From positions 186,001-250,000 of the forward strand of contig NZ_QWJJ01000006.1 in NCBI RefSeq assembly GCF_003575965.1: 64,000 nucleotides of DNA. The letters run 5' to 3'. The translations under genes and the position numbers were made by a program. This document shows, piece by piece, positions 1 to 64,000 of this stretch. This DNA is from Pseudooceanicola sediminis. GTDB taxonomy: Bacteria > Pseudomonadota > Alphaproteobacteria > Rhodobacterales > Rhodobacteraceae. Under the pieces are notes generated by a model. The model had not been told where the DNA came from and made no database searches. It saw nothing but the letters and a program-made list of their open reading frames with translations. Numbering within the stretch: the first letter of the stretch is position 1; every line of letters starts with the position of its first letter.

Positions 1-256
1 CGGGGGCGTCGTCGTATCGACCAGCGGCAACGGGGAACGCTATGGCGAGGGATCGCTGGAATTTGGCCAATTCCTGTCCCGGGTCTACCTGTTTCACGAT
101 GACCCACTGCGCAGCGCCGAGGCGGCCGATGCGGTTCCCGACGCAGAATTGCCCCCGATCCATGCGCAGGCCGCTGCCAGCTGGGCCGCGGATCGCCTGC
201 CGCAGGCAGCGCCTGCCGTCGTGCAGGATAAGATGGGCACGGAGCCGCCCGAATAG
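1..256 (+). CDS. C-terminal fragment of an unidentified protein
   Basis: An open frame enters from the left edge in frame 2 and stops with TAG just before the LysR gene, giving the last 84 residues of a protein. Its codon use is like that of the neighbours, with G/C at third positions. The fragment has a Gly/Ser-rich stretch followed by an acidic, Ala-rich tail (DAELPPIH, QAAASWAADRL). I do not recognise the family, and no catalytic motif is visible. It converges on the LysR gene with a gap of only 6 bases. The frame is probably real, but function cannot be given from this piece. Confidence 0.5.
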   Translation, partial: GGVVVSTSGNGERYGEGSLEFGQFLSRVYLFHDDPLRSAEAADAVPDAELPPIHAQAAASWAADRLPQAAPAVVQDKMGTEPPE

Positions 257-262
257 AGGCCC

Positions 263-1186
263 CTATGGGACGGCCTGGCGCGTGTCGTTACGGCCAAGCA
301 GGGATTGAAGGATCTCGCTGCTGAGGGCGACAAAGTTCTCGGCAGCCTGCGACAGCGGCATCTCGGCGTTTGATGCAAAGGCAAAGCGATGGGTCAGGGT
401 CGGGGCGAGCGGTCGTTTGGTAACGGGCAGATGGTCAAAGTCCCGCGCCATCAGCTCATTGACCAGAGTCAGGCCAAGACCCTCGGCAACCAGCGAACAG
501 GCCGACAGGACCGAGTGCGCCTCGACGCGCACATTCGGGGCCAGACCGGACATCCAGAAGGCTTCGTCAAGTTCGCGACGCGGCGCCCGCATGCGCCCCA
601 GAAGGATCAGTGGTTCGGCGCGCAGGTCTTCCATCGTGATAACCGCCTTTTGCGTCAGCGGATGCCCGTTGGGCATGACGCAAACAGTATGCGCCTCGAT
701 CGACGGACGCAGGTCCAATCCCGCGCGCTGGACCGGGATACGCAGAAACCCGACCTCGGCACGGTCATCCAGAAGCATCCGTTCGATGGTGTCATACGGG
801 CCCGAGTGCAATTCGATCTGAACGCGATCGTTCGCCTCAAGGTATTGGCGCAAGATACGCGGCAGGATCGACAGGGTCAGGCTGGCCGGAACGGCAATAC
901 GCAGCCGTATCGCCGAAGAATTGCCACGCTTCAGGTCGCCTGCCAGATGCTGCAACTGCTGACCGCGATCCACCATGCCAAAGATCTTGCCCTGCAACGC
1001 CACGCATTCGCGCGTCGGCACCAGCCGCCCCTTGTCACGGCGAAACAGTTCGAGGTTCAGTTCCCTTTCCAGTTGCGTGACCCTGCGCGAAACTGCGGAC
1101 TGCGTGATGCCCAGTGTGCTGGCGGCCGCTTGCGTAGAGCCCTGCTCGATGACAGCCCGGAACGTTTCTAGAAGGTTGAGCTGCAT
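263..1186 (-). CDS. LysR-family transcriptional regulator
   Basis: This 307-aa protein has standard LysR length. The winged HTH lies at residues 1-60 (ETFRAVIEQGSTQAAASTLG, then the recognition helix TQSAVSRRVTQLE). A periplasmic-binding-like effector domain follows from about residue 95. The gene is divergent from the ABC importer, with a 189-base shared control region, so it most likely governs the importer and hydrolase genes. The effector is unknown; a peptide, an ester or their hydrolysis product would fit the context. LysR proteins usually repress themselves and activate the divergent operon. Confidence 0.9.
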   Translation of the reverse strand: MQLNLLETFRAVIEQGSTQAAASTLGITQSAVSRRVTQLERELNLELFRRDKGRLVPTRECVALQGKIFGMVDRGQQLQHLAGDLKRGNSSAIRLRIAVPASLTLSILPRILRQYLEANDRVQIELHSGPYDTIERMLLDDRAEVGFLRIPVQRAGLDLRPSIEAHTVCVMPNGHPLTQKAVITMEDLRAEPLILLGRMRAPRRELDEAFWMSGLAPNVRVEAHSVLSACSLVAEGLGLTLVNELMARDFDHLPVTKRPLAPTLTHRFAFASNAEMPLSQAAENFVALSSEILQSLLGRNDTRQAVP

Positions 1187-1230
1187 TTATATTCCCGCTG
1201 CGCATAGGCTCTCATGATTTTGTCATAATC

Positions 1231-1255
1231 TTGCATAGATTCGAATCTTCGCGCA
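1231..1255. promoter_or_regulatory. candidate LysR operator in the divergent control region
   Basis: The LysR/ABC intergenic region contains a perfect 10-bp palindrome, GATTCGAATC, at 1238-1247. It is flanked by imperfectly matched TTGC (1231) and GCAA (1252) arms. The dyad sits close to the LysR start, where autoregulatory LysR sites usually lie. The T-N11-A core typical of LysR sites can be placed here in more than one way, so the assignment is tentative. Confidence 0.35.
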
Positions 1256-1375
1256 AGTTTTCGTCAAAACAGGGACAGCCATCAAAACCATGCCATACGC
1301 CAGTCCGCCACAGTCAGGTCAACAGTCGGGCAAACTCCCCGCGCGCCTCTTGCCCTTCGGCCACCGGAGCGCACC

Positions 1376-2347
1376 ATGACAGTCTTTATTCTTCGTCGTG
1401 TCTTGCAGGCGATACTGGTTCTGGCGATCACGTCGCTTGTGGTTTTTCTAGGGGTTTATGCCATCGGTGATCCGCTGGAGATCCTGTTGCCGGCAGACGC
1501 CTCGATGGCGGAACGGGCACAGGTCACCGCATCGCTGCACCTGGATGACCCGCTGGCGCTGCAATACTGGAACTTTATCGTTCAGGCGCTGCAAGGAAAT
1601 TTCGGGCGCAGCTTCGTGTTCAACCGGCCTGCTCTGGAGGTCATCTTTGAACGCCTTCCCGCGACGCTGGAGCTGGTCACGACGTCGCTGATCCTGTCGC
1701 TGATAATCGGTATTCCGTTGGGCTTTCTGGCCGGCACCCGCCCCCGTACGGTCACGGACGAGACGATCATGACCGGGTCGATCCTGGGGTTTTCCCTGCC
1801 GAACTTCTGGCAGGGCATGATGCTGATCATGATCTTTTCAGTCTGGCTGGGGTGGCTGCCGTCGACCGGGCGTGGCGACACCGGGACGATACTGGGGGTC
1901 CGGACCAGTTATGCGACCTGGGATGGGTTCGTGCATCTGCTGCTACCTGCAACCAACCTGGCCCTGGCGCAAATCGCGCTGGTCATTCGCCTGACACGCA
2001 CAGGCGTACAGGAAACCATGCCGCTTGATTTCGTGAAATATGCCCGCGCACGCGGGATTTCCGAACGGCGTATCCTGTCCGTGCATGTCTTCAAGACGAT
2101 CCTGATCCCCATTGTCACGGTGCTGGGCATCGAATTCGGGTCGCTGATCGCCTTTGCCGTCGTGACCGAGACGATCTTTGCATGGCCCGGCGTCGGCAAG
2201 TTGATCATCGACTCGATCAACATGCTCGATCGGCCCATCGTCGTCGCCTACATCCTGGTCATCGTGTCGATGTTCATCGTGATAAACCTTGTGGTCGACG
2301 TGCTGTATTCGCTGCTCGACCCCCGCATCCGGAGCCGCGCATCATGA
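1376..2347 (+). CDS. ABC transporter permease, DppB/OppB type
   Basis: This 323-aa inner-membrane permease belongs to the peptide/nickel importer class. It shows the family N-terminus (FILRRVLQAILVLAITSLVVF), about six membrane segments and the cytoplasmic EAA-like loop near residues 220-245 (KYARARGISERRILSVHVFK) that contacts the ATPases. The start ATG has a GGAG ribosome site 8 bases upstream. It is the first of six genes read in one direction. Its stop overlaps the next start by ATGA, so translation of the two permeases is coupled. Confidence 0.93.
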   Translation: MTVFILRRVLQAILVLAITSLVVFLGVYAIGDPLEILLPADASMAERAQVTASLHLDDPLALQYWNFIVQALQGNFGRSFVFNRPALEVIFERLPATLELVTTSLILSLIIGIPLGFLAGTRPRTVTDETIMTGSILGFSLPNFWQGMMLIMIFSVWLGWLPSTGRGDTGTILGVRTSYATWDGFVHLLLPATNLALAQIALVIRLTRTGVQETMPLDFVKYARARGISERRILSVHVFKTILIPIVTVLGIEFGSLIAFAVVTETIFAWPGVGKLIIDSINMLDRPIVVAYILVIVSMFIVINLVVDVLYSLLDPRIRSRAS

Positions 2348-3237
2348 TTGCCGCACGCATCAGGGGCGAAAGCATGGGCGCGCGGATTGCACGTGGCCTG
2401 CTGTCCAGTCCCAAGGCCACCATCGCCGCGATCATCTGCGTCGTGTTGATCACATCGGCCATCCTGGCGCCGCTGATCGCGCCGCAAAACCCATATGACC
2501 TGACCGAAATCGACTTTTTCGATGCCAAGTTGCCGCCGATGTCCGAAGGCTACACCGGCATGACCTACCTGCTGGGCACCGATGGGCAGGGGCGCGACAT
2601 GCTGTCGGCGATGCTGTACGGATTGCGCACCTCGCTGGCGGTCGGCGTCACGGCCGGGCTGCTTGCCATGATGGTGGGCACCGCGCTTGGCCTGGTTGCC
2701 GCCTACCGAGGCGGGGTCATCGACAGCTTCATCATGCGGTTCGTCGACCTGATGCTGGGTTTTCCGACAATCCTTGTCGCCTTGATGATCCTCGTCGTCT
2801 TCGGTCAGGGGGTCGACAAGGTGATCCTGGCGCTGGTGTTCGTGCAATGGGCCTATTTCGCCCGCGCGGTCCGTGCCACGGCCATGGTCGAAACCGGAAA
2901 GGAATACGCCGAGGCGGCGCGATGCCTGGGGATTCCGGCGTGGCGCATCATGGGCGGGCATATTTTGCCCAACTGCCTGCCCCCCCTGATCGTGATCGCA
3001 ACGATCCAGGTGGCCGGGGCGATTGCCGCCGAGGCGACGCTTTCCTTTCTTGGCATCGGCCTGCCGATCACCGAACCGTCGTTGGGCCTGCTGATTGCCA
3101 ATGGCTATCAGGTCATGTTGGCCGGGTTGTACTGGATGTCGGTCTATCCGGGCCTGCTGCTGCTGGTGCTGGTCTTTTCGGTCAATATCGTCGGTGACCG
3201 CCTGCGTGAAATCCTGAACCCGAGGTTGGCCCAATGA
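2344..3237 (+). CDS. ABC transporter permease, DppC/OppC type
   Basis: This 297-aa second permease pairs with the preceding DppB-like protein. I chose the ATG at 2344, which overlaps the previous stop as ATGA, over a longer frame opening at 2182 inside the upstream gene. From that start the protein begins MIAARIRGES and has one N-terminal membrane segment, a periplasmic stretch, then five further segments. The EAA loop reads EYAEAARCLGIPAWRIMGGHILPN around residues 185-210. Length and topology are normal for DppC. The next gene again overlaps by ATGA. Confidence 0.92.
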   Translation: MIAARIRGESMGARIARGLLSSPKATIAAIICVVLITSAILAPLIAPQNPYDLTEIDFFDAKLPPMSEGYTGMTYLLGTDGQGRDMLSAMLYGLRTSLAVGVTAGLLAMMVGTALGLVAAYRGGVIDSFIMRFVDLMLGFPTILVALMILVVFGQGVDKVILALVFVQWAYFARAVRATAMVETGKEYAEAARCLGIPAWRIMGGHILPNCLPPLIVIATIQVAGAIAAEATLSFLGIGLPITEPSLGLLIANGYQVMLAGLYWMSVYPGLLLLVLVFSVNIVGDRLREILNPRLAQ

Positions 3238-4214
3238 GCGAGCATCTTTTGGAGGTGCGCGGGCTGCGCACATGGTTCGAGACACCCAAAGGCACCGTCA
3301 AGGCGGTGGATGGCGTGGATCTGACCCTGAACCGGGGCGAGATCCTGGGCCTTGTCGGGGAAAGCGGGTCGGGAAAGTCGATCACGGGCTTTTCTCTGCT
3401 GGGGCTGGTCGACCCGCCGGGCAAGGTTGTCGAGGGCGACATACGGTTTCAGGGCGAAGACCTGCGCGCGGCCTCGGCGCGCCGGCAACGGGCGCTGCGC
3501 GGCAATCGCATCGCGATGATCTTTCAGGATCCGATGATGACGCTGAACCCGGTCCTGCGGATCGGCACCCAGATGATCGAGACTGTGCAGGCCCATGAAA
3601 AAGTGTCGAAATCCGAGGCGCGCAGGCGGGCGAGAGATGCCTTGGGGATGGTTGGCATTCCCCACCCCGAGGAACGTATAGACGCATATCCGCACGAGTT
3701 TTCCGGCGGGATGCGGCAGCGAGTGGCGATTGCCATCGCCCTCTTGCACAAACCCGATCTGATCATCGCGGATGAACCCACGACCGCCCTGGATGTCACC
3801 ATCCAGAGCCAGATCCTGTCCGAGGTCCAATCCCTGACGCGCGATCTTGGAATGGGCCTGATCTGGATCAGCCATGATCTGGGCGTGGTCGGACAGTTGG
3901 CCAACAAGGTGGCCGTGATGTACGCGGGCCGGATCGTCGAGCGTGGCGCGGTAGACGACGTTCTGGACCGCCCCCGCCACCCCTATACGCGCGGGCTGCT
4001 CGACAGCCTGCCGATGGAGAATGACCGCGGCCAGCCCTTGCGTCAGATCCCCGGCAACGCGCCGCCGCCGTTGAACCGCCCCGAGGGCTGTCCCTTTCGC
4101 CCCAGATGTGCCCGCGCCAGCGAGGCCTGCCTGGCAGAACCCGCGGAAACCGGCACCGCTGCGCGGGCGTGGCGCTGTTTCCATCCGCTTGAACAGACGG
4201 GGGTCTTTGCATGA
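3234..4214 (+). CDS. ABC transporter ATP-binding protein, DppD/OppD type
   Basis: This 326-aa peptide-importer ATPase has the Walker A GESGSGKS near residue 42, signature FSGGMRQRVAIA near 160, Walker B LIIADEPTTALD near 180 and the switch His in WISHDLGVV. The C-terminal extension has the oligopeptide-ABC motif with cysteines (GCPFRPRCARASEAC) that often binds an Fe-S cluster in this family. It overlaps both neighbours by ATGA. It forms the heterodimeric ATPase with the next gene product. Confidence 0.93.
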   Translation: MSEHLLEVRGLRTWFETPKGTVKAVDGVDLTLNRGEILGLVGESGSGKSITGFSLLGLVDPPGKVVEGDIRFQGEDLRAASARRQRALRGNRIAMIFQDPMMTLNPVLRIGTQMIETVQAHEKVSKSEARRRARDALGMVGIPHPEERIDAYPHEFSGGMRQRVAIAIALLHKPDLIIADEPTTALDVTIQSQILSEVQSLTRDLGMGLIWISHDLGVVGQLANKVAVMYAGRIVERGAVDDVLDRPRHPYTRGLLDSLPMENDRGQPLRQIPGNAPPPLNRPEGCPFRPRCARASEACLAEPAETGTAARAWRCFHPLEQTGVFA

Positions 4215-5281
4215 CCGATGCGCAACCGATGATCGAGGCCGCCGGCGTCATCAAGAATTTCCGCCGCAAGACGGACCTGGCCGAACGGATCGCCATGCGT
4301 GTCGGGCTGGCACAAGAACCCGGCACCGTCCATGCGCTCGACGATGTTTCGCTGAGCATCCGACGTGGCGAGGTGGTCGGACTGGTCGGGGAATCCGGCT
4401 GCGGCAAGTCCACTTTTGGCCGGGCAGTCGCCGGGATGCTCCCCCTCACGGGCGGAGTGGTTCGGCGCAACGGTCAGGATATCGCGAAATTGAAGGGTGC
4501 CGAGGCCCGCGCCATGCGTCTGGCGACGCAAATCATCTTTCAGGACCCAATGTCATCGCTCAATCCGCGCAAGAAGGTGCTGGAAATCATCGGCGAAGCC
4601 CCGCGTCTGCACGGGCTGGTTGCCCGGGGCGGTGTCCGGAATCTGGTCGAGGGGCTGATGGATCAGGTGGGTCTGGACCCGGCAATGATCAATCGCTATC
4701 CGCACCAGTTTTCGGGCGGCCAGCGGCAGCGGATCGGCATCGCACGCGCCCTGGCCGTGAACCCCGATTTCCTGATCTGCGATGAAAGCATCGCCGCGCT
4801 CGACGTGTCGATCCAGGCCCAGGTCATCAATTTGCTGGTCCGCCTGCGCCAGGACCTGTCGCTGACGTTGCTGTTCATCAGTCACGATCTGTCGGTGGTA
4901 CGCTATATCTCGGACCGCGTCGTGATCATGTACCTTGGCCGCGTGGTGGAAAGCGCCCCCACAGATCGGGTTTTTGCCGCCGCGCGCCACCCCTATACGC
5001 AGGCGCTGCTGGAGGAAATCCCGCGCATTGATCGGCGCGGCCACCGCTTTTCCTCGGTAAAAGGCGAAATCCCGTCGCCGATGAACCCGCCAGGGGGCTG
5101 TCATTTCCACCCGCGCTGCCCATTGGCGATGGACCGCTGCCGGGTCGAGCGCCCGATGCTGAAACAGGCCGGGCGCGATCACGCGGTCGCCTGCCATCTG
5201 GACGGGGGCTTTGGCCGCCCCAAGCCGACACTCTTTCCCACTCAAAGCACGTTGCAGGCCGCCGAAAGCGGACTGCTCTGA
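4211..5281 (+). CDS. ABC transporter ATP-binding protein, DppF/OppF type
   Basis: This 356-aa protein is the partner ATPase of the importer. The Walker A (GESGCGKST), signature (FSGGQRQRIGIARAL) and Walker B (FLICDESIAALD) motifs are visible. The Asp-Glu pair of Walker B is intact, although the usual EP after it is replaced by ES. The C-terminal oligopeptide-transporter extension carries the Cys motif (GGCHFHPRCPLAMDRC). Both ATPases are needed in this class. The gene starts inside the previous stop (ATGA) and is followed by a 31-base gap with an AAGGAG ribosome site for the binding protein. Confidence 0.92.
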   Translation: MTDAQPMIEAAGVIKNFRRKTDLAERIAMRVGLAQEPGTVHALDDVSLSIRRGEVVGLVGESGCGKSTFGRAVAGMLPLTGGVVRRNGQDIAKLKGAEARAMRLATQIIFQDPMSSLNPRKKVLEIIGEAPRLHGLVARGGVRNLVEGLMDQVGLDPAMINRYPHQFSGGQRQRIGIARALAVNPDFLICDESIAALDVSIQAQVINLLVRLRQDLSLTLLFISHDLSVVRYISDRVVIMYLGRVVESAPTDRVFAAARHPYTQALLEEIPRIDRRGHRFSSVKGEIPSPMNPPGGCHFHPRCPLAMDRCRVERPMLKQAGRDHAVACHLDGGFGRPKPTLFPTQSTLQAAESGLL

Positions 5282-5312
5282 ATAAAAACACCATCCAACA
5301 AGGAGAAATGAC

Positions 5313-6887
5313 ATGAAACTGGCAAAAACCGCAGTCCTTGCGGCCCTGCTTTCCAGCACATGGCTGATGCCGGCCATGGCCCAGGACCTCACCATCGGGC
5401 GTGCGTCCGAGCAAAGTTCGATCGATCCGCAGTTTTCGCGGACCGGGAACAACCAGATGACGTCGGCCATGTTCTTTGACAGGCTGGTCGACTTTGGCCC
5501 CAACCTGGAGATGACCCCGGGCCTTGCCGAAAGCTGGGAGGTCGAAAACCCGACAACCTGGGTGTTGCACCTGCGCGATGGCGTGACCTTTCACGACGGA
5601 TCGGCCTTTACCGCAGACGATGTGATCTTTTCGCTTGAGCGCGCGGACGAAGTGCCGAATTCGCCGGCGCCTTACACGGACATGGTGTCGGCCGTCGCCT
5701 CGATGGAAAAGGTCGATGACCTGACCCTCAAGATCACCACGAACGCCCCTGCCCCGACGCTGATGCAGGATATCGGTCGGGTCTTCATCATTTCCAATGC
5801 CGCATCTGACGGCAAGGCGAGCGAGGATTTCAACAGCCCGGCGACCGCCGTGGGCACCGGCCCCTACATTCTTGAGGAATGGAAGCCGGGTGAAACCCTG
5901 ACCATGAAGGCGAATGATGCCTATTGGGCGGACGTGCCGGAGTTCAAGGACGTCGAAATCCGCTATATCTCGAACGACGCGGCCCGGGTTGCGGCGCTGC
6001 TGTCGGGTGCCGTCGACGTGATTGATGCCGTGCCGCCGCAGGACGTGCCCCGTGTCGATGGCACCGACGGCCTGCATGTCTTTTCCGCCGCATCGGGGCG
6101 GGTGATCTATTTCGGCCTGTCCATGCGCTTTGATCAGGCCCCCGGCGTGACCGACCTGGACGGCAACCCCCTGTCGGAAAATCCGTTCAAGGATGTGCGC
6201 GTACGCAAGGCCGTGTCGCTGATGATCGACCGCAAGCTGATCGTGGATCGCATCCTGGGCGGCTCGGGCGTGCCTGCGGGCCAACTGGCCGGCGAAGCGC
6301 TTGGCGGACATAACCCTGACGTCAAGCCCGATGAGGTGGACGTGGCCAAGGCCAAGGAACTGCTGACCGAGGCAGGTTATCCGAATGGGTTCGGCATCAC
6401 CGTCTACAGTTCAAACGACCGTTTTCCGGGCGATGGCGATCTTGCCCAGGCTCTTGGGCAGATGCTGGCGCGGGGCGGGCTGAAGGTGAACGGGGTCGAG
6501 GCCCTGCCCTATTCCGTCTATTCCAAGGCCGCATCCGCGGGGGATTACGGCGCGTTCGTCTTCTCCCTCGGGGCGTCGACACCGAATTCGGCACCGCTGC
6601 TTCAGGCCTTGCTGCACACCTACGACAAGGACCGCGGCATGGGCGCGTTCAACCGCGTCCGGTTTTCGGACCCGGCCTATGACGCAGCCCTGGAAGAGGC
6701 GTTGCAGGAGTTCGACCCCGAGGTGCTGGACGCCAAGTTGCAGGACCTGACCACCATGGTCTTTGCCGAACAGCCCATCGTGCCGCTGTACTGGCAGAAG
6801 GTGCATTGGGGCCTGAAAGACGGGCTGAACATCAACGAAGGCCTGTCCGAACAAACCCTGCCGCAAAACGTGAGCTCTGCTGAATAA
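5313..6887 (+). CDS. Periplasmic substrate-binding protein, SBP_bac_5 family
   Basis: This 524-aa solute receptor serves the importer. A Sec signal peptide covers residues 1-23 (hydrophobic core VLAALLSSTWLMPAMA, cleavage before QDLTIG). The family-5 motifs are present: a DPQFSRTGNN-like start of the mature domain, VLHLRDGVTFHDGSAFTADDVIFS near 90-115, and TGPYILEEWKPGE near 180. The last base of its stop is the first base of the next ATG (TAATG), so the hydrolase is translated from the same message. The ligand cannot be read from sequence; dipeptides, opines or ester-linked compounds are possible. Confidence 0.92.
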   Translation: MKLAKTAVLAALLSSTWLMPAMAQDLTIGRASEQSSIDPQFSRTGNNQMTSAMFFDRLVDFGPNLEMTPGLAESWEVENPTTWVLHLRDGVTFHDGSAFTADDVIFSLERADEVPNSPAPYTDMVSAVASMEKVDDLTLKITTNAPAPTLMQDIGRVFIISNAASDGKASEDFNSPATAVGTGPYILEEWKPGETLTMKANDAYWADVPEFKDVEIRYISNDAARVAALLSGAVDVIDAVPPQDVPRVDGTDGLHVFSAASGRVIYFGLSMRFDQAPGVTDLDGNPLSENPFKDVRVRKAVSLMIDRKLIVDRILGGSGVPAGQLAGEALGGHNPDVKPDEVDVAKAKELLTEAGYPNGFGITVYSSNDRFPGDGDLAQALGQMLARGGLKVNGVEALPYSVYSKAASAGDYGAFVFSLGASTPNSAPLLQALLHTYDKDRGMGAFNRVRFSDPAYDAALEEALQEFDPEVLDAKLQDLTTMVFAEQPIVPLYWQKVHWGLKDGLNINEGLSEQTLPQNVSSAE

Positions 6888-8812
6888 TGACACCGATGAC
6901 CACCTCTGAACCTGTTGTGACCGATATGGTATCCCTCACTCCGGCGGAACACGCGGGGCCAGGGGTGGTCGTGCATCGCAATGTCATGGTCGCGATGCGG
7001 GACGGCGTGCGGCTGGCAACGGATGTCTATCGTCCCGTTGCCGCCGACGGCAGCCCAGACGCCACGCCGCGCCCCGTGATCTTTGAGCGTACACCCTACG
7101 ACAAGGCGGGGACGCCGCGCACGGAACTCTCCGTGGCGTCCCCCACCCCGCAAACCCGGCAAGAATTGGCGGTTCGCCTGGTCGCGGAGGGATACGTGGT
7201 CATCTGGCAGGATTGCCGGGGCCGCTACGCGTCCGAGGGCAACTTTACCAAGTATCTGAACGAAGCCGAAGACGGCTATGACAGCATGGTCTGGATTGAC
7301 GGCCAGGCCTTTGGCAACGGTCGTGTCGGCACCATGGGCCTGAGTTATGACGCGCATGTGCAGATGGCCCTGGCCTGTCTGAACCCGCCGGGCCTGGCCT
7401 GCATGGCCGTGGATTCGGGCGGTTTTTCCAACGCCTTCACCTGCGGTATCCGTCAGGGTGGCGCGCTGGAGATGAAACAGGCGACCTGGGCCTACAACCG
7501 CGCGATGGAGGCCCCCCTGGCCGCCGCCGACCCAGCCATCCTGAAGGCGATCCAGTCGGAGAGCCTGGCGGACTGGATGACGCGTACCCCCTGGACACGG
7601 GGGCGCTCTCCCGTGCGGTGGGATCCGGATTACGAAGGGTATCTGCTGGACCAGTGGCAGCACGGCACATTCGACGCCTTCTGGAAAAAGACCGGCATTT
7701 GGGCCGCAGGATATTACGAGACATTCCCCAAGATCCCGATCGTGTTCATGTCAAGCTGGTATGACGTCTACGTCCAGACGACGCTGGAAAATTACATGGG
7801 GCTGAAGGGTTTGGCCGACCGCCCCCTGACGCTGATCATGGGCCCCTGGACACACGGCAACCGGTCCCGGCGGGTATTCGGGGACGTCGACTTTGGCCCC
7901 AATGCGACCCTTGATGGTCAGGTCGATCAGGACTGGCTGACCTTCCGGCTGAAGTTCTTTGCCCGATGGCTGAAGGATGAGCACGTCTCTCTGCGCGATG
8001 AACGGGTGCACCTGTTTGCCATGGGGGGCGGGTCGGGCCGCCGTACCGCCGAGGGGCATCTGGATCACGGTGGGCAATGGATCGAAGTCGCGGACTGGCC
8101 TGTTCCCGAGGCCGAACCGCTGCACCTGCATCCCCGCCCGGACATGACCCTCGGCGCGCCGCAGGATGGCGTATTGAGTTATACCTACGATCCTGTCGAC
8201 CCTGTCCCGACGATTGGCGGTGCGCTGACGTCAGGCGAGCCTATCTTTGAAGGCGGCGCCTTCGATCAGACCGAGGATGCGCGGTTTTTCGGCTGTACCA
8301 CACCGGGCTTGCCGCTGATCGCCCGACGCGACGTGCTGAGCTTTGAGACGCCGCCGTTGGAGGATGACCTGCTGATTGCCGGCCCCGTGACCATGCGCCT
8401 GCGGGTCTCGACCGACGCACCGGATACCGACTTCACGGCCAAGCTCGTGGATGTTTATCCGCCCTCCGAAGATTACCCGCGCGGCTATGCGATGATCATA
8501 ACCGACGGCATTTTCCGGGTACGGTATCGAAAGGGATACGACCGCCCTGAACCTGTCGCCCCGGACGAAGGCGCGTTCGACATCACCATCACCCCCTTCG
8601 CGACGGTCAACCTGTTTGCCAAGGGGCACCGGTTGCGGTTGGACATCTCCTCCTCGAACTTTCCCAAGTACGACATAAACTTCAACACCGGGGACCCCGA
8701 GGGGACGGCCCGCGGCGGTCGGCCTGCCCGCAATACCCTCCACCTGGGGCAGGACAGCGTGCTGGAACTGAGCGTCCTTCCCTCTCCCCCCGCGCCCGCG
8801 ACGAACCGGTAG
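6887..8812 (+). CDS. CocE/NonD-family alpha/beta hydrolase (peptidase S15-like)
   Basis: This 641-aa protein belongs to the X-Pro dipeptidyl-peptidase/cocaine-esterase/alpha-amino-acid ester hydrolase family. The N-terminal hydrolase half has MRDGVRLATDVYRP, the WQDCRGRYASEG loop and nucleophile Ser153 in GLSYDAH. The catalytic His probably lies in MGPWTHGN. The C-terminal half is the jelly-roll domain (LLIAGPVTMRLRVSTDAPDTDFTAKLVDVYP). No signal peptide is visible, so it probably acts in the cytoplasm on what the importer delivers. It starts one base inside the stop of the binding protein. Acylated amino acids or peptides are plausible substrates; the exact one is unknown. Confidence 0.88.
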   Translation: MTPMTTSEPVVTDMVSLTPAEHAGPGVVVHRNVMVAMRDGVRLATDVYRPVAADGSPDATPRPVIFERTPYDKAGTPRTELSVASPTPQTRQELAVRLVAEGYVVIWQDCRGRYASEGNFTKYLNEAEDGYDSMVWIDGQAFGNGRVGTMGLSYDAHVQMALACLNPPGLACMAVDSGGFSNAFTCGIRQGGALEMKQATWAYNRAMEAPLAAADPAILKAIQSESLADWMTRTPWTRGRSPVRWDPDYEGYLLDQWQHGTFDAFWKKTGIWAAGYYETFPKIPIVFMSSWYDVYVQTTLENYMGLKGLADRPLTLIMGPWTHGNRSRRVFGDVDFGPNATLDGQVDQDWLTFRLKFFARWLKDEHVSLRDERVHLFAMGGGSGRRTAEGHLDHGGQWIEVADWPVPEAEPLHLHPRPDMTLGAPQDGVLSYTYDPVDPVPTIGGALTSGEPIFEGGAFDQTEDARFFGCTTPGLPLIARRDVLSFETPPLEDDLLIAGPVTMRLRVSTDAPDTDFTAKLVDVYPPSEDYPRGYAMIITDGIFRVRYRKGYDRPEPVAPDEGAFDITITPFATVNLFAKGHRLRLDISSSNFPKYDINFNTGDPEGTARGGRPARNTLHLGQDSVLELSVLPSPPAPATNR

Positions 8813-8898
8813 GCGGCGCACACCTGCACCGCCCCGACTTCACCTGCACCGACATATCGGCTAGGTCGCTGTCAAAATGCGATGATAGGAGTTCCGGC

Positions 8899-9579
8899 AT
8901 GTTGCCTTGGATCGAACTGGCGACAGCGGCGGCACCGCAGGGGGATACCCTCAGGCTGTTCCGGCGGGGCGATGAATATTCGATCCGCCTCGGCGGCGGA
9001 AACGAGCTGATGAACAGTCGGCTTGGCGGGTCGGAGGAGGCGCTGGCGACGCTGGCGCTGGACCGCATCGCGACAAAAGGCGCACCGCGTGTGCTGATCG
9101 GCGGCCTTGGCATGGGGTTCACGCTTAGGGCGATGCAGGCGGTTGCGCCGCACGACGCCCAGCTGATCGTTTCCGAAATTGTGCCCGACCTGGTCGACTG
9201 GGCGACGGCGCACATGTCTGCGGTATTCGGGACATGCCTGGCCGATCCCCGCGTCGAGATCCGAACCGGCGACGTGGGCGATGAAATTCGCAACGCCAGC
9301 GGCGCGTTCGACGCCATCCTGCTGGATGTGGACAATGGGCCGGATGGTCTGACCCGAACCGACAACGACGCGTTGTACAGCAACACTGGCCTGAGAGCGG
9401 CAAGGCGCGCTCTGAGCGTTGGCGGCGTCCTGTCCATATGGTCGGCAGCACCGGATGCGGCATTTACCAAACGTCTGTCACGCTGCGGTTTTGCTGTGCA
9501 GGAACAATTGGTTCGCGCCGGACGGACGCGGCGGGGGCCACGTCACACGATCTGGACGGCGGTGCGTGACGGCCCCTGA
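8899..9579 (+). CDS. Spermidine-synthase-like SAM-dependent methyltransferase
   Basis: This 226-aa Rossmann protein of the polyamine-synthase/methyltransferase type has motif I GGLGMGFTLRA near residue 73, the acidic residue ending the next strand (IVSEIVPDLVDWA) and DAILLDVDNGPD near 145. It is shorter than true SpeE (about 280 aa) and lacks the usual N-terminal beta domain, so polyamine synthesis should not be assumed. The gene stands alone after the esterase operon and converges with the next small gene, 18 bases apart. Confidence 0.75.
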   Translation: MLPWIELATAAAPQGDTLRLFRRGDEYSIRLGGGNELMNSRLGGSEEALATLALDRIATKGAPRVLIGGLGMGFTLRAMQAVAPHDAQLIVSEIVPDLVDWATAHMSAVFGTCLADPRVEIRTGDVGDEIRNASGAFDAILLDVDNGPDGLTRTDNDALYSNTGLRAARRALSVGGVLSIWSAAPDAAFTKRLSRCGFAVQEQLVRAGRTRRGPRHTIWTAVRDGP

Positions 9580-9597
9580 GGCCAAAGCGCCGCGACC

Positions 9598-9837
9598 CTA
9601 ATCCGGCAAGGCACCTGCCAGCCAGGCAATGCAATGTCGCGCGCCTTGCAAGGCTTCGTCCGCCGTGTCGAACCGGGCCGATCCGTGATGCCCGATTGCG
9701 TACCAACCGCGCCCGTCTTCGGGGTCGCGACGATATTCGTCGAATCCGTAGCTGCCATCGGGGCGCATGAAAATATCAACGCACAGACATTCGCCCGCGA
9801 GATTGATCGATCGGATGACCTTGTTGATATGCGCCAT
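9598..9837 (-). CDS. Conserved small hypothetical protein
   Basis: This 79-aa soluble protein starts at MAHINKVIRS. A longer frame adds nine residues (MRTGDGNQD) but has no better start. The body contains VDIFMRPDGSYGFDEYRRDPED and WYAIGHHGS, followed by an Ala-rich helix, DTADEALQGARHCIAWL. I think such proteins are common in Rhodobacterales, but I know no function for them. It lies between the convergent methyltransferase and the tRNA-His gene. Confidence 0.6.
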   Translation of the reverse strand: MAHINKVIRSINLAGECLCVDIFMRPDGSYGFDEYRRDPEDGRGWYAIGHHGSARFDTADEALQGARHCIAWLAGALPD

Positions 9838-9950
9838 GTCCTGATTTCCATCGCCGGTTCGCAACTGTCGGCCATCGCCGGTCGCAGCATTTTAGCCAGC
9901 GCGTGCGAGCGCGGTGAAAGCAGACAGCCAAATTTTCGGGATGGTTTTTA

Positions 9951-10027
9951 TGGTACCGCCTCCCCGGCTTGAACGGGGGACCTCTGGATCCACAATCCAG
10001 CGCTCTAACCAACTGAGCTAAGGCGGC
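9951..10027 (-). tRNA. tRNA-His (GTG)
   Basis: Read on the minus strand, a complete 77-nt cloverleaf with encoded CCA is present. The acceptor GCCGCCT pairs with AGGCGGT, the D-stem is GCTC/GAGC, the anticodon stem CTGGA/TCCAG encloses TTGTGGA (anticodon GTG), and the T-arm is CCCCG-TTCAAGC-CGGGG. The discriminator is A73, the 1-72 pair is G-U, and the base before position 1 is T, so no G-1 is encoded. This matches the unusual tRNA-His described for many alphaproteobacteria. Confidence 0.97.
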
Positions 10028-10285
10028 ACGTGGGGGGTGACTTACCGAGGCCGGCCGGTGAATGCAAGAGGCAGAAAGTGGAAAATGTCGCCACCCTGCA
10101 AAGTCATGTTTCGCGGCAGGTGAGCGGAGACGAACTCCCCGCGCGCTGAAGGACTGCGAAGGCGATTGATTCCCGCCCTGGCCCGGTGTCTGCTGGTGTG
10201 GCGCGGTCCCTTTGGGCCCGGCGCTTTCCCTTGCAAAAAGGGGCGCGGGGCTGTAGCGATCCGTGATTATTTTCGGAGAACCGCC

Positions 10286-10486
10286 ATGGGCATCGACACT
10301 GAACGCGACATCGAAGCGAACCTGCAAATCGGCCCGACCGATTCCGGCATGGTCCGCCTGTTCATTGAAGCTGGCAGCACGGAAATTCCAATGGATTTCG
10401 AACCTGAAGAGGCGCTCGAAATCGCTGAGGAACTGCGCGCTGCAGCGCAGGCTGCGGCCTCTGTCAGCAAGAAGAAACGCCGTTAA
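10286..10486 (+). CDS. Small conserved protein, DUF6324-like
   Basis: This 66-aa acidic protein begins MGIDTERDIEANLQIG and ends in a basic tail, SKKKRR. The start has a good GGAG ribosome site (ttcGGAGaaccgcc). A 106-aa version with an upstream start has no ribosome site and a non-protein-like lead-in, so I rejected it. The central stretch SGMVRLFIEAGSTEIPMDF and the helix EPEEALEIAEELRAAAQAA suggest a small alpha/beta fold. I believe this is the small family named DUF6324, found in related bacteria, but that is from memory. No function is known. Confidence 0.65.
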   Translation: MGIDTERDIEANLQIGPTDSGMVRLFIEAGSTEIPMDFEPEEALEIAEELRAAAQAAASVSKKKRR

Positions 10487-10546
10487 GGCATATCGGCACG
10501 GCGCCACGGCCCACAGAGCACATGCGCCGTGCCCTCTATCGCTGTA

Positions 10547-11002
10547 TCAGATCCGCGGATCGCGAACCCCCTGAAGGCGCCGCGCGGCGTCGCGGGCAAA
10601 CTTGCGCGTCATCGCCGCGCGCCGTGCCCCGGCCAGTTTCTGTTCGTCCGGCATCCGCACGATTTCCCCACCGTAGGCATCTGCAATGATCAGGCCGCTG
10701 GCCTCTGGCAAAAGGTCCAGCGGGAATTCGGCGTCGACTGCCCAGAAGAATCGGTCGCACCAGTCCAGGTAGCCCTGCCATTTGGCATCGGACATGAAAT
10801 CGGCCCGGCTGGACTTGCACTCGACCACCCAAAGCGCGCCCTTGGGTCCGACAGCCATGACATCGACACGCTTGCCGCGTTCAGGCACGAACTCCTCAAG
10901 GCAGGCGAAATCGTGGGTGGCAAGCAGACGACAGACACCGCGTGCCAGAAGCTGGCCGGGCTGCGGTGCGGAGGGATCGGGGACAAAAGTTGTAACTGGC
11001 AT
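10547..11002 (-). CDS. mmcB: MmcB-family DNA repair protein
   Basis: This 151-aa protein with a PD-(D/E)XK nuclease-like core acts in the SOS response of alphaproteobacteria. The core reads RGKRVDVMAVGPKGALWVVE-CKSSRADF, giving the Asp and Glu-x-Lys residues of the nuclease motif, followed by KWQGYLDWCDRFFWAV. I take MPVTTFVPDP as the start, because a 6-codon longer start (11020) would place a LexA operator across its own initiation codon. Neither start has a strong ribosome site. MmcB is known from Caulobacter as a mitomycin-C resistance factor; the mechanism is not settled. Confidence 0.85.
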   Translation of the reverse strand: MPVTTFVPDPSAPQPGQLLARGVCRLLATHDFACLEEFVPERGKRVDVMAVGPKGALWVVECKSSRADFMSDAKWQGYLDWCDRFFWAVDAEFPLDLLPEASGLIIADAYGGEIVRMPDEQKLAGARRAAMTRKFARDAARRLQGVRDPRI

Positions 11003-11014
11003 GGGCCGAGTCTT

Positions 11015-11029
11015 GAACATTGCGTGAAC
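11015..11029 (-). promoter_or_regulatory. LexA (SOS) box of mmcB
   Basis: The plus strand reads GAACATTGCGTGAAC, which is GTTC-N7-GTTC on the minus strand. This is a perfect match to the LexA operator of alphaproteobacteria. It ends 12 bases upstream of the chosen mmcB start, where a repressor would block transcription. A weak TTGCGT -35-like hexamer overlaps its upstream side. Confidence 0.85.
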
Positions 11030-11112
11030 AAACGCAAGTGCCGGTGGTGTTGTGCCACTTTGCCTCTATCTGTGTCTGAGCGCCGTCCGGCGCGCCCGAG
11101 CAGGAGAAGCCC

Positions 11113-12417
11113 TTGACCCCAGATGACACGCCGCCACCCGCCCCCCTGCTGCCTGATGGCACTCCGTTGCATTCCACGGCGCCCGCGCAGCGGCCTGTCA
11201 CGGATCGTGGCGCACGAATGGCACGGGAACTGGAAGGACACCTGGCCTACCTCGAGACGTTCACAGGGGCGGCGCTTGGCGTTCTGTCGGTTGCGTCAGG
11301 CATCTACACCTACCTCGGGGTCAGCTCGCTTCTGGATGGCGACGGGCCGATGCTGGCCTTTGCGGCGATTGCCTATGCGGTGGCCGTGTCGACGGGGATT
11401 TTCGTGTTCTGGTCCTACATGATGCGGCTGTTCCCCGCGATGCGCACGGCGCGGTCGCGTGCGGGTCTGCTGGGGGCCATGGGCCTTGGGTCGCTGGCCA
11501 TCATCGCGATGTCGTCCTGGTTGAATGCGGCGGCGCTGGCGGGGGGTGCGGCCGTCGAACAGCACCTGGCCGAAACCGTTCAGGACTATCAGGTCTCGCT
11601 TGAGCGGGCTCATGAAATTGCGCTGTCGGCGCAGGCACTTGAACGTGACGTGTCGCGCACTCAGCAAAGCTTTGCCGACCTGTCTGAGCAAGAAGCCTCA
11701 GGCGGTCTGTCTGGCTTTGCCGGGCGCGGTGCGGTGTTTCGCGTGTTGCGCCAGAAATCAGAGGAACTGGCCGCCCTGCAATCGCAGATCGAGGCACAAG
11801 GGCCCTTGGTCGAGGCGGCCTTTGCCGAGGGCAACGCGCTGTTGAGCCGTATGCGCGCCCTGACCGTCGAACCCGGCCCGGTCGAGGCCCGCTCCGTCGA
11901 CTTTTCGGAGCAGGCGGTCGAACTGGCCGGCATCATTGCACAGATGCGGCAGTTGTCCGTCGCGCCGCTGGTCGCCCGCGCGGCGCAGGATCTGGCGGCC
12001 TCGGTTGTCCTGCCTGAACTGGACGGCGCGAACGAGACGACGCGCGGCGCGCAGGGGGCGACCATCACCTCGGTGCTGGGCGTGTTGCAACAGCGCGCCA
12101 CCACCTTGGAGCAGGCAGCCTCCGAAGTGCTGGCCATGACCCCTGCCCCGGAGGTCACATATACACCGATATCGGCGGCAGATGCCGTCATCCGCTATGC
12201 CGGGAACTTTATTCCCAGCTGGGCCGGGGCGATCGCCATCGACCTGTTGCCGGCCGTACTGGTGCTGATCCTGGCTGTCACGCAGACGGCGATCCGGTCG
12301 GGGCGTGAGACCGCACCGATCGAGGATCGAATGACAATCGCTGAGTTGCGCGCGGCCCTGGTGGCGGCGCGCGATGTCGACACGGCCCTTGGTGAAGGGC
12401 GCGGGAAAACCCCATGA
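11113..12417 (+). CDS. Membrane protein with long coiled-coil/helical domain, function unknown
   Basis: This 434-aa protein uses a TTG start preceded by AGGAG at a good distance. A Pro-rich N-terminus leads into three membrane helices (about residues 50-70, 80-103, 117-140). A long soluble helical region (150-340) is rich in Ala, Glu and Gln (for example QSFADLSEQEASGGLSGF, EELAALQSQIEAQG) and looks partly coiled-coil. A fourth membrane helix lies near 368-392 (AIDLLPAVLVLILAVTQ). The topology suggests a large extracytoplasmic helical domain. Its stop overlaps the start of the ClpP-like gene (ATGA), so the two probably work together. I recognise no family. Confidence 0.75.
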   Translation: MTPDDTPPPAPLLPDGTPLHSTAPAQRPVTDRGARMARELEGHLAYLETFTGAALGVLSVASGIYTYLGVSSLLDGDGPMLAFAAIAYAVAVSTGIFVFWSYMMRLFPAMRTARSRAGLLGAMGLGSLAIIAMSSWLNAAALAGGAAVEQHLAETVQDYQVSLERAHEIALSAQALERDVSRTQQSFADLSEQEASGGLSGFAGRGAVFRVLRQKSEELAALQSQIEAQGPLVEAAFAEGNALLSRMRALTVEPGPVEARSVDFSEQAVELAGIIAQMRQLSVAPLVARAAQDLAASVVLPELDGANETTRGAQGATITSVLGVLQQRATTLEQAASEVLAMTPAPEVTYTPISAADAVIRYAGNFIPSWAGAIAIDLLPAVLVLILAVTQTAIRSGRETAPIEDRMTIAELRAALVAARDVDTALGEGRGKTP

Positions 12418-13382
12418 CCGAGGACGCAGCGCAGCGCCCAGGCATCGGTTCAGGGACAGGCCGGGATCGGGACATGCGCACCGGCCGCACCGCTGGCGAT
12501 GACCCCGAGGACCCCGTCCTGGCGGGCAGGAATCAAGCGGATGAGAGCCCTGGCGGGACGCGCCGCCAGCGCCGTCATCGGGCGCCCAAGGCCCCGGTTT
12601 CGCGTATCATGGCGGGCGTGCTGATCTTTCAGCTGGGCCTGTGTGCATTGCTGTTTGCCGGGGATCTGAGCGAGGGGCTGCGCCTGCCCGGCTGGGGCCC
12701 GAGGGCGCCCGAATTTCAGCTGCCAACCTCGCCCGGCGATCAGACGCGGCGCTATGATCCGCGCGACCTGCCAGCCACCCAACCCGCCGGGCCGGACAGC
12801 GCGCCGAGTGGGCCGATGCCGGACCGGTTGGTGCTGCGCCGCGAGGGTGCTGACTGGCGGCTGATCGGCACCATCGCACCGGGAGATGCGGACAGGATCA
12901 TCCGCCAGATGGAGGCCGCGGCGGACCCCGAGACGCCGATAGAAGGGACACCCGAGGGCACGCCTGCGCCGGTGCCGACGCGCGTGTTGCTGAACTCTCC
13001 CGGCGGGTCGGTTGGGGATGCCCTGAGGCTGGGCCGACACCTGCGCCAAAGCGGGCTGGACACCGCCCTTCGGGCCAGCGACGTCTGCCTGTCGGCCTGC
13101 CCCTATCTGCTGGCGGCGGGCACCCGACGCATGGCCGAACCGGGCGCGAGAATTGGCGTGCATCAGCATTATTTCGGGGAAAACACGCTGCTTCCGGCCT
13201 TTACCGCAGTGTCGGATGTACAGCGCGGGCAAGGGTTGGTGATGCAATACCTGGATGACATGGGGGTGGACACGATGATCATGACCCACGCCCTGGTCAC
13301 CCCGCCCGACGAGATCTACCTGCTGGAGCCTGAGGAGCTGGAGGACTACGGCCTGCTGACGGAACCGATGGCGCGTCTTTGA
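12414..13382 (+). CDS. Membrane-anchored ClpP-like serine protease-fold protein
   Basis: This 322-aa protein has a charged cytoplasmic N-terminus (1-60), one membrane anchor (about 63-83), a Pro-rich linker and then a ClpP/crotonase-like domain. Motifs of the periplasmic ClpP-like class are NSPGGSVGDALRLGRHL (194-210, oxyanion loop), Ser227 in CLSACPYLLAAG and His250 in GVHQHYFG. The third triad residue cannot be placed with confidence. The orientation puts the domain outside the cytoplasm, where it could cleave membrane or periplasmic proteins. It starts inside the stop of the upstream membrane protein. Residues 171-189 are a Pro/Glu/Thr repeat (TPIEGTPEGTPAPVPT). Confidence 0.78.
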   Translation: MTEDAAQRPGIGSGTGRDRDMRTGRTAGDDPEDPVLAGRNQADESPGGTRRQRRHRAPKAPVSRIMAGVLIFQLGLCALLFAGDLSEGLRLPGWGPRAPEFQLPTSPGDQTRRYDPRDLPATQPAGPDSAPSGPMPDRLVLRREGADWRLIGTIAPGDADRIIRQMEAAADPETPIEGTPEGTPAPVPTRVLLNSPGGSVGDALRLGRHLRQSGLDTALRASDVCLSACPYLLAAGTRRMAEPGARIGVHQHYFGENTLLPAFTAVSDVQRGQGLVMQYLDDMGVDTMIMTHALVTPPDEIYLLEPEELEDYGLLTEPMARL

Positions 13383-14062
13383 TCGACAAATCAAGACCTT
13401 GCCCGCCATTTCCAACGCTTGAGCCACGCCTTTGACGATCACCGGCGAAACGAATTTGCAAAATTCGATACGGCGCCCCCTTGCCGGGTTGCCTGCAAAC
13501 GCCTAACTGATGCTGAGGCGGGTGCTGCCCTTCTCGTGAACGGTTACATTCCGGTGGCCTTAAGCAAATCCGAGGGAGCTGGCTCTGTCCGGGCCCTGGT
13601 CCGGTTACCTGGCGCCCACCTGATCATCAGGTCCTCGGGAATGCACTAACCAAACGGTTGCGTTGCGGGCCCGCCACTTTCCCCCGACTCTATCGCACAA
13701 GCCGCCCGTGGCGGTGGCGCCCCCGGAGACGGCTGATGCGACGGCGGCTGCGCTGACGCCCGGCTGCGCGTGGGCAATGGTTTCATCTGCAATGGTTAAC
13801 GCTGCGCGCAGGGTGTCGGTGCGACGTCGGTCGCAGCGCGCGGCGACTCGGCGCGATATGCCAGGGAAACAAGGCGAATGGCCGAAATCCGAACGTCGGT
13901 ATCCGAACGGTATCTGTACGGTATCTGAACGGTGCAGGCCGCCCGCCCCGGGCCGGGTTAAGGCAGCGTGCGGTGTCAAGGCAGCGGAGGAGCACGACCC
14001 GTCGGCGCACAGCGCGGGCGGCACCCGGAGCCGAGGTCGCGCCCGCCGTGTGCCAGGCTGGA
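13383..14062. other. Gene-poor GC-rich spacer
   Basis: No convincing gene was found in about 680 bases. Open frames occur on both strands (for example a 76-codon TTG frame from 13419), but they lack ribosome sites and protein-like composition. The stretch holds the 11-bp repeat array listed separately. It may be decayed coding DNA or a long untranslated region after the ClpP-like gene. Confidence 0.5.
13897..13940 (+). repeat. 11-bp direct-repeat array, copy A (CGGTATCTGNN)
   Basis: Four consecutive 11-bp units begin at 13897, 13908, 13919 and 13930. Three start CGGTATC and the last starts CGGT only. The leader CGAAATCCGAACGT directly precedes unit 1, and a similar leader precedes the arrays at 35.4 and 56.4 kb. 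No gene overlaps it. Confidence 0.75.
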
Positions 14063-14395
14063 TCAGGTACGGGAGTGGGCCACCGGGGAATATCCCCGCG
14101 CCGCGCTGCGTCTGGGCCCGCGACGGTCAGGCGCCGGGGCAAGCTGGCGCGCGGACTGGCCGAGACGACGACGGACCCTGCCGGGGCACGCGGTCTTTGG
14201 CAGGCTGGTCTGGGCAGATGCACGGAAGGCGGAACAGTGGGCGGTGCAGAGGGCATCGCGGCACAGAAGGCGGCACAGAGGGAGGCACGGAGGGAGGCAC
14301 AGGGCGCGACTTGTGCGCGTCGGGCGGACCGTCGCGGCCTGTTGCGATTGGGCGGCGGCAACGGCCAACGACAGGGCCACCATCATGCGCCACAT
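14063..14395 (-). CDS. Possible small secreted Cys-rich protein, perhaps decayed
   Basis: This 110-aa frame starts with a ribosome site (GGAAAGGAAAGCG before ATG) and a signal-peptide-like N-terminus, MWRMMVALSLAVAAAQS. The rest is unusual: a Cys/Pro/Leu repeat (PPCLPLCRLLCRDALC) coded by 12-bp tandem repeats at 14269-14304, then an Arg-rich tail. It follows the EVE gene by 58 bases on the same strand. The start signals look real but the body does not look like a folded protein. A frame-shifted remnant is as likely as a functional gene. Confidence 0.3.
   Translation of the reverse strand: MWRMMVALSLAVAAAQSQQAATVRPTRTSRALCLPPCLPLCRLLCRDALCTAHCSAFRASAQTSLPKTACPGRVRRRLGQSARQLAPAPDRRGPRRSAARGYSPVAHSRT
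14269..14304 (+). repeat. 12-bp tandem repeat, three units
   Basis: Three 12-bp units, GGCGGCACAGAG, GGAGGCACGGAG and GGAGGCACAGGG, follow one another directly. Similar GGC-rich sequence extends on the left side. They fall in the doubtful small secreted frame on the opposite strand and could arise by replication slippage. Confidence 0.6.
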
Positions 14396-14453
14396 CGCTT
14401 TCCTTTCCGGTGCCGCGCGGCGCGGGTCGAGCGGCGAGGATGCGGGCGCGGGA

Positions 14454-14900
14454 TCACGCGCCCAGATCGAGGTCGCGCGACGGGACCCCCATCGCTTCGG
14501 CAATCCGGCGCATGTCATCGACCGAGATCCGCCGCTTTGGCCCGCGCAGCAAAAGCCCCCAGTTGCCGGGATGATCCCGCGTCAGGTCCAGCCTGTCCAG
14601 AAGCGGGCGGATGGGCGCGGGGCGGGCCCCGGGCAGATAGGCCACGTCGACCCGGTAGGGATGGAACCCCATGGCCTGCGTGGCATGATATGGCGCGTCT
14701 GAGGTGACGCGGCCTATCGCGGTAAAGGCCTGAACCGGCGCGCCCGTTCCCATGCCCTGGCGCGGGGCATAATAGGCCAGCCAATCGCCCTTTCGCAGCG
14801 CCTTGACCGCGTCGTGCCTGCCGTGGCCCAGCTGGGCAAAGCCACCGTCGACACCGCCCTGTACATGGTCAGCCGAGGCGATGCCGATCCAGCAGGTCAT
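14454..14900 (-). CDS. EVE domain-containing protein
   Basis: This 148-aa single-domain EVE (PUA-like) protein runs from MTCWIGIASADHV through GGFAQLGHGRHDAVKALRKGDWLAYYAP and FTAIGRVTSDAPY to a C-terminal MRRIAEAMGV. EVE domains bind modified bases in DNA or RNA in the known cases, with an aromatic cage. I chose the ATG at 14900, which overlaps the stop of the VOC gene (ATGA), not the longer frame from 15083 that runs through that gene. It is cotranscribed with the VOC protein. Its physiological role is not known. Confidence 0.87.
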   Translation of the reverse strand: MTCWIGIASADHVQGGVDGGFAQLGHGRHDAVKALRKGDWLAYYAPRQGMGTGAPVQAFTAIGRVTSDAPYHATQAMGFHPYRVDVAYLPGARPAPIRPLLDRLDLTRDHPGNWGLLLRGPKRRISVDDMRRIAEAMGVPSRDLDLGA

Positions 14901-15325
14901 GACTTTGGCCCATCCGGCGCCCGGCCCGCCTGTTCCGCGGTATGTGCGGTGATCGTATAGCCGAAGGGATCCTGAAAGGCGAAGTAGCGACCGAAGGGGC
15001 CATCCTTGGGGGCGAAGGCGATGGTAACGCCCCGGGTCTGGAGATGTGCGTGCAGCGCGTCGGCGTCGTCGCAGCCGAACCACAGGGCAATGCCGTGGCC
15101 GAGCGGGCGGGTCGCCCCGAGGTCAACGACGGGGGTGCGCACGGCAAAGGGGATCGGCCTTGTATCGAAAACCACCGCGCCCGGGGGCGCGAAGGGCGCC
15201 GGGGTCAATCCGACGATCTGCGTATAGAAGGCGCGGGCGGCGTCGAGGTCGGCCACCTGAATACCGATGAAGTCGGGGCCGATGAGGTGGGGTTGTGTGG
15301 AGTGGGGTTCGGTGGAGTGGGGCAT
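14897..15325 (-). CDS. VOC-family (glyoxalase/dioxygenase fold) protein
   Basis: This 142-aa protein has a single vicinal-oxygen-chelate module pair: FIGIQVADLDAARAFYTQIVGL near residues 19-40 and the closing motif YFAFQDPFGYTITAH near 112-126. The first 14 residues (PHSTEPHSTQPH) are a short His/Pro/Thr repeat and may be an artefact of an early start. VOC proteins need a divalent metal, but the usual His-Glu ligands are only partly evident, so catalysis is uncertain. It is divergent from a MarR gene, a common arrangement for small detoxification proteins, and coupled to the EVE gene. Confidence 0.85.
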   Translation of the reverse strand: MPHSTEPHSTQPHLIGPDFIGIQVADLDAARAFYTQIVGLTPAPFAPPGAVVFDTRPIPFAVRTPVVDLGATRPLGHGIALWFGCDDADALHAHLQTRGVTIAFAPKDGPFGRYFAFQDPFGYTITAHTAEQAGRAPDGPKS

Positions 15326-15346
15326 GTCGATTGTGTTCCGTCGGCT

Positions 15347-15376
15347 ATGACATTAATATCAGGGGACTGATATAAT
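15347..15376 (+). promoter_or_regulatory. MarR promoter with overlapping inverted-repeat operator
   Basis: An ATGACA -35-like hexamer (15347-15352) and a perfect TATAAT -10 (15371-15376) lie 18 bases apart. Between and across them is a perfect inverted repeat, ATATCAG-GGGA-CTGATAT (15356-15373). A further half site, CTGATAT, lies at 15386-15392. A dimeric MarR protein bound here would block its own promoter and probably the divergent VOC/EVE promoter. Confidence 0.7.
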
Positions 15377-15405
15377 ATAAGCCCACTGATATTGAAAGCT
15401 GAAAG

Positions 15406-15840
15406 ATGCCACCACCCGAAAATGACGTGCCCTTCACCCCGCACGAGTCGCTGGGCTATGCCTTGAAGCGCGCCCAACAGGCGCTGCGCCTGCACATGGA
15501 CAGGCGGCTGAAGGCGTTTGGCCTGACGGCGCCGCAGTACAACGTGCTGTGCAGCCTGGAGGCGGAACCGGGGGCGTCCAACGCCCAGCTGGCGCGGCGC
15601 GCCTTCGTGACGCCGCAAACCATGCAATCCATGTTGGTCAAGCTGGAGCGCGCCGCCCTGATCGAGCGGACCCCGGATAGCGACCATGGCCGCATTCAGC
15701 GCACGCAGCTGAGCCGGTCGGGACGTGAAACCCTTAGCAAGGCGCATCAGGCCGTTCAGGAAACAGAGCGTCTGGCGCAGGCGGCAGCCTCTCCCGACGC
15801 GATGAAGATGCTGTTGCGCGTTGCCGAGGCGCTGTCGTAG
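15406..15840 (+). CDS. MarR-family transcriptional regulator
   Basis: This 144-aa winged-helix dimer has typical MarR length. An N-terminal dimerisation helix (SLGYALKRAQQALRLHMDR) is followed by the HTH (GASNAQLARRAFVTPQTMQSMLVKLERAALI, residues 55-87) and the wing with RTPDSDHGRIQRTQLS. The divergent VOC/EVE operon and the operator over its own promoter point to local regulation, probably derepression by a small phenolic or other organic ligand. Confidence 0.92.
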   Translation: MPPPENDVPFTPHESLGYALKRAQQALRLHMDRRLKAFGLTAPQYNVLCSLEAEPGASNAQLARRAFVTPQTMQSMLVKLERAALIERTPDSDHGRIQRTQLSRSGRETLSKAHQAVQETERLAQAAASPDAMKMLLRVAEALS

Positions 15841-15941
15841 CGCAACCGCGAGGTGGGGGAGGCCAGAGGAAGGCCAGAAGAGGGAGGCGAGAGGCCCCGG
15901 TGGGACCGGGGGGCCGTTTGGGGGGGCGCTGGTGGGCTGTG

Positions 15942-16244
15942 TCAGGCCCGCATGTATTGCCACCCGTCGCGCTGGCGTTCGGCCAGATGCAGGACGGCGG
16001 CGGTGACAACTGTCAGGCCTTCGGGGGCGCTGCGGCCCGTTCTTGCAAGCGTATTGCCGCAGATCCGCAACAGCGCATCCGTCTCGGGGTCGGGGTGTTC
16101 CAGCGCCGCGGCCACGGCGGCGGCGTTCACCACGATCTCGCAGCGGGCGTCGGGCGCGGCCTTCAGCAGGTTGCGGGCGTTGTTGCGCGCACGTGCCAAT
16201 GCGTCGGGTTCGGGCGCGTGAATGAGCAGGCTGATGGGGGTCAC
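15942..16244 (-). CDS. DsrE-like small protein
   Basis: This 100-aa protein starts with GTG overlapping the stop of the ATPase gene (GTGA). The pattern SLLIHAPEPDALARARNNARNLLKAAPDARCEIVVNAAAVAAAL resembles the DsrE/F fold, and ICGNTL carries the single conserved-type Cys. It is the last gene of the importer operon. DsrE-type proteins relay sulfur, so a link to sulfonate or other sulfur-compound use is possible but not proven. The family call is moderate because short Ala-rich alpha/beta proteins look alike. Confidence 0.6.
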   Translation of the reverse strand: MTPISLLIHAPEPDALARARNNARNLLKAAPDARCEIVVNAAAVAAALEHPDPETDALLRICGNTLARTGRSAPEGLTVVTAAVLHLAERQRDGWQYMRA

Positions 16245-16972
16245 AGGGCGGCTCCGATGCGTTTTCCGATGGCGTCCAGTGCCGGGTCCGCGCGGTCGCG
16301 CGGGCGGGCAAGGGCGATATGTTCGTCCAGGACGATGCCCGCCGGGCTGCCGGCCAGCACGATGACACGATCCGCCAGAAAGGCGGCCTCGGCAATATCG
16401 TGGGTGACGAAAAGCACCGCCTTGCCGCTGGCCTGCCAGAGGCGCAGCACCTCGTCCTGGAGGCTTTCGCGGGTCAGGGCATCGACGGCCGAAAAGGGTT
16501 CGTCCATCAGCAACAGGTCAGGTTGCACCGCGAGTGCGCGCGCAATGCCGCCCCGCTGGATCTGCCCGCCCGAGAGCTGGTGCGGATAGCGGTCCGCCAG
16601 ATGGCTGAGGCCGGTCAGTTCCAGCACGTCGTCGACGCGCGCGCGCCGGGTGGCGGCGGACACCTTGAGCCCCTCGAGCCCGTAGCCGATATTGGCGCGC
16701 AGATCGCGCCAGGGCATCAGGCGGCCATCCTGAAAGACGATGGCACGACGGCGGCGGTCCGGTGCTTCGGAGGTGGTGACCGTCACCGTGCCCGTGTCGG
16801 GGGCGACCAGGCCTGCGACGACCCGCAGCAGCGTCGACTTGCCCACGCCGGAGCTGCCGACGATCGCGACGAATTCGCCCGGCTCGACCACCAGGTCGAA
16901 GCCTTGCAGCACCGGGTGCGGCGCGCCGGGAAAGCTGAGGCCGATGCCCTGTGCGTTCAGGATGGGCGCCAT
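16241..16972 (-). CDS. ABC transporter ATP-binding protein, SsuB/TauB type
   Basis: This 243-aa ATPase belongs to the nitrate/sulfonate/taurine importer class. It has Walker A GSSGVGKSTLL near residue 38, a Q-loop FQDGRLMPWRDL, signature LSGGQIQRGGIARAL near 133, Walker B LLLMDEPFSAVD near 153 and switch VTHDIAEA. The signature has GGIARAL where RVAIARAL is common, a tolerated change. Its start overlaps the permease by 16 bases, and its stop overlaps the DsrE-like gene. Confidence 0.92.
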   Translation of the reverse strand: MAPILNAQGIGLSFPGAPHPVLQGFDLVVEPGEFVAIVGSSGVGKSTLLRVVAGLVAPDTGTVTVTTSEAPDRRRRAIVFQDGRLMPWRDLRANIGYGLEGLKVSAATRRARVDDVLELTGLSHLADRYPHQLSGGQIQRGGIARALAVQPDLLLMDEPFSAVDALTRESLQDEVLRLWQASGKAVLFVTHDIAEAAFLADRVIVLAGSPAGIVLDEHIALARPRDRADPALDAIGKRIGAAL

Positions 16973-17811
16973 TTCAGGATCCTTCCTTCGACCAGGCCGA
17001 AGACCCAGTCGCTGAGACTGTAGACCAGCGAAATCGCCAGCATGTAGACCACCACCGCGTCATAGGCCCCGACCCCGGCAGCAGCGTTCATTTCCTGGCC
17101 CATGCCCGGCACGCCCAGCAGTTCCGCCGCGATCAGGGTCATCCACGCCTGTCCGACGCCCGTGCGCAGACCGGAAAAGATGCCGGGTGCCGCGCCGGGC
17201 AGGGTCACCGTCCAGTGGCGGCGCAGGAAGCTGCCGTGACCGAAGGCGCGGGCCAGTTCGCCCAGGCGCGGGTCGAGGTTGCGCACGGCAGAGGCGGTGG
17301 CGAAGTAGTTGACCCAGAACACCCCGATGGAGATCACGAAGGCCGCCCCGGCGTGGCTGACCTTGAACCAGGCGATGGCAAAGATGACCCAGGCCAGCGG
17401 CGGGATCGGGCGCAGGATGCGGGCCACCCAGCCGTGCAGGTCGTCGAACGTGCGGCTGGTTGCGGACAGGAACCCGACCAGGACGCCCGCCAGGCTGCCC
17501 AGCCCCAGGCCCCAGACATAATGGATCATGCTGGACCCGATGGCGGGCAGCAGCCGGTCGGTGCGCCATTCGTCAAGAAAGGCGGCGGGCAAACGGAAGG
17601 GATCGGGCACCGTGCCCGGGCGCATCCAGCCGAAGGCCTGGGCGGATTTCCACAGCCCGATGAACAGCACCAGCCCTGCCAGCCCCATCAGGGCGCGGCG
17701 CCACCGCCGATCAGACGACGGCCGGCCGGAAGGCTGCGGCGCGGAGGACGGCTGCCGGTCGGAAGAAGGCCGCCCGGCAGCGGACTGCCCGTCAGGGGAC
17801 AGCAGGGCCAA
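16957..17811 (-). CDS. ABC transporter permease, SsuC/TauC type
   Basis: This 284-aa permease has six membrane segments from about residue 40. The EAA loop is LGELARAFGHGSFLRRHWTVTLPGAAPGIFSGLRTGVG (about 175-210, split here only by notation). The frame opens at TTG 17811 with GGGGA upstream, and its first 40 residues are a Ser/Pro/Arg repeat (GRPSSDR, GRPSSDRR). The membrane part begins at ALMGLAGLV, so an internal ATG near 17688 is also possible. The gene follows the binding-protein gene with a 2-base gap. Confidence 0.88.
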   Translation of the reverse strand: MALLSPDGQSAAGRPSSDRQPSSAPQPSGRPSSDRRWRRALMGLAGLVLFIGLWKSAQAFGWMRPGTVPDPFRLPAAFLDEWRTDRLLPAIGSSMIHYVWGLGLGSLAGVLVGFLSATSRTFDDLHGWVARILRPIPPLAWVIFAIAWFKVSHAGAAFVISIGVFWVNYFATASAVRNLDPRLGELARAFGHGSFLRRHWTVTLPGAAPGIFSGLRTGVGQAWMTLIAAELLGVPGMGQEMNAAAGVGAYDAVVVYMLAISLVYSLSDWVFGLVEGRILKWRPS

Positions 17812-17813
17812 TG

Positions 17814-18836
17814 TCAGTTCCCCGCGATGCTGTCATAGACCGAGAGGTCGAAGAGCGCGTCGAGGTCGACGGGCTGCTTGAGGGTGCCCTGCTCGGCCTG
17901 GAAATCGTGCATGACGCGGGTGCCGTCGACGATCCGGTTGGGATCGGCCACGAAGGATGCGCCGGTGCGTTCGATCGCCGCCTGGATGATCGCGGGATCC
18001 ATGCGGCCACCGCCGACGTACTTGGCAACCAGCGGCGTCGCCGCCTCGGCGTCATTCACCAGCATCTCGGTCGCGCGGACATGTGCGGCCACCAGCGCCG
18101 CGATCTGATCGCCATGATCGGCCAGCACGCCTTCGCGCACCGCCAGCACCGCCCCGGGCTGGTTCGCAAACAGCTGCGAGCCTGCGGCGACGACACGGGC
18201 GTCGGGATCCTGCGCCAGAACGGAACTGACGACGGGTTCCAGGATCGCCGCGCCATCAACGGCACCGGTCAAAAGCGCCTGCTGCACCTGGGCGGCGCCC
18301 TGAGCAATGATTTCGACCTGGGACGGGTCGATCTGAAGCCCCTTGGTCAGCCAGTATTGCAGCACGGTTTCCGGCACCGATCCGCGCGGGAAGGTCGAGA
18401 TCACGGGTTTGCGGCCATGGTCGGCGGCAAAGCGTTCAAAGGCCGTCGCGGTGTCGCCTTCGTCGAAATAGGGGGCCAGGTCACCGAGGGCGACAACCGA
18501 GATCTGCTCGATCACGTTGGAGGCGACGACCTTGATGTCGGCACCACGGGCGCGCGCCACCATGGCGGGGCCGATGCCGAAATAGGCCACGTCGAGCTGA
18601 CCGGCCAGAAGGGCCTGCACCATGGCGGGGCCTTCCTGGAATTGCACGAGGTCGGCGTCGATCCCGGCCTCTTGCATCCAGCCTTCTTCAAGCGTGACGA
18701 AGAGCTGGGCATCGGGAAGGATCGGCATATAGCCGATTTCCAGTGTGACAGTGTCCTGCGCAAGGACGGGCTGACTGCCGAACGCGAGGGCGGCAGAGAG
18801 GACAGCAGAGAGGGTGAGACGACGCAAAAGGGCCAT
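17814..18836 (-). CDS. Periplasmic binding protein, NMT1/SsuA-like
   Basis: This 340-aa solute receptor is made from ATG 18836, which has AAGGAG 7 bases upstream. A longer frame from 19145 reads through noncoding repeats and is rejected. The signal peptide is LRRLTLSAVLSAALAFGSQPVLA, written here as residues 4-26. The mature protein begins QDTVTLEIGYMPILPDAQLF, typical of sulfonate/nitrate/pyrimidine-precursor receptors, and AGQLDVAYFGIGPAMVARARG is the family core. Substrate is not readable; the DsrE-like gene at the operon end hints at a sulfur compound. Confidence 0.9.
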   Translation of the reverse strand: MALLRRLTLSAVLSAALAFGSQPVLAQDTVTLEIGYMPILPDAQLFVTLEEGWMQEAGIDADLVQFQEGPAMVQALLAGQLDVAYFGIGPAMVARARGADIKVVASNVIEQISVVALGDLAPYFDEGDTATAFERFAADHGRKPVISTFPRGSVPETVLQYWLTKGLQIDPSQVEIIAQGAAQVQQALLTGAVDGAAILEPVVSSVLAQDPDARVVAAGSQLFANQPGAVLAVREGVLADHGDQIAALVAAHVRATEMLVNDAEAATPLVAKYVGGGRMDPAIIQAAIERTGASFVADPNRIVDGTRVMHDFQAEQGTLKQPVDLDALFDLSVYDSIAGN

Positions 18837-19122
18837 TTGGAAACTCCTTATTTGCCATGGATCTGGCACGTCGTTCCGCGAAAGAAAAGTGAGCCCTGCA
18901 AGATAGGAACAGCGATCAGGCCCGATGCGCGTTGGGTGGAAGGATGTTCCCGCAGCGCGGGGTTTCGGAAAACGCCGGACCGAGGCACCCCGCCCGACAT
19001 TATCGCCCCTGCGGGAGGGGGTTTCGTCACCGGATCGGGCGGCCTGAAGCAGGGCCGGGGATAGGGCAACGGAGGATTTCGGGCGCCGCTGTCGTTTGAC
19101 AGGTCGGGCTTTTACCGGGCGA

Positions 19123-19177
19123 CGGTGGGCGCATGGTGGGCGCACGGTGGGCGCATGGTGGGCGCACGGTGGACCTG
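19123..19177 (+). repeat. 11-bp direct-repeat array, copy B (22-bp higher order)
   Basis: Five 11-bp units begin at 19123, 19134, 19145, 19156 and 19167. They alternate CGGTGGGCGCA and TGGTGGGCGCA, so the first four form two exact copies of a 22-bp unit. The phase and CGGT start match the arrays at 13.9, 25.7, 35.4 and 56.4 kb, but the rest of the unit differs. Confidence 0.8.
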
Positions 19178-19214
19178 CGCCGCTTTACCGGGCCGGTCAT
19201 GCGCCGGAATCAGG

Positions 19215-19238
19215 AAAGGCCCCGCGATCCGCGAGGCC
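19215..19238 (-). terminator. Intrinsic terminator after nusB
   Basis: On the minus strand, GGCCTCGCG-GAT-CGCGGGGCC forms a 9-bp stem with one mismatch and a 3-base loop, followed by TTT. It lies about 25 bases after the nusB stop, at the end of the riboflavin gene cluster. Confidence 0.65.
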
Positions 19239-19262
19239 CCTGGCGGTTTACCGGCGTCGGGT

Positions 19263-19760
19263 TCAGAACGCTTCGGGCTTGGCCTCGCGCGCCATGTGGT
19301 CGAGGACGGCGTTGACGAACTTCGGCTCTTTGGTTTCGGGGAAGAACGCCTTGGTCACGTCGACATATTCGACGATGACGACCTTGGGCGGTGCGACGCC
19401 TTCGATCATCTCGGCACCCGCGGCGCGGAACAGGGCGCGCAGGGTCGGATCGATGCGGGCGATGGGCCATTTGGCGACCAGCGCACGGTCGGTCATCTGG
19501 TCGATCTTGGCCTGCCAGTTCACCGCATCGCGCATGGTCTTGCGGAACAGGTCAAAGTCGCCCTCGGCCATCTCGTCGCCCTCGTAGGTGGCGCCAAAGC
19601 GGTGCTCCTCGAATTCGTGGATCACCTTGTCGACGGTCTGGCCCGCGGCCTCCATCTGGAACAGGGCCTGCACGGCATAGAGACGCGAAGCAGAGCGCAT
19701 CTTGCGCTTCTGGTTGCCGGAGGGTGCAGCGGGCTGCGGGATCTGAGTGTCGTCGGTCAT
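19263..19760 (-). CDS. nusB: Transcription antitermination factor NusB
   Basis: This 165-aa all-helical RNA-binding protein of the NusB-NusE antitermination complex is needed for rRNA transcription. Hallmarks are RSASRLYAVQALFQMEA near residues 22-38 and the conserved C-terminal helices, RIDPTLRALFRAAGAEMI and VVIVEYVDVTKAFF, with KFVNAVLDHMARE at the end. The chosen start, MTDDTQIPQ, replaces a longer frame that overlaps ribH. It is the last gene of the ribE-ribH cluster, a very common ribH-nusB pairing, and is followed by a terminator. Confidence 0.97.
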   Translation of the reverse strand: MTDDTQIPQPAAPSGNQKRKMRSASRLYAVQALFQMEAAGQTVDKVIHEFEEHRFGATYEGDEMAEGDFDLFRKTMRDAVNWQAKIDQMTDRALVAKWPIARIDPTLRALFRAAGAEMIEGVAPPKVVIVEYVDVTKAFFPETKEPKFVNAVLDHMAREAKPEAF

Positions 19761-19785
19761 CGGTGGGCCTATCGGGTCAGGTGCC

Positions 19786-20328
19786 TCAGACGGAGGTTTC
19801 TCCACCGGCGAGACGATATTCCTCGGTCGCGGGCCGGAATCCGACGCCGCTTTTCGGAGCGCCCCATTTGCGCGAAAGCGCGAGGAGATGCAAGGCCGCA
19901 GCAGCCGCGCCGCCGCCCTTGTTCTGATCGTCGGTCCTGGCACGCACCAGGGCCTGGTCGCGGTTTTCGACCGTCAGGATGCCGTTGCCGATGCAAAGCC
20001 CCTGAAGGCCCAGCAGCGTGAGCCCGCGCGAGCTGTCGTTGCAGACCGTGTCGTAATGCGTCGTCTCGCCCCGGATGACGCAGCCGAGGGCGACATAGGC
20101 ATCGTAGTTCGACATCCGGCCCGCCATGGCGATGGCTGTCGGCACCTCGAGCGCGCCGGGCACTTCGATCAGCTCATGTGTGGCGCCCCAGGCGGTGATT
20201 TCAGCCTGCGCCCCCGCGATCATCTGGTCGGCGATGTCGCGGTAGTAGGGGGCGACGACGATCAGCACCCTGGTGGGTTTGTCGACGCTGCCACGGGGCA
20301 TGGAGTAGTGCTGTTCAGCTGCGGCCAT
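19786..20328 (-). CDS. ribH: 6,7-dimethyl-8-ribityllumazine synthase
   Basis: This 180-aa lumazine synthase condenses 5-amino-6-ribitylaminouracil with dihydroxybutanone phosphate, the penultimate step of riboflavin synthesis. Visible motifs are VLIVVAPYYRDIADQMIAGA, VPGALEVPTAIAMA and the active-site CVIRGETTHYDTVCNDS, with its catalytic His. The C-terminus is about 20 residues longer than in Escherichia coli RibH (RKWGAPKSGVGFRPATEEY). It starts 3 bases after the ribBX stop and lies upstream of nusB. Confidence 0.97.
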   Translation of the reverse strand: MAAAEQHYSMPRGSVDKPTRVLIVVAPYYRDIADQMIAGAQAEITAWGATHELIEVPGALEVPTAIAMAGRMSNYDAYVALGCVIRGETTHYDTVCNDSSRGLTLLGLQGLCIGNGILTVENRDQALVRARTDDQNKGGGAAAAALHLLALSRKWGAPKSGVGFRPATEEYRLAGGETSV

Positions 20329-20331
20329 GGC

Positions 20332-21465
20332 TCAGCCTCCGATCTTCTGGGTGCCGGTGATTTCAAGGCCGTAAGCCTCGAGCCCGACGACATTGGGTTG
20401 CGGCGAGTTGGTCAGCAGGATCAGCTTGGACAGTCCGAGCGAGGTAAGGATCTGCGCGCCCAGCCCGTATTGGCGCAAGGTGTGGGGCGAAACGCCGCCG
20501 CCCGCCGTCGCCAGCTTCATGTGCAGGTCGCGCAGCAGCACGACGACGCCGCGCCCTGCCCCGGCCACCATCTGCATGGCGTCGCGGAATTCGTCGGCGC
20601 GGCCCGCGGGGCCGGAGCCGACGACATCCTGAAGCGGGTCGAGGGCGTGCATCCGCACCATCACGGGTTCGTCGCCCGAGATGTCGCCCTTGATCAGCAC
20701 GATATGTTCGGCGCCTTGCGTTTCATCGACATAGATCTTCAGCGTCCAGGTGCCGCCGAATTCGGATTCGATCTGCTGTTCGCTTTCGACACGGACCAGG
20801 TTGTCGTGGCGGCGGCGATAGGCGATCAGGTCGGAGATCGTGCCGATCTTGAGGCCGAAGCGTTGCGCGAAGGCGATCAGTTCGGGCAGGCGCGACATGG
20901 TGCCGTCTTCGTTCATGATCTCGCAGATCACACCGGCGGGGTTCAGCCCGGCCAGGCGCGACACGTCGACCGCGGCTTCGGTATGGCCGGCGCGTACCAG
21001 CACGCCGCCTTCGCGGGCGCGCAGGGGAAAGACGTGCCCCGGTGTCGCGATGTCCTGCTGGCCCTTGCCGGAGTCGATGGCGACGGCCACGGTGCGGGCG
21101 CGGTCATGGGCGGAAATCCCGGTCGAGACGCCCTCTCGGGCCTCGATCGACACGGTAAAGTTCGTCTCGTGACGCGAGGAGTTCTGCGAGGCCATCAGCG
21201 GCAGGCCGAGCTGGTCGACGCGCTGGCCGGTCAAGGACAGGCAGATCAGCCCGCGACCGTGGGTCGCCATGAAGTTGATCGCCTCGGGCGTGGCCATCTG
21301 GGCGGGGATGACCAGATCGCCTTCGTTTTCGCGATCCTCGTGATCGACGAGGATGAACATCCGACCGTTGCGGGCATCCTCGATGATCTCCTCGATGGAA
21401 CTGATCGCATCGGACCAGCTTTCTTCGACGGGACCGGCATTTTCGTAGCTGGCGCTTTCGGACAT
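20332..21465 (-). CDS. ribB: 3,4-dihydroxy-2-butanone 4-phosphate synthase fused to a degenerate GTP cyclohydrolase II domain (RibBX type)
   Basis: This 377-aa protein has an active-looking DHBP synthase in residues 20-220: VDHEDRENEGDLVIPAQ, the NFTVSIEAREGVSTGISAHDRA loop (abridged), TPGHVFPLRAREGGVL, RAGHTEAAVDV and ICEIMNEDGTM. The C-terminal part aligns with GTP cyclohydrolase II, but where that enzyme has the zinc cysteines of the CLTGD...RCDCG region this one reads MVRMHALDPLQDVVGSG, with no Cys. It keeps YGLGAQILTSLG near the end. It therefore should supply only the four-carbon precursor. I chose ATG 21465 (MSESASYENAG); the longer frame is spurious. Confidence 0.93.
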   Translation of the reverse strand: MSESASYENAGPVEESWSDAISSIEEIIEDARNGRMFILVDHEDRENEGDLVIPAQMATPEAINFMATHGRGLICLSLTGQRVDQLGLPLMASQNSSRHETNFTVSIEAREGVSTGISAHDRARTVAVAIDSGKGQQDIATPGHVFPLRAREGGVLVRAGHTEAAVDVSRLAGLNPAGVICEIMNEDGTMSRLPELIAFAQRFGLKIGTISDLIAYRRRHDNLVRVESEQQIESEFGGTWTLKIYVDETQGAEHIVLIKGDISGDEPVMVRMHALDPLQDVVGSGPAGRADEFRDAMQMVAGAGRGVVVLLRDLHMKLATAGGGVSPHTLRQYGLGAQILTSLGLSKLILLTNSPQPNVVGLEAYGLEITGTQKIGG

Positions 21466-21675
21466 CTGTGGCTTCCTTCTTGACGCCATTCGCAGATAAC
21501 GCAGGTCAACGGCGAACGCCAGCCTGTCGGACGGTGCGGATATGGACAATTGCTGTGCGGCGCTGTGACCGCGGTGTGCGGCGATGCGGCCCTGGCCCGG
21601 GAAGGCGAAGGCGCACGGGCGGGCGGGCGGGCACCGGAACGGCAAAGGGCAGGAACGGGAAAGGGGGCGCGCGGC

Positions 21676-22254
21676 CTAGCCGAACAGGCTGTCCGCGCGC
21701 AGGACGCCACCGAGACGCCCCGCCATCACCCATTCGTCCTCTCGCGGGAGGGCGGTTACCGCCACGATCGACGCCGCCGGCATCTTGCCCTGCGCCAGCG
21801 CCAGCGCCTGGCGCATTGCGGCGTTGCCCCCATAGGGCGCGGGCGCGGCAAACACCGCATCGAGGGCCGGCACCCGTTCGGCCAGTTGATCGGGCGTCAG
21901 CGGCGGCACGGCAAGGCCGATGCGGCGCACGCCCTGAAGCGCGGCGAGGCGGGCCGTGACCTTTGCCGGGGGCGGGCCGCCATTGGCAAAGACCCCGAGC
22001 GCGTTGGACGAAAACAGATAGGCCCCGATATCGCGCCCCGCCGTCATGTGGATCGAGGCATAGACCGCGTAGGACAGGCCCAGTTCGCGGGCCCGTTTCA
22101 CGCGGCGCCGCACCACCTCGGGCGACCGCTCGGTTTCGGTGCGATCATCCAGCGCCTGTTTCCAGGCAAGGATGCGCGCACGGCGACCGGCCTGCGAGAC
22201 GGGGCCCTGATTGTGCCCCGCACCGGGCAGCCAGTCATCATCGTCAGTGATCAA
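21676..22254 (-). CDS. Conserved hypothetical protein in the riboflavin cluster
   Basis: This 192-aa soluble protein starts inside the ribE stop (ATGA). It opens with DDDDWLPGAGHNQGP, has an Arg-rich helix (RSPEVVRRRVKRARELG), the stretch YAVYASIHMTAGRDIGAYLFSSNALGVF and an Ala-rich C-terminal half with VAALPREDEW-like sequence. I do not recognise a domain. Coupling to ribE and placement before ribBX suggest coexpression with flavin synthesis. The GAGHNQGP motif at the N-terminus recurs, as I remember it, in unrelated alphaproteobacterial hypotheticals. Confidence 0.7.
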   Translation of the reverse strand: MITDDDDWLPGAGHNQGPVSQAGRRARILAWKQALDDRTETERSPEVVRRRVKRARELGLSYAVYASIHMTAGRDIGAYLFSSNALGVFANGGPPPAKVTARLAALQGVRRIGLAVPPLTPDQLAERVPALDAVFAAPAPYGGNAAMRQALALAQGKMPAASIVAVTALPREDEWVMAGRLGGVLRADSLFG

Positions 22255-22847
22255 GGTCGGGCCGAGGCCTCTTGCAGGCGGGCAACGTAGCGCGCCATGG
22301 TGTCGACCTCGAGGTTGATCAGATCCCCGACGGCCGCGTCGCCCCAGGTGGTGACCGCCTTGGTGTGCGGGATCATGTTCACGCCGAAGGTATCGCCCTG
22401 AACCTCGTTCACCGTCAGCGAGGTGCCGTTCAGGGCAACCGACCCTTTCGGCGCGATGAATCGGGCCAGCTCACCGGGGGCGCGGAACAGCACGCGGGTG
22501 CTGTCGCCCTCCTCGCTCAGCGACAGCAGCTCGGCCACGCCATCGACATGGCCCGAGACGATGTGGCCGCCGAGTTCGTCCCCGACCTTGAGCGGGCGTT
22601 CCAGATTGACGCGCCCCCCCGTGGCCCAGCCCGACAGGTTGGATTTCGACAGGGTTTCCGCGCTGATATCGACGTCGAACCAGTCGTCGCCCATGTCCAC
22701 CACGGTCAGGCAGACGCCATTGCAGGCGATGGACGCCCCCAGGTCGACGCCGCCCATGTCATAGCTGCATGCAATCCGCGCCTTGAGGTCGCCGCGTTTT
22801 TCCAGCGCGCGAATTGTGCCGATATCGGTGACGATTCCTGTGAACAT
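22251..22847 (-). CDS. ribE: Riboflavin synthase alpha subunit
   Basis: This 198-aa enzyme dismutates two lumazines into riboflavin. It has the two internal barrel repeats: MFTGIVTDIGTIRAL at the start with ACNGVCLTV near residue 48, and GGHIVSGHVDGVAEL near 98 with ALNGTSLTVNEV near 145. The start at MFTGIV is the invariant family N-terminus; a 19-residue upstream extension was discarded. The capsule genes begin on the other strand 272 bases upstream, so the usual ribD neighbour is displaced to 27.8 kb. Confidence 0.97.
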   Translation of the reverse strand: MFTGIVTDIGTIRALEKRGDLKARIACSYDMGGVDLGASIACNGVCLTVVDMGDDWFDVDISAETLSKSNLSGWATGGRVNLERPLKVGDELGGHIVSGHVDGVAELLSLSEEGDSTRVLFRAPGELARFIAPKGSVALNGTSLTVNEVQGDTFGVNMIPHTKAVTTWGDAAVGDLINLEVDTMARYVARLQEASARP

Positions 22848-22998
22848 GAGCAGCCTCGTTTGAACTCTGCCCTTTGGCCTAGCGCCAAGACCAAGGCCCC
22901 GCAAGCAGGCTTTACCTTATCGCAGGATACGATAGGTCATATTTCAGCCAGTCGCATGATTTCGCACGCCCCGCGCCGCGCCCAAACACGCGTAGCCA

Positions 22999-23112
22999 CG
23001 CGGGGATCAACAGACACAAGGGCACCAACAGACACACCGGGATCAACAACCAAACGGGGATCAACAGCCAAACGGGCACCCAAACGAAGAGCCACACGAA
23101 TAGCCAAAAGGA
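22999..23112 (+). repeat. Degenerate 17-20-bp tandem repeat ahead of kpsS
   Basis: About seven degenerate units of the form GGGATCAACAGCCAAAC follow one another, shortening toward the kpsS start. On the kpsS strand the sequence is rich in A and C and poor in structure. On the other strand the same DNA forms a 69-codon frame of hydrophobic repeats (PVWLLIPVWLLIP), which I regard as accidental. The repeats fill the kpsS leader up to the start codon. Confidence 0.65.
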
Positions 23113-23119
23113 CAGACGC

Positions 23120-24424
23120 ATGAGCGATACCCCCGCGGAACACCGGGTTTTCCTGTTCCTGCAGGGGCCGCATGGCCCTTTCTTTCACCAGCTTGCCCGG
23201 ATGTTGCGGCTGGCGGGTGCCGACGTGTGGCGTGTCGGTTTCAATGCCGGTGACAGCGCGTTCTGGCCGCATCGCGCCAGCTATATCCCCTATCGTGACC
23301 AGGTAAGCGGCTGGTCGGCGGCCTGCGACACGATCCTGACGGACAAGGCGATCACCGATATCGTGCTGTACGGCGACACCCGCCGCGTGCATTCCGAGGC
23401 GATCACGCGGGCACGGGCCCGCAGCCTGCGCGTGCATGTGTTCGAGGAGGGCTACATGCGGCCCTACTGGGTGACCTACGAACGCGGCGGGTCGAACGGC
23501 AATTCGCGGCTGATGGAGATGTCGGTCGACACCATGCGACAGATGCTGGCACTGTCGGACATAGATGCCCCCCTGCCCCCGGCGCGGTGGGGCAACCTGC
23601 GCGAGCATGTCTTTTACGGCGCGCTGTACCATTGGTTCGTGATGTTCTGGAACCGCCCCTACCGGCATTTCGCGCCGCACCGCGACCTGCCCGTGACGGC
23701 GGAATTCATGTTGTACCTGCGGCGTCTGGTCAAGATGCCGTTCAGCGCGTTGGAACGGAGCATCGCGTCGTTCAGGATCCGGCGCGGCGGTTTTCCCTAT
23801 CACCTGGCGCTGTTGCAGCTGGAACATGACAGCTCGTTCCGGGCGCATTCGCCCTTTGCCACGATGACCGAGTTCATCGAGGTGGTGATGCGCGGGTTCG
23901 CGGACGAGGCGCCGCGCCATCACCACCTGGTCATCAAGGCGCACCCGCTGGAGGATGGCCGCGTCGCCCTGCGCCAGGACATCCGCCGCATGGCGCGGGC
24001 CCTGGGCCTGAAGGGGCGCGTGCATTACCTGCGTGGCGGCAAGCTGGCGCAGCTGCTGGCCGATACGCGCAGCGCCGTGACGGTGAATTCGACCAGTGGC
24101 CAGCAGGTGCTGTACCGGGGCATTCCGCTGAAGACGTTCGGGGCGGCCGTCTATGCCAAGCCCGAGTTCGTGTCGACCCAGCCGCTGGACGCCTTTTTTG
24201 CCGGGGCGGTGCGGCCGGATCGCCGCGCCTACCAGGATTTCCGCCGTTTCATGCTGGAAACCAGCCAGATCGCCGGTGGGTTCTACGCCGGGCGTGCCCG
24301 ACGGCAACTGCTGCGCCAGGTGGTCGACATGATGCTGGCGGAGGATGATCCCTACGATGCCCTGAAATCGGGAACCGCGGCGCCGCGGCAACAGTTGCGA
24401 ATCGTCCATCGGGACGAGGCATAG
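23120..24424 (+). CDS. kpsS: Capsular polysaccharide export/Kdo-transferase protein KpsS-like
   Basis: This 434-aa cytoplasmic protein is of the KpsS class. With KpsC, such proteins build the poly-Kdo linker that joins group-2-type capsules to a lysophospholipid. Visible family features are VFLFLQGPHGPFFHQLARML at the N-terminus, FEEGYMRPYWVTYE near residue 112, HHHLVIKAHPLEDG near 267-280 and NSTSGQQVLYRGIPLKTFG near 325. The length is normal. It leads a plus-strand set with wza and kpsC. The repeat-filled leader ends 8 bases before the ATG, so a strong ribosome site is not obvious. Confidence 0.88.
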   Translation: MSDTPAEHRVFLFLQGPHGPFFHQLARMLRLAGADVWRVGFNAGDSAFWPHRASYIPYRDQVSGWSAACDTILTDKAITDIVLYGDTRRVHSEAITRARARSLRVHVFEEGYMRPYWVTYERGGSNGNSRLMEMSVDTMRQMLALSDIDAPLPPARWGNLREHVFYGALYHWFVMFWNRPYRHFAPHRDLPVTAEFMLYLRRLVKMPFSALERSIASFRIRRGGFPYHLALLQLEHDSSFRAHSPFATMTEFIEVVMRGFADEAPRHHHLVIKAHPLEDGRVALRQDIRRMARALGLKGRVHYLRGGKLAQLLADTRSAVTVNSTSGQQVLYRGIPLKTFGAAVYAKPEFVSTQPLDAFFAGAVRPDRRAYQDFRRFMLETSQIAGGFYAGRARRQLLRQVVDMMLAEDDPYDALKSGTAAPRQQLRIVHRDEA

Positions 24425-24505
24425 CGAATGCTGGCTTTTAAACCTCTGCTTGTGTAGCGTTTTCTCAAAACACGTCCGTCCGACCTGGACCGAGGAGACT
24501 GAGCA

Positions 24506-25639
24506 GTGACACACAGAGCGCCCCGCTGGATTCGGTACGCCGCGATGGCGGGTGTGATGACGGCGATCTCGGCCTGTGCGATCCTGCCGCGTGTCGGTCC
24601 CAGCAAGCGCGAGATCTATGCCGGATCCGTCGAACGCAGCGGCAACGCCCACGTCGTGGCCATCAACGACCGGGTCATCCGTGCCACGGCGGTGACGCCA
24701 GCCCTCGGCTTTTCCGCCGGGTTTCGCGATGCCGCGATGCTGGGGTCGGACACCATCCGCGCCGGAGACACGCTGAGCCTGACCATCTGGGAAAACGTCG
24801 ATGACGGGCTGTTGTCGAACCAGGGCATCAACTTTACCCAGCTGGACGCGGTGCAGGTGGATGGCGACGGCTTCATCTTCGTGCCCTATGCCGGGCGCGT
24901 GCTGGCCGCCGGCAACACACCCGAGGCGATCCGGCGGATCATCACCGAAAAGCTGGCCGACCAGACGCCCGACCCGCAGGTCGAGGTCCGCCGCGAGGCC
25001 GGTGACGGTGCCAGCGTGACCCTGATCGGGTCTGTCGCGGGCCAGGGGGTGTATTCGATCACGCGACCGACGCGGACGCTGTCGGCGATGATCGCGGCGG
25101 CGGGGGGGATCGGAATTGCCCCCGAGGTGGCGCAGGTCACGGTGATCCGGGGCAACATGCGTTCAAAAATCTGGTTCCAGGACATCTTTGACGACCCGCG
25201 CCACGACATTGCCCTGCGCAACGGCGACCGGATCCTGATCGAGGAAGACAGCCGTGCCTTTACCGTGATGGGGGCGACGGGCACGCAATCGGTGATCAAG
25301 TTCGAGACGCCGACGCTGTCGGGGATCGAGGCGATCGCGCAGGCGGGCGGCCTGCGATCAAACGCCGCCGACCCCACGGGCGTATTCGTTTTTCGCAGCG
25401 AACCCGAGGGGATAGCGGAGCAAGTGCTGGGGCGTCCGGGGCTGACGGGGCCGCAGCGCATGGTCTACGTGATGGACCTGACACAACCGAACGGCATGTT
25501 CATGGCACGGGATTTCCAGATCCGCGACGGCGACCTTCTGTATGTCACCGAGGCGCCGTTCACCCAATGGGACAAGACGATTGCTGCCCTTACAGGGTCG
25601 CTGGGCACGGTCAACAGACTGTCCGCCCTGGGCCAGTAG
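24506..25639 (+). CDS. Polysaccharide export outer-membrane lipoprotein (Wza/KpsD-like)
   Basis: This 377-aa protein starts with GTG after a good GAGGAG site. An N-terminal lipoprotein signal ends in AISAC (about residue 21), giving a lipidated Cys. The polysaccharide-export domain follows (RAGDTLSLTIWENV near 85, VDGDGFIFVPYAGRV near 118), then two SLBB-type repeats (VTLIGSVAGQGVYSI near 170; FTVMGATGTQSVIKF near 250). It would form the outer-membrane export channel for the capsule. The inner-membrane ABC exporter (KpsMT) and KpsE-like genes are not in this window. Confidence 0.9.
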   Translation: MTHRAPRWIRYAAMAGVMTAISACAILPRVGPSKREIYAGSVERSGNAHVVAINDRVIRATAVTPALGFSAGFRDAAMLGSDTIRAGDTLSLTIWENVDDGLLSNQGINFTQLDAVQVDGDGFIFVPYAGRVLAAGNTPEAIRRIITEKLADQTPDPQVEVRREAGDGASVTLIGSVAGQGVYSITRPTRTLSAMIAAAGGIGIAPEVAQVTVIRGNMRSKIWFQDIFDDPRHDIALRNGDRILIEEDSRAFTVMGATGTQSVIKFETPTLSGIEAIAQAGGLRSNAADPTGVFVFRSEPEGIAEQVLGRPGLTGPQRMVYVMDLTQPNGMFMARDFQIRDGDLLYVTEAPFTQWDKTIAALTGSLGTVNRLSALGQ

Positions 25640-25642
25640 GCG

Positions 25643-27691
25643 ATGACGCGGCGCGGCGCCGCGCCGCCCGGACCGCCCGGGCAGGAGAGCGAGGAGCGGC
25701 ACCGCGTCCCGTCGGTATCTTGTCGGTATTACGTCGGCCCAGTGGGGGTCTGGATGCAACCGAGGGTGCGGCGCATCCTGCGGCTGGCGGGCTATCGCCT
25801 GCGCATCGGTCCGGCCCGCCCCGGCGATCTGGTCGCCGTCTGGGGACACGCCGAAGCCGCCCGGCGCGGCGCGGCCCTGGCGAAACGGCGCGGCGCGGCG
25901 CTCCTGCGGATCGAGGATGCCTTTCTGCGATCCCTGGAGCCGGGGCGGGCCGGGGCGCCGCCGATGGCCCTGACCGTCGACCACCGGGGATGCCATTTCG
26001 ATGCGACACTGCCATCTGATCTGGAACACCTGCTGAAGAGCGAACCGCTGAACGATCCGGCCCTGCTGGCGCGCGCCGAAGGTGTCATGGCCCGGCTGCG
26101 AGAGGCGCACCTGACGAAATACGCCGCCGTCGACCCCGACCTTGCCCTGCCGACGCCGGGATTTGTGCTGGTGATCGACCAGGTGCGCGGCGATGCCTCG
26201 GTCCGGTTGGGGCGTGCGGATGCGGCGACATTCGCACAGATGCTGGCCCGTGCGCAGGCGGAAAACCCCGGCGTGCCGGTGGTGATCAAGACCCACCCCG
26301 AAACCCGTGCCGGTTTTCGCGCCGGGTATTTCGGCGCCTCGGATGCGACCGACCGGGTCACGCTGCTGGACAGTGCGATCAGCCCGTGGCGCCTGCTGGA
26401 GGCCGCAAGCGCGGTTTATACCGTCAGTTCCCAATTGGGGTTCGAGGCGATCCTGGCCGGGCACCGGCCGCGCGTCTTCGGCATTCCCTTCTATGCTGGC
26501 TGGGGTCTGAGCGAGGACCGCCACCCCGACATGCCCGGACCCGACCGGAGGGGGCGGAGACTGACGCCGGCGCAGCTGGTCGCCGGGGCGATGCTGCTGT
26601 ACCCGCTGTGGTACGATCCCTGCCGCGACCGCCTGTGCGCCGCCGAGGACACGATCGAGGCGCTGGCGGCACAGGCCCGCAGCTGGCGCGAGGATCGGCA
26701 GGGCTGGCGCGGACTGAACATCCGGCTGTGGAAACGCCAGGCGTTCCAGCGGTTTTTCGGCACGGTCGTGCCCATGCGGTTCACCCCTGCCCCGGATCGG
26801 CGCCGGGTGATGAGCTGGGCCGCGCGCACACCACAGGCCGACACCGTGGTACGGGTCGAGGACGGGTTCCTGCGATCCCGCGGGCTGGGCGCGGCGCTGG
26901 TACCGCCGCTGTCGCTGGTTCTCGACGATCTGGGGATCTATTATGACCCCGCCCGCGAGAGCCGGCTGGAGCGGTTGATTGCCACGCGCAGCACCTTGCG
27001 CGCCGATCAGCGAGCCCGCGCCGAGGCCCTGATCGCGCGGCTGCGGGCGGCGGGTCTGAGCAAGTACAACACGGGCCAGGTGCCTGACCTGTCGCACTTG
27101 CGCGCCGGCCGACGCCTGCTGGTGCCGGGACAGGTAGAGGACGATGCCTCGGTCCGGCTGGGCGCGGGCGCCGTGCGCACCAACCTGGCGCTGTTGCAGG
27201 CGGCGCGGGCGGCCCATCCCGACGCGGTGATCCTGTACAAGCCGCACCCGGATGTCGAGGCCGGGCTGCGGCCCGGCGCGATCGATGCCGGGGGCCTGGC
27301 GGATGCGGTGTTGCGCGATGTCGATCCGGGGGCGGTGCTGGGCCAGGTCGATGCGGTCTGCACGATGACATCGCTGATCGGGTTCGAGGCCCTGCTGCGC
27401 GGCCTGCCCGTGCAGGTGCTGGGCCAGCCGTTCTATGCCGGATGGGGCCTGACGGACGACCTGGGGCCGCAGGTGGATCGGCGGCGGGCGCGGCCCGACC
27501 TGGCCGGTCTGGTCCACGCGACCCTGATCGACTATCCGCGCTACCGCGATCCGGTCAGCGAGCTGCCCTGCCCGGTCGAAGTGGTGGTGGATCGGCTGGC
27601 CGAGGGGCGCGCCCTGCCGCGCGGACCGGCGCTGCGCCTGCTGGCACGGGCACAGGGGCTGGCCGCATCCCATGCCCGGATATGGCGGTAG
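25643..27691 (+). CDS. kpsC: Capsular polysaccharide biosynthesis protein KpsC-like, dual Kdo transferase
   Basis: This 682-aa protein has two homologous halves. Module 1 shows RIEDAFLRSLEPG near residue 90, VPVVIKTHPETRAGFRAGYF near 210 and SSQLGFEAILAGHRPRVFGIPFYAGWGL near 260 (abridged). Module 2 repeats these as RVEDGFLRSRGLG, ILYKPHPDVEAGLRPG and SLIGFEALLRGLPV with GQPFYAGWGL. In known KpsC the halves add alternating Kdo residues. The frame opens at ATG 25643, but an 11-bp repeat array lies inside the first 35 codons. ATG 25754 (MQPRVRRILRLAG) is therefore the more likely start. Confidence 0.9.
   Translation: MTRRGAAPPGPPGQESEERHRVPSVSCRYYVGPVGVWMQPRVRRILRLAGYRLRIGPARPGDLVAVWGHAEAARRGAALAKRRGAALLRIEDAFLRSLEPGRAGAPPMALTVDHRGCHFDATLPSDLEHLLKSEPLNDPALLARAEGVMARLREAHLTKYAAVDPDLALPTPGFVLVIDQVRGDASVRLGRADAATFAQMLARAQAENPGVPVVIKTHPETRAGFRAGYFGASDATDRVTLLDSAISPWRLLEAASAVYTVSSQLGFEAILAGHRPRVFGIPFYAGWGLSEDRHPDMPGPDRRGRRLTPAQLVAGAMLLYPLWYDPCRDRLCAAEDTIEALAAQARSWREDRQGWRGLNIRLWKRQAFQRFFGTVVPMRFTPAPDRRRVMSWAARTPQADTVVRVEDGFLRSRGLGAALVPPLSLVLDDLGIYYDPARESRLERLIATRSTLRADQRARAEALIARLRAAGLSKYNTGQVPDLSHLRAGRRLLVPGQVEDDASVRLGAGAVRTNLALLQAARAAHPDAVILYKPHPDVEAGLRPGAIDAGGLADAVLRDVDPGAVLGQVDAVCTMTSLIGFEALLRGLPVQVLGQPFYAGWGLTDDLGPQVDRRRARPDLAGLVHATLIDYPRYRDPVSELPCPVEVVVDRLAEGRALPRGPALRLLARAQGLAASHARIWR
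25713..25745 (+). repeat. 11-bp direct-repeat array, copy C
   Basis: Three 11-bp units begin at 25713, 25724 and 25735 (CGGTATCTTGT, CGGTATTACGT, CGGCCCAGTGG), preceded by CGTCC. The array ends 8 bases before the internal kpsC ATG at 25754. It resembles copy D at 35.4 kb (TGT/CGT unit ends) more than copies A and E. Confidence 0.65.
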
Positions 27692-27713
27692 CGGAAAGCG
27701 GGTTTCTGGCGGG

Positions 27714-27775
27714 CTGGGTATTTGGGGGCTGGGTATTTGGGGGCCGGGTATCTGGGGGGCCGGGTATCCGGGGGG
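27714..27775 (+). repeat. 15/16-bp G-rich tandem repeat, four units, between convergent kpsC and ribD
   Basis: Two exact 15-bp units, CTGGGTATTTGGGGG, are followed by two 16-bp variants, CCGGGTATCTGGGGGG and CCGGGTATCCGGGGGG. Eight G-runs of three or more are separated by loops of 2-5 bases, a G-quadruplex pattern on the kpsC strand. The element fills the space between the kpsC stop and the ribD stop, where a terminator would be expected. Confidence 0.75.
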
Positions 27776-27777
27776 CG

Positions 27778-28884
27778 TCAGCTGGTGGGGCGACGCCAGC
27801 GGGTCATGACATCGGGGCCGAGACGGCGCAGATCGCTGAGGCTGAGACGCGGCGCTTCGGCCAGGCGGTCGATGCCCATGGCGCCAAGCGCAGGCCGGCC
27901 TTCGGCACCGAACAGCAGGCCGCCGTTCATCACCACCAGTTCATCCACCATATCGGCCGCCAGCAGGGTTGCCGCCAGCGCGCCACCGCCTTCGCAGAAC
28001 ACCCGCGTCAGCCCGGCCGAGCCGAGCGCGCGCAGGACCGACACGATATCGAGCTGCCGCCCCTGAAGATCGCATGACAGCAGTTTCGCCCCCAGCCCCT
28101 GCCATGCGTCGATCAACTGCGGATCGGCATCGCGGCCATGGCAGATCCAGACCGGCACGTCGCGCGCGGTCCGCGCCAGCGTGCCCAGCAGTGGCAGGTC
28201 GATCCGGCGCGACACGACAACACGCACCGGCTGGCGCGTGACCCCGAGGTCACGCACGGTCAGGGACGGATCGTCGATGCGCGCCGTGCCCGCCCCCACC
28301 ATGACCGCGTCGTGACGATGGCGCATGGCGTGCACGGTGCGGCGCGCCTCGGTGCCGGTGATCCACTGGCTGTCACCGCTGGCGGTGGCGATGCGGCCAT
28401 CCAGCGTCAGCGCGAGTTTCAGCGTCAGGAAGGGCCGCCCCTGTTCGCGCGCCAGAAAGAACCCCTCGTGATCGCGGGCGGCCTGCTCGGCCAGCAGGCC
28501 GGTGGTGACGGCGATACCGGCAGCGCGCAACATGGCAAAGCCCCTGCCGTCGACGCGCGGGTCGAGATCGGCAATGGGGGCGACGACGCGGGCAATGCCC
28601 GCCGCGATCAGGGCCTCGGCGCAGGGCGGTGTCTTGCCATGGTGGGCGCAGGGTTCAAGGCTGACATAGGCAGTGGCACCGCGCGCGGCCTCGCCCGCCT
28701 GTGCAAGGGCCTGGGGTTCGGCGTGCGGGCGCCCCCCCGGCTGGGTCCAGCCCCGACCGACGATGCGCCCATCACGCACGATGACACACCCGACCGCCGG
28801 GTTCGGCCATGTGCCACCCTGGCCGCGCCGCCCCAACGACAGGGCCAGCGACAGGTAGCGGAGGTCGTCGGCGGCGGTGCTCAC
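27778..28884 (-). CDS. ribD: Bifunctional riboflavin deaminase/reductase RibD
   Basis: This 368-aa enzyme deaminates and reduces the pyrimidine intermediate of riboflavin synthesis. The deaminase domain (1-145) has the zinc site PHAEPQAL and [18 protein letters not shown]. The reductase domain (150-368) has [26 protein letters not shown] (abridged), [18 protein letters not shown] and [12 protein letters not shown]. The start is GTG at 28884, overlapping the nrdR stop as GTGA. A longer frame through nrdR is rejected. It converges on kpsC across the G-rich repeat. Confidence 0.96.
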
Positions 28885-29348
28885 TCGTCTTTCGGCGGGG
28901 TCGGGCGCAGCTCGCTGACAAACTTGTCGAAATCGTCGGCGGCCTGGAAGTTCTTGTAGACACTGGCGAAACGCACGTAGGCCACGGTGTCGATCCGGGC
29001 CAGCGCCTCCATCACGATCTCGCCGATCACCTTCGAGGGGATGTCGGTTTCGCCCATGCTTTCCAGCCGGCGCACGATGCCGGAAATCATCTGGTCGATG
29101 CGTTCCTGTTCGACGGGGCGTTTCTGCATCGAAATGCGGATCGAGCGTTCCAGCTTGATACGATCGAAATCCTCGCGGCGTCCGTTCGACTTGATGACGA
29201 CGAGGTCGCGCAGCTGCACCCGTTCGTAGGTCGTGAAGCGGCCCCCGCAGGCGGGGCAGAACCGGCGCCGGCGGATCGAGACGTGATCCTCGGCGGGCCG
29301 GGAATCCTTCACCTGTGTGTCGATATTGCCGCAAAATGGACAGCGCAT
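28881..29348 (-). CDS. nrdR: Transcriptional repressor NrdR
   Basis: This 155-aa repressor controls ribonucleotide reductase genes. The N-terminal zinc ribbon is [15 protein letters not shown]...[12 protein letters not shown] (Cys at about 3, 6, 31, 34), and the ATP-cone follows ([20 protein letters not shown] and onward). It is translationally coupled to ribD, the usual nrdR-ribD order in alphaproteobacteria. Confidence 0.97.
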
Positions 29349-29855
29349 TCGCTGACCCCCCTATCCGTTCGACCCCGAGGTGCGCAAATCGCTATGGGGT
29401 CTTTCCGTTTTATCCACAGCGACTATAGGGGGTCCACAGCAGATTGGGTAGCATGGAAATGTGCGGTCCATATATGCTGCGAATTTGCCACGCTGACATT
29501 TGAAACACAGATAAACATGCAATCAAGAGCGCTGCATGAATAATCGCCCCCAACCGGCAAATGCCCAAATAGACAGCCTTGGGTCGCCCCGCCAGCCACC
29601 TCATCCGGCAAGAAACCGCGCATCGGTGACGTTCGTGCTTTAGTCCCGCGCGCAGGCGTCTTATGGCGAAAACGCGGCAATCTCAGATTTGCATGGAGCA
29701 TTCGCCGTTCGCCCCGAAAATCGGGGCATGATTTCCGGCTGTGAACATGGGCCGCGCGACGGGGGCCCGCCGGCCCCGCAACCCTTGATGGACAAGGGCG
29801 TTGATCATAATATGTATCCCTAAGGCAGATTAAGTACGGGCATTAAGAGAGTTGA
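29349..29855. other. Divergent control region between nrdR and bphO
   Basis: A stretch of about 507 bases, richer in A+T than its surroundings, shows no convincing gene. It holds a perfect DnaA box, TTATCCACA, at 29410-29418, a second partial GTCCACA nearby, and the promoters of nrdR and of the heme-oxygenase/phytochrome operon. The last 60 bases before bphO (TTGATCATAATATG region near 29800) are the most promoter-like. Confidence 0.5.
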
Positions 29856-30776
29856 ATGTTTTCTAAATCAGGTGTGTCGACGATCGACAGGCCGTCACCC
29901 GCAGCCCCCACCGGATCCGATGGATCGACCGGCGCCATCGGCAGCCCGGCGTCGGAGATGGACAGCAGCGCGGAGAGCGACGGGGACACAGAGCAGAATT
30001 GGGACGCGGAGCAGACGAGAGCGAGCTCTCGCGGATCGCGCGCGGCGTCACCCGGCCCCGCATCCTCATCTTCGGCGTCGCGGAGAGCACCCAGGTCGCG
30101 CCGCCCGGCGCGCGACGGAGCTGTGACCGAGAGCTGCCTTGATCTGCTGCGCCGCGAAACCCGCGGCGCCCACGAGGCTACCGAAGCCCTGTTCGCCCCC
30201 TTCATGACGCAGCCAGCCGCGCATCTGGACATGTTCCTGGCAACGCATCTGCTGGCCTTCGAGGCAATGCGGGACGCCCGGATCGGTGCCGAGCTGAGCG
30301 AAGAGGCCCAGTGCCTGCCCGACATGATCGCCAGATTGCGCAAAGACTGCGATCTGCGGATGCTGCACCTGCCCGAAGCCCCCGTCCTGCCCCCCTTGCC
30401 GAGCGCGGCAGTCGCCTATCTGGTGATCGGGTCGCGGCTGGGCACCGAGGTGATCCGGCGCAAATTGGTGGCGGGCGGTTCCGATCAGCCCTTGCCATGC
30501 TATTTCGCCCCGCAGGACACCGGACCGGCCTGGCAGGCCCTGCGGGCACGCCTGACCGCCCTGCCCGCCGCCAGCGCTGAGGCCATCGACATCTGCGCGG
30601 CGGCCCGAACCGGATTTGACGCCTTCGTACGGGCCGACGCGCTGCTGCGCGCGCACCCGCAAGCACGACCACTGGCGACACAACCGGCGGCGCCACAGTT
30701 GCGCCCGACGTCGCGCATCGACGCACCGGGCGATCGCCACACCCACGATACCAAACCAGCGACGCAGGAGTCCTGA
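29856..30776 (+). CDS. bphO: Biliverdin-producing heme oxygenase, BphO
   Basis: This 306-aa protein's C-terminal 215 residues are a HemO/BphO-type heme oxygenase that cuts heme to biliverdin, the chromophore of the phytochrome encoded next. The proximal heme ligand is probably His106 in LLRRETRGAHEATEALF, and VAYLVIGSRLGTEVIRRKL is the distal-helix region. The first 89 residues are a Ser/Ala/Arg-rich low-complexity extension not usual for the family. GTG at residue 90 would give a normal-sized protein but has a GGAG only 2 bases away, too close. ATG 29856 has AGAGAG upstream. It ends 3 bases before bphP. Confidence 0.85.
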   Translation: MFSKSGVSTIDRPSPAAPTGSDGSTGAIGSPASEMDSSAESDGDTEQNWDAEQTRASSRGSRAASPGPASSSSASRRAPRSRRPARDGAVTESCLDLLRRETRGAHEATEALFAPFMTQPAAHLDMFLATHLLAFEAMRDARIGAELSEEAQCLPDMIARLRKDCDLRMLHLPEAPVLPPLPSAAVAYLVIGSRLGTEVIRRKLVAGGSDQPLPCYFAPQDTGPAWQALRARLTALPAASAEAIDICAAARTGFDAFVRADALLRAHPQARPLATQPAAPQLRPTSRIDAPGDRHTHDTKPATQES

Positions 30777-30779
30777 CCT

Positions 30780-33365
30780 TTGACCAACGCCCAAACGCCT
30801 GCCGTGGCTGCGCATTATTCCGAACCCGATCTGACCAATTGCGCCCGCGAACCGATCCATATCCTGGGGCGGGTGCAATCCTATGGCGCCCTGCTGAGCC
30901 TGTCGTCCGACTGGTGTGTCCAGCATGCGTCGGAAAACCTGGAAGACATCCTGGGGATCAGGGCAGAGGCCGCGCTTGGCCAGCCGCTGGCCCAGTTGCT
31001 GCCCGAAGAAAGCTTTGCCCGCATCCGCGAGGCCCTGCGTTCCGTCGGGGCGCTGCACCCGGTGTTGCGGCTGTTCGGCGTTCCGATCCAGGGCGCGGCG
31101 ACGCCGAATTTCGACCTGTCGATCCATCAGTCCGGGTCGCGCCTGATCATCGAATTCGAACCGCACGGCACGCAGCGCAGCGGCGATCCCATGTCGCAGG
31201 TCTATCCCTATATCAACCGGATCCGGCGGACCCGCGACCTGCGGTCATTCACCCGCGAGGCCGCGCGGTCGCTGCGGGCGCTGTGCGGCTTTGACAGCGT
31301 GATGGTCTATGAGTTTTCCGAGGATGCGTCGGGGCATGTCATCGCCGAGGATACGGCGGACGGTCAGCGCCGTTACCTGGATCAGCATTTTCCGGCGTCG
31401 GACATTCCTGTGCAGGCGCGCGTTCTGTACAAGCGATCGCTGCTGCGCCTGATTGCCGATGTGAACGACCCCGGCGCGCGCATCCTGGCGGCCGATCCGG
31501 CAGACACGCAGCCGGTCGACCTGTCGCTGGCGGCAACGCGCGCCGTGTCCCCGATCCACATCGAATACTTGCAGAACATGGGCATTCAGGCGTCGATGTC
31601 GGTGTCGATCATGAAGGATGGCGAACTGTGGGGCCTGTTCGCCTGCCACCACGACCAGCCACGCTATATCGACTACGAACTGCGCACCTATGTCGAATTG
31701 TTCGCGCATCTGTTTTCCTATGAGCTGGGCCACCTGGACCAGGCGCAAAAGCGGCTGGCCGCCGAACGCTCTGCCCAGTTGCAGACCCGGCTGATGGCCA
31801 GCATGGCAAATGGGCAGGACCTGCCCGGCAGCTTGATGTCCGTGTCCGAGGATATTCGCAGCGTCATTCCCCACGACGGGCTGGTGCTGATCACCGAGGG
31901 ACAGTTTTCCGCCACGGGGATCACGCCGACACGCGAGGAATTCGCCGGCATTTCACGCTTGCTGAACATGAAGGGGGAATCCCAGGTTTTCGCCACCAAC
32001 GCCCTGTCCGAGGTGCTGCCCGAGGCGGCCGATTTCGCGCAGCGCTGTTCGGGAATCCTGGCGATTCCGATTTCGCGGATGCCGCGCGATTACATCGTGT
32101 TGTGCCGCCGGGAGATGACCGAGACCGTGAAATGGGCCGGCAATCCGAACAAGCCGGTGACGGTCGGTCCGAACGGTATTCGCCTGACGCCGCGCAAGAG
32201 CTTCGAGATCTGGCAGCAGACGGTGGACAAGACCTCGCGCCCCTGGTCGGCAGGTGCCACCCATGCGGCAGAATTGCTGCGGGTGGTGTTGCTGGAGATT
32301 TTCCTGAAGATCACCGAGCAGACCGCCGCGGAACGCAAACGGTCGCAGGAGCAGCAGGAACTGCTGATTTCCGAGCTGAACCACCGTGTGCGCAATATTC
32401 TGAACCTGATGCGCGGGCTGGTCGCCCAGTCGCGCGGGGCCGAAGATACGCTGGAGAGTTTCGCCACCAGCCTGGATGGGCGCATCCAGGCCTTTGCCCG
32501 TGCCCATGATCAGCTGACCAAGGACGATTGGACGCCATCCTCGTTCATGGAAATGCTGCGGCTGGAATTCGCGGCGTTTGCCGATGACCGGTCGGGCCGG
32601 GTCGATCTGCAAGGGGCCGACGTCCTGATCACGCCCGCGGCCTATTCCAACCTGGCGCTGGTGTTTCACGAACTGGTGACGAATTCGGTCAAATACGGCG
32701 CACTGAGCGATTCCGGCGGCGTTGCGGTCAGGCTGGAGCGCAACAGCGACGGATCGCTGGACATTCACTGGCGCGAATTCGGCGGTCCGCCGGTGGCCGC
32801 GCCAAAGCGGCGCGGTTTCGGATCGACCATCATCGAGCGTTCGATCCCGTTCGAGCTGAACGGCGAGGCAGAGGTCGCGTATAACATCACCGGTCTGGTC
32901 GCCAAGTTCTGCCTGCCGTCGCGCTATGTACTGGACGCCCCGACGCGAAAGGCAGCCGCAAACGCCGACTCGGCCCCGAGGGTCCGGGGCGAAGGGCCAT
33001 TCCTGACCGGCAAGGCCTTGGTGGTCGAGGATGCCATGATCATCGCCATGGACGCAGCCGACATGCTGGAGGACATGGGAGCCGCCACCGTGCGCATCTC
33101 GGCCAGTGTCAACGCCGCCCTGGCCGAGATCGAGCAGCACGATTTCCAGGTCGCGATGCTGGATGTGAACCTGGGGGCGGAGCAGTCGGTGCGCGTGGCA
33201 CAACGGCTGGCCGACCTGGGTGTGCCTTTCGTGCTGTCGACCGGATACGGCGAAAGCGACGATATCCGTATGCTGTACCCGCCCTGCGAAATCCTGCGCA
33301 AACCGTTTTCCAACGAGACGGTGCAAGCTGCCGTCTGGAACGCCCTGCACAACGCCGACGGGTAA
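30780..33365 (+). CDS. bphP: Bacteriophytochrome with HWE histidine kinase and C-terminal receiver
   Basis: This 861-aa red/far-red photoreceptor starts with TTG behind AGGAG. Order: PAS-2 with biliverdin-binding Cys21 (DLTNCAREPIH); GAF with PASDIP at about 204-209; PHY with tongue motifs KWAGNP and PRKSF (about 471); HWE kinase with His535 in LISELNHRVRNILN and W664-x-E666 (HWREFGG), the defining HWE residues; receiver with phosphoacceptor Asp795 (AMLDVNLG). It is a hybrid kinase, so output could be phosphotransfer within the protein or to a partner. No separate response-regulator output gene is adjacent. Biliverdin comes from bphO upstream. Confidence 0.96.
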   Translation: MTNAQTPAVAAHYSEPDLTNCAREPIHILGRVQSYGALLSLSSDWCVQHASENLEDILGIRAEAALGQPLAQLLPEESFARIREALRSVGALHPVLRLFGVPIQGAATPNFDLSIHQSGSRLIIEFEPHGTQRSGDPMSQVYPYINRIRRTRDLRSFTREAARSLRALCGFDSVMVYEFSEDASGHVIAEDTADGQRRYLDQHFPASDIPVQARVLYKRSLLRLIADVNDPGARILAADPADTQPVDLSLAATRAVSPIHIEYLQNMGIQASMSVSIMKDGELWGLFACHHDQPRYIDYELRTYVELFAHLFSYELGHLDQAQKRLAAERSAQLQTRLMASMANGQDLPGSLMSVSEDIRSVIPHDGLVLITEGQFSATGITPTREEFAGISRLLNMKGESQVFATNALSEVLPEAADFAQRCSGILAIPISRMPRDYIVLCRREMTETVKWAGNPNKPVTVGPNGIRLTPRKSFEIWQQTVDKTSRPWSAGATHAAELLRVVLLEIFLKITEQTAAERKRSQEQQELLISELNHRVRNILNLMRGLVAQSRGAEDTLESFATSLDGRIQAFARAHDQLTKDDWTPSSFMEMLRLEFAAFADDRSGRVDLQGADVLITPAAYSNLALVFHELVTNSVKYGALSDSGGVAVRLERNSDGSLDIHWREFGGPPVAAPKRRGFGSTIIERSIPFELNGEAEVAYNITGLVAKFCLPSRYVLDAPTRKAAANADSAPRVRGEGPFLTGKALVVEDAMIIAMDAADMLEDMGAATVRISASVNAALAEIEQHDFQVAMLDVNLGAEQSVRVAQRLADLGVPFVLSTGYGESDDIRMLYPPCEILRKPFSNETVQAAVWNALHNADG

Positions 33366-33464
33366 ACGCCGCGACACGCCTTGCACGGTTCAGGGGGCAC
33401 GATGATCCCGCCTGACCCGTGCAGGTGCGCCGCCGAGATCCGCCGCGCCTGATCGCCAGCCGGA

Positions 33465-34559
33465 TCAACGGGCGGGGGGGTGCCCCTGTTGCGTCGAAAA
33501 GAAACTGTGGCGGGCGCGGCCGGCCTTTTTCGATGCGTAGAGCGCGACATCCGCATCCGCGATCATCTGTTCCGCGCGCGGCTGGGGGTAATGATGCGAC
33601 AGCGCCGTCCCCATCGAACAGGACACGCGGCATTCCGCCCCCTCGAAAAACACTGGTTCTTCAAGGCGTTTGATCAGGCTGGCCGCGATTTCCTCAATCC
33701 GGGCGGGTTTGACCAGCCGCGGAAACAACAGGACGAATTCATCACCCCCGACCCGGGCAACGGTGTCTTCCTCCCGGGTTTCCTCGACCAGCACACGCGC
33801 GACATGTTGAAGGACGTAGTCACCGGCGCGATGGCCATGGGTATCGTTGACCTGCTTGAAGTAATCCAGATCGAGGTGCATCAGCGAAAATTGCGTGCGC
33901 GTGCGCAGTAGCCGGGCCAGCACGTGATCCATGGCGCGGCGGTTCTTGAGACCGGTCAGCGTGTCGGTATAGGCCTGTTCCTCGGCCGCGATCTTGGCCC
34001 CTTGCAGGCGCATGTTGAGCTTGCGCGATGCCTCCATTGCGGCTGTCTTGGCCTCGATCAGGTAGAGCATTTCGATGGTCAGGTCGGTGGGCGCGAAATC
34101 CCCGCTGTGCAGGCTGTAGGTCTGCAAGGCATCGACGATGGAAATTCCGAAGGAGAAGTTGACGATGGCACCCCGCCGGCCCGCGGTATCGGCGCCGAGC
34201 GGGATCAGCACGGCCTTGAGCGCGGTGCGGGGATGGTCGCGCAGACGCAGGTGCAGCTTGGTGCCCGCCGCGCGCAGCAGCGACGCCATGTTATCGACCG
34301 CCCGCGGGCGGCTCATCTCGAACAATTCGAGAAAGCGCGCCCCGGCCAGCGGCGTGTCGGGGCGCAGTTTCTGCATGGTCGGCCCGGCATGGCGAATATG
34401 CCCTGTCGGGTCGAGCACGACATGCAGCGGGCACAGGACATCCAGTGCCTCTTGTGGCAGCCCGACAAGGGGCGAGGGCGCCTGCGGGGCGCCCTCGCCC
34501 GGACCTGAGCGTCTGGCGCTGCCGGTGGAGGAGCCGGACACCGAGATACCCACACTCAT
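33465..34559 (-). CDS. Diguanylate cyclase with HNOBA-like sensor-partner domain
   Basis: This 364-aa protein has an N-terminal domain (about 35-165) that resembles the heme-NO-binding-associated domain: DVLCPLHVVLDPTGHIRHAGP, FLELFEMSRPRAV and VNFSFGISIVDAL. A coiled segment (166-195) links to a GGDEF domain. The catalytic motif RVGGDEF (271-275) and product-inhibition site RxxD (R262-D265) are intact, so c-di-GMP synthesis is expected. The gene overlaps the H-NOX gene by ATGA, the classic pairing in which the H-NOX protein controls the cyclase. A strong hairpin lies 58-88 bases into its coding region. Confidence 0.9.
   Translation of the reverse strand: MSVGISVSGSSTGSARRSGPGEGAPQAPSPLVGLPQEALDVLCPLHVVLDPTGHIRHAGPTMQKLRPDTPLAGARFLELFEMSRPRAVDNMASLLRAAGTKLHLRLRDHPRTALKAVLIPLGADTAGRRGAIVNFSFGISIVDALQTYSLHSGDFAPTDLTIEMLYLIEAKTAAMEASRKLNMRLQGAKIAAEEQAYTDTLTGLKNRRAMDHVLARLLRTRTQFSLMHLDLDYFKQVNDTHGHRAGDYVLQHVARVLVEETREEDTVARVGGDEFVLLFPRLVKPARIEEIAASLIKRLEEPVFFEGAECRVSCSMGTALSHHYPQPRAEQMIADADVALYASKKAGRARHSFFSTQQGHPPAR
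34470..34500 (-). other. Perfect 13-bp inverted repeat inside the GGDEF gene start
   Basis: GGGCGAGGGCGCC at 34470-34482 is exactly complementary to 34488-34500 across a 5-base loop. In the mRNA it would form a very stable all-GC-rich stem about 58-88 bases after the cyclase start codon. There is no U-run after it. It encodes a Gly/Pro/Ala stretch (GEGAPQAPS) before the HNOBA domain. Confidence 0.7.
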
Positions 34560-35143
34560 CCCGCGCGGGCCCCGAGATCAAAACTGCGGCCTTCGGCGAA
34601 GGCGGTTTCGACAAGCGATATTTCTATTTTTTCAATACCTTGCACCATTCCCGCGTAGTCGAGCAGGACCAGGGCGCCATAGTCGTCCGCCATGGCGCGC
34701 AGCACCCCGACAAGAACATGACCAAAGCCGGGGAGCCGCGAATGACAGGTCACCGAAAACCGTTCCGCCGAATGCTGGCGCAACTCGACCACCGGCAGAT
34801 CCAGATCGGACACGGCAAGGCGGGTGCGATCGGGCAGGTCATCGAGCGAATGCAGGAAGTCTTCGTAACAGACCCCGGCGAAGCGGAGCAGGCGACGCAG
34901 ACCTTCGTTGTTGGGATGCGAGACGAGGTAGGTTCCAATATCCTCGAGCACCATGTTGAGCGGCTTGTCGAGACGGAGGCAGGCGGCATCCAGCACCTGC
35001 CAGGTGAGGGCGTCATCGTAGGCCAGCATCGCCTCGAACTCGGCAAAGGGGAGGTCGACGGCAAGGGCAACATCGCTCCATGCCGCTTCACCATAGGTGT
35101 CGCGCAGGAAACATTGAATGGACCTGTTGATCAAACCGTGCAT
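34556..35143 (-). CDS. H-NOX (heme NO-binding) domain protein lacking the usual heme-ligand His
   Basis: This 195-aa protein matches H-NOX in length and start (MHGLINRSIQCFLRDTYG, DIGTYLVSHPNNEGLRRLL, GVCYEDFLHSLDDL). H-NOX proteins bind NO or O2 through a heme held by a conserved His (102 in the Thermoanaerobacter protein) and a YxSxR motif. Aligning NFLMMMDEVH of that protein with DFLHSLDDLP here puts Pro104 at the ligand position, and the YxSxR region reads CHSRL (133-137). It may bind heme differently or work as a heme-free partner. It is coupled to the HNOBA-GGDEF gene. Confidence 0.82.
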   Translation of the reverse strand: MHGLINRSIQCFLRDTYGEAAWSDVALAVDLPFAEFEAMLAYDDALTWQVLDAACLRLDKPLNMVLEDIGTYLVSHPNNEGLRRLLRFAGVCYEDFLHSLDDLPDRTRLAVSDLDLPVVELRQHSAERFSVTCHSRLPGFGHVLVGVLRAMADDYGALVLLDYAGMVQGIEKIEISLVETAFAEGRSFDLGARAG

Positions 35144-35405
35144 GGCGCCGCGTGCCCCTTTCTGGAAACGTCAGAATGGCCCGGGGAGCCTTAATATAGC
35201 GACAATATGTCCAATTTTCAGGACTTCGCCCGGCCGTTTCCCGCCGAAGCTGCGGGACGGGCCAAGTGCCCCTGCGCGCCGTCGGACGGCGATCACCGAC
35301 CCGTCGAAAGCGTCACGCGGGGAGCCGCCGGAGGCCCGGCGCGCCCTCCGAAAGGGATCGGCACGGGACAGGCGTGGGCCGCAAACCGGCCGCGAAATGC
35401 AACGT

Positions 35406-35449
35406 CGGTATCCTGTCGGTGTTGCGTCAGTAATCGGTCGGTGCGCCGC
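35406..35449 (+). repeat. 11-bp direct-repeat array, copy D
   Basis: Four 11-bp units begin at 35406, 35417, 35428 and 35439 (CGGTATCCTGT, CGGTGTTGCGT, CAGTAATCGGT, CGGTGCGCCGC). The leader CGAAATGCAACGT is shared in form with copies A and E. The second unit ends on the mttB-homologue stop codon, so the array straddles the 3' end of that gene on the opposite strand. Confidence 0.65.
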
Positions 35450-37013
35450 CGGCCTCTTTCCGGGCGATCACGAAGGCTTCGAGTGCGGCGCGGTTGGCGT
35501 CGGGCATGGTGGGCATCCGGTAGTCTTCGAGGATGCGCAGGTACAGGGTGTGGGCACGCTCGGCCGTCCAGACGGCACCGGTCTGTTCCCAGCTTTCGTA
35601 ATTGCGCCAGTCCGACAGGAAGGGCTGGTAAAAGGCCGTGGTATAGCGATCCTGCGTGTGCTGGGTGCCGAAGAAATGCCCGTTCTGCCGCACCTCGCGC
35701 ATCGCCTCCAGCGCGAGGTCACCGGGGGCGGTGGCGGTCAGGGCGGGGTCGAGGTAGCGCTGGATATGCTGGAGCACCTCGCAATCCATGATGAATTTTT
35801 CGGGGCTGGCGATCAGCCCGCCCTCCAGCCAGCCGGCCGCGTGGTAGACGACGTTGGCGCCCGATTGCACGGCAGACCAGAGCGCGTTGGAGGTTTCCCA
35901 CATCGCCTGCCCGTCCGGCACGTTGGCGGCGCAGGACCCCGAGGCGCGCATCGGCAGGCCATAGTGGCGGCACATCTGGCCGGTCATCTGGGTCGCGCGC
36001 ATGTATTCCGGGGTGCCGAAGGCGGGCGCGCCGGATTTCATGTCGACGTTGGAGGTGAAGGTGCCGAAGGCGCAGGGCACGCCGGGGGTGATGTATTGCG
36101 CAAGGGCAATGGCCGACAGCCCCTCGGCCAGGCTCTGGACAACGGCACCGGCCATCGTCACGGGCGCCATCGCGCCGGCAAGGGTGAAGGGCGACACGAT
36201 CAGCCCCTGCCCGCGTCGCGCCATGCGCATCCAGCCATCGAGCATCGGATAGTCGTGTTTCAGCGGCGACGTGGAGTTGATGTTGGTGAAGAGGTGCGGC
36301 TTGGCGGTGAATTCGTCCTCGGTGGCGCCGCTGGCGAGGCGCACCATCTCCATCACGTCCTCCACCCGCTCGGCCCCGAGGGAATAGGCGTGCACGACCT
36401 TGTCGGTCAGGGTCAGGCTGTCGAACATCACGTCGAGGTGGCGGATCGAGGGGTGGATGTCGACGGGTTCGACCGGGTAGCCGCCGGAAAAATGGATGCA
36501 GTTGAAATACTGGGTCAGGCGCAGCAGGTTGGCGCAGTGATCGCGGGTGCCCGGCACCTTGCGCCCCAGCGACATGTCCCAGTAGTTCGGCGGCGAAGAC
36601 ACGTTGCCGAACAGGATATGCCTGCCGCCGATCGGCAGCGTGTGGGCGGGGTTGCGGGCTGTGATCGTCCATTCGGACGGCGCATGGGCCAGCATCTCGG
36701 TCACGAAATCGCGGTCCATGCGGACCACCTCGCCCTCGGTCAGACAGCCGGCCTGACGCAGGATCGACAGGGCCTCGGGATTGAGGAAGGCGACGCCGAT
36801 TTCCTCAAGCACCGTCATGGCCGCGTCGTGGATGGCGGCGATACCGGCATCGTCCAGTGGTTCGGTGGGATGGTCGGTGTTGACGGGAATGCGCCACTGG
36901 CTTTGTGCAATCGCCGCCGAGCCGCGCCGCCCGGCAGCCCCTGCCCGCCCGCCGCCGCGTTTGCGCAGGATGGCCGGGGTCAGCTCTGCATCAGCGTTCG
37001 ATATCTGGGCCAT
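35427..37013 (-). CDS. MttB-family (trimethylamine/quaternary-amine) methyltransferase, non-pyrrolysine
   Basis: This 528-aa member of the MttB superfamily would transfer a methyl group from a quaternary amine or similar compound to a corrinoid protein. Family-like stretches are DDAGIAAIHDAAMTVLEEIGV near residue 50 (abridged), FGTFTSNVDMKSGAPAFGTPEY near 320 and ALWSAVQSGANVVYHAAGWLEGG near 375 (abridged). The frame has no in-frame amber codon, so it is a pyrrolysine-free homologue like glycine-betaine-type enzymes. No corrinoid-protein or reactivase gene is nearby, so the acceptor must be encoded elsewhere. I chose MAQISNADAEL as the start; the N-terminal Arg/Gly/Ala stretch up to residue 30 looks disordered. 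Confidence 0.87.
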   Translation of the reverse strand: MAQISNADAELTPAILRKRGGGRAGAAGRRGSAAIAQSQWRIPVNTDHPTEPLDDAGIAAIHDAAMTVLEEIGVAFLNPEALSILRQAGCLTEGEVVRMDRDFVTEMLAHAPSEWTITARNPAHTLPIGGRHILFGNVSSPPNYWDMSLGRKVPGTRDHCANLLRLTQYFNCIHFSGGYPVEPVDIHPSIRHLDVMFDSLTLTDKVVHAYSLGAERVEDVMEMVRLASGATEDEFTAKPHLFTNINSTSPLKHDYPMLDGWMRMARRGQGLIVSPFTLAGAMAPVTMAGAVVQSLAEGLSAIALAQYITPGVPCAFGTFTSNVDMKSGAPAFGTPEYMRATQMTGQMCRHYGLPMRASGSCAANVPDGQAMWETSNALWSAVQSGANVVYHAAGWLEGGLIASPEKFIMDCEVLQHIQRYLDPALTATAPGDLALEAMREVRQNGHFFGTQHTQDRYTTAFYQPFLSDWRNYESWEQTGAVWTAERAHTLYLRILEDYRMPTMPDANRAALEAFVIARKEAGGAPTDY

Positions 37014-37098
37014 CGTTCGTCTCCAAGTTGCCGGATCAGGAAATCCCGCAGCGTGGGCCGATGCCATGCCAGTTGCGACAGGTGGGGTCGCAATCAGG

Positions 37099-37821
37099 CT
37101 ATGCGTTGTCCAGGGCCGGTACTGTGCCGTCCAGCCAGGCAGGCAGATGCCCGATATCGGGCAGAATGACATCCGCGAGGTCGGCCAGGTCACGCGCCGA
37201 CGCCGGGCCGGTCAGCACGCCGACGGTGGCCATGCCCGCCGCGCGCCCCGCGGCCAGGTCATGGGTGCTGTCGCCCACCATGACGACGCTGGCCGGGGGC
37301 AGACCATGTTGGGCGGCAAACGCCAGCAGGGGCGCAGGCGCGGGTTTGGCCCCATGGCCCGAGTCAAAGCCCGCGACGAAATCGAAGTGATCGAAGATCC
37401 CGGCGGCACGCAGCTGGGCATGGGCGCTGTAGGCGCTGTCGTTGGTCATCACCCCGAGGCGCAGGCCGCGCGCGGCAAGCCCTGCCAGCAGGGGCGACAG
37501 CGGCGCCGTCGGCACCAGATCCGCATCCGCCGCCTTGCGGATCAGAAAGGCGGCAATCTCCTCGACCGGGCGTTCGGGAAGCGCCGAATGGAACAGCGCC
37601 GCCGCCTCGTCGTTGGTGCCGGCGATCACGGGGCTGTCGGGGTGGAAACGACCGCTCGACAGGTCGAAATGCACGGCGCGGGCCAGCGCCGCCGCGCGGG
37701 TCGGATCGCCAGCGGACAGATCCTGGATGACCGCGCCGGCCCAGGCGTTCCATGTCGCGCCGAAATCGAACAACGTGCCGTCCTTGTCGAAGAGAATGCC
37801 CTGAAATTCCATTTGCACCAT
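37099..37821 (-). CDS. HAD-superfamily phosphatase (phosphoglycolate-phosphatase-like)
   Basis: This 240-aa HAD hydrolase has motif I FDKDGTLFDFG (nucleophile in DKDGT near residue 12), motif II VMTNDS near 125, motif III Lys in GAKPAPAPLL and motif IV VVMVGDSTHDLAAG. An alpha-helical cap lies between motifs I and II. The substrate is a small phosphate ester, not defined. It is oriented with the MttB homologue and divergent from a MarR gene, 184 bases between starts. Confidence 0.88.
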   Translation of the reverse strand: MVQMEFQGILFDKDGTLFDFGATWNAWAGAVIQDLSAGDPTRAAALARAVHFDLSSGRFHPDSPVIAGTNDEAAALFHSALPERPVEEIAAFLIRKAADADLVPTAPLSPLLAGLAARGLRLGVMTNDSAYSAHAQLRAAGIFDHFDFVAGFDSGHGAKPAPAPLLAFAAQHGLPPASVVMVGDSTHDLAAGRAAGMATVGVLTGPASARDLADLADVILPDIGHLPAWLDGTVPALDNA

Positions 37822-38005
37822 CCTGTCCTGGCCTGCGCCGTCCGGTTCTGCCTGCGGGTCCGATCCCGTGGCGACGGTTCTGCGCGATCGGGGCCCGCAT
37901 CACAAGTGGGCAGCGCGCCCGACCGGCGCCCGCGATGCCCGGGGCGGGCGGTTCAACCTGCCCCTGTGCTTGACTTTTCCGGGGCTGTCAGGCTCAACAC
38001 CCTGT

Positions 38006-38464
38006 ATGAGCGATGAGATGACCCGATACCGGCTTCACAAGTCCCTGGGCTACTGGCTGTCACTGGCCGCCCGCCTGCAGGAGCGGCGGCTGGATGAGCA
38101 ATTGCGCCAGATCGGGCTGAGCCGGATCACCTGGTGCATCCTTCTGGGTGTCGGCAACGAAGGGCTGAGCCAGCCCTCCGAGCTGGCCGAGTTCGTCGGC
38201 ATCGATCGCACCGCGACATCGCGCGCCCTGCGCCAGATGGAGGAAGCGGGCCTGATCGCGCGCACCTCGGGCACCGGCGACCGGCGCACGCGGCAGATCA
38301 CGCTGACCGCGGCGGGGCGCAGCGCGGTGGCCAAGGGCACGCCCTATGCGCAACAGAACATGGACGTGATGCGCGACCGTCTGGCCGAGGGCGAAACCGA
38401 GCAATTGCTGCGCCTTCTGGAAAAACTGACCGAAGGCGAAGAGACCAAGCTGCGCTATCTCTAG
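38006..38464 (+). CDS. MarR-family transcriptional regulator
   Basis: This 152-aa protein starts at MSDEMTRYRLHKSLGYW. The HTH is QPSELAEFVGIDRTATSRALRQMEEAGL (about 60-87), and the wing carries RTSGTGDRRTRQITLT. The longer frame from 37868 has no MarR sequence upstream of this Met. It is divergent from the HAD phosphatase and overlaps the DUF3572 gene tail-to-tail by 4 bases. It could control the HAD/MttB genes; no operator was identified. Confidence 0.9.
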   Translation: MSDEMTRYRLHKSLGYWLSLAARLQERRLDEQLRQIGLSRITWCILLGVGNEGLSQPSELAEFVGIDRTATSRALRQMEEAGLIARTSGTGDRRTRQITLTAAGRSAVAKGTPYAQQNMDVMRDRLAEGETEQLLRLLEKLTEGEETKLRYL

Positions 38465-38745
38465 GTCCAGTGCACCTGTTCGCCGCCCGGCAGCGCCGCC
38501 CGCGCCTGCATCGGCACCTCGTAGGCGAGGCCGCGGCTGTCGCAGAAGGCGATGACCCAGGCGTCATCCATCATCACGAAATCCAGCACCGCCCCAAGAA
38601 ATTCCGGCGCGGTCGCCGCGTCGCGCAGATCATCGGTGCTGAGGCCCGTTGCGCCCATGAAGACCGGCAGCAGATCGTCGTTGCCGGCCAGCCAGGTCAG
38701 GCAGTCCAGCGCGGTCTTTTCCGCAGCATCGCGCGACATGGTCAT
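38461..38745 (-). CDS. DUF3572-family protein
   Basis: This 94-aa acidic helical protein, typical of Rhodobacterales and Rhizobiales, reads AAEKTALDCLTWLAGNDDLLPVFMGATGLS (abridged) with PEFLGAVLDFVMMDDAWVIAFC. Starts at 38745 and 38739 are both possible; an AGAGG lies 12 bases before the first. Function is unknown. It is divergent from the PleD-like gene, the two being the usual neighbours in related genomes as far as I recall. Confidence 0.82.
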   Translation of the reverse strand: MTMSRDAAEKTALDCLTWLAGNDDLLPVFMGATGLSTDDLRDAATAPEFLGAVLDFVMMDDAWVIAFCDSRGLAYEVPMQARAALPGGEQVHWT

Positions 38746-38871
38746 TTTGATGAAAAACCTCTGAAAACCGGAAATCCTTTCTTAACCAATTCCATCAATT
38801 CTCTTTTCATGCAACCCAACTCGGTTCCCGGGTGTTGACTGCCTGTAACCGCAATTTTTCGTGAGGGGCCA

Positions 38872-40356
38872 ATGCCCGGACGCATTCTGATCCTCGACGA
38901 TAACATGACACGGCGCATCACCCTGGCGGCGCGTCTTTCAGGGGCCTTTTACGACATCCAGGTAGCGAGTTCGGATGCCGAGGCCGAGGCGATCATCGGC
39001 AATGATCGGCCCGGCGTGATCCTGGTGGCGGACGAACTGGCCTGCATCAGCGCGACGGTCTTCATCCGCCGCCTGCGCGAGGATCCGAAGCACGCAAACA
39101 CGACGATCTTCGTGCTGACGGCGCCGGGGGCGCAAAACGGACGCGCCGACCTGCTGACCGCAGGGGCGGACGAGGTGTTGCCACGCAGCGAGCCGGACGA
39201 GGTGTTTCGCGCCCGCCTGCGGTCGCATGACCGGTCGCGCGACATGATCGACGCCTTGCGGATGCGCAACGAGGACGGCCAGGTGCCCGGCCTGTCCGAG
39301 GCCGCGCCGCAGTTCCGTGGCAAGATACGGGTGACGCTGATGGCGCCTGAGGCCGAACAGGCCGAGGCCTGGCGCGAGGCGATCGGCAGCGTCGACGGGT
39401 TTCAGATCTGCGTGGCCAGCGACGCGGGGAGCGACAGGCGCGGCGATATCCGCGGCCAGGATCGGTCGGGCGTGGTTCTGCTGGGCGTGGTCCCCGGCTC
39501 GGAACACCGCGCGTTTCGGATGCTGGCCGACCGTGTGACGCGCCCCGAGGAGCAGGACGGCGCCCTGCTGATCTTTGCCCCCGAGGCCGACGAGGCAACG
39601 GTGATCGCAGGCTACGAGGCCGGCGCCGGCGCGGTGATGTCCGGCCCGTTCGATCCGGCCGAAGTGGTGGCGCGGCTGCGCATGCTGCACGATCGCCAGA
39701 CCCGCCAACGGGGCCTGCGACGCGCCTTGCAGGAAGGATTGATCGCGGCGATTACCGATTGCCTGACGGGGTTGTACAATCGCCGCTATGCCCTGCCGCA
39801 ACTGGCGCGCCTGTCGGCGCAGGCCGCGGGCAACGGTCACGACCTTGCGGTGATGATCCTGGACCTGGATCACTTCAAGCAGGTCAACGACAGCCATGGG
39901 CACGGCATCGGGGACATTGCCTTGCAGACCGTCGGCCAGATCCTGCAGAGCAACCTGCGCCCCGACGACCTGATTGCGCGGATCGGCGGCGAGGAATTCC
40001 TGGTCGCCCTGCCGCAGACTGACATCGTCGCCGCCGAAAAGATTGCCGAGCGGCTGTGCCGGATGGTGCGAGAGACGGCCGTTCTGCTGCCTGGCAAGCA
40101 GCCCGCGCTGAACATGACGGTTTCGGTCGGGCTGGTGATGGCGCCGCGAATGCGACGCAGCGCCGAGGAGCTGATCGCCGCAGCCGACAAGGCGCTCTAC
40201 GCCGCCAAGGGGGGCGGGCGTGACCAGGTGGTGCTGCTGCCCGGCGTCACCGCCCCGCTGGAGCGCCCGAGCGTGGCACACACCCAACCTCTGCTGACAG
40301 GCACTCCGCCGACGAACCCGAATGCGCAGGACCCGCAAATGCAGCTGCGCATCTGA
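38872..40356 (+). CDS. pleD: PleD-like diguanylate cyclase response regulator (REC-REC-GGDEF)
   Basis: This 494-aa protein has PleD architecture: receiver 1 (1-120), a degenerate receiver 2 (about 150-275) and a C-terminal GGDEF domain (about 290-450). The active site ARIGGEEF (372-376) and the RxxD inhibition site (RPDD just upstream) are intact. Receiver 1 keeps the acidic pair DD at 9-10, but the phosphoacceptor position 53 is Ala (VILVADEL, Asp shifted to 54) and the conserved Lys near 105 is Arg. Activation may therefore not follow the normal aspartyl-phosphate route. The last 40 residues are a Pro-rich tail. Confidence 0.9.
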   Translation: MPGRILILDDNMTRRITLAARLSGAFYDIQVASSDAEAEAIIGNDRPGVILVADELACISATVFIRRLREDPKHANTTIFVLTAPGAQNGRADLLTAGADEVLPRSEPDEVFRARLRSHDRSRDMIDALRMRNEDGQVPGLSEAAPQFRGKIRVTLMAPEAEQAEAWREAIGSVDGFQICVASDAGSDRRGDIRGQDRSGVVLLGVVPGSEHRAFRMLADRVTRPEEQDGALLIFAPEADEATVIAGYEAGAGAVMSGPFDPAEVVARLRMLHDRQTRQRGLRRALQEGLIAAITDCLTGLYNRRYALPQLARLSAQAAGNGHDLAVMILDLDHFKQVNDSHGHGIGDIALQTVGQILQSNLRPDDLIARIGGEEFLVALPQTDIVAAEKIAERLCRMVRETAVLLPGKQPALNMTVSVGLVMAPRMRRSAEELIAAADKALYAAKGGGRDQVVLLPGVTAPLERPSVAHTQPLLTGTPPTNPNAQDPQMQLRI

Positions 40357-40801
40357 GCAGGCACAGGTAATGGCCTCGGCGGTGCCGGTGCGGGGTGTGT
40401 GGGGCCGCGTGTCTGCCTGATTGCGCGGGCGAGGCATGAAATATTAGGGCCGCTGCGCCGGCCGGATCCGTTCGCTGGGCGGGCCTCTGCGTGGAGCGCG
40501 AGAGGGGGGCCGATCAAGGCGGAGACGCAGATGCAACCGGGTTGGGCATGGATCGCGTGCAAGCGGCATATCCGATACGACAGCCACAACAGCGCGCATC
40601 GGCGCAGAAACCGCAAGAGCGCGCAAAGTGCATCGCCACAACAGCGCGCATCGGCGCAGAAGCCGCAAGAGCGCGCACGGAGCAAGGAGCACGGGGCAAG
40701 GAGCACGGCGAGCGAAAACGTCGGGTCATGCACCTGCCAAGGCGCGCTGCACAGTCCCCGAAAACGCGATGACGATGCCGCACCGATTGGGTGCGCGGGG
40801 T
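40357..40801. other. Gene-free region with direct repeats
   Basis: About 445 bases show no convincing gene. Frames of 80-190 codons exist but are made of repeat translation. The region holds a 43-bp direct repeat and a smaller GCAAGGAGCACGG duplication at 40683-40711. It is the shared 3' side of the PleD-like gene and the CnrX-like operon. Confidence 0.55.
40583..40677 (+). repeat. 43-bp direct repeat, two copies 52 bp apart
   Basis: Copy 1 spans 40583-40625 and copy 2 40635-40677, differing at a single base (cagaaaccgc against cagaagccgc). Nine bases, AAGTGCATC, separate them. Both carry two CGCGCA-type motifs and GCGCATCGGCGCAGA. Only two copies exist in this window and they are not spaced as in CRISPR arrays. 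Confidence 0.8.
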
Positions 40802-41323
40802 TTACTTGTCGCTCTTCTTGTCGCGGGGCGGACGGTTCACAGCCTCTTCCAGGCGATCCGCGAAGGCCATGCGTTCCTTGCGCGACATCTGCGAAATTCG
40901 TTCGACAAGCAGCTTTTGCCCGATATCCTGCCGACGCATCGCCTCTTGCAGCTGGTTTTGCAGGCTCGCCCTGAGGGCGGTGCTGTCATAGGGATCCGAG
41001 CGCAGCGCCGTCAGGATTCTCTGGAATTCAGCCTTTACCGCGCCGCGCTCAGGGCGATTGGCGCGAATTTCACGCATCATCTCGCGCCCGATTTCGCGCC
41101 GGTCCTCGTGCGTCAGGGCATAGGAAAAGATGCCACCGATCCGATCGGCGCGCGGCGGCCCCTCCATCGGGGGATGCTTGAGAAAGGCGCCAACGACGAT
41201 GCCCGCGACGGCAAGGTTTGCCGCCAGCGACACAAAGAGCAGGACGCGCACCGCGATGCTGCCACGCTTGCGCATCGGGGCCTGTGTGCTGCCGGTTGCG
41301 GTGTCTGGTGTCGGATCGCTCAT
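40802..41323 (-). CDS. Periplasmic metal-sensor-like protein (CnrX/CpxP type)
   Basis: This 173-aa protein has a short cytoplasmic N-terminus, one membrane helix (about 27-47, VRVLLFVSLAANLAVAGIVVG) and a periplasmic helical domain rich in Arg, Glu and Met: REIGREMMREIRANRPERG, QRILTALRSDPYD, LQEAMRRQDIGQKLLVERI. This is the pattern of the heavy-metal-resistance sensor family that includes CnrX. No clear His/Cys ligands are evident. The operon order ECF sigma, one-TM protein, then this protein supports a signalling role. The start at 41323 lies 4 bases after the upstream stop. Confidence 0.8.
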   Translation of the reverse strand: MSDPTPDTATGSTQAPMRKRGSIAVRVLLFVSLAANLAVAGIVVGAFLKHPPMEGPPRADRIGGIFSYALTHEDRREIGREMMREIRANRPERGAVKAEFQRILTALRSDPYDSTALRASLQNQLQEAMRRQDIGQKLLVERISQMSRKERMAFADRLEEAVNRPPRDKKSDK

Positions 41324-41327
41324 CGCC

Positions 41328-41789
41328 CTACCCTTCGGTCTGCGCAAATTCGAAGACATCGCTGCTGTCCACGAAATAGATGTCGAAAATTTCTTCGGTG
41401 CCGGTGGTGCCCATGACGGTCTGAAGGCCGCTTTGCAGCCCTGCGGGGGGCACGATGCCAACCCAGACCCCGGCCATGGTGGCAACGGCAAGACCCGCCA
41501 GCGCGGGCGCCCCGCCAATAGATTTCAGCAGCTGCGCCCAGAACCCCCCGCGCGCAAGACCGGGGGCAGGCGATGCGACCGGTACCCGGTGGCGCGCGTT
41601 GAGGCGATCGTTGGCCTGAACGGCCAGAACGGCATCGGCATCCGCGAGGATACGGGCGGTCAGTGCCGCTGGCAGTTCTGCCGGCACGTCGCGCGCCTGT
41701 GCAAACAGCGACTCGAGTTCGGCTTCGGCCTGTTGGCGACGGCCCGCCTGTTGATGCGCCAGACCGTCAACGTTCTTGTCGTCAGTCAT
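41328..41789 (-). CDS. Single-pass membrane protein, probable anti-sigma factor
   Basis: This 153-aa protein from MTDDKNVDGLAHQ has a soluble N-terminal region of about 80 residues with acidic helices (EAELESLFAQARDVPAELPAAL), a membrane helix near 105-120 (PALAGLAVATMAGVWVGIV) and a short C-terminal tail ending DVFEFAQTEG. The start overlaps the sigma-factor stop by 8 bases. Position and topology fit an anti-sigma factor, but no zinc-binding HxxxCxxC is present. The family is inferred from context. Confidence 0.75.
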   Translation of the reverse strand: MTDDKNVDGLAHQQAGRRQQAEAELESLFAQARDVPAELPAALTARILADADAVLAVQANDRLNARHRVPVASPAPGLARGGFWAQLLKSIGGAPALAGLAVATMAGVWVGIVPPAGLQSGLQTVMGTTGTEEIFDIYFVDSSDVFEFAQTEG

Positions 41790-42375
41790 CTTGATACCCC
41801 AATTCATCACGCCGCGCTGCGAGCAGATCGCTGAGTGCGCGTTTGCCACGGGCCGTCAGACTCTCGACCGCCTCGGTGCTGATCTCCATGATCTCGGCAA
41901 TCTCAGGATTGCCCAGTCCTTCTATGTGGCGCAAGACCACGGCCTGCCTTTGACGGTCGGGCAATTGGTTCAGCGCCTGTTGCAGGGCATCCATCCGGCT
42001 GCGCTGCTGCATCTGTTCGTCGACCGGAGCGACCGGATCGGCCATCTCGGGGACGTCTTCGATGTCGGGCACACCGACCCGCCGCCGCCGCAGCCGGTCA
42101 GTGCACAGATTGGCCGTCACGCGGTAGAGCCACGTTGTGACCTTGGCCTCGCCCTGCCGCCAGTCGGGCGCGATGCGCCACAGGCGCAGCAGGGCCTCTT
42201 GCGTGACATCCTGCGCTTCGTCACGGTCGCCCAGCATCCGCCAGGCCTGCGCCAGCACGCGCGGGCCCAGACGCGCGGTCAACACGCGCGCCGCAGAGGC
42301 ATCCCCATTGGAAAACAGCACCAGCAGGGCGTCATCCGGTATGGCGTCTGGATCGTCGAAAGCCATGTCACTCAT
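41782..42375 (-). CDS. ECF-type RNA polymerase sigma factor
   Basis: This 197-aa sigma-70 family factor has region 2 at about 25-95 (RMLGDRDEAQDVTQEALLRLW, TWLYRVTANLCTDRLRRRR) and region 4 at about 130-185 (LPDRQRQAVVLRHIEGLGNPEIAEIMEISTEAVESL, abridged). ATG codons at 42375 and 42366 are both possible. It heads the operon with the one-TM and CnrX-like proteins and probably controls its own operon and the EF-hand gene. No -35/-10 ECF pair was found by eye. Confidence 0.93.
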   Translation of the reverse strand: MSDMAFDDPDAIPDDALLVLFSNGDASAARVLTARLGPRVLAQAWRMLGDRDEAQDVTQEALLRLWRIAPDWRQGEAKVTTWLYRVTANLCTDRLRRRRVGVPDIEDVPEMADPVAPVDEQMQQRSRMDALQQALNQLPDRQRQAVVLRHIEGLGNPEIAEIMEISTEAVESLTARGKRALSDLLAARRDELGYQDD

Positions 42376-42634
42376 GCCTCAGGGGCGTATCCCGTTGGTC
42401 TGTCCGTGGCAATGTGCTGTGCCTTTCCCGGGAGGATTTGCCCCGGTTGTCGCCTATGGGTGCAACGGCGTGTCAGCGCCGCCTGTCGTGTGACCCCGCC
42501 GCAACCTGCGCTGGGGATGCAGGCCGGATTGCGGCGGGGCATTTCCGGCTGGACCTCGGTCGAGATCTGGCAGGAAACCCGCTGTATGCCGGCACCACGC
42601 AGGGCGCCGGTCCACAACGCGGGATCAGCGTCGA

Positions 42635-43240
42635 TCAGCCCTTGTCGGCGTCCTCGACGGGTTTGCGGTGACTGCCGTCACGGTCGCCATGGTCGCCCAT
42701 GTGGCGCCCGTCACGCCCGCCCATGCGCGGGCCGAACTTGCCCGGACGATCGCGCATCTTGTCCATACGATCTTTCGCGGCGGCGAATTCCTCTTCTGAG
42801 ATCGCGCCGTCACCATTTTTGTCGAGGCGTTCGAACATGGTTTTCGGGGCCGGAGCGGCGCCGGGTTTCATCTCGTCCGCGCTGAGCACGCCGTCATCGT
42901 TCTGGTCCAACCGGGCGATCATGCGTTCGGCCATCCGGGTCTGGCGATCTTCGCGGCGCTGTTCGGCCATGGCCTGCATGCGCGCGACCATTTCCTCGAC
43001 ACTGACGGTGCCGTTGCCATCGCTGTCCGCTTCGGAAAAGCGTTTGGCGGCAGCGGCATCAAGCTCGTCCTGGGTCACCTGGCCGTCACCGTTGGCGTCG
43101 AGCGTGGCAAAATCCATGTGCGGAGCGCCCTGCGGCCCGCCGCGCCCCTGTGGCATGTCGGATTGCTGTGCGATGGCCCCGACAGAAAGGGAGGTCAGCG
43201 CAAGTGCGGCAAGGCCGCTGAGAATGACTGCACGTTTCAT
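42635..43240 (-). CDS. Secreted EF-hand calcium-binding protein
   Basis: This 201-aa protein has a signal peptide (residues 1-24, VILSGLAALALTSLSVGAIA) and four EF-hand loops: DANGDGQVTQDE, DSDGNGTVSVEE, DQNDDGVLSADE and DKNGDGAISEEE. The tail is Gly/His/Arg/Asp-rich (RHMGDHGDRDGSHRK). It has a clean GGAGATATCCC ribosome site. It lies 259 bases upstream of the ECF sigma operon on the same strand. Such EF-hand genes next to a sigma/CnrX-like cassette suggest an envelope stress system that responds to calcium or metal. Confidence 0.92.
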   Translation of the reverse strand: MKRAVILSGLAALALTSLSVGAIAQQSDMPQGRGGPQGAPHMDFATLDANGDGQVTQDELDAAAAKRFSEADSDGNGTVSVEEMVARMQAMAEQRREDRQTRMAERMIARLDQNDDGVLSADEMKPGAAPAPKTMFERLDKNGDGAISEEEFAAAKDRMDKMRDRPGKFGPRMGGRDGRHMGDHGDRDGSHRKPVEDADKG

Positions 43241-43401
43241 GGGATATCTCCTCTGGTGCCTGTTCGTCAGATGGCCGGGGGGGCCGGTTTGGCCGTTCAG
43301 CCCGTCATCTGCATACTCATACGGGGGGCGCCGGCGGTTCCGTCGCGGGTCTGGCGATTTTCTTTTGACGGTCGGCCGTACCCTTCCCGATCCGCCGTGC
43401 C

Positions 43402-43443
43402 CTGACCTGCCCTGCCTGAGCTGCCCTGCCTGACCTGCCCTGT
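43402..43443 (+). repeat. 14-bp tandem repeat, three units
   Basis: CTGACCTGCCCTGC, CTGAGCTGCCCTGC and CTGACCTGCCCTGT follow in tandem. They lie in the divergent spacer between the EF-hand and DUF983 genes, a 302-base gap with no gene of its own. Confidence 0.75.
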
Positions 43444-43542
43444 GGCCGGGGATTTGCGACATGGAGCCGCAAGGACGATGCGCCACCTTTGAAAAACCGG
43501 CCCCGTGCCCCACCTTTCAGCATTCGTGGAAAGGATGCCGGT

Positions 43543-44007
43543 ATGCAGGACGATTGGGCCCAGACATACGAAACGCCCGCCGACCCATCTGTGACGCGCC
43601 AGAAGCCGCGTCCTGTCGAGGTCGCGGCACGACGGCCCGAGGCGCGCGCCGTCTGGCCCGCCCTGCGCCGGGGGTGGCGCCGGAAATGCCCCAAGTGCGG
43701 CGCGGGACCATTGCTGAACGGCTACCTGAAGGTGCGCGATCACTGCCCGGTCTGCCGCGAGGGTTATTTTCACCACCGCGCAGATGATGGCCCGGCCTAT
43801 CTGACCATCCTGATCGTCGGCCACCTGGCCGCACCGGGTTTGCTGATGGCCTATTCGACCTGGCAACCGGACCCGATGGTCCTGTTCACCACCTTCGCCA
43901 TTGGCACGGTCGCACTCTCCCTCTACCTTCTGCCCAGGCTCAAGGGCGCGCTGGTCGCGTTTCAGTGGGCGCGGCACATGCATGGCTTTGAAGAGGCGGC
44001 GCGCTGA
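43543..44007 (+). CDS. DUF983-family membrane protein
   Basis: This 154-aa protein starts at MQDDWAQTYE with an AAGGA ribosome site; the longer frame is discarded. A zinc-ribbon-like CPKCGAGPLLNGYLKVRDHCPVC (about 51-73, abridged) is followed by two membrane helices (YLTILIVGHLAAPGLLMAY, and VLFTTFAIGTVALSLYLL). This is the DUF983 layout, often found near cytochrome oxidase or NUDIX genes. Function is unknown. It lies 71 bases before the NUDIX gene. Confidence 0.87.
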   Translation: MQDDWAQTYETPADPSVTRQKPRPVEVAARRPEARAVWPALRRGWRRKCPKCGAGPLLNGYLKVRDHCPVCREGYFHHRADDGPAYLTILIVGHLAAPGLLMAYSTWQPDPMVLFTTFAIGTVALSLYLLPRLKGALVAFQWARHMHGFEEAAR

Positions 44008-44078
44008 GCGCCTGTTCCCCCATCACCGCGGGGCGGGCCTGTTCGCAGCCACCGCCGCGCGATGTCAGGGAGAGAGAG

Positions 44079-44789
44079 ATGACCGAGATTCCGATCCGCG
44101 ATGCAGCCACCGTGATCGCCCTGCGGGACCGCGACACGAACCCCAGGGTCCTGATGGGCCAGCGTGGCGCAAAAGCAGTCTTCATGCCGAACAAGTTCGT
44201 CTTTCCCGGCGGTGCGGTGGACCCCGACGATGCGAAGGTGCCCCTGGCCGCCCCCCTGCCCGAGCCTTGCGCCACGCGCCTGGGCGAGGATTGCACGTCA
44301 GGCCTGGTGCCCGCGCTGGCCGCCGCCGCCATCCGCGAGATGTGGGAGGAAACCGGGCTGGTGCTGGGCCGTCCCGGCCCCTGGCTGTCGCCGCCCGCAG
44401 ACTGGGCGGGCTTTGCCGCGACCGGCCATCTGCCCGATGCCTCGGGCCTTCAATTCATCTTTCGCGCCGTGACGCCGCCGGGGCGGCCGCGCCGTTTCGA
44501 CGCGCGGTTCTTCATCGTGGACGCCAATGCCGCCATCGCCGGGGATCCCGACGATTTTTCCGCCGCATCTGACGAGCTGTCGCAATTGCAGTGGATACCG
44601 CTGGCCGAGGTGCGCAGGTTCGACCTGCCCTTCATCACCGAAGTGGTCCTGGCCGAGGTCGCCCAACGGGTCACCGATCCCGGCCCGCCTGCCAGCGTCC
44701 CCTATTTCGCGCAAGGCGCCGAAGCGCAGATGTTCCGGCGCCTGAAAGGGCTGAGCCGGCTGACCGGGATCACCGATACCCGCGACTAG
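44079..44789 (+). CDS. NUDIX hydrolase
   Basis: This 236-aa protein of the larger NUDIX group (NUDT19/CoA-type length) begins MTEIPIRDAATVIALRDRD. The Nudix box is FPGGAVDPDD, an insertion of about 35 residues, then AAIREMWEETGLVLG (REMWEETG near 92). The insertion inside the box is typical of this subgroup. The substrate may be a CoA derivative or another nucleotide diphosphate. It overlaps the EamA gene tail-to-tail by 4 bases. Confidence 0.88.
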   Translation: MTEIPIRDAATVIALRDRDTNPRVLMGQRGAKAVFMPNKFVFPGGAVDPDDAKVPLAAPLPEPCATRLGEDCTSGLVPALAAAAIREMWEETGLVLGRPGPWLSPPADWAGFAATGHLPDASGLQFIFRAVTPPGRPRRFDARFFIVDANAAIAGDPDDFSAASDELSQLQWIPLAEVRRFDLPFITEVVLAEVAQRVTDPGPPASVPYFAQGAEAQMFRRLKGLSRLTGITDTRD

Positions 44790-45673
44790 GTCAGGACGAT
44801 CAGCGCCAGCACGCTGATGCTGATCAGCGCGATCCCAAGCCCCTCGCGGCGGCTGAGCGTTTCGCGGAAAAACAGCACCGACGCCAGCAGGCTGAGCACG
44901 ACTTCGGATTGTCCGACGGCATAGACGTAGGCCGCGTTTTGCAGGGTGAAGGCGCTGAACCAGCAAAAGCTGCCCGCGACCGATGTCAGCCCAACCAGCG
45001 ACGTGACCCGCCAGCCGGTGATGACGCGCGTGATTTCGCCCTTTTCACGCCAGGCCAGCCACGCCCCCATCAACAGCAGTTGCGAGGTGACGACCGCGAC
45101 CAGCGTGATCAGGGCGCGCACCTCGGGTCCGCCCGGCACCTCGAGCGAGGCACCCCGGTAGGTGACGCCCGACAGCGCGAAGAACAGGCCCGAGGTCAGC
45201 CCCAGCCCGGCCGCCCGATTGGCGAACCGTGACAGGCCGCGCCCGCCGGGCACGGGCGTGTCGGTCAGTGCCAGCACGCCGAACAGGCCGACGCAGATCG
45301 CCAGAAGTGCGGCAAGCGATACGGTTTCGCCCAGGATCAGAAAGCCGATAAAGGCAGTCAGCAGCACTTCGGTCTTTTTCAGGGTGATGCCGACGGCAAA
45401 GTTGCGGCTGCGGAACAACGCCACGACGCAGACCGTCGCCAGGATCTGGGTGACACCGCCCAGGATGGCGAGGCCCCAGAACCGCAGCGTGAGGTCGGGC
45501 CAGTCCAGCCCGCTGATCAGCAACGCGGCCCAAACCACCGGTGCCGCCCAGAGAAAGCGTGCGAATGTCGCCCCCGCCGGGCTGAGACCGGCCCCGGAGA
45601 GGTGCTTTTGCAACATGAAACGAGCGGTTTGCAGAACCACCGCTGCCAGGGTGAAGCCGATCCAGATATTCAT
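44786..45673 (-). CDS. EamA/DMT-family transporter
   Basis: This 295-aa inner-membrane protein has ten predicted membrane helices in two EamA repeats, the second beginning near residue 150 (LGLTSGLFFALSGVTYRGA). A helix ending in FCWFSAFTLQNAAYVYAVGQSEVVLS lies near 240-260 (abridged). It would export or exchange a small metabolite; the substrate cannot be read. It is followed upstream by the desaturase gene on the same strand, 15 bases apart. Confidence 0.88.
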   Translation of the reverse strand: MNIWIGFTLAAVVLQTARFMLQKHLSGAGLSPAGATFARFLWAAPVVWAALLISGLDWPDLTLRFWGLAILGGVTQILATVCVVALFRSRNFAVGITLKKTEVLLTAFIGFLILGETVSLAALLAICVGLFGVLALTDTPVPGGRGLSRFANRAAGLGLTSGLFFALSGVTYRGASLEVPGGPEVRALITLVAVVTSQLLLMGAWLAWREKGEITRVITGWRVTSLVGLTSVAGSFCWFSAFTLQNAAYVYAVGQSEVVLSLLASVLFFRETLSRREGLGIALISISVLALIVLT

Positions 45674-45688
45674 GCCGCATGGGATGCG

Positions 45689-46606
45689 CTATTGCCCCGG
45701 CGGACGCCAGAGGGGATGTGGCACCGGATCTTTCGCGCGGCAAAAATAGCGCAGGAAAACCCGTGCGTATGAGCGGTAGACATAGGAATCGTTGCGGCGC
45801 AGGTAGTGATCGCGGCGTCGCGCATACAGCCCCGGCAGATCATACCAGGGCCGCTGCGGGTGCATGTGATGCACGACGTGGAAATTGTTGTTGAGGAACA
45901 GCAGCGCCAGGGGGCCGCGATCTTCGATCACCACCGTTCGAGCGCGGGCCCGCATGTGCGCGCGATGTTCCAGATAGGTCCGGATCTTGAGCAGGGAGTG
46001 CCCCAGGTAACTGCCGAACAGCAACGCCCCCAACGTGATGTCCGCGAGCGTCACCTGCCAGGCGATCACCAGCCCCAGCGCAGGCAGATGCCAGGCCCAC
46101 CCCCGCGCCACGGCGCGATCCCCGGCGCGCAGGGCGATCCATTCCAGGCGGACAAAGCCGATGGTGCCGATCACCGGGCCGATGGCGATCCGGCCCAACA
46201 GGGTGTTGTTGACCTCCAGCACCCGCCGCGCCCAATGGGGTAGCCTTGCCCAGATGGCCGGATCCCAATAATTGCTCTCGGGGTCGTCATAGGGATCGGT
46301 GATCACCTCGTCCCGGTGGTGGGCGCGGTGTGTGGCGGCAAAGCGCAGGTACGGCACGATCAGCGATAGCGCCGGAAAGACCAGCGCCGCATTCAGCCAC
46401 TGGCGCCGAAACGGGTGGCCATGGATCACTTCGTGGCTGAGCGAGGAATGCAGGCAGGCCGTCAGGGCCACGACGGCAATCGCCAGCACCTGCGAAACAC
46501 CCGCCAGCCATGTGGTCGCCAGCCCCCAACACAGATAGCACAGAACCAGCAGCAGCAGCGTGGGCCATTCCACGCGACGTGGCCAGAACCTGCGCGGATC
46601 AGCCAT
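45689..46606 (-). CDS. Membrane fatty-acid desaturase
   Basis: This 305-aa di-iron membrane enzyme has three His boxes: HEVIHGH near residue 58, HRAHH near 90 and HVVHHMHP near 245. Four membrane helices are visible in total. The length is shorter than in acyl-CoA desaturases and fits the bacterial beta-carotene hydroxylase/desaturase-like group, so the substrate (lipid, carotenoid or other) is open. It overlaps the DUF2061 gene by 8 bases. Confidence 0.88.
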   Translation of the reverse strand: MADPRRFWPRRVEWPTLLLLVLCYLCWGLATTWLAGVSQVLAIAVVALTACLHSSLSHEVIHGHPFRRQWLNAALVFPALSLIVPYLRFAATHRAHHRDEVITDPYDDPESNYWDPAIWARLPHWARRVLEVNNTLLGRIAIGPVIGTIGFVRLEWIALRAGDRAVARGWAWHLPALGLVIAWQVTLADITLGALLFGSYLGHSLLKIRTYLEHRAHMRARARTVVIEDRGPLALLFLNNNFHVVHHMHPQRPWYDLPGLYARRRDHYLRRNDSYVYRSYARVFLRYFCRAKDPVPHPLWRPPGQ

Positions 46607-46805
46607 GCAGGCGGCCCCAGCGGATCCTGTCCCAGAGCCGTTCGTACAGGATGTAGGACACCAGCCCGAGGCCTGAATTGACCAGCGCCATGCCGCCCCC
46701 GAGGCGCAGCGACCCGGTAAAGAGGTAACCGACGAGCGCCATCATCACCGTGCCGAGACAGGTCCAGAGGATCGCCTTGACCAGACTGCGTGCCGCCGTT
46801 TCCAT
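46599..46805 (-). CDS. DUF2061 two-helix membrane protein
   Basis: This 68-aa protein, METAARSLVKAILWTCLGTVMM followed by GGGMALVNSGLGLVSYILYERLWDRI (both abridged), has two membrane helices and the DUF2061 ending YERLWDRIRWGR. It leads the desaturase gene and overlaps it. DUF2061 proteins are often near sulfate-assimilation or desaturase genes; their function is unknown. Confidence 0.85.
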   Translation of the reverse strand: METAARSLVKAILWTCLGTVMMALVGYLFTGSLRLGGGMALVNSGLGLVSYILYERLWDRIRWGRLHG

Positions 46806-46874
46806 GATGAGACCCCTCTGCTTGACCCGGACAGGGGTATCGCACGGCAGTCGGGGAGAAAATTCAGGATACTG

Positions 46875-46909
46875 TTAACAAATCCGTCTTATGGTGATAT
46901 AATTCACCA
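46875..46909 (+). promoter_or_regulatory. Strong promoter with operator, leaderless start of the XRE gene
   Basis: TTAACA (46875-46880) and TATAAT (46898-46903) are separated by exactly 17 bases. The -10 is the spacer of a perfect inverted repeat, TGGTGA-TATAAT-TCACCA (46892-46909). The ATG of the regulator follows at 46911, about where transcription should start, so the mRNA is probably leaderless. A repressor on this site would silence its own gene. Confidence 0.8.
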
Positions 46910-46910
46910 C

Positions 46911-47771
46911 ATGAGAGATATTATCGACAAGCGTCAGCGTGCCCTGCTGTTCCGTGATCGACTGCGCGATGCGATGCAACGCCGTGGTGTCAGCCAAAGC
47001 GCCCTGGCCCGCCAGATCGGAGTCGATCGATCCACAGTTTCACAATTGCTGGGCGGCGATGGTCCGCGCCTGCCAAATGCGCAGGTGGTGGGAGAATGCG
47101 CCGCCACGTTGGGCGTATCGGCGGATTGGTTGCTGGCCTTGTCGGAGCGTCCGGAAACAGCCGCCGACCTGCTGGCAACGTCGGCGGCGCTGACGGCGGC
47201 ACCAAGGGCGCTGGTGGATGAACAGATCTTTGCCTGGCACCGTGAGGCGGCAGGTTACAAGATCAGGCATGTGCCGGCAGGCCTGCCCGACATGATGAAG
47301 ACACATGCCCTGCTGGAATGGGAATACACGCCGCACCTGGGACGCACGACGCAACAGGCCATCAATGCGTCCGAAGATCGTCTGCAATGGATGCGCGGCG
47401 CCTATTCGGATTACGAGATCGCAGTGCCGCGCCACGAGATGATCGCCTTTGCCACCGCCACGGGATATTACGCCGATCTGCCGATGGCGCTGCGGATAGA
47501 ACAGATCGACCGGTTCATCGCCCTGAACGAGGCGTTGTATCCACGGCTGCGGCTTTACATGTTTGACGCGCGCCGGTTGTTTTCCGCCCCCATGACGGTC
47601 TTTGGCCCGCTGTTGGGCGTGCTGTACACCGGACAGAACTACATCGCGTTTCGCGATACCGAGCGGGTGCAGGCGCTGACGCAGAACTTTGACCAACTTG
47701 TGCGCGAAGCCTCGATCACCGCGCGCGCGCTGCCGCAATTCCTGCGCGACCTGAGAGAGGCGGTCGTGTAA
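46911..47771 (+). CDS. XRE-type helix-turn-helix regulator
   Basis: This 286-aa protein's N-terminal HTH (about 16-75) reads LRDAMQRRGVSQSALARQIGVDRSTVSQLLGG (abridged), followed by PNAQVVGECAATLGVSADWLL. The C-terminal 200 residues form an unassigned sensor domain with EWEYTPHLGRTTQQAI, MRGAYSDYEIAVPRHEM and TVFGPLLGVLYTGQNYIAF. It is divergent from the DUF2061/desaturase genes, with 105 bases between. The operator over its own -10 indicates autorepression, and the same site could control the desaturase unit. Confidence 0.88.
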   Translation: MRDIIDKRQRALLFRDRLRDAMQRRGVSQSALARQIGVDRSTVSQLLGGDGPRLPNAQVVGECAATLGVSADWLLALSERPETAADLLATSAALTAAPRALVDEQIFAWHREAAGYKIRHVPAGLPDMMKTHALLEWEYTPHLGRTTQQAINASEDRLQWMRGAYSDYEIAVPRHEMIAFATATGYYADLPMALRIEQIDRFIALNEALYPRLRLYMFDARRLFSAPMTVFGPLLGVLYTGQNYIAFRDTERVQALTQNFDQLVREASITARALPQFLRDLREAVV

Positions 47772-47940
47772 AGGCCGCCCCGCCCTCGCAACTGCGGTTT
47801 GGTTCTGCCAGGCGACCGGACTTGCCCGACCAAGCGGGAAAGGCGTGAAACCCTGCGTCCATGCTCAGGCTTCGCCCCCCCTGAGGGAACGACAGATCCC
47901 GCCGCAGGGCACCGTGTTCCGTCATATCGCCCTCTGCCTG

Positions 47941-48987
47941 TCAGAACGGCATCGGGTGCGCCTTGTGAACGATGTCGAGGTCCGCCAACACCTCATCCGA
48001 CAGGGTCAGATCCAGCCCGGCGATCACATGTTCCATCTGGTCAAGCGTCGTCGCGCCAAAGATCACGGATGCGGTAAACGGGCGTTGTGCCACCCAAGCC
48101 AGACACATATGCACCACGTCCAGATCGTGTTTGAAGGCCACGTCGATGTAATCGTCGATGGCAGGAAATACCCGTGGTGTCTTGCGACCACCAAGCTCCG
48201 GCGACAGGGTGATGCGCGAGCCCTTAGGTTTGGCGCGCCCCTGGTACTTGCCCGTCAAAAGGCCTGCCGCCAAGGGCGAAAAGGCCAGAAGGCCGACATC
48301 TTCGTTCGCGCAGAGCTCTGCCAGGTCGGTATCGAACTGACGGCACAGCAGCGAATATTCGTTCTGGATGGTGGCGGCACGCAACCATCCCGAGCCTTCG
48401 GCAATCCGCAACCATTGGGCCATGCCCCATGCGGTTTCATTCGACAGGCCAAAGGCGCGGATGGTGCCGCGCTTGCGCTCCTTCTCAAGCGCCAGAAGAC
48501 ATTCGCCCATGTTGTCCAGAACCGCGCGGGGGTTTTGCCCCGTCGGATCATACTGCCAGTTCTGCCGAAAGTGGTAGGACCCGCGGTTGGGCCAATGAAA
48601 CTGGTATAGGTCGATGTAGTCTGTCTTGAGGCGTCGCAACGACCCCTCGATCGTGGCAGGGATCGTGGCGGCCGAAATCGGCGCACCTTCCCGGGTATGT
48701 TCCATGCCCGCCCCTGAATGCTTGGTGGCCAGCACGATTTCGCTGCGGTGCCCGCGCGATTTCTCCATCCAGAGGCCGATGATGCGTTCGGTTCGGCCGA
48801 TCGTCTCTTCCTTCACCGGGTTGACCGGATACATTTCGGCGGTGTCGACAAAGTTCAACCCGTTCGCCAGCGCGGCATCGATCTGCTTATGCGCTTCGGC
48901 GCTGCGGGTCTGGTTCCCCCAGGTCATGGACCCGAGGCAGTACTGGGAAACCTCGATCCCCGTTCGTCCAAGCTGATTCATGCGCAT
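47941..48987 (-). CDS. Aldo/keto reductase (Tas-like)
   Basis: This 348-aa NADPH-dependent oxidoreductase barrel has the Tas/YajO-like start, MNQLGRTGIEVSQYCLGSMTWGNQT. Catalytic residues fit the tetrad: Asp-Tyr in FVDTAEMYPVNPVKE, Lys in VLATKHSG and His in YIDLYQFHWPNRG. The cofactor pocket has ALLTGK-like AAGLLTGKYQG. Starts at 48987 and 48981 are both possible. It is monocistronic. The substrate is unknown. Confidence 0.92.
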   Translation of the reverse strand: MRMNQLGRTGIEVSQYCLGSMTWGNQTRSAEAHKQIDAALANGLNFVDTAEMYPVNPVKEETIGRTERIIGLWMEKSRGHRSEIVLATKHSGAGMEHTREGAPISAATIPATIEGSLRRLKTDYIDLYQFHWPNRGSYHFRQNWQYDPTGQNPRAVLDNMGECLLALEKERKRGTIRAFGLSNETAWGMAQWLRIAEGSGWLRAATIQNEYSLLCRQFDTDLAELCANEDVGLLAFSPLAAGLLTGKYQGRAKPKGSRITLSPELGGRKTPRVFPAIDDYIDVAFKHDLDVVHMCLAWVAQRPFTASVIFGATTLDQMEHVIAGLDLTLSDEVLADLDIVHKAHPMPF

Positions 48988-49441
48988 GTGCTACTCATCC
49001 TTCGCCCCTCAAGTGCAATAATCGCGGAAAGTTACGATTTTCCTTCCTGTGATCGCGCCCACACGTTGCGCCTGCAACCTGTTGGCTGGATCAACTGGGA
49101 ATGCGTGCTTTTTCGTCCGTTGATCCTGTACAAAAATCCGGCAGATTGAAAACAAAATAGGAACGCATCACCACAGCTCGGGGCCAGAAAACCGCGACGC
49201 CGCGATTAGGCCCGTGCAGGGAACCCGATGCAGCGTAGCGGCCAGCCCGGCGTTTGCCCATTCTTACCCACGCCGCCCCTCGGGCACAGGCCGTCGAGGC
49301 CCGCCCCGAGCCTCGGACCACCGATCACGCGGCGCCTGCCATGCCGAGCAAAGCGCGACAAAATGCATCGACTGGTGTTAAACGGCATCGAATGTCGCAT
49401 ATCGGATGGCCTGATCGCGCCACGGGGCCGAAGACAGCATC
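48988..49441. other. Gene-free divergent region between the aldo/keto reductase and MFS genes
   Basis: A stretch of about 454 bases shows no supported gene. The A+T-richer part at 49010-49160 (AAAATAGGAACG, TACAAAAATC) should contain the promoters. The right part is GC-rich, with open frames on both strands that lack ribosome sites. No strong inverted repeat was found by eye. Confidence 0.45.
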
Positions 49442-50668
49442 ATGCGACTAATCCTAAGCCTGTCGGCGCTCTTTCTCTCGGTCATCCTTCTGCAACTGTC
49501 CTCTGGCGGCGTCGGCCCGCTGGATGCGCTGTCGGGCTTTGCCCTGGGGTTCAGCAAGGGCGAGATCGGCATGTTGGGTTCGGCGCATTTCGTCGGCTTC
49601 TTCATCGGCTGCTGGGGGGCGCCGCGCCTGATGGGCCGGGTGGGACACGCCCGGGCCTTTGCCGCCTTTACCGCGCTTGGGGCCATCGGGCTGATGGGCC
49701 ACATGATGGTTGTGAACCCCTACGCTTGGGCCGGTATGCGCATTGCCTCGGGTCTATGTGTCGCGGGGTGCTATACCGTGATCGAAGGGTGGCTGATGGC
49801 GCGGATCGAAAATGCCGACCGCGGACGCGTCACCGGACTCTACCGCGTTGCCGACATGGGGGCATCGCTGGTGGCGCAGCTGCTGATCGGCGTGCTGAGC
49901 CCGGCGAGCTATATCTCTTACAACCTGCTGGCGATGTTGTGTTGCGCGGCCCTGCTGCCGCTGGCGCTGTCGCGCGCAACGGCCCCCGAAATGCCGCAGG
50001 CGCCGCGCCTGCGCCCCGCGCTGGCGATCGAATGTTCGCCCCTGGCGGTGGTGGCCGTGATCGTGTCGGCCCTGTCCGGCGCGACCTTTCGCATGATCGG
50101 CCCGATCTACGGGCAGGAGGTAGGGCTGGTGCCAGAACAGCTCGCCTGGTTCCTGGCGCTGTTCATATTGGGTGGCGCATTGACGCAATATCCGACCGGC
50201 TGGCTTGCCGACAAATACGACCGACGCTGGGTTTTGGTGGGCATTTCCACCCTGACGCTGATCAGTTGCTTTTCGTCGGCGTTGTTTTCGACAGGGCCCG
50301 TTTCGACGCTGGTGAACGCCTTTGTCTTTGGCATGGTGACCTTTCCGGTCTATTCCGTCGCCTCGGCCCACGCCCACGATTTTGCCCGCAGCGACCAGCG
50401 GGCCGAACTTTCGGCTGCATTGCTGTTCTTTTATGCCGTCGGGGCAATCGCCGCGCCTTATCTTGCATCGCAACTGATCGTCGCGTTCGGGCCGCGGGCC
50501 ATCTTTGCCATGATCGCCTTGGGGCATGGTGTTCTGCTGACCTTTGGTCTGGCCCGGATGCGCGTACGCCCGGCCCCGGCGGCGGGATCGCGCACCCACT
50601 ACATCTATGCGCCGCGCACCTCTTTCGTGATCGGGCGACTGCTGAGAGGTTTGCGTGAACGCCGCTGA
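49442..50668 (+). CDS. MFS transporter, YcaD-like
   Basis: This 408-aa major-facilitator protein has 12 membrane helices. The loop motif after helix 2 is GAPRLMGRVGHARAF, and between helices 8 and 9 ALTQYPTGWLADKYDRRWV is the repeated form of the MFS signature. The pattern MRIASGLCVAGCYTVIEGWL resembles YcaD/YfkF-type carriers. The substrate is unknown. It stands alone, 191 bases before metG. Confidence 0.85.
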   Translation: MRLILSLSALFLSVILLQLSSGGVGPLDALSGFALGFSKGEIGMLGSAHFVGFFIGCWGAPRLMGRVGHARAFAAFTALGAIGLMGHMMVVNPYAWAGMRIASGLCVAGCYTVIEGWLMARIENADRGRVTGLYRVADMGASLVAQLLIGVLSPASYISYNLLAMLCCAALLPLALSRATAPEMPQAPRLRPALAIECSPLAVVAVIVSALSGATFRMIGPIYGQEVGLVPEQLAWFLALFILGGALTQYPTGWLADKYDRRWVLVGISTLTLISCFSSALFSTGPVSTLVNAFVFGMVTFPVYSVASAHAHDFARSDQRAELSAALLFFYAVGAIAAPYLASQLIVAFGPRAIFAMIALGHGVLLTFGLARMRVRPAPAAGSRTHYIYAPRTSFVIGRLLRGLRERR

Positions 50669-50859
50669 GCAGGCCCGGCGACGCCGGCGGTGCGCGTGGG
50701 CCCGCGTAGAAGAGACATCACTGCGCGGCGCAAATGGCATGATAAAGCGCATTTTTCGCATAAAAGGTCCGGGTGATCCTGCGGTCAGGCCCCTTCCGCC
50801 TCTGGCGCTTGTGGCGAGGGGGCGTTATTGGGGGCCAAGACGCATCTGAAGGGCATTTC

Positions 50860-52572
50860 ATGGCACGGCACCTCATCACCTCGGCCATTCCCTATATCAA
50901 CGGGATCAAACACCTCGGCAATCTGGTCGGCTCGCAATTGCCGGCGGATCTGTATGCGCGCTATCAGCGTGGGCGGGGCAACGAGGTGCTGTTTCTCTGC
51001 GCCACCGATGAACACGGCACCCCGGCTGAGCTGGCCGCGACCAAGGCGGGCAAGCCTGTCGCGGAATACTGCGCCGAAATGCATGATGTGCAGGCGCGTA
51101 TCGCGCAGGGGTTCCGTCTGAGCTTCGATCATTTCGGCCGCTCTTCCTCGGTGCATAACCGTCAACTGACCCAGCATTTTGCGGGGGTTCTGGCCGACCG
51201 CGGGTTGATCCGCGAGGTGTCGGAAACCCAGATGTATTCGCCCGATGACGGCCGTTACCTGCCCGATCGCTATATCGAGGGTACCTGCCCGAACTGCGGT
51301 TTCGACAGCGCGCGCGGCGACCAGTGCGACAATTGCACAAAACAGCTGGACCCCGTCGACCTGATCAACCCGCACTCCACCATCTCCGGCGCGACGAACC
51401 TGGAAATGCGCGAGACAAAGCACCTGTATCTGCGTCAGTCCGAAATGCGTGATGAATTGCAGGCCTGGATCGACTCCAAGACCGACTGGCCCGTGCTCAC
51501 GACCTCGATCGCCAAGAAATGGCTGAACGATGGTGACGGTTTGCAGGACCGCGGGATCACACGCGACCTGGATTGGGGCGTGCCGGTCAAGAGGGGCACG
51601 CAGGACTGGCCCGGGATGGAAGGCAAGGTCTTCTACGTCTGGTTCGACGCCCCCATCGAATACATTGCCTGCGCCCAGGAATGGGTCGATGCGGGCAAGG
51701 GCACCGACTGGCAGCGCTGGTGGCGCACGGATGCCGGCGCGGACGACGTGACCTATACGCAGTTCATGGGCAAGGACAACGTGCCCTTTCACACCCTGTC
51801 GTTCCCTGCCACCATCCTTGGGTCGGGCGAACCCTGGAAACTGGTCGATTACATCAAATCGTTCAACTATCTGAACTATGAGGGTGGCCAGTTCTCGACG
51901 TCCCGCGGGCGGGGCGTGTTCATGGACCAGGCGCTTGAGGTGCTGCCGCCGGATTACTGGCGCTGGTGGCTGCTGAGCCATGCGCCCGAAAGTTCGGATG
52001 CCGAATTTACCTGGGAGAACTTTCAGGCCTCGGTCAACAAGGATCTGGCCGATGTGCTGGGCAACTTCGTCAGCCGCGTCACCAAGTTCTGCCGGTCGAA
52101 ATTTGGCGAAGTTGTGCCCGAAGGCGGCAGTTTCGGTGCACAGGAAGATGCGCTGATCGCGGACCTGACGGCCCGGATCGCCCGCTATCAAGACATGATG
52201 GACGAGATGGAGGTGCGCAAATCAGCGCAGGAGTTGCGCGCGATTTGGGCCGCAGGCAACGAATACCTGCAATCGGCAGCCCCCTGGACCGTGTTCAAGG
52301 AAGACCCAGAGCGTGCGGCGGCCATCGTGCGCCTGTCGTTGAACCTGATCCGGCTGTACGCCATTCTGTCGGCGCCGTTCATCCCCGATGCGGCAGCAAC
52401 GCTGAAAGAGGCGATGAAACTGGACGAAATGCCCTGGCCGGATGACGTGGCAGCGGCCCTTGCCAGTCTTGCCCCCGGCACCGGCTTTGACGTCCCCGAA
52501 AATCTGTTTCGCAAGATCAGCGACGAAGAACGCGAAGATTGGCAAGGCCGTTTCAGCGGCAAGCGGGACTGA
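50860..52572 (+). CDS. metG: Methionine--tRNA ligase
   Basis: This 570-aa enzyme charges tRNA-Met. The start is [21 protein letters not shown] (abridged at the HIGH region, here HLGN). A zinc knuckle, [17 protein letters not shown], lies near 145-161. The KMSKS-equivalent loop is [11 protein letters not shown] near 346, the form used by the MetG1-type enzymes without a C-terminal dimerisation domain. The anticodon-binding helical domain fills 400-570. A frame start at 50773 adds 29 residues of noncoding sequence and is rejected. Confidence 0.96.
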
Positions 52573-52773
52573 GCCGGGACGCAGAGACCTGTTGGACCCG
52601 TCCCTTGGGCCCGAATTTTGGCTGGGCGGGCTCAGCAACGCGGCATCGCAATCTCTTTGCCCCGGGCGCGCCCCTGATTGCAAGATTGCGCCTCCGGTGG
52701 GGACCGATGCGGTCGGGTGCCCCGCCAGCGCCTTGCGACAGCCTATCCGCTCGGGGTGCGCGGCGGGAGTTTC

Positions 52774-55335
52774 CTAGAACTCCTCCCAGCTTTCCGGGAC
52801 GCCAGCGGCGGCACGCGCTGAGGGTTGCCCCGCAACGGCAGCGCGGCGCGACTTTGGTTTTTGCACGTTCGTGCGGCCGCCGGTCTTGCTCTTGCCTGTC
52901 ACCTTTACCTTGAACTTCTCGGCCGCTTCGACGAGCGAGTTTGCCTCGCTGGTCAGGGCATGGCTGGCCGCCGTCGTCTCTTCGAACATCGCAGAATTCT
53001 GCTGCGTGACCTGGTCTAGGTCGTTCATTGCGTTGTTGATTTCGTTCAGCCCAAGGGATTGTTCGCGTGCCGAACTGGCAATTGTCGCCACCCGGGTGGA
53101 AATATCGGCAACCGATGTCACGATATCACCCAGCGCCTCGCCCGTCTTGTCGACCAGATCGACCCCGGATTTCACGTGATTGCCGCTGGCCGAGATCAGT
53201 TGATTGATCTCTCGTGCCGCATCGGACGACCGCTGGGCAAGGGCGCGAACTTCGGTCGCCACGACCGCGAACCCGCGCCCGGCATCGCCAGCCCGCGCGG
53301 CCTCGACCCCGGCATTGAGCGCCAGCAGGTTGGTCTGAAAGGCGATGTCATCAATCACCCCGGTGATCTTGGAAATTTCCTGTGACGAAACCTTGATCGC
53401 ATCCATCGCGGTGATCGCATCGCGCGCGACCTGGCCCCCCATTTCCGCCTTGGCCTGCGCGCCGCCCGCCAGCTTGCTGGCCTCGTCCGCGCCGATGGCG
53501 GCAGATTTCACCGAGGCCGTAAGCTGATCGAGTGCAGCCGCCGTTTCCTCCAGCGTCGCGGCCTGCTTTTCCGTGCGTTTGGCGAGATCATCTGCCGCGT
53601 TGCTGATTTCCCCGGTTTCGCCCCGGATCGACTCTGCGTTTTGAATAACCGCGCACATCGCATCGTGCAGCGATTCCACCGCCTGGTTGAAATTGCTGCG
53701 CAATTGTTCGTATTCGGCACGAAATTCCTGGTGGATCTGGCAGGTCAGATCCCCCTGTGCCATCTGCCGCAAGCCGACTTTCAGCGTATCCACCACCAGT
53801 TGCTGCTGGCGGGAGGTTTCAAGACGATCTTCCTCGGCGGCCCTCATGGCCTTATGTGCCTCGGTGATGTCGGAGCCGATAAAGACCACGCGCTGCATTT
53901 CCCCGTCCCGGCTGAGAATTGGGCTGAGACTGCCTTCGAGAAACAAGTCGGCATTGCCGGCGCCGGGCAGGCGAAACTTTCCGCTGACGGGTTTTCCTTC
54001 CCGCAGGGTGGCGATGGATTGCGCCAGATCCATCGTCGCCTCGTCACCGCGCGACAAGGTTGATGGCGTGTTGCGCCGGCAGAACTCTTCCTCGCTCATC
54101 CCGGCCAGTTCACAAATGCGCGGGTTGCAGCCGACAACGTTCTGATGATTGTCGAAATCAATTCGAACCTGGTGGGTGTCAATGGCAGAGAGAACCGCCT
54201 GATTGAGCTTTTCCTGAGAGATATCTTCCAGTTCCATCACGAAACCGATGACGTCCCCGCCCAGATCCCGGACGGAATCTGCGGCGACACGAATGCTCGC
54301 CTCGCCCCACTTTACCTCGGTGTTCTTGGGCAGGTCGGCGTGAGGCGCGCGAACCAGGTCGACAAAGCTGGCCAGCTCAGGCAATTGCGCCGCGCCCTGT
54401 CCTTCCAGCTTGCCCGCCGAGAAATCGGGCCAGACAGCGCGTATCGCCGGGCCTGCCCCGTCAAGCAGCAGGTCGCAGGCGGGATTGCAGAACACGATCT
54501 TCATGTCTGCGTCCAACAGCATCATCGCCGCGCCCGTACTGTCGATTGCCGCGCTCTTGAACGCATTTTCGCGCTGCGTCGCGCGGGCCGCCTGCAAGCC
54601 GACCCGAAAATCATCAAGCCGCTTGGCAATGCCGCCAATTTCATCGGCACGCCCCGTACACTCGATCGCGATATCGTAGTGACCCCGCCCGACCAGGCCC
54701 ATCTGCGCCGCCACCCTGCCCAGGGGCCGTGAGATGTAGCGGTAGAACAAGGTCGCGCACAGCAGCAGCGACAGAACGAACAGCAGCCCTGCAATGGCTG
54801 TCGCGTAGATGTGTTCGGCCATGGCGGCAGCGATGCGTTTTTCTGATGACCACTGAGTGACAAACGCCCCGACAACCACGGCATCCTTGCCGAACCGCGA
54901 TGGATAGGCCCAGATCCGCAGGTCCGTGTCTATCTGCGGCTGTTCCGTGCTGATCGCGCGCTCGGCCAGCCTTTTCGCAGTCTCGGCATCATAACCCGGG
55001 CGTTTCATGTCATACAGGACGGTGCCGTCCGGCTGGATCGCGGACACGCCCACCAGATCATCGGGGATGCCGCGGGCAAAGCCCGAGACGACATCTTCGA
55101 CCGCTTCGGGGCGCGAAAACTTGAGCGCACCTGACACCTGAGCGCCGACGCCCGATGTTGCCTCTGCCGCACGAATGCCGATCCAGGTTTCGATCAGGTT
55201 CCGTTCCTTGCGCAGGGCAATCAACTCTGATGCGGTGACCACCATCAGGATACACAAGGCCACGATCAGCGTTGCCCGGAACAAGGTGCTCTTGAAAACC
55301 GGGATGGCACGAATTTCGGTGTCAGGCGTGGTCAT
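52774..55335 (-). CDS. Methyl-accepting chemotaxis protein with HAMP and two PAS domains
   Basis: This 853-aa chemoreceptor has TM1 (about 16-36), a periplasmic domain (37-175), TM2 (176-198), HAMP (199-250), PAS 1 (about 262-380), PAS 2 (about 385-505, with NPRICELAGMSEEEFCRRN), a second HAMP-like helical stretch, and a signalling hairpin (about 560-800). The hairpin tip DIAFQTNLLALNAGVEAARAGDAGRGFAVVA (abridged) is the MCP hallmark. The tail ends ESWEEF, a CheR/CheB-docking pentapeptide type. The PAS domains suggest redox or cytosolic sensing. A secreted Cache protein gene lies directly upstream. Confidence 0.94.
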   Translation of the reverse strand: MTTPDTEIRAIPVFKSTLFRATLIVALCILMVVTASELIALRKERNLIETWIGIRAAEATSGVGAQVSGALKFSRPEAVEDVVSGFARGIPDDLVGVSAIQPDGTVLYDMKRPGYDAETAKRLAERAISTEQPQIDTDLRIWAYPSRFGKDAVVVGAFVTQWSSEKRIAAAMAEHIYATAIAGLLFVLSLLLCATLFYRYISRPLGRVAAQMGLVGRGHYDIAIECTGRADEIGGIAKRLDDFRVGLQAARATQRENAFKSAAIDSTGAAMMLLDADMKIVFCNPACDLLLDGAGPAIRAVWPDFSAGKLEGQGAAQLPELASFVDLVRAPHADLPKNTEVKWGEASIRVAADSVRDLGGDVIGFVMELEDISQEKLNQAVLSAIDTHQVRIDFDNHQNVVGCNPRICELAGMSEEEFCRRNTPSTLSRGDEATMDLAQSIATLREGKPVSGKFRLPGAGNADLFLEGSLSPILSRDGEMQRVVFIGSDITEAHKAMRAAEEDRLETSRQQQLVVDTLKVGLRQMAQGDLTCQIHQEFRAEYEQLRSNFNQAVESLHDAMCAVIQNAESIRGETGEISNAADDLAKRTEKQAATLEETAAALDQLTASVKSAAIGADEASKLAGGAQAKAEMGGQVARDAITAMDAIKVSSQEISKITGVIDDIAFQTNLLALNAGVEAARAGDAGRGFAVVATEVRALAQRSSDAAREINQLISASGNHVKSGVDLVDKTGEALGDIVTSVADISTRVATIASSAREQSLGLNEINNAMNDLDQVTQQNSAMFEETTAASHALTSEANSLVEAAEKFKVKVTGKSKTGGRTNVQKPKSRRAAVAGQPSARAAAGVPESWEEF

Positions 55336-55448
55336 GGTGTCATCCTCTACATCGCCCGGCTACGTACGAGCACATGGCCCGGGTCCCGGCTTTCGCGGGC
55401 AGGTCCGACATGGGCCTGCGTGGCGCCGTGGGGCGCCCGCCGCGGGGC

Positions 55449-55475
55449 GCGGGGCGGCGATATGCACCGCCCCGC
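55449..55475 (-). other. Perfect 9-bp hairpin between the Cache and MCP genes
   Basis: GCGGGGCGG (55449-55457) pairs exactly with CCGCCCCGC (55467-55475) across a 9-base loop. It lies 15 bases after the Cache-protein stop and 114 bases before the MCP start. There is no U-run after it on the minus strand, so it may weaken read-through or stabilise the upstream message rather than end transcription. Confidence 0.6.
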
Positions 55476-55489
55476 AGAAAGCGGCGACG

Positions 55490-56059
55490 TCAGTACAGCA
55501 TTTCCGCGTTCAGCCCGACCGTGATCGCCCCGATGACCTCTTGCGTATCGGGGTCCGTCAGGCTGATCGAAATCTGGCCCAGGTAGGCCTGCACCGATTC
55601 ATCGAATTCGACGTCGCCGACATGCACCGCCCCGGTCCCGACGTCATATGTCTCGATGAACTTGGCCTCGTCACCCTGCCAGTAATCGGAGGTCGCGGAA
55701 CTGGCAGCGACATTCATGCCATTGGAATCCATGATGAAAACCTCGGAGATGACGCCGGCGGACTCCTCGACCTGCTGCGACAGGAAGTCGGCCGCGGGCG
55801 ACATCAGGACCTCATCGACCAGGGGATGATGCGACGTGCCGACCTGGGCCCGCCAATCCAGATCCATCTGGTTGATCCTGTCCTGGCTGAGATGACCGAG
55901 GCGAGCGTTTTGCGCACGAACGGCCTCGATCAACGTCGGATCGAACGCCCAGAGCAGAATTTCACTCTCGAGGTAGTCCCGCATGGACGGTTCGTAGTCG
56001 TTGGCCATGACAGGTGCCGCCAGTACGGTCAGCGCCAGCCCTGCGATCATTGCTTTCAT
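55490..56059 (-). CDS. Secreted PDC/Cache-type sensor protein
   Basis: This 189-aa protein's signal peptide is MIAGLALTVLAAPVMA, cleaved before NDYEPSMRD. The rest resembles the periplasmic Cache/PDC domain of chemoreceptors and kinases: RINQMDLDWRAQVGTSHHPLVDEVLMSPAADFL (abridged), EVFIMDSNGMNVAASSATSDYW and EVIGAITVGLNAEML at the end, the typical PDC closing strand. It has no membrane anchor or output domain. It is encoded just before the MCP, so it may bind ligand in the periplasm and present it to that receptor. Confidence 0.85.
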   Translation of the reverse strand: MKAMIAGLALTVLAAPVMANDYEPSMRDYLESEILLWAFDPTLIEAVRAQNARLGHLSQDRINQMDLDWRAQVGTSHHPLVDEVLMSPAADFLSQQVEESAGVISEVFIMDSNGMNVAASSATSDYWQGDEAKFIETYDVGTGAVHVGDVEFDESVQAYLGQISISLTDPDTQEVIGAITVGLNAEMLY

Positions 56060-56666
56060 CGTAAGTTCCCTTCACGAAAAACCAGTTTCGCCGGGAAACA
56101 TGCGCCAAAAGAATTGCCTCGCCCTTAACACTCGCGCATTCGGTGTCGTGTTCATTGCCTAAAATCCGATATGCCGCCCGTTGGCGCGGGGTCACGCAGC
56201 GCCCTGCTTTGGCCGGGATGCGGCGCGGGGTTGGCCGCGTGTGCGGTGGTCGGGATCGTCCCCGCCTTGGCCCCGGTCGGGGCGCGAAGCCTTGGCCCGC
56301 ACCCCCGTTGGCACGCGGAAAGCGCAGGGCGATCCCCCCGAAACGGAACGTCGGTATTTGAACGGTATCTGGGCGGTGTCTGGGCGGTCTTTGGACGGTG
56401 AAGGCTGGCCCTTTGGCAATGCGCCATCGTGGCCGCAGAACGGAGCGCGCGCCCCAAGGTTCGACGAGGTGCCCGCCTGCATATCGGGCGAGATGCCCGC
56501 AGCGCATCTTGCGGCCTGTGGATCATCGGTTCAGACGATGGTGCTGCCCTGCCCTGCACTGGGATGCCGCCCAGCCGACGGGGAGCCTGACGTCTTGCCC
56601 GTGGCGGATCACGGGCGATTGCGCTGTCGGGGATTAAAGCCGTCGGGCGCGCAGGGCGCAGCCCTC
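56060..56666. other. Gene-poor spacer with an 11-bp repeat array
   Basis: About 607 bases lie between the Cache gene and the ferredoxin reductase 3' end with no supported gene. Frames of 70-200 codons are Arg/Pro/Ala-rich noise. The promoter of the Cache gene should be in the first 100 bases. The array at 56352-56406 lies in the middle. Confidence 0.5.
56352..56406 (+). repeat. 11-bp direct-repeat array, copy E
   Basis: Five 11-bp units begin at 56352, 56363, 56374, 56385 and 56396 (CGGTATTTGAA, CGGTATCTGGG, CGGTGTCTGGG, CGGTCTTTGGA, CGGTGAAGGCT). The leader CGAAACGGAACGT matches the one at copy A in form and spacing. This is the longest array with the CGGTATCTG-type core in the window. Confidence 0.8.
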
Positions 56667-57860
56667 TCAGGCATCGGGCGTCGGTGTTCTTGAGCGGGGG
56701 CCAGACGTGGCCGGCAGCAGCGTCCTGCGCGCCTCCATGTGGATAGGGGCAGCGTTGACGGTTTCGACGGCCACGCATTGCCCATTGCGGTATCGCCGCG
56801 CCACGAGGCTGGCGTCGTCGCTGATATCGGACAGGTCCCCCGCCAAGTGTGTGTCGTCACCGGGCGCGCCCAATCCCGCGATCTGAAGGCGCGCGCTGCC
56901 CTGGGTGGACCAGAACCAGGGCACGGTTTGGCCCGGCACCGCCTGCCCCGCCAGAACGGCGGCGACGCGTCGGCCCTGCTCTGCCGCGTTGGCGACGGAT
57001 TCCAGACGGACCGGGCCTGCATGAAAGGGATGCGGCGCAAGCGCGCAATCCCCGATCGAAAAGATACGCGGATCCGACGTGCGATGCAGCGCGTCCGTTT
57101 CGATGCCATTCGATACGGACAGCCCGGCCTGCGCCGCAAGGCCGACGTCGGGCTGTACCCCCGCCGCGATCAGCAGCACGTCAAAGCCGCACCTGTCGCC
57201 GTTGCCGAGGGTCAGCATACCGGGTTCGGCGGCGGCGATGGTTGCCCCGAGCGTGATCCGCGTGCCCCGGTGCCGGTGAAACCGCAGGAACCAATCCGAC
57301 ACCTCGGGCGAGACCGCGCGGCCCATCACCCGCGAACCGGATTCGAACACGGTGACGGTGCAGCGGCTGTCAAACAGCGCCGCGGCGGTTTCCAAGCCGA
57401 TGAACCCCGCCCCGAGGATGGCGACCTGCGTCGCCCCCTCAAGCGCGGTGACAAGCGCGCGGGCATCCGCGGCATTGCGCAGGCCCTGCGCACCGAGCGT
57501 CGCAAGGCCTGCAATCGCCGGGATCCGATTGCGCGCGCCGGTGGCGAGGATCAGGTGCTCGAACCCCAGATCGCCGCCATCCGACAGGATCACGCGACGT
57601 TCGGATCGCAGGATGCGGTCCGCCCGCACACCAAGGCGCAGATCGACCCGCTGCGCCGGGTAGAGCGGCGCGCCACGCAAGGGCATCCAGCCCGAGGCGC
57701 CGCGCGATTTGAGCACCTCCTTTGACAGGGGCGGTCGCTGATACGGCAGATCAGGGTCATCACCGACCAGCGTGATCGCCCCGTCGTAGCCCCGCGACCG
57801 CAGGGCAAAGGCGCATTCGACCCCCGCCTGCCCGGTGCCGATGATGACAGTTCCGCTCAT
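56667..57860 (-). CDS. FAD-dependent ferredoxin/putidaredoxin-type reductase
   Basis: This 397-aa flavoprotein belongs to the BphA4/PdR/rubredoxin-reductase family, passing electrons from NAD(P)H to a [2Fe-2S] ferredoxin. The FAD-binding start is TVIIGTGQAGVECAFALRSRG. DLPYQRPPLSKEVLK is the family signature near residue 40, the NAD site is VAILGAGFIGLETAAAL near 148, and IFSIGDCALAPHPF near 270 closes FAD binding. It starts inside the stop of dctM (ATGA), so it is the last gene of the P450-TRAP set. Read together with the P450, it probably serves that enzyme. Confidence 0.92.
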   Translation of the reverse strand: MSGTVIIGTGQAGVECAFALRSRGYDGAITLVGDDPDLPYQRPPLSKEVLKSRGASGWMPLRGAPLYPAQRVDLRLGVRADRILRSERRVILSDGGDLGFEHLILATGARNRIPAIAGLATLGAQGLRNAADARALVTALEGATQVAILGAGFIGLETAAALFDSRCTVTVFESGSRVMGRAVSPEVSDWFLRFHRHRGTRITLGATIAAAEPGMLTLGNGDRCGFDVLLIAAGVQPDVGLAAQAGLSVSNGIETDALHRTSDPRIFSIGDCALAPHPFHAGPVRLESVANAAEQGRRVAAVLAGQAVPGQTVPWFWSTQGSARLQIAGLGAPGDDTHLAGDLSDISDDASLVARRYRNGQCVAVETVNAAPIHMEARRTLLPATSGPRSRTPTPDA

Positions 57861-59173
57861 TGCATCAGGTCCGGCAGGAACAGCGTGATGCCCGGAAAGG
57901 CGATCAGCAGGGTCATGACCACCACCTCGCACAGAAGGAACCAGCCGACACCGCGAAAGATCGTCCACATCGGGACCTGGTTGCCCACGACGGATTTCAC
58001 CACGAAGACGTTCATGCCCATCGGCGGCGTGATCATCCCGATCTCGATATATTTCACGACGATGATGCCGAACCAGATCAGGTCCAGGTCCAGCGCCTTC
58101 ATCATCGGCAGGAACACCGGCATCGTGATCAGCATGATACCGAGCGGGTCGAGGAACATGCCAAGCACCAGGAACACCACCGAAAGCGCGATCACCACCA
58201 GCAGCGGATCGCCCGCCCAGGCCCCGACCAGATCGACCAGCAGCGCCGAAACCCCCGTCAGCGACAGCAGCCGCGTATACATGACGGCCCCCATCCCGAC
58301 GAAAAAGATCTGCGCGGTGACCGACATCGTTTCCTTCAGCGCCTCGACAAGGCGCCCGGCGGTCATGCGCCGCTGCAAGACAGCGATGGCCAGTGCCAGC
58401 GCGGCGCCGACGGCCCCCGCCTCGGTCGGGGTGACGATGCCGCCGTACAGCCCGCCGATGATCCCCAGGATCAGCAGCGCCAGGGGCCAGGTTTCGCGGA
58501 GCGCGGACAGGCGATCCTGTTTCAGCGTTGCCAGGTCCGTGGCAGCCAGCCTGGGCGCCAGGGCGGGGTTCATCTTGCACCGCAGGATGATCATGACGAC
58601 ATAGGCGGCCCCGGTCAGCAGGCCCGGGATCACCCCCGCGATCAGCAGGCGCGAGATCGAGACCTCGGCAAAGACACCGTAGAGCACAAGCAGGATGGAC
58701 GGCGGGATCAGCGCGGACAGCGTGCCCGCAGACGCGATGACGCCGGTGGCCAGCCCCTTGTCATAGCCCGCGCGCAGCATCTCGGGGATGGCGAGCCGCC
58801 CCATGGCCGCCGCCGAAGCAAGCGAGGAGCCGCAGGCGGCGGCGAACCCGGCGCTGGCCATGTTGGCGGCCACGGCCAGCCCGCCGGGCAAGGCCGAGAA
58901 CCACAGGCGCGCCGCCCTGAAGAGCGCGCTGGAGATGCCGGACTGGTTGGCGATCGCGCCCATCAACAGGAACATCGGGATCGCGGTCAGATCCCAGCTG
59001 GCCGCAAAGGAGAACGGCGTTTCGCGCAGGATCGACAGGGCAATCGGCCAGTTACGCACATAGGCCAGGCCACAGACGGATACCACGCCGAGGGCCACGC
59101 CGATGGGCGTGCGCAGCCCGATCAGCGTCAGCAGGATGGCGAGGGTCACGAGGCCGAAGATCAGGCTGTCCAT
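57857..59173 (-). CDS. dctM: TRAP transporter large permease DctM
   Basis: This 438-aa membrane protein has about twelve helices. DctM-type stretches are LMGAIANQSGISSALFRAA near residue 70, AAACGSSLASAAAMGRLAIPEML near 112 (abridged) and PTEAGAVGAALALA near 250. It carries the sodium- or proton-driven transport step of a C4-dicarboxylate-type TRAP importer. It overlaps the reductase gene by 4 bases and follows dctQ by 1 base. Confidence 0.94.
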   Translation of the reverse strand: MDSLIFGLVTLAILLTLIGLRTPIGVALGVVSVCGLAYVRNWPIALSILRETPFSFAASWDLTAIPMFLLMGAIANQSGISSALFRAARLWFSALPGGLAVAANMASAGFAAACGSSLASAAAMGRLAIPEMLRAGYDKGLATGVIASAGTLSALIPPSILLVLYGVFAEVSISRLLIAGVIPGLLTGAAYVVMIILRCKMNPALAPRLAATDLATLKQDRLSALRETWPLALLILGIIGGLYGGIVTPTEAGAVGAALALAIAVLQRRMTAGRLVEALKETMSVTAQIFFVGMGAVMYTRLLSLTGVSALLVDLVGAWAGDPLLVVIALSVVFLVLGMFLDPLGIMLITMPVFLPMMKALDLDLIWFGIIVVKYIEIGMITPPMGMNVFVVKSVVGNQVPMWTIFRGVGWFLLCEVVVMTLLIAFPGITLFLPDLMQ

Positions 59174-59174
59174 G

Positions 59175-59690
59175 TCAGTCGGCCTCCCCGGCCATCGGGT
59201 TGGTCTTCGGCGTGAAGCGCTGGACCAGTTTCAGGATCAGGACCAGGACCATCGCCACGCCGGCCACCGGCAGCAGCCAGCGGGTCGGCCAGATCGGCAG
59301 GTAGCCCCCGAAGATTTCCCAGACCTCGGCACGGCGGGTCTTGGAGAGGGCCGACAGCCAGGTCTGCCAGACGAAGGCCGACACGTAGGCGATCGAGAGC
59401 AGATCGACGAAGACCTCGCTGATGCGGCGGCTGCGGGGGGACATGGCCGAGACGAAGATGTCGGCGCTGACATGTTCGTCCCACAGGGTGACGCGCGCCA
59501 GCGGCAGGAAGGCGGCGGCGATCATGTAGTAGCTGGCGGTGATTTCGCCCGTGCCCGGCAGCGGGTGGTGAAACACGGTTCTGGCGATCACATCCACCGT
59601 GATGTGCAGCATCATCAGGCCGCCCGCCAGCAGAGCGACATAGAAAAGCGCGTCAGCCACGCGCGACAGGGCTTGGTTCAGGCGATCCAT
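59175..59690 (-). CDS. dctQ: TRAP transporter small permease DctQ
   Basis: This 171-aa membrane protein with four helices includes MMLHITVDVIARTVFHHPLPGTGEI (abridged), the DctQ signature with VIARTVF, and EHVSADIFVSAMSPRSRR. It pairs with DctM. The order dctP-dctQ-dctM is standard. A 78-base gap separates it from dctP. Confidence 0.92.
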   Translation of the reverse strand: MDRLNQALSRVADALFYVALLAGGLMMLHITVDVIARTVFHHPLPGTGEITASYYMIAAAFLPLARVTLWDEHVSADIFVSAMSPRSRRISEVFVDLLSIAYVSAFVWQTWLSALSKTRRAEVWEIFGGYLPIWPTRWLLPVAGVAMVLVLILKLVQRFTPKTNPMAGEAD

Positions 59691-59768
59691 GTCGCTTCCC
59701 CTTTGGTTCGGGATCTGTCGGAGGGGGCCGGGGCGCCTTGCGGGCGCACCGGCGGCGGGCGCGTCAAC

Positions 59769-60878
59769 TCACAGCGCGCCCGGATCTACCTTGGAGAAGA
59801 CTTCGTCCCAGAGCGCGGCGGCGAAGGCATCGACATCGGTGCCGACCTCGGCAGACAGGCTGCGCCATTTTTCGACGTTTGCCAGGTAGGTGTCGATCAG
59901 GGCCGCAGGGTCCGCGACGCCCAGCGTCTTGCCGTTTTCGATCAGGCGCGCGCGGTCCGTTTCCGCGAAGCCATCGACCATGGCGATCAGGTCGGCGCCG
60001 GGTTCGACCAGCTTGACGCCCTGGTCCGCCTGCTGCGCCTCGAAGCTGGACTGGTCGCGCAGGACGTAATTGCCGATCGTATGCTGTGCGGTGATCAGCG
60101 CCGATGCCCGCAGATGCGCAGCCTGCTGATCCGGCGTCATGTCCAGAAACATGTCGCGGTTGATCAGAAAGCCGACGGCGGGGGCCGCGACGCCCAGCGG
60201 CAGGTCGGTCACGTACTTGGCGTATTCGCCGTAGCCGTAGGTCTGAAGCCATTCCCGCGCCGCCATCAGGCAATCGAGACCGCCGCGTTGCAGCAGGCTG
60301 ACGCCTTCGGGCAGGGTCACCGACATCGGGGTCGCGCCGCCAAGCGCCGCCATTTCACCGTAGCCGCCCGTTGCCCGCACCCGCATACCGGCCAGGTCCT
60401 GCATCGTCGCGACGGGCCTGGTGCACATCAGGCGATAGGAGGCAGAGGCGAAACCGCCCAGCGGCAGGGCCTGGTTGTCCTTCGCCTCGTCCAGGCAGGA
60501 GGGGCAATCGAGAAAGATGGTCTGCGCCGCCGCACCGGCAACGGCAACCGGGTCATCGCCAGGCACCACGATGGAATAAAGCAGCGTCAGCGACGGCATC
60601 GCCTCGGGCGTGTAGACCGGAATGATCAGGCCGCCCTGCATCAGGTTGTCGCCCACCGCGGCAAGAGAGCCGCGCGCATCCGACAACTGGCCGCCGGCGA
60701 TCAGTTCCCACTGGATCGCACCATCCGTGTCGGCGTCGATCTGTGCAAAGGCCGCCGGCAGCGTGTCGGTATTGAGGTAATCCGATGCCGGGGGCCAGGA
60801 TCCGTAGATCGGGGTTTCGGCAAGGGCGGCACCGGTGCCCAGCACCGTGATCAACGCCGCTGAAAGTGTCTTTCTCAT
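59769..60878 (-). CDS. dctP: TRAP transporter substrate-binding protein DctP
   Basis: This 369-aa periplasmic receptor has a signal peptide at residues 1-20 (LSAALITVLGTGAALA) and a mature start ETPIYGSWPPASDYL. The conserved Arg stretch for carboxylate binding is in LAGMRVRATGGYGEM near 185 (DLAGMRVR), and the domain closes with TLPEGVSLLQRGGLDCLMA. Such receptors bind organic acids through this Arg. The adjacent CYP199-like P450 suggests an aromatic or other carboxylic acid as ligand. Confidence 0.92.
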   Translation of the reverse strand: MRKTLSAALITVLGTGAALAETPIYGSWPPASDYLNTDTLPAAFAQIDADTDGAIQWELIAGGQLSDARGSLAAVGDNLMQGGLIIPVYTPEAMPSLTLLYSIVVPGDDPVAVAGAAAQTIFLDCPSCLDEAKDNQALPLGGFASASYRLMCTRPVATMQDLAGMRVRATGGYGEMAALGGATPMSVTLPEGVSLLQRGGLDCLMAAREWLQTYGYGEYAKYVTDLPLGVAAPAVGFLINRDMFLDMTPDQQAAHLRASALITAQHTIGNYVLRDQSSFEAQQADQGVKLVEPGADLIAMVDGFAETDRARLIENGKTLGVADPAALIDTYLANVEKWRSLSAEVGTDVDAFAAALWDEVFSKVDPGAL

Positions 60879-60963
60879 GTTTCTTCCTCCCTGAAAGATG
60901 ACGTGTGCATGTGACCGCAGGGGCGCCCTCCTCTGGTGTCCCTGCCTGCGTGCTTGGTGTGCG

Positions 60964-62166
60964 CTAGGCGGCCTCGACCTCCACCGGGATGGAGTGATAT
61001 CCGCGCAACCAGTTGATCTGGACACGCTCGGGTGTGCCGACCAGGTGGATGCGGCGCACCCGGCTGGCCAGCGCCCGCAGGACGCTCTCGGCCTCAAGCC
61101 GGGCGACCATCTGGCCGACGCAGCCGTGAATGCCCGTGCCGAAGGACAGATGCCCCACCGGCCGGCGGGTGATATCGTAGGTATCGGGATCCGCCCAGCG
61201 GGCGGGGTCGCGGTTGGCGGCGGCCAGCCACATCAGGATCTTTTCGTCGCCCCCGAGCGCCACCCCCCCGAGCTGCGTCGCCGCCACCGTCGTGCGCCCG
61301 ATCACCGGGCTGGGGGCCTGAAACCGCAGCCCCTCCTCAAACGCGGGACGGGCCAGATCGGGGTCGGCACGCAGCATGTCCCATTGATCGGGGCGTTCGA
61401 TCAGCGCCATCAGCGTCATGCCGATGCCGAAAACGGTGGTATCGATCCCGGCCGAGATGAAGGCCCGGACCAGCATGCCCGCATCTTCGTGACTGATCTC
61501 TCCGTTATGGGCTGCGGCATAGATCTCGGCCCCGAAGCTGCCGGGAAGGATGTTCTCTTCGCGCATCTGTTCGGCCACGTAGGCAAAGGTGCCGTTGTCC
61601 TCAACCACCTTGCGCGCGGCCTCGTACAGGTCGTTCCTGGGCCCCATCGCGTTGAAATTCAGCGTCGAATACGGCATCAGGTGCGGCCGCCCTTCGGGCC
61701 TTAGCCCGGCGGCATCCGGCAGCACCTTGAACGGAAAGGCAAAGGCAAGATCCGCCGCCAGATCGAAGCGGCCCCTTGCGACCAGCGCATCGACCATGCG
61801 ATCCGCCTCTTGCTGAAACCCGACTGCCAGCTTGCGCAGGGCCGCCGGGGACAGCACCCGCGCCAGGACCTTGCGATTGGGGGTGTGCACCGGTGGGTCG
61901 GCCTCGAGAATGACCGAGGGCTTGCGCCAGGGTTCTTCGCGCACGACGTTGGTCATTCCGGTTCCGAACGCCGAGGAAAACCGGCGCCAGTCGGAAAAGA
62001 CCTCTCTTACGATACTGTCCTGCCCGGTCAGCCAGATGCCATATTTCGGCACCCAGACCACTGGCCCGGCCTCGCGGATCTGACGGTCCAGCGCATCGGG
62101 GTTGTCCCGCGCCTGCTGGCCGAACGGATCAACATCCAGTATCGGGCGATCATCGATCTGCTGCAT
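60964..62166 (-). CDS. Cytochrome P450, CYP199-like
   Basis: This 400-aa bacterial class I P450 has I-helix AFISAGIDTT near residue 240, ExxR in FEEGLRF near 280 and the heme loop FGTGIHGCVGQ with the Cys ligand near 350. Long stretches resemble CYP199A of Rhodopseudomonas, which O-demethylates para-substituted benzoates: SVILEADPPVHTPNRKVLARVLSP (abridged), NFNAMGPRND, PGSFGAEIYAAAHNGEI and LVRAFISAG. That resemblance is from memory. ATG 62166 is preferred over TTG 62172; GGAGGAG lies upstream. It heads a set with TRAP genes and a ferredoxin reductase. Confidence 0.9.
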   Translation of the reverse strand: MQQIDDRPILDVDPFGQQARDNPDALDRQIREAGPVVWVPKYGIWLTGQDSIVREVFSDWRRFSSAFGTGMTNVVREEPWRKPSVILEADPPVHTPNRKVLARVLSPAALRKLAVGFQQEADRMVDALVARGRFDLAADLAFAFPFKVLPDAAGLRPEGRPHLMPYSTLNFNAMGPRNDLYEAARKVVEDNGTFAYVAEQMREENILPGSFGAEIYAAAHNGEISHEDAGMLVRAFISAGIDTTVFGIGMTLMALIERPDQWDMLRADPDLARPAFEEGLRFQAPSPVIGRTTVAATQLGGVALGGDEKILMWLAAANRDPARWADPDTYDITRRPVGHLSFGTGIHGCVGQMVARLEAESVLRALASRVRRIHLVGTPERVQINWLRGYHSIPVEVEAA

Positions 62167-62195
62167 GGTCAAAGGTCTCCTCCCGCATGCAGTTT

Positions 62196-62225
62196 ATTGT
62201 GCAACAAATTTATATTGCAACAAAT
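62196..62225 (-). promoter_or_regulatory. Direct repeats in the P450 operon control region
   Basis: ATTGTGCAACAAAT (62196-62209) and ATTGCAACAAAT (62214-62225) are near-identical direct repeats 18 bases apart in an A+T-rich island just upstream of the P450 start. On the coding strand both read ATTTGTTGCA. They are good candidates for an activator or repressor site; no regulator gene lies next to them in the window. Confidence 0.5.
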
Positions 62226-62261
62226 ATTTTCCATTGCTGACCCTCCTCCGGCACCACGGGT

Positions 62262-64000
62262 TCACAGCGCGTCCCGGGCCGCGCCGAGCCAGATCGCAAC
62301 AGCCTCGGCGCCCGGATCGACATGGCCGATGACCCGGTCACCGATATAGCTGGAGCGGCCCCGGCGCGGCGGCATCTGGCGGGTTGCCTCGGCTCCCCGG
62401 CGGGCAGCGGTGGCGGCGGCGGCCAGGGCCGCGGGCAGATCGTCGGCACCGATCATCGCGGCGGCTGCTGGGGCCAGCGCATCGACCATGGTGCGGTCAC
62501 CGGGTGCGGCACCGCCCAGATCCTGAAGCGCCTGCACCCCGGCGCCAAAGGCGGTGGCAAGCGCGGTGGCAGGTGCGGTGGCAGGTGCGGTGGCGCCCGC
62601 GCCCGTCCGGGCATCGTCCAGGGCATCGTCCAGGGCATTGCCTGCGGCGGTGGCCAGGATGGCATAGAGCGGGCCGGAGGTGCCCCCGGTGGAACGGCGC
62701 ACGATCGCACCGACCTCGCGCCAGAAATCGCCCCCCGAAAGCGCGGACAAGGTGCCCGAGGCCGCTGTGATCTGCGCCGCCCCCGAGGCGAGAGAACGCC
62801 CGATGTCGCCGTCGCCGACGATCTGGTCCATCCGGGTCAGGATCGGCTCGGCCTCGATGAGGGCGGCGCAACAGGCCAGGACGACCGGCAGCGCGCCATT
62901 CGGCCCCTCTGCCGGGGTCGCACGGCTGTTGGCCCCCTCTGCCGGGTCCGCCCGGCTGTCCGTGCCCGTCGGCGGAGGCGCGAGGCACGGGCGTGTCGGC
63001 GCCTGCGGCGGCACCGTGGCGCGGACCCAGGCGGGCGCCGAGGTTTCTGCATCCAGCGCCTGCCTGCGCGCATCGTCCAGCTGCATCAGCGACAGGGACA
63101 CCCCCGCCATGTCGATGGCGGTCAACAGGGTGCCGCAGATCACCCGTTCTACCCGCAGGCCCAGCGCGGCGCAGGCCTCAAGCGCGTCGTTTGCCATGAT
63201 CGACAGTTCCATCGGAGGCGTCGCCCCGAGATTGTTGACCAGCAGCGCGACGGGCGCGCCCTGCGGCAGCGCCCTGTCCGCCGCGATCTTGCCGATCATG
63301 GCCTGCGCCAGGTCGCGGGCGGGCCGCAGGGCCACGCGCTCGGACCCGGCCTCGCCATGAATGCCCAGGCCCAGCTCGATCTCTTGCGGACCGAGGTTGA
63401 AATTCGGTGTTCCGGCGGCGGGGACGGTACAGGGAGTCAGGGCCACACCCATGGAGCCGACCGCCTGGATCGCCGCCCTGGCCGTGGCCGCGACCTCGGC
63501 CAGCGGCAGGCCCGCCGCCGCAGCGGCCCCGGCAATCTTGTGCACCAGCACGGTGCCCGCGATGCCGCGTCGCCCGGCGGTCTGCGCGGCAGAGCCAAGC
63601 GCGCAATCGTCATCGACGATCACCATTTCGGTCGCGATCCCCTCGCCCCGCGCGATCTGCGCCGCCAGGCCGAAATTCAGCCGGTCGCCCGTGTAGTTCT
63701 TGACGATCAGCAAGACGCCGCCCGGCCCGGCGACGGTGCGAATTGCCTCGAGCACCGCGTCGGTGGAGGGGGAGGCAAAGACATCCCCCGCAACGGCCGC
63801 CGTCAGCATGCCCTGACCGACATAGCCCGCGTGCGCCGGTTCGTGGCCGGACCCGCCGCCCGACACGATTGCCACCTGCCCCGCCGCGATCACCTGTTCC
63901 AGATCCGCGCGCACGACGATGGTGCGCCCGTCGATCAGACGCAGTCCCTCGGTGGCGCGGACATAGCCGAGCAGCGCCTCGGGGACGATGTCCGCCACAT
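62262..64000 (-). CDS. Dihydroxyacetone kinase, fused DhaK-DhaL, 5' end beyond the window
   Basis: The visible 578-aa frame contains DhaK (1-325) with VSGGGSGHEPAHAGYVG and the substrate-binding His214 in LGLGIHGEAG, then DhaL (370-578) with VGDGDIGRSL, RRSTGGTSGPLYA, APGDRTMVDAL and HVDPGAEAVAIW. This is an ATP-dependent single-chain kinase like that of Citrobacter. The visible frame begins ADIVPEALLGYV; family N-termini start about 7 residues earlier, so the true start is probably past base 64000. The interdomain linker has a PAEGxN repeat, and DhaL carries a slippage-like Ala/Pro/Thr insertion (TAPATAPATALATAF). Confidence 0.9.
   Translation of the reverse strand, partial: VADIVPEALLGYVRATEGLRLIDGRTIVVRADLEQVIAAGQVAIVSGGGSGHEPAHAGYVGQGMLTAAVAGDVFASPSTDAVLEAIRTVAGPGGVLLIVKNYTGDRLNFGLAAQIARGEGIATEMVIVDDDCALGSAAQTAGRRGIAGTVLVHKIAGAAAAAGLPLAEVAATARAAIQAVGSMGVALTPCTVPAAGTPNFNLGPQEIELGLGIHGEAGSERVALRPARDLAQAMIGKIAADRALPQGAPVALLVNNLGATPPMELSIMANDALEACAALGLRVERVICGTLLTAIDMAGVSLSLMQLDDARRQALDAETSAPAWVRATVPPQAPTRPCLAPPPTGTDSRADPAEGANSRATPAEGPNGALPVVLACCAALIEAEPILTRMDQIVGDGDIGRSLASGAAQITAASGTLSALSGGDFWREVGAIVRRSTGGTSGPLYAILATAAGNALDDALDDARTGAGATAPATAPATALATAFGAGVQALQDLGGAAPGDRTMVDALAPAAAAMIGADDLPAALAAAATAARRGAEATRQMPPRRGRSSYIGDRVIGHVDPGAEAVAIWLGAARDAL

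Follow-up and report, generated by a model that had tools for sequence, protein, structure and literature searches.

To our knowledge, few chromosome-wide polar DNA signals have been described in bacteria (KOPS and Chi), and all of them are single short words. REP/BIME elements and REPtrons are small intergenic repeats present in hundreds of copies, lineage-specific and dependent on a copying agent; ParR/parC 11-bp iterons and TraB TRS arrays are short direct repeats that a segregation protein or a translocase recognizes; and the 11-bp direct-repeat operators of PhoB/PhoP, CarH and BldC comprise several head-to-tail sites with a period of about one turn. KOPS are described as single 8-mers (GGGNAGGG) used across distant bacteria (PMC13342612), M. 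tuberculosis PhoP as binding motifs of 7 bp separated by 4 bp (PMC4832192), and BldC as binding direct repeats as multimers (PMC5859096). Among the paper titles and abstract starts that we searched, with subscription journals and preprints outside the search, none described the arrays reported here.

The window, a 64-kb stretch of the genome of Pseudooceanicola sediminis (G000), contains five 11-bp-period arrays, starting at 13897, 19123, 25713, 35406 and 56352 (A to E). All of these coordinates, which come from a preliminary description of the window, hold, and the leader that it saw in A, D and E was confirmed as CGAAA-N-AACGT (Table 1). The family members in the window are copies A, C, D and E. 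Copy B, already suspected there of being unrelated, was rejected as a member since it consists of alternating near-identical 22-bp slippage units (GGGCGCACGGTGGGCGCATGGT) and has no CGGTAT core. Array C, with two exact CGGTAT units followed by a degenerate CGGCC unit, lies in a 114-bp spacer with a polysaccharide-export gene on one side and a capsule-synthesis gene on the other, and the units of array D start with CGGTAT, CGGTGT, CAGTAA and CGGTGC, units 3 and 4 overlapping the 3'-terminal part of an MttB-family gene on the minus strand. The pattern CGGTATNNNNNCGGTRT (1 mismatch) matched eight times in the window, seven times inside arrays A, C, D and E, compared with 0.25 matches expected from 100 dinucleotide shuffles, and a two-unit pattern gave 409 matches (162+247) in the whole genome compared with 14 (6+8) for its reversed control. 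The periodicity is therefore neither at chance level nor absent elsewhere, the two outcomes that would have spoken against the preliminary description, and its view of a dispersed, mostly intergenic family with one unit per helical turn is supported: the arrays are a real dispersed family, not five local curiosities.

Table 1. Array features in the window, with position, strand and sequence or remark
Leader of array A	13883..13896	+	CGAAATCCGAACGT
Array A, four 11-bp units	13897..13940	+	CGGTATCCGAA CGGTATCTGTA CGGTATCTGAA CGGTGCAGGCC
Element 3' of array A, the right-hand GTTAA element also present in some other copies	13955..13963	+	GGGTTAAGG
Copy B, 11/22-bp slippage repeat of near-identical units, outside the family	19117..19172	+	without CGGTAT core
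Array C	25713..25745	+	CGGTATCTTGT CGGTATTACGT, degenerate third unit CGGCCCAGTGG
Leader of array D	35392..35405	+	GCGAAATGCAACGT
Array D	35406..35449	+	CGGTATCCTGT CGGTGTTGCGT CAGTAATCGGT CGGTGCGCCGC
Leader of array E	56339..56351	+	CGAAACGGAACGT
Array E, five units	56352..56406	+	CGGTATTTGAA CGGTATCTGGG CGGTGTCTGGG CGGTCTTTGGA CGGTGAAGGCT

The canonical array runs head to tail from a leader through three CGGTATNNNNN units to a last CGGTG unit. Arrays number ~145 per genome, and copy numbers in some marine members of the Roseobacter group range from tens to well above 100. Carriers include the culturable species P. spongiae and Shimia aestuarii, and within Pseudooceanicola the genomes G000, G005, G019 and G022 are rich in arrays whereas others are poor in them. 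The three-unit CGGTAT pattern was found in 22 of 295 genomes of the family, some with a single match, and its reversed control matched in, among others, eight further genomes with 1-4 matches each; a search of 285 genomes of other families with one pattern found no dispersed copies. In other genera the architecture is the same but the units differ (GTATGGCNNGC, TATGACTCCTG, TATGGAATCCG), and here too most arrays lie in leading-strand orientation; the unit types by lineage are CGGTAT-N5, GTATGGC-N4 and TATGR-N6 (TATGA/G). In one scan the reversed pattern used as control contained TATG and was not neutral, as it itself matches other array variants. Part of the copies are framed by positionally enriched GTTAA boxes 91-94 bp apart (a GTTAAC pair). 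Only a minority of copies have both boxes (8/59 and 4/34), yet the left and right boxes are associated (Fisher 2e-6 and 7.5e-4); in G290 they are uncorrelated. Along the chromosome, the arrays of one genome were spaced more evenly than expected at random (P=0.005), whereas a second genome showed no such evenness (P=0.53), in a test that assumes the G022 arrays to be complete up to 2.46 Mb. The four-unit architecture, the flanking GTTAAC pair, the lineage-specific units and the replication orientation all go beyond what a reading of the single window had given.

Array orientation mostly follows replication, as read from GC skew, in about nine of ten copies, and the polarity is incomplete. The strand bias relative to replication that the preliminary description had proposed to look for was found in 30/35 arrays of G000, 51/59 of P. 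spongiae and 21/22 of a third genus (G290), and it persisted at 29/35, 50/59 and 21/22 once the array itself was excised. Stretches had been chosen for holding arrays in 40/60 cases in P. spongiae, 20/20 in G290 and 11/20 in one G000 set; agreement in stretches chosen irrespective of arrays, namely the remaining G000 ones and 20 evenly spaced P. spongiae ones, was 16/19 and 10/12. Named Rhodobacterales loci agreed in 54 of 59 cases (57/64 minus four P. spongiae repeats and one Roseibium array) and held-out loci in 23 of 24, after 17/80 and 8/32 loci, respectively, from other taxa were dropped. Leading-strand orientation was also displayed by 24/28 unique TATGGC-unit loci in five genera and by 17/17 unique non-palindromic TATG-unit loci in eight genera, duplicates being removed from both sets and three palindromic loci from the latter. 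In P. spongiae, a region of broadly negative skew contains five + arrays that were chosen as likely exceptions, and local skew was positive at 5/5 of them. Genes are ~50% leading-strand, and CGGTAT on its own shows weak or no polarity (128:83, 129:136 and 103:69). Because adjacent arrays share one skew domain, binomial tests overstate independence. Arrays within inverted segments retain their old direction together with the old skew, implying that a wrongly oriented array can persist for a long time. Polarity without any function would be accounted for by a bias in insertion.

KOPS are the FtsK orienting polar sequences, which the FtsK gamma domain binds and which steer it to dif. Like them, the arrays are scattered over the chromosome and favor the leading strand, but KOPS is the single 8-mer GGGNAGGG and the arrays are 4 x 11 bp of lineage-specific sequence. 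We rejected an identity with canonical KOPS because the units lack the GGGNAGGG core and GGGNAGGG coexists with them, lying on the leading strand in 124/133, 199/230 and 39/52 cases in stretches with an absolute skew above 0.04. Arrays agreed with the local KOPS majority at ratios of 26:9, 39:17 (3 ties) and 15:4 (3 ties), a weaker agreement than for GC skew that is based on few KOPS per stretch. The likeness to REP/BIME elements lies in small size, intergenic position, lineage specificity and the need for a copying agent; the arrays differ in their strong replication polarity, and identity with REP or REPtrons was rejected since no hairpin exceeded shuffles in eight folded stretches and no Y1 (TnpA_REP-type) transposase was detected (PF01797 in 0/23 Pseudooceanicola genomes, the control being positive in 5/14). 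RNA structure in the same eight folds was at the level of shuffles (z -1.29 to 1.30), and Rfam matched only tRNAs, with no family on the arrays, in the window and 12 loci, leaving the RNA-helix site suggested by the preliminary description unsupported. ParR/parC and TraB TRS repeats occupy one locus per plasmid, in contrast to the dispersed chromosomal copies here.

Conservation of position, also raised in the preliminary description, was seen between two Pseudooceanicola species, which have an array in the same place at 10/10 comparable loci, and mostly not between genera: none of six conserved gene pairs shares an array with G290, and two of four loci compared with other genera share one, in one case in the opposite direction. 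A single gene 3' end carries arrays in both Roseovarius litoreus and the window (array D), with opposite directions relative to the gene and leading-strand orientation in each. In eight orthologous pairs, two of the ten being left out as their register was unclear, unit positions 1-5, in the core, were identical in 134/140 comparisons and positions 8, 10 and 11, the least constrained of the spacer, in only 39/84, and leader and spacer shift in parallel at orthologous loci. At one locus the array is missing in 9/11 aligned Pseudooceanicola.

The explanation that we favor, to which we assign somewhat less than half of our confidence, is that the arrays serve as polar platforms for a putative protein, specific to the lineage and binding direct repeats, that takes part in a process directed from ori to ter. 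Each copy consists of an AT-phased leader followed by 11-bp sites in head-to-tail order, usually four, with one site for each turn of the helix, and would form a platform of ~100 bp on which subunits of the protein may lie side by side on one DNA face. With sites pointing from origin to terminus, the complex could lend direction to a process such as segregation, fork passage or repair. The specificity of the protein would drift, with sites across the genome following, such that each lineage acquires its own unit. Copying must be the source of new sites, given that positions are for the most part not shared between genera and that point mutation cannot frequently produce a motif of 57-80 bits (without small-sample correction).

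This requirement for copying is shared by the alternative of a selfish or mobile small repeat inserting at replication forks in one orientation, which we consider rather unlikely and in which the constrained core would be the binding site of its own mobilizing protein and the lineage units would be subfamilies. Fork-biased insertion would yield the polarity, and mobility is consistent with the patchy occurrence of arrays, with a spacer 40-78 bp shorter in eight array-less species at one locus, and with similarity between different loci of the same genome, which in one Roseovarius extends ~45 bp to the left and ~70 bp to the right of the array, and in G290 ~110 bp to the right. The one near-identical dispersed pair in P. 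spongiae (L125/L126, 96% over 284 bp) fits as well, but otherwise, local tandem duplications aside, the copies of a genome are not near-identical to one another. Old copies also retain the core while spacers change, the consensus shifts in parallel at orthologous sites, and Y1 transposases, one candidate mobilizer, are absent from the genus genomes. Evidence on target-site duplication, which did not emerge as a general feature, and on terminal inverted repeats was mixed: in G000 and G290 neither direct nor inverted repeats of the flanks generally exceeded shuffled pairing (duplications 3 vs 4.8 and 3 vs 3.8), and direct repeats were modestly in excess in G022 (24 vs 12.8) and the named loci (19 vs 11.8), partly reflecting the GTTAA pair. 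Chance periodicity or replication slippage, which does account for copy B, we regard as having a negligible probability for the CGGTAT family, where 409 versus 14 matches refutes it and position, orientation and core are all conserved. Three identical spacers occur in 0/62 Rhodobacterales loci, compared with 9/18 loci of other taxa, where slippage is suggested, so the near-identical units of a VNTR characterize copy B and not the family; with the core kept and the spacers free, the sequences favor the repeated binding sites that the preliminary description had preferred over slippage. Slippage is likewise suggested in 15 of 24 IMG/VR stretches, which have identical spacers; by eye, eight others look unlike the element and one (L251) resembles it, and a viral origin was rejected. 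Phage BLAST and plasmid BLAST (PLSDB) with one 62-base query and the low-complexity filter on gave no match.

Two further readings relate the arrays to genes, which were called with a custom-written gene finder. Operator arrays of an 11-bp direct-repeat transcription factor (OmpR/PhoB type, or BldC/CarH-like MerR type) would share the head-to-tail, roughly one-turn spacing of several units that is typical of such factors and that the arrays possess. We nonetheless judge this improbable: orientation tracks replication and not genes, ~145 arrays exceed a usual regulon, some arrays lie inside called genes (5/35, 3/59 and 1/22), and divergent gaps are not favored in any of the three genomes (observed vs expected by length, 3 vs 5.4, 5 vs 15.1 and 1 vs 2.5, the depletion being significant in P. 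spongiae only). Gaps of 90-900 bp hold 20/35, 50/59 and 11/22 arrays. A signal at the level of the transcript (pausing, termination by Rho or RNA binding), which we consider very unlikely, would suit the enrichment of convergent gaps in P. spongiae (16 vs 8.2 expected, significant in that genome only) and the frequent location of the gene on the array's 3' side on the opposite strand (29/43 in G000, 29:14; 40/59 in P. spongiae, 40:19; 13/22 in G290, 13:9), and the recurrence of a YG step at 11-nt intervals may be reminiscent of successive elemental pause sites. Against it, arrays between co-directional genes occur in both senses (sense:antisense 7:6, 9:20 and 2:7) and neither RNA structure nor an Rfam match was detected; the tandem-pause idea was dropped since orientation follows replication. 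Gene strand as an organizing rule for orientation was rejected, the relation to genes being mixed.

Taking the polar-platform explanation further, we tentatively propose, as a possibility held well short of even confidence, that Rhodobacteraceae possess second, KOPS-independent polar landmarks, in the form of dispersed four-turn arrays with a putative protein whose code is rewritten in each lineage. The sites in each genome would turn over in concert, with no change in period, number of units or polarity. If true, the arrays would represent a new class of chromosome signal, in which sequence turns over between genera and architecture stays constant, and a natural case of binding-code evolution; if they are mobile instead, they would constitute a repeat that inserts according to the direction of the fork.

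The five array positions proposed in the preliminary description were all recovered in the window, where CGGTAT units at an exact 11-bp period are present in copies A, C, D and E; copy B, already suspected there of being unrelated, is excluded from the family because its near-identical 22-bp units mark a slippage repeat. With one mismatch allowed, CGGTATNNNNNCGGTRT matches the window eight times against 0.25 expected in shuffles, and the genome scan suggested in that description placed a related pattern far above its reversed control (the same pattern read backwards) in the 4.44-Mb P. sediminis genome, with 409 matches versus 14. An 864-kb sample of this genome (the window plus 40 stretches) holds 46 arrays of two or more units, 35 of them with three or more; 19 of the latter kind lie in 580 kb chosen without regard to arrays, which extrapolates to ~145 per genome.

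Array copies and neighboring features in the window and in sampled stretches (L numbers)
Feature	Location	Strand	Remarks
Array A	window 13897
Copy B	window 19123
Array C	window 25713
Array D	window 35406
Array E	window 56352
Tandem array, CGGGTATCTGGGGGGC	window 27699-27776		15-16 bp period; directly past capsule-synthesis gene; has GGTATC at another period, no tie to CGGTAT family
tRNA-His (gtg)	window 9951-10027	-	sole RNA gene found in window
Amplified element, P. sediminis	L050:774-998		90-bp segment three times in tandem, two half arrays in each; local amplification
Duplicated array	L062:6094-6255		two copies 129 bp apart, flanks identical; recent local duplication
P. spongiae array pair	L125:4073 and L126:12162	opposite	separated by ~230 kb; flanks included, 284 bp match at 96% identity; segmental duplication or copying event
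Shimia in-gene array	L185:7143-7186 and L207:4069-4112		few changes; surrounding gene ~82-86% identical

Period and unit number can be read directly from the canonical array, in which a leader, three CGGTAT-N5 units and a last CGGTG unit stand head to tail. The P. sediminis consensus has GAAA near -20, ATT near -10 and then CGT, followed by CGGTATYTGAA CGGTATCCGAG CGGTATCTGAA CGGTGC; that of P. spongiae runs from a TGT-ended leader through three units to CGGTGCGATTT, and that of G290, a genome of a third genus, is CTGTATCGCGT CGGTATNACGT CGGTATNNCGT CGGTG. Summed motif information is 57-80 bits with no small-sample correction. Part of the copies lie between two GTTAA boxes, one near -33 and one near +60, and their joint occurrence was scored in P. 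spongiae (both 8, left only 4, right only 1, none 46; Fisher 2e-6; spacing 91-94 bp), in P. sediminis (4, 0, 3 and 27; 7.5e-4; 91-102 bp) and at the named Rhodobacterales loci (12, 8, 12 and 27; 0.05), while left and right boxes showed no correlation in G290. GANTC is also frequent near -50 in the named loci (28 occurrences).

Two further properties raised in the preliminary description, position beside the same genes and strand bias relative to replication, both emerged from these data. Reciprocal best hits between the P. sediminis and P. spongiae samples gave 169 conserved adjacent gene pairs (median protein identity 90%), 106 of which have a gap of at least 40 bp in either species; arrays occupy both gaps in 8, the P. 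spongiae gap only in 2, the P. sediminis gap only in 0 and neither in 96. At both exceptions the P. sediminis array is present, masked inside a called gene, so that 10/10 loci share the array, aligned in the same direction, with flank alignment weakest at L043 and L050. Nine of the ten fall in P. sediminis stretches not picked for arrays; loss in P. spongiae is under-sampled because its stretches were mostly chosen for arrays. Base by base, in the eight pairs placed in register, the core is constrained: unit positions 1-5 are identical at 134/140, positions 6, 7 and 9 at 61/84, and positions 8, 10 and 11 at 39/84. In 6/8 pairs P. spongiae, unlike P. sediminis, has GT at the end of the spacer preceding unit 2 (the other two have GT in both), and leader CGT in P. 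sediminis stands against TGT in P. spongiae in 5/8, a parallel change that fits sites following a common reader.

Array strand follows the surrounding GC skew, our proxy for replication direction, in 30/35 (P. sediminis), 51/59 (P. spongiae) and 21/22 (G290) cases, and still in 29/35, 50/59 and 21/22 once the array is excised, counts that are not fully independent trials because adjacent arrays share skew domains. Agreement was 16/19 and 10/12 in P. sediminis and P. spongiae stretches chosen without regard to arrays. Across 63 loci, none longer than 8 kb, it held for 57/64 arrays, or for 54/59 once four P. spongiae repeats and a Roseibium array are set aside. A held-out set tested afterwards (24 Rhodobacterales loci among 32 unused earlier, partly from the same genomes as the 63) gave 23/24. 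At |skew| >0.04 the values were 38/41 (P. spongiae), 50/54 (63 loci) and 19/20 (held-out). This polarity is not gene orientation in disguise, because leading-strand genes number 210/423 in P. sediminis, 338/736 in P. spongiae and 120/225 in G290; lone CGGTAT words are weakly polar or non-polar. Arrays flipped relative to their neighbors at 480 and 621 kb of G290, and weakly at 246 kb, have flipped local skew too, and among the matches listed the plus-strand arrays at 2.58-2.94 Mb of P. spongiae are apparent exceptions, nearby sampled stretches being negative in skew; the 3-kb surroundings of five of these were positive in 5/5, and inversions therefore seem to carry arrays with them. Spacing over 0-2.46 Mb of P. 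spongiae is more even than random (CV 0.72 vs 0.98, P=0.005), which was not seen in G290.

Between genera array positions mostly differ: arrays are shared with G290 at 0/6 conserved gene pairs. Of four loci in further genera, two have an array at the corresponding place, those of Boseongicola (in the same direction) and Roseovarius litoreus; the remaining two lack one there. The R. litoreus site is that of copy D, at the same methyltransferase-family gene end with the array reversed relative to the gene; in this single case the gene-end array lies on the skew-leading strand in both, the skew being clear for R. litoreus (0.127) but weak for the window (0.018-0.042). Within the genus, a locus which we take from its sequence to be glycerate-kinase-like was matched in 22/23 genomes; nine of 11 aligned lack the array, their spacer being 40-78 bp shorter in eight and longer in one (G005). 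In Shimia, an array within a called gene keeps an open frame and is conserved in two species.

Units turn over between lineages as well. Six of 23 genus genomes clearly exceed the control, with 409, 341, 226, 217, 61 and 45 matches, and the three-unit CGGTAT pattern occurs in 22/295 sampled family genomes, at least five times in 12. The reversed control of that search surfaced a further motif, CGTATGGCNNG, whose presence was confirmed in five genera; when the pattern was relaxed to three GTAT words at 11-bp intervals, 54/295 genomes matched, many just once. Among the matches listed, further unit types are GTATGACTCCT and GTATGGTTCGG from the GTAT pattern and GTATGGAATCC, ATATGACCTGC and others from TATG. 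Unique loci are skew-oriented in 24/28 cases for TATGGC and 17/17 for non-palindromic TATG; at G218 L380 and L407 and G041 L403 the CATATG variant is palindromic, so strand direction is unreadable from the core alone. A class-wide draw of 289 genomes (4 of the family, 285 others), with a pattern that would miss other unit types, matched 13/285, as single-locus repeats or isolated matches among those listed; one genome (G446) had 17 reversed-control matches. Among listed matches of the all-genome scan, the 18 outside Rhodobacterales have identical spacers in 9, two kinds in 5 and three kinds in 4, and identical spacers occur in 0/62 Rhodobacterales loci. A cyanobacterium, Bacteroidota and a methanogen (L169, L176, L197, L200) each show one CGGTAT array of 11-bp period whose spacers vary, by chance or as analogous arrays. 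On one IMG/VR contig (L251) the array CGGTATGACGT CGGTATCGCGT CGGTATTGCGT CGGTGCGAAAT looks genuine, and the contig may be the edge of a provirus in a carrier.

The FtsK orienting polar sequence (KOPS) GGGNAGGG occurs apart from the arrays and is strongly polar in the same stretches, on the skew-leading strand in 124/133 (P. sediminis), 199/230 (P. spongiae) and 39/52 (G290) cases. Array direction agrees versus disagrees with the local KOPS majority in 26 vs 9, 39 vs 17 and 15 vs 4 cases, weaker than the agreement with skew because KOPS are few per stretch. For each of KOPS, REP/BIME, VNTR and Rfam families the arrays lack a defining feature that was tested. For operators and MITE-like elements the comparison is less clear-cut: divergent gaps were favored in none of three genomes, with significant depletion in one, and direct flank repeats modestly exceeded shuffled pairing in P. 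spongiae and the named loci, partly as a GTTAA pair, but not in P. sediminis or G290. A search of open-access journal literature listed no description of the arrays.

Because new arrays have to be copied from existing ones, there must be a mobilising step of some kind, and array polarity may be either selected or an insertion bias. A fork-biased mobile element, whose polarity would be the insertion bias, we regard as the less likely of the two main accounts; a transcription-factor operator and an RNA signal fit less well. Our tentative reading, held at somewhat under even chances, is of protein-bound polar arrays: a protein reading one DNA face would bind head to tail, cooperatively, and the arrays may act directionally, pointing from origin to terminus.
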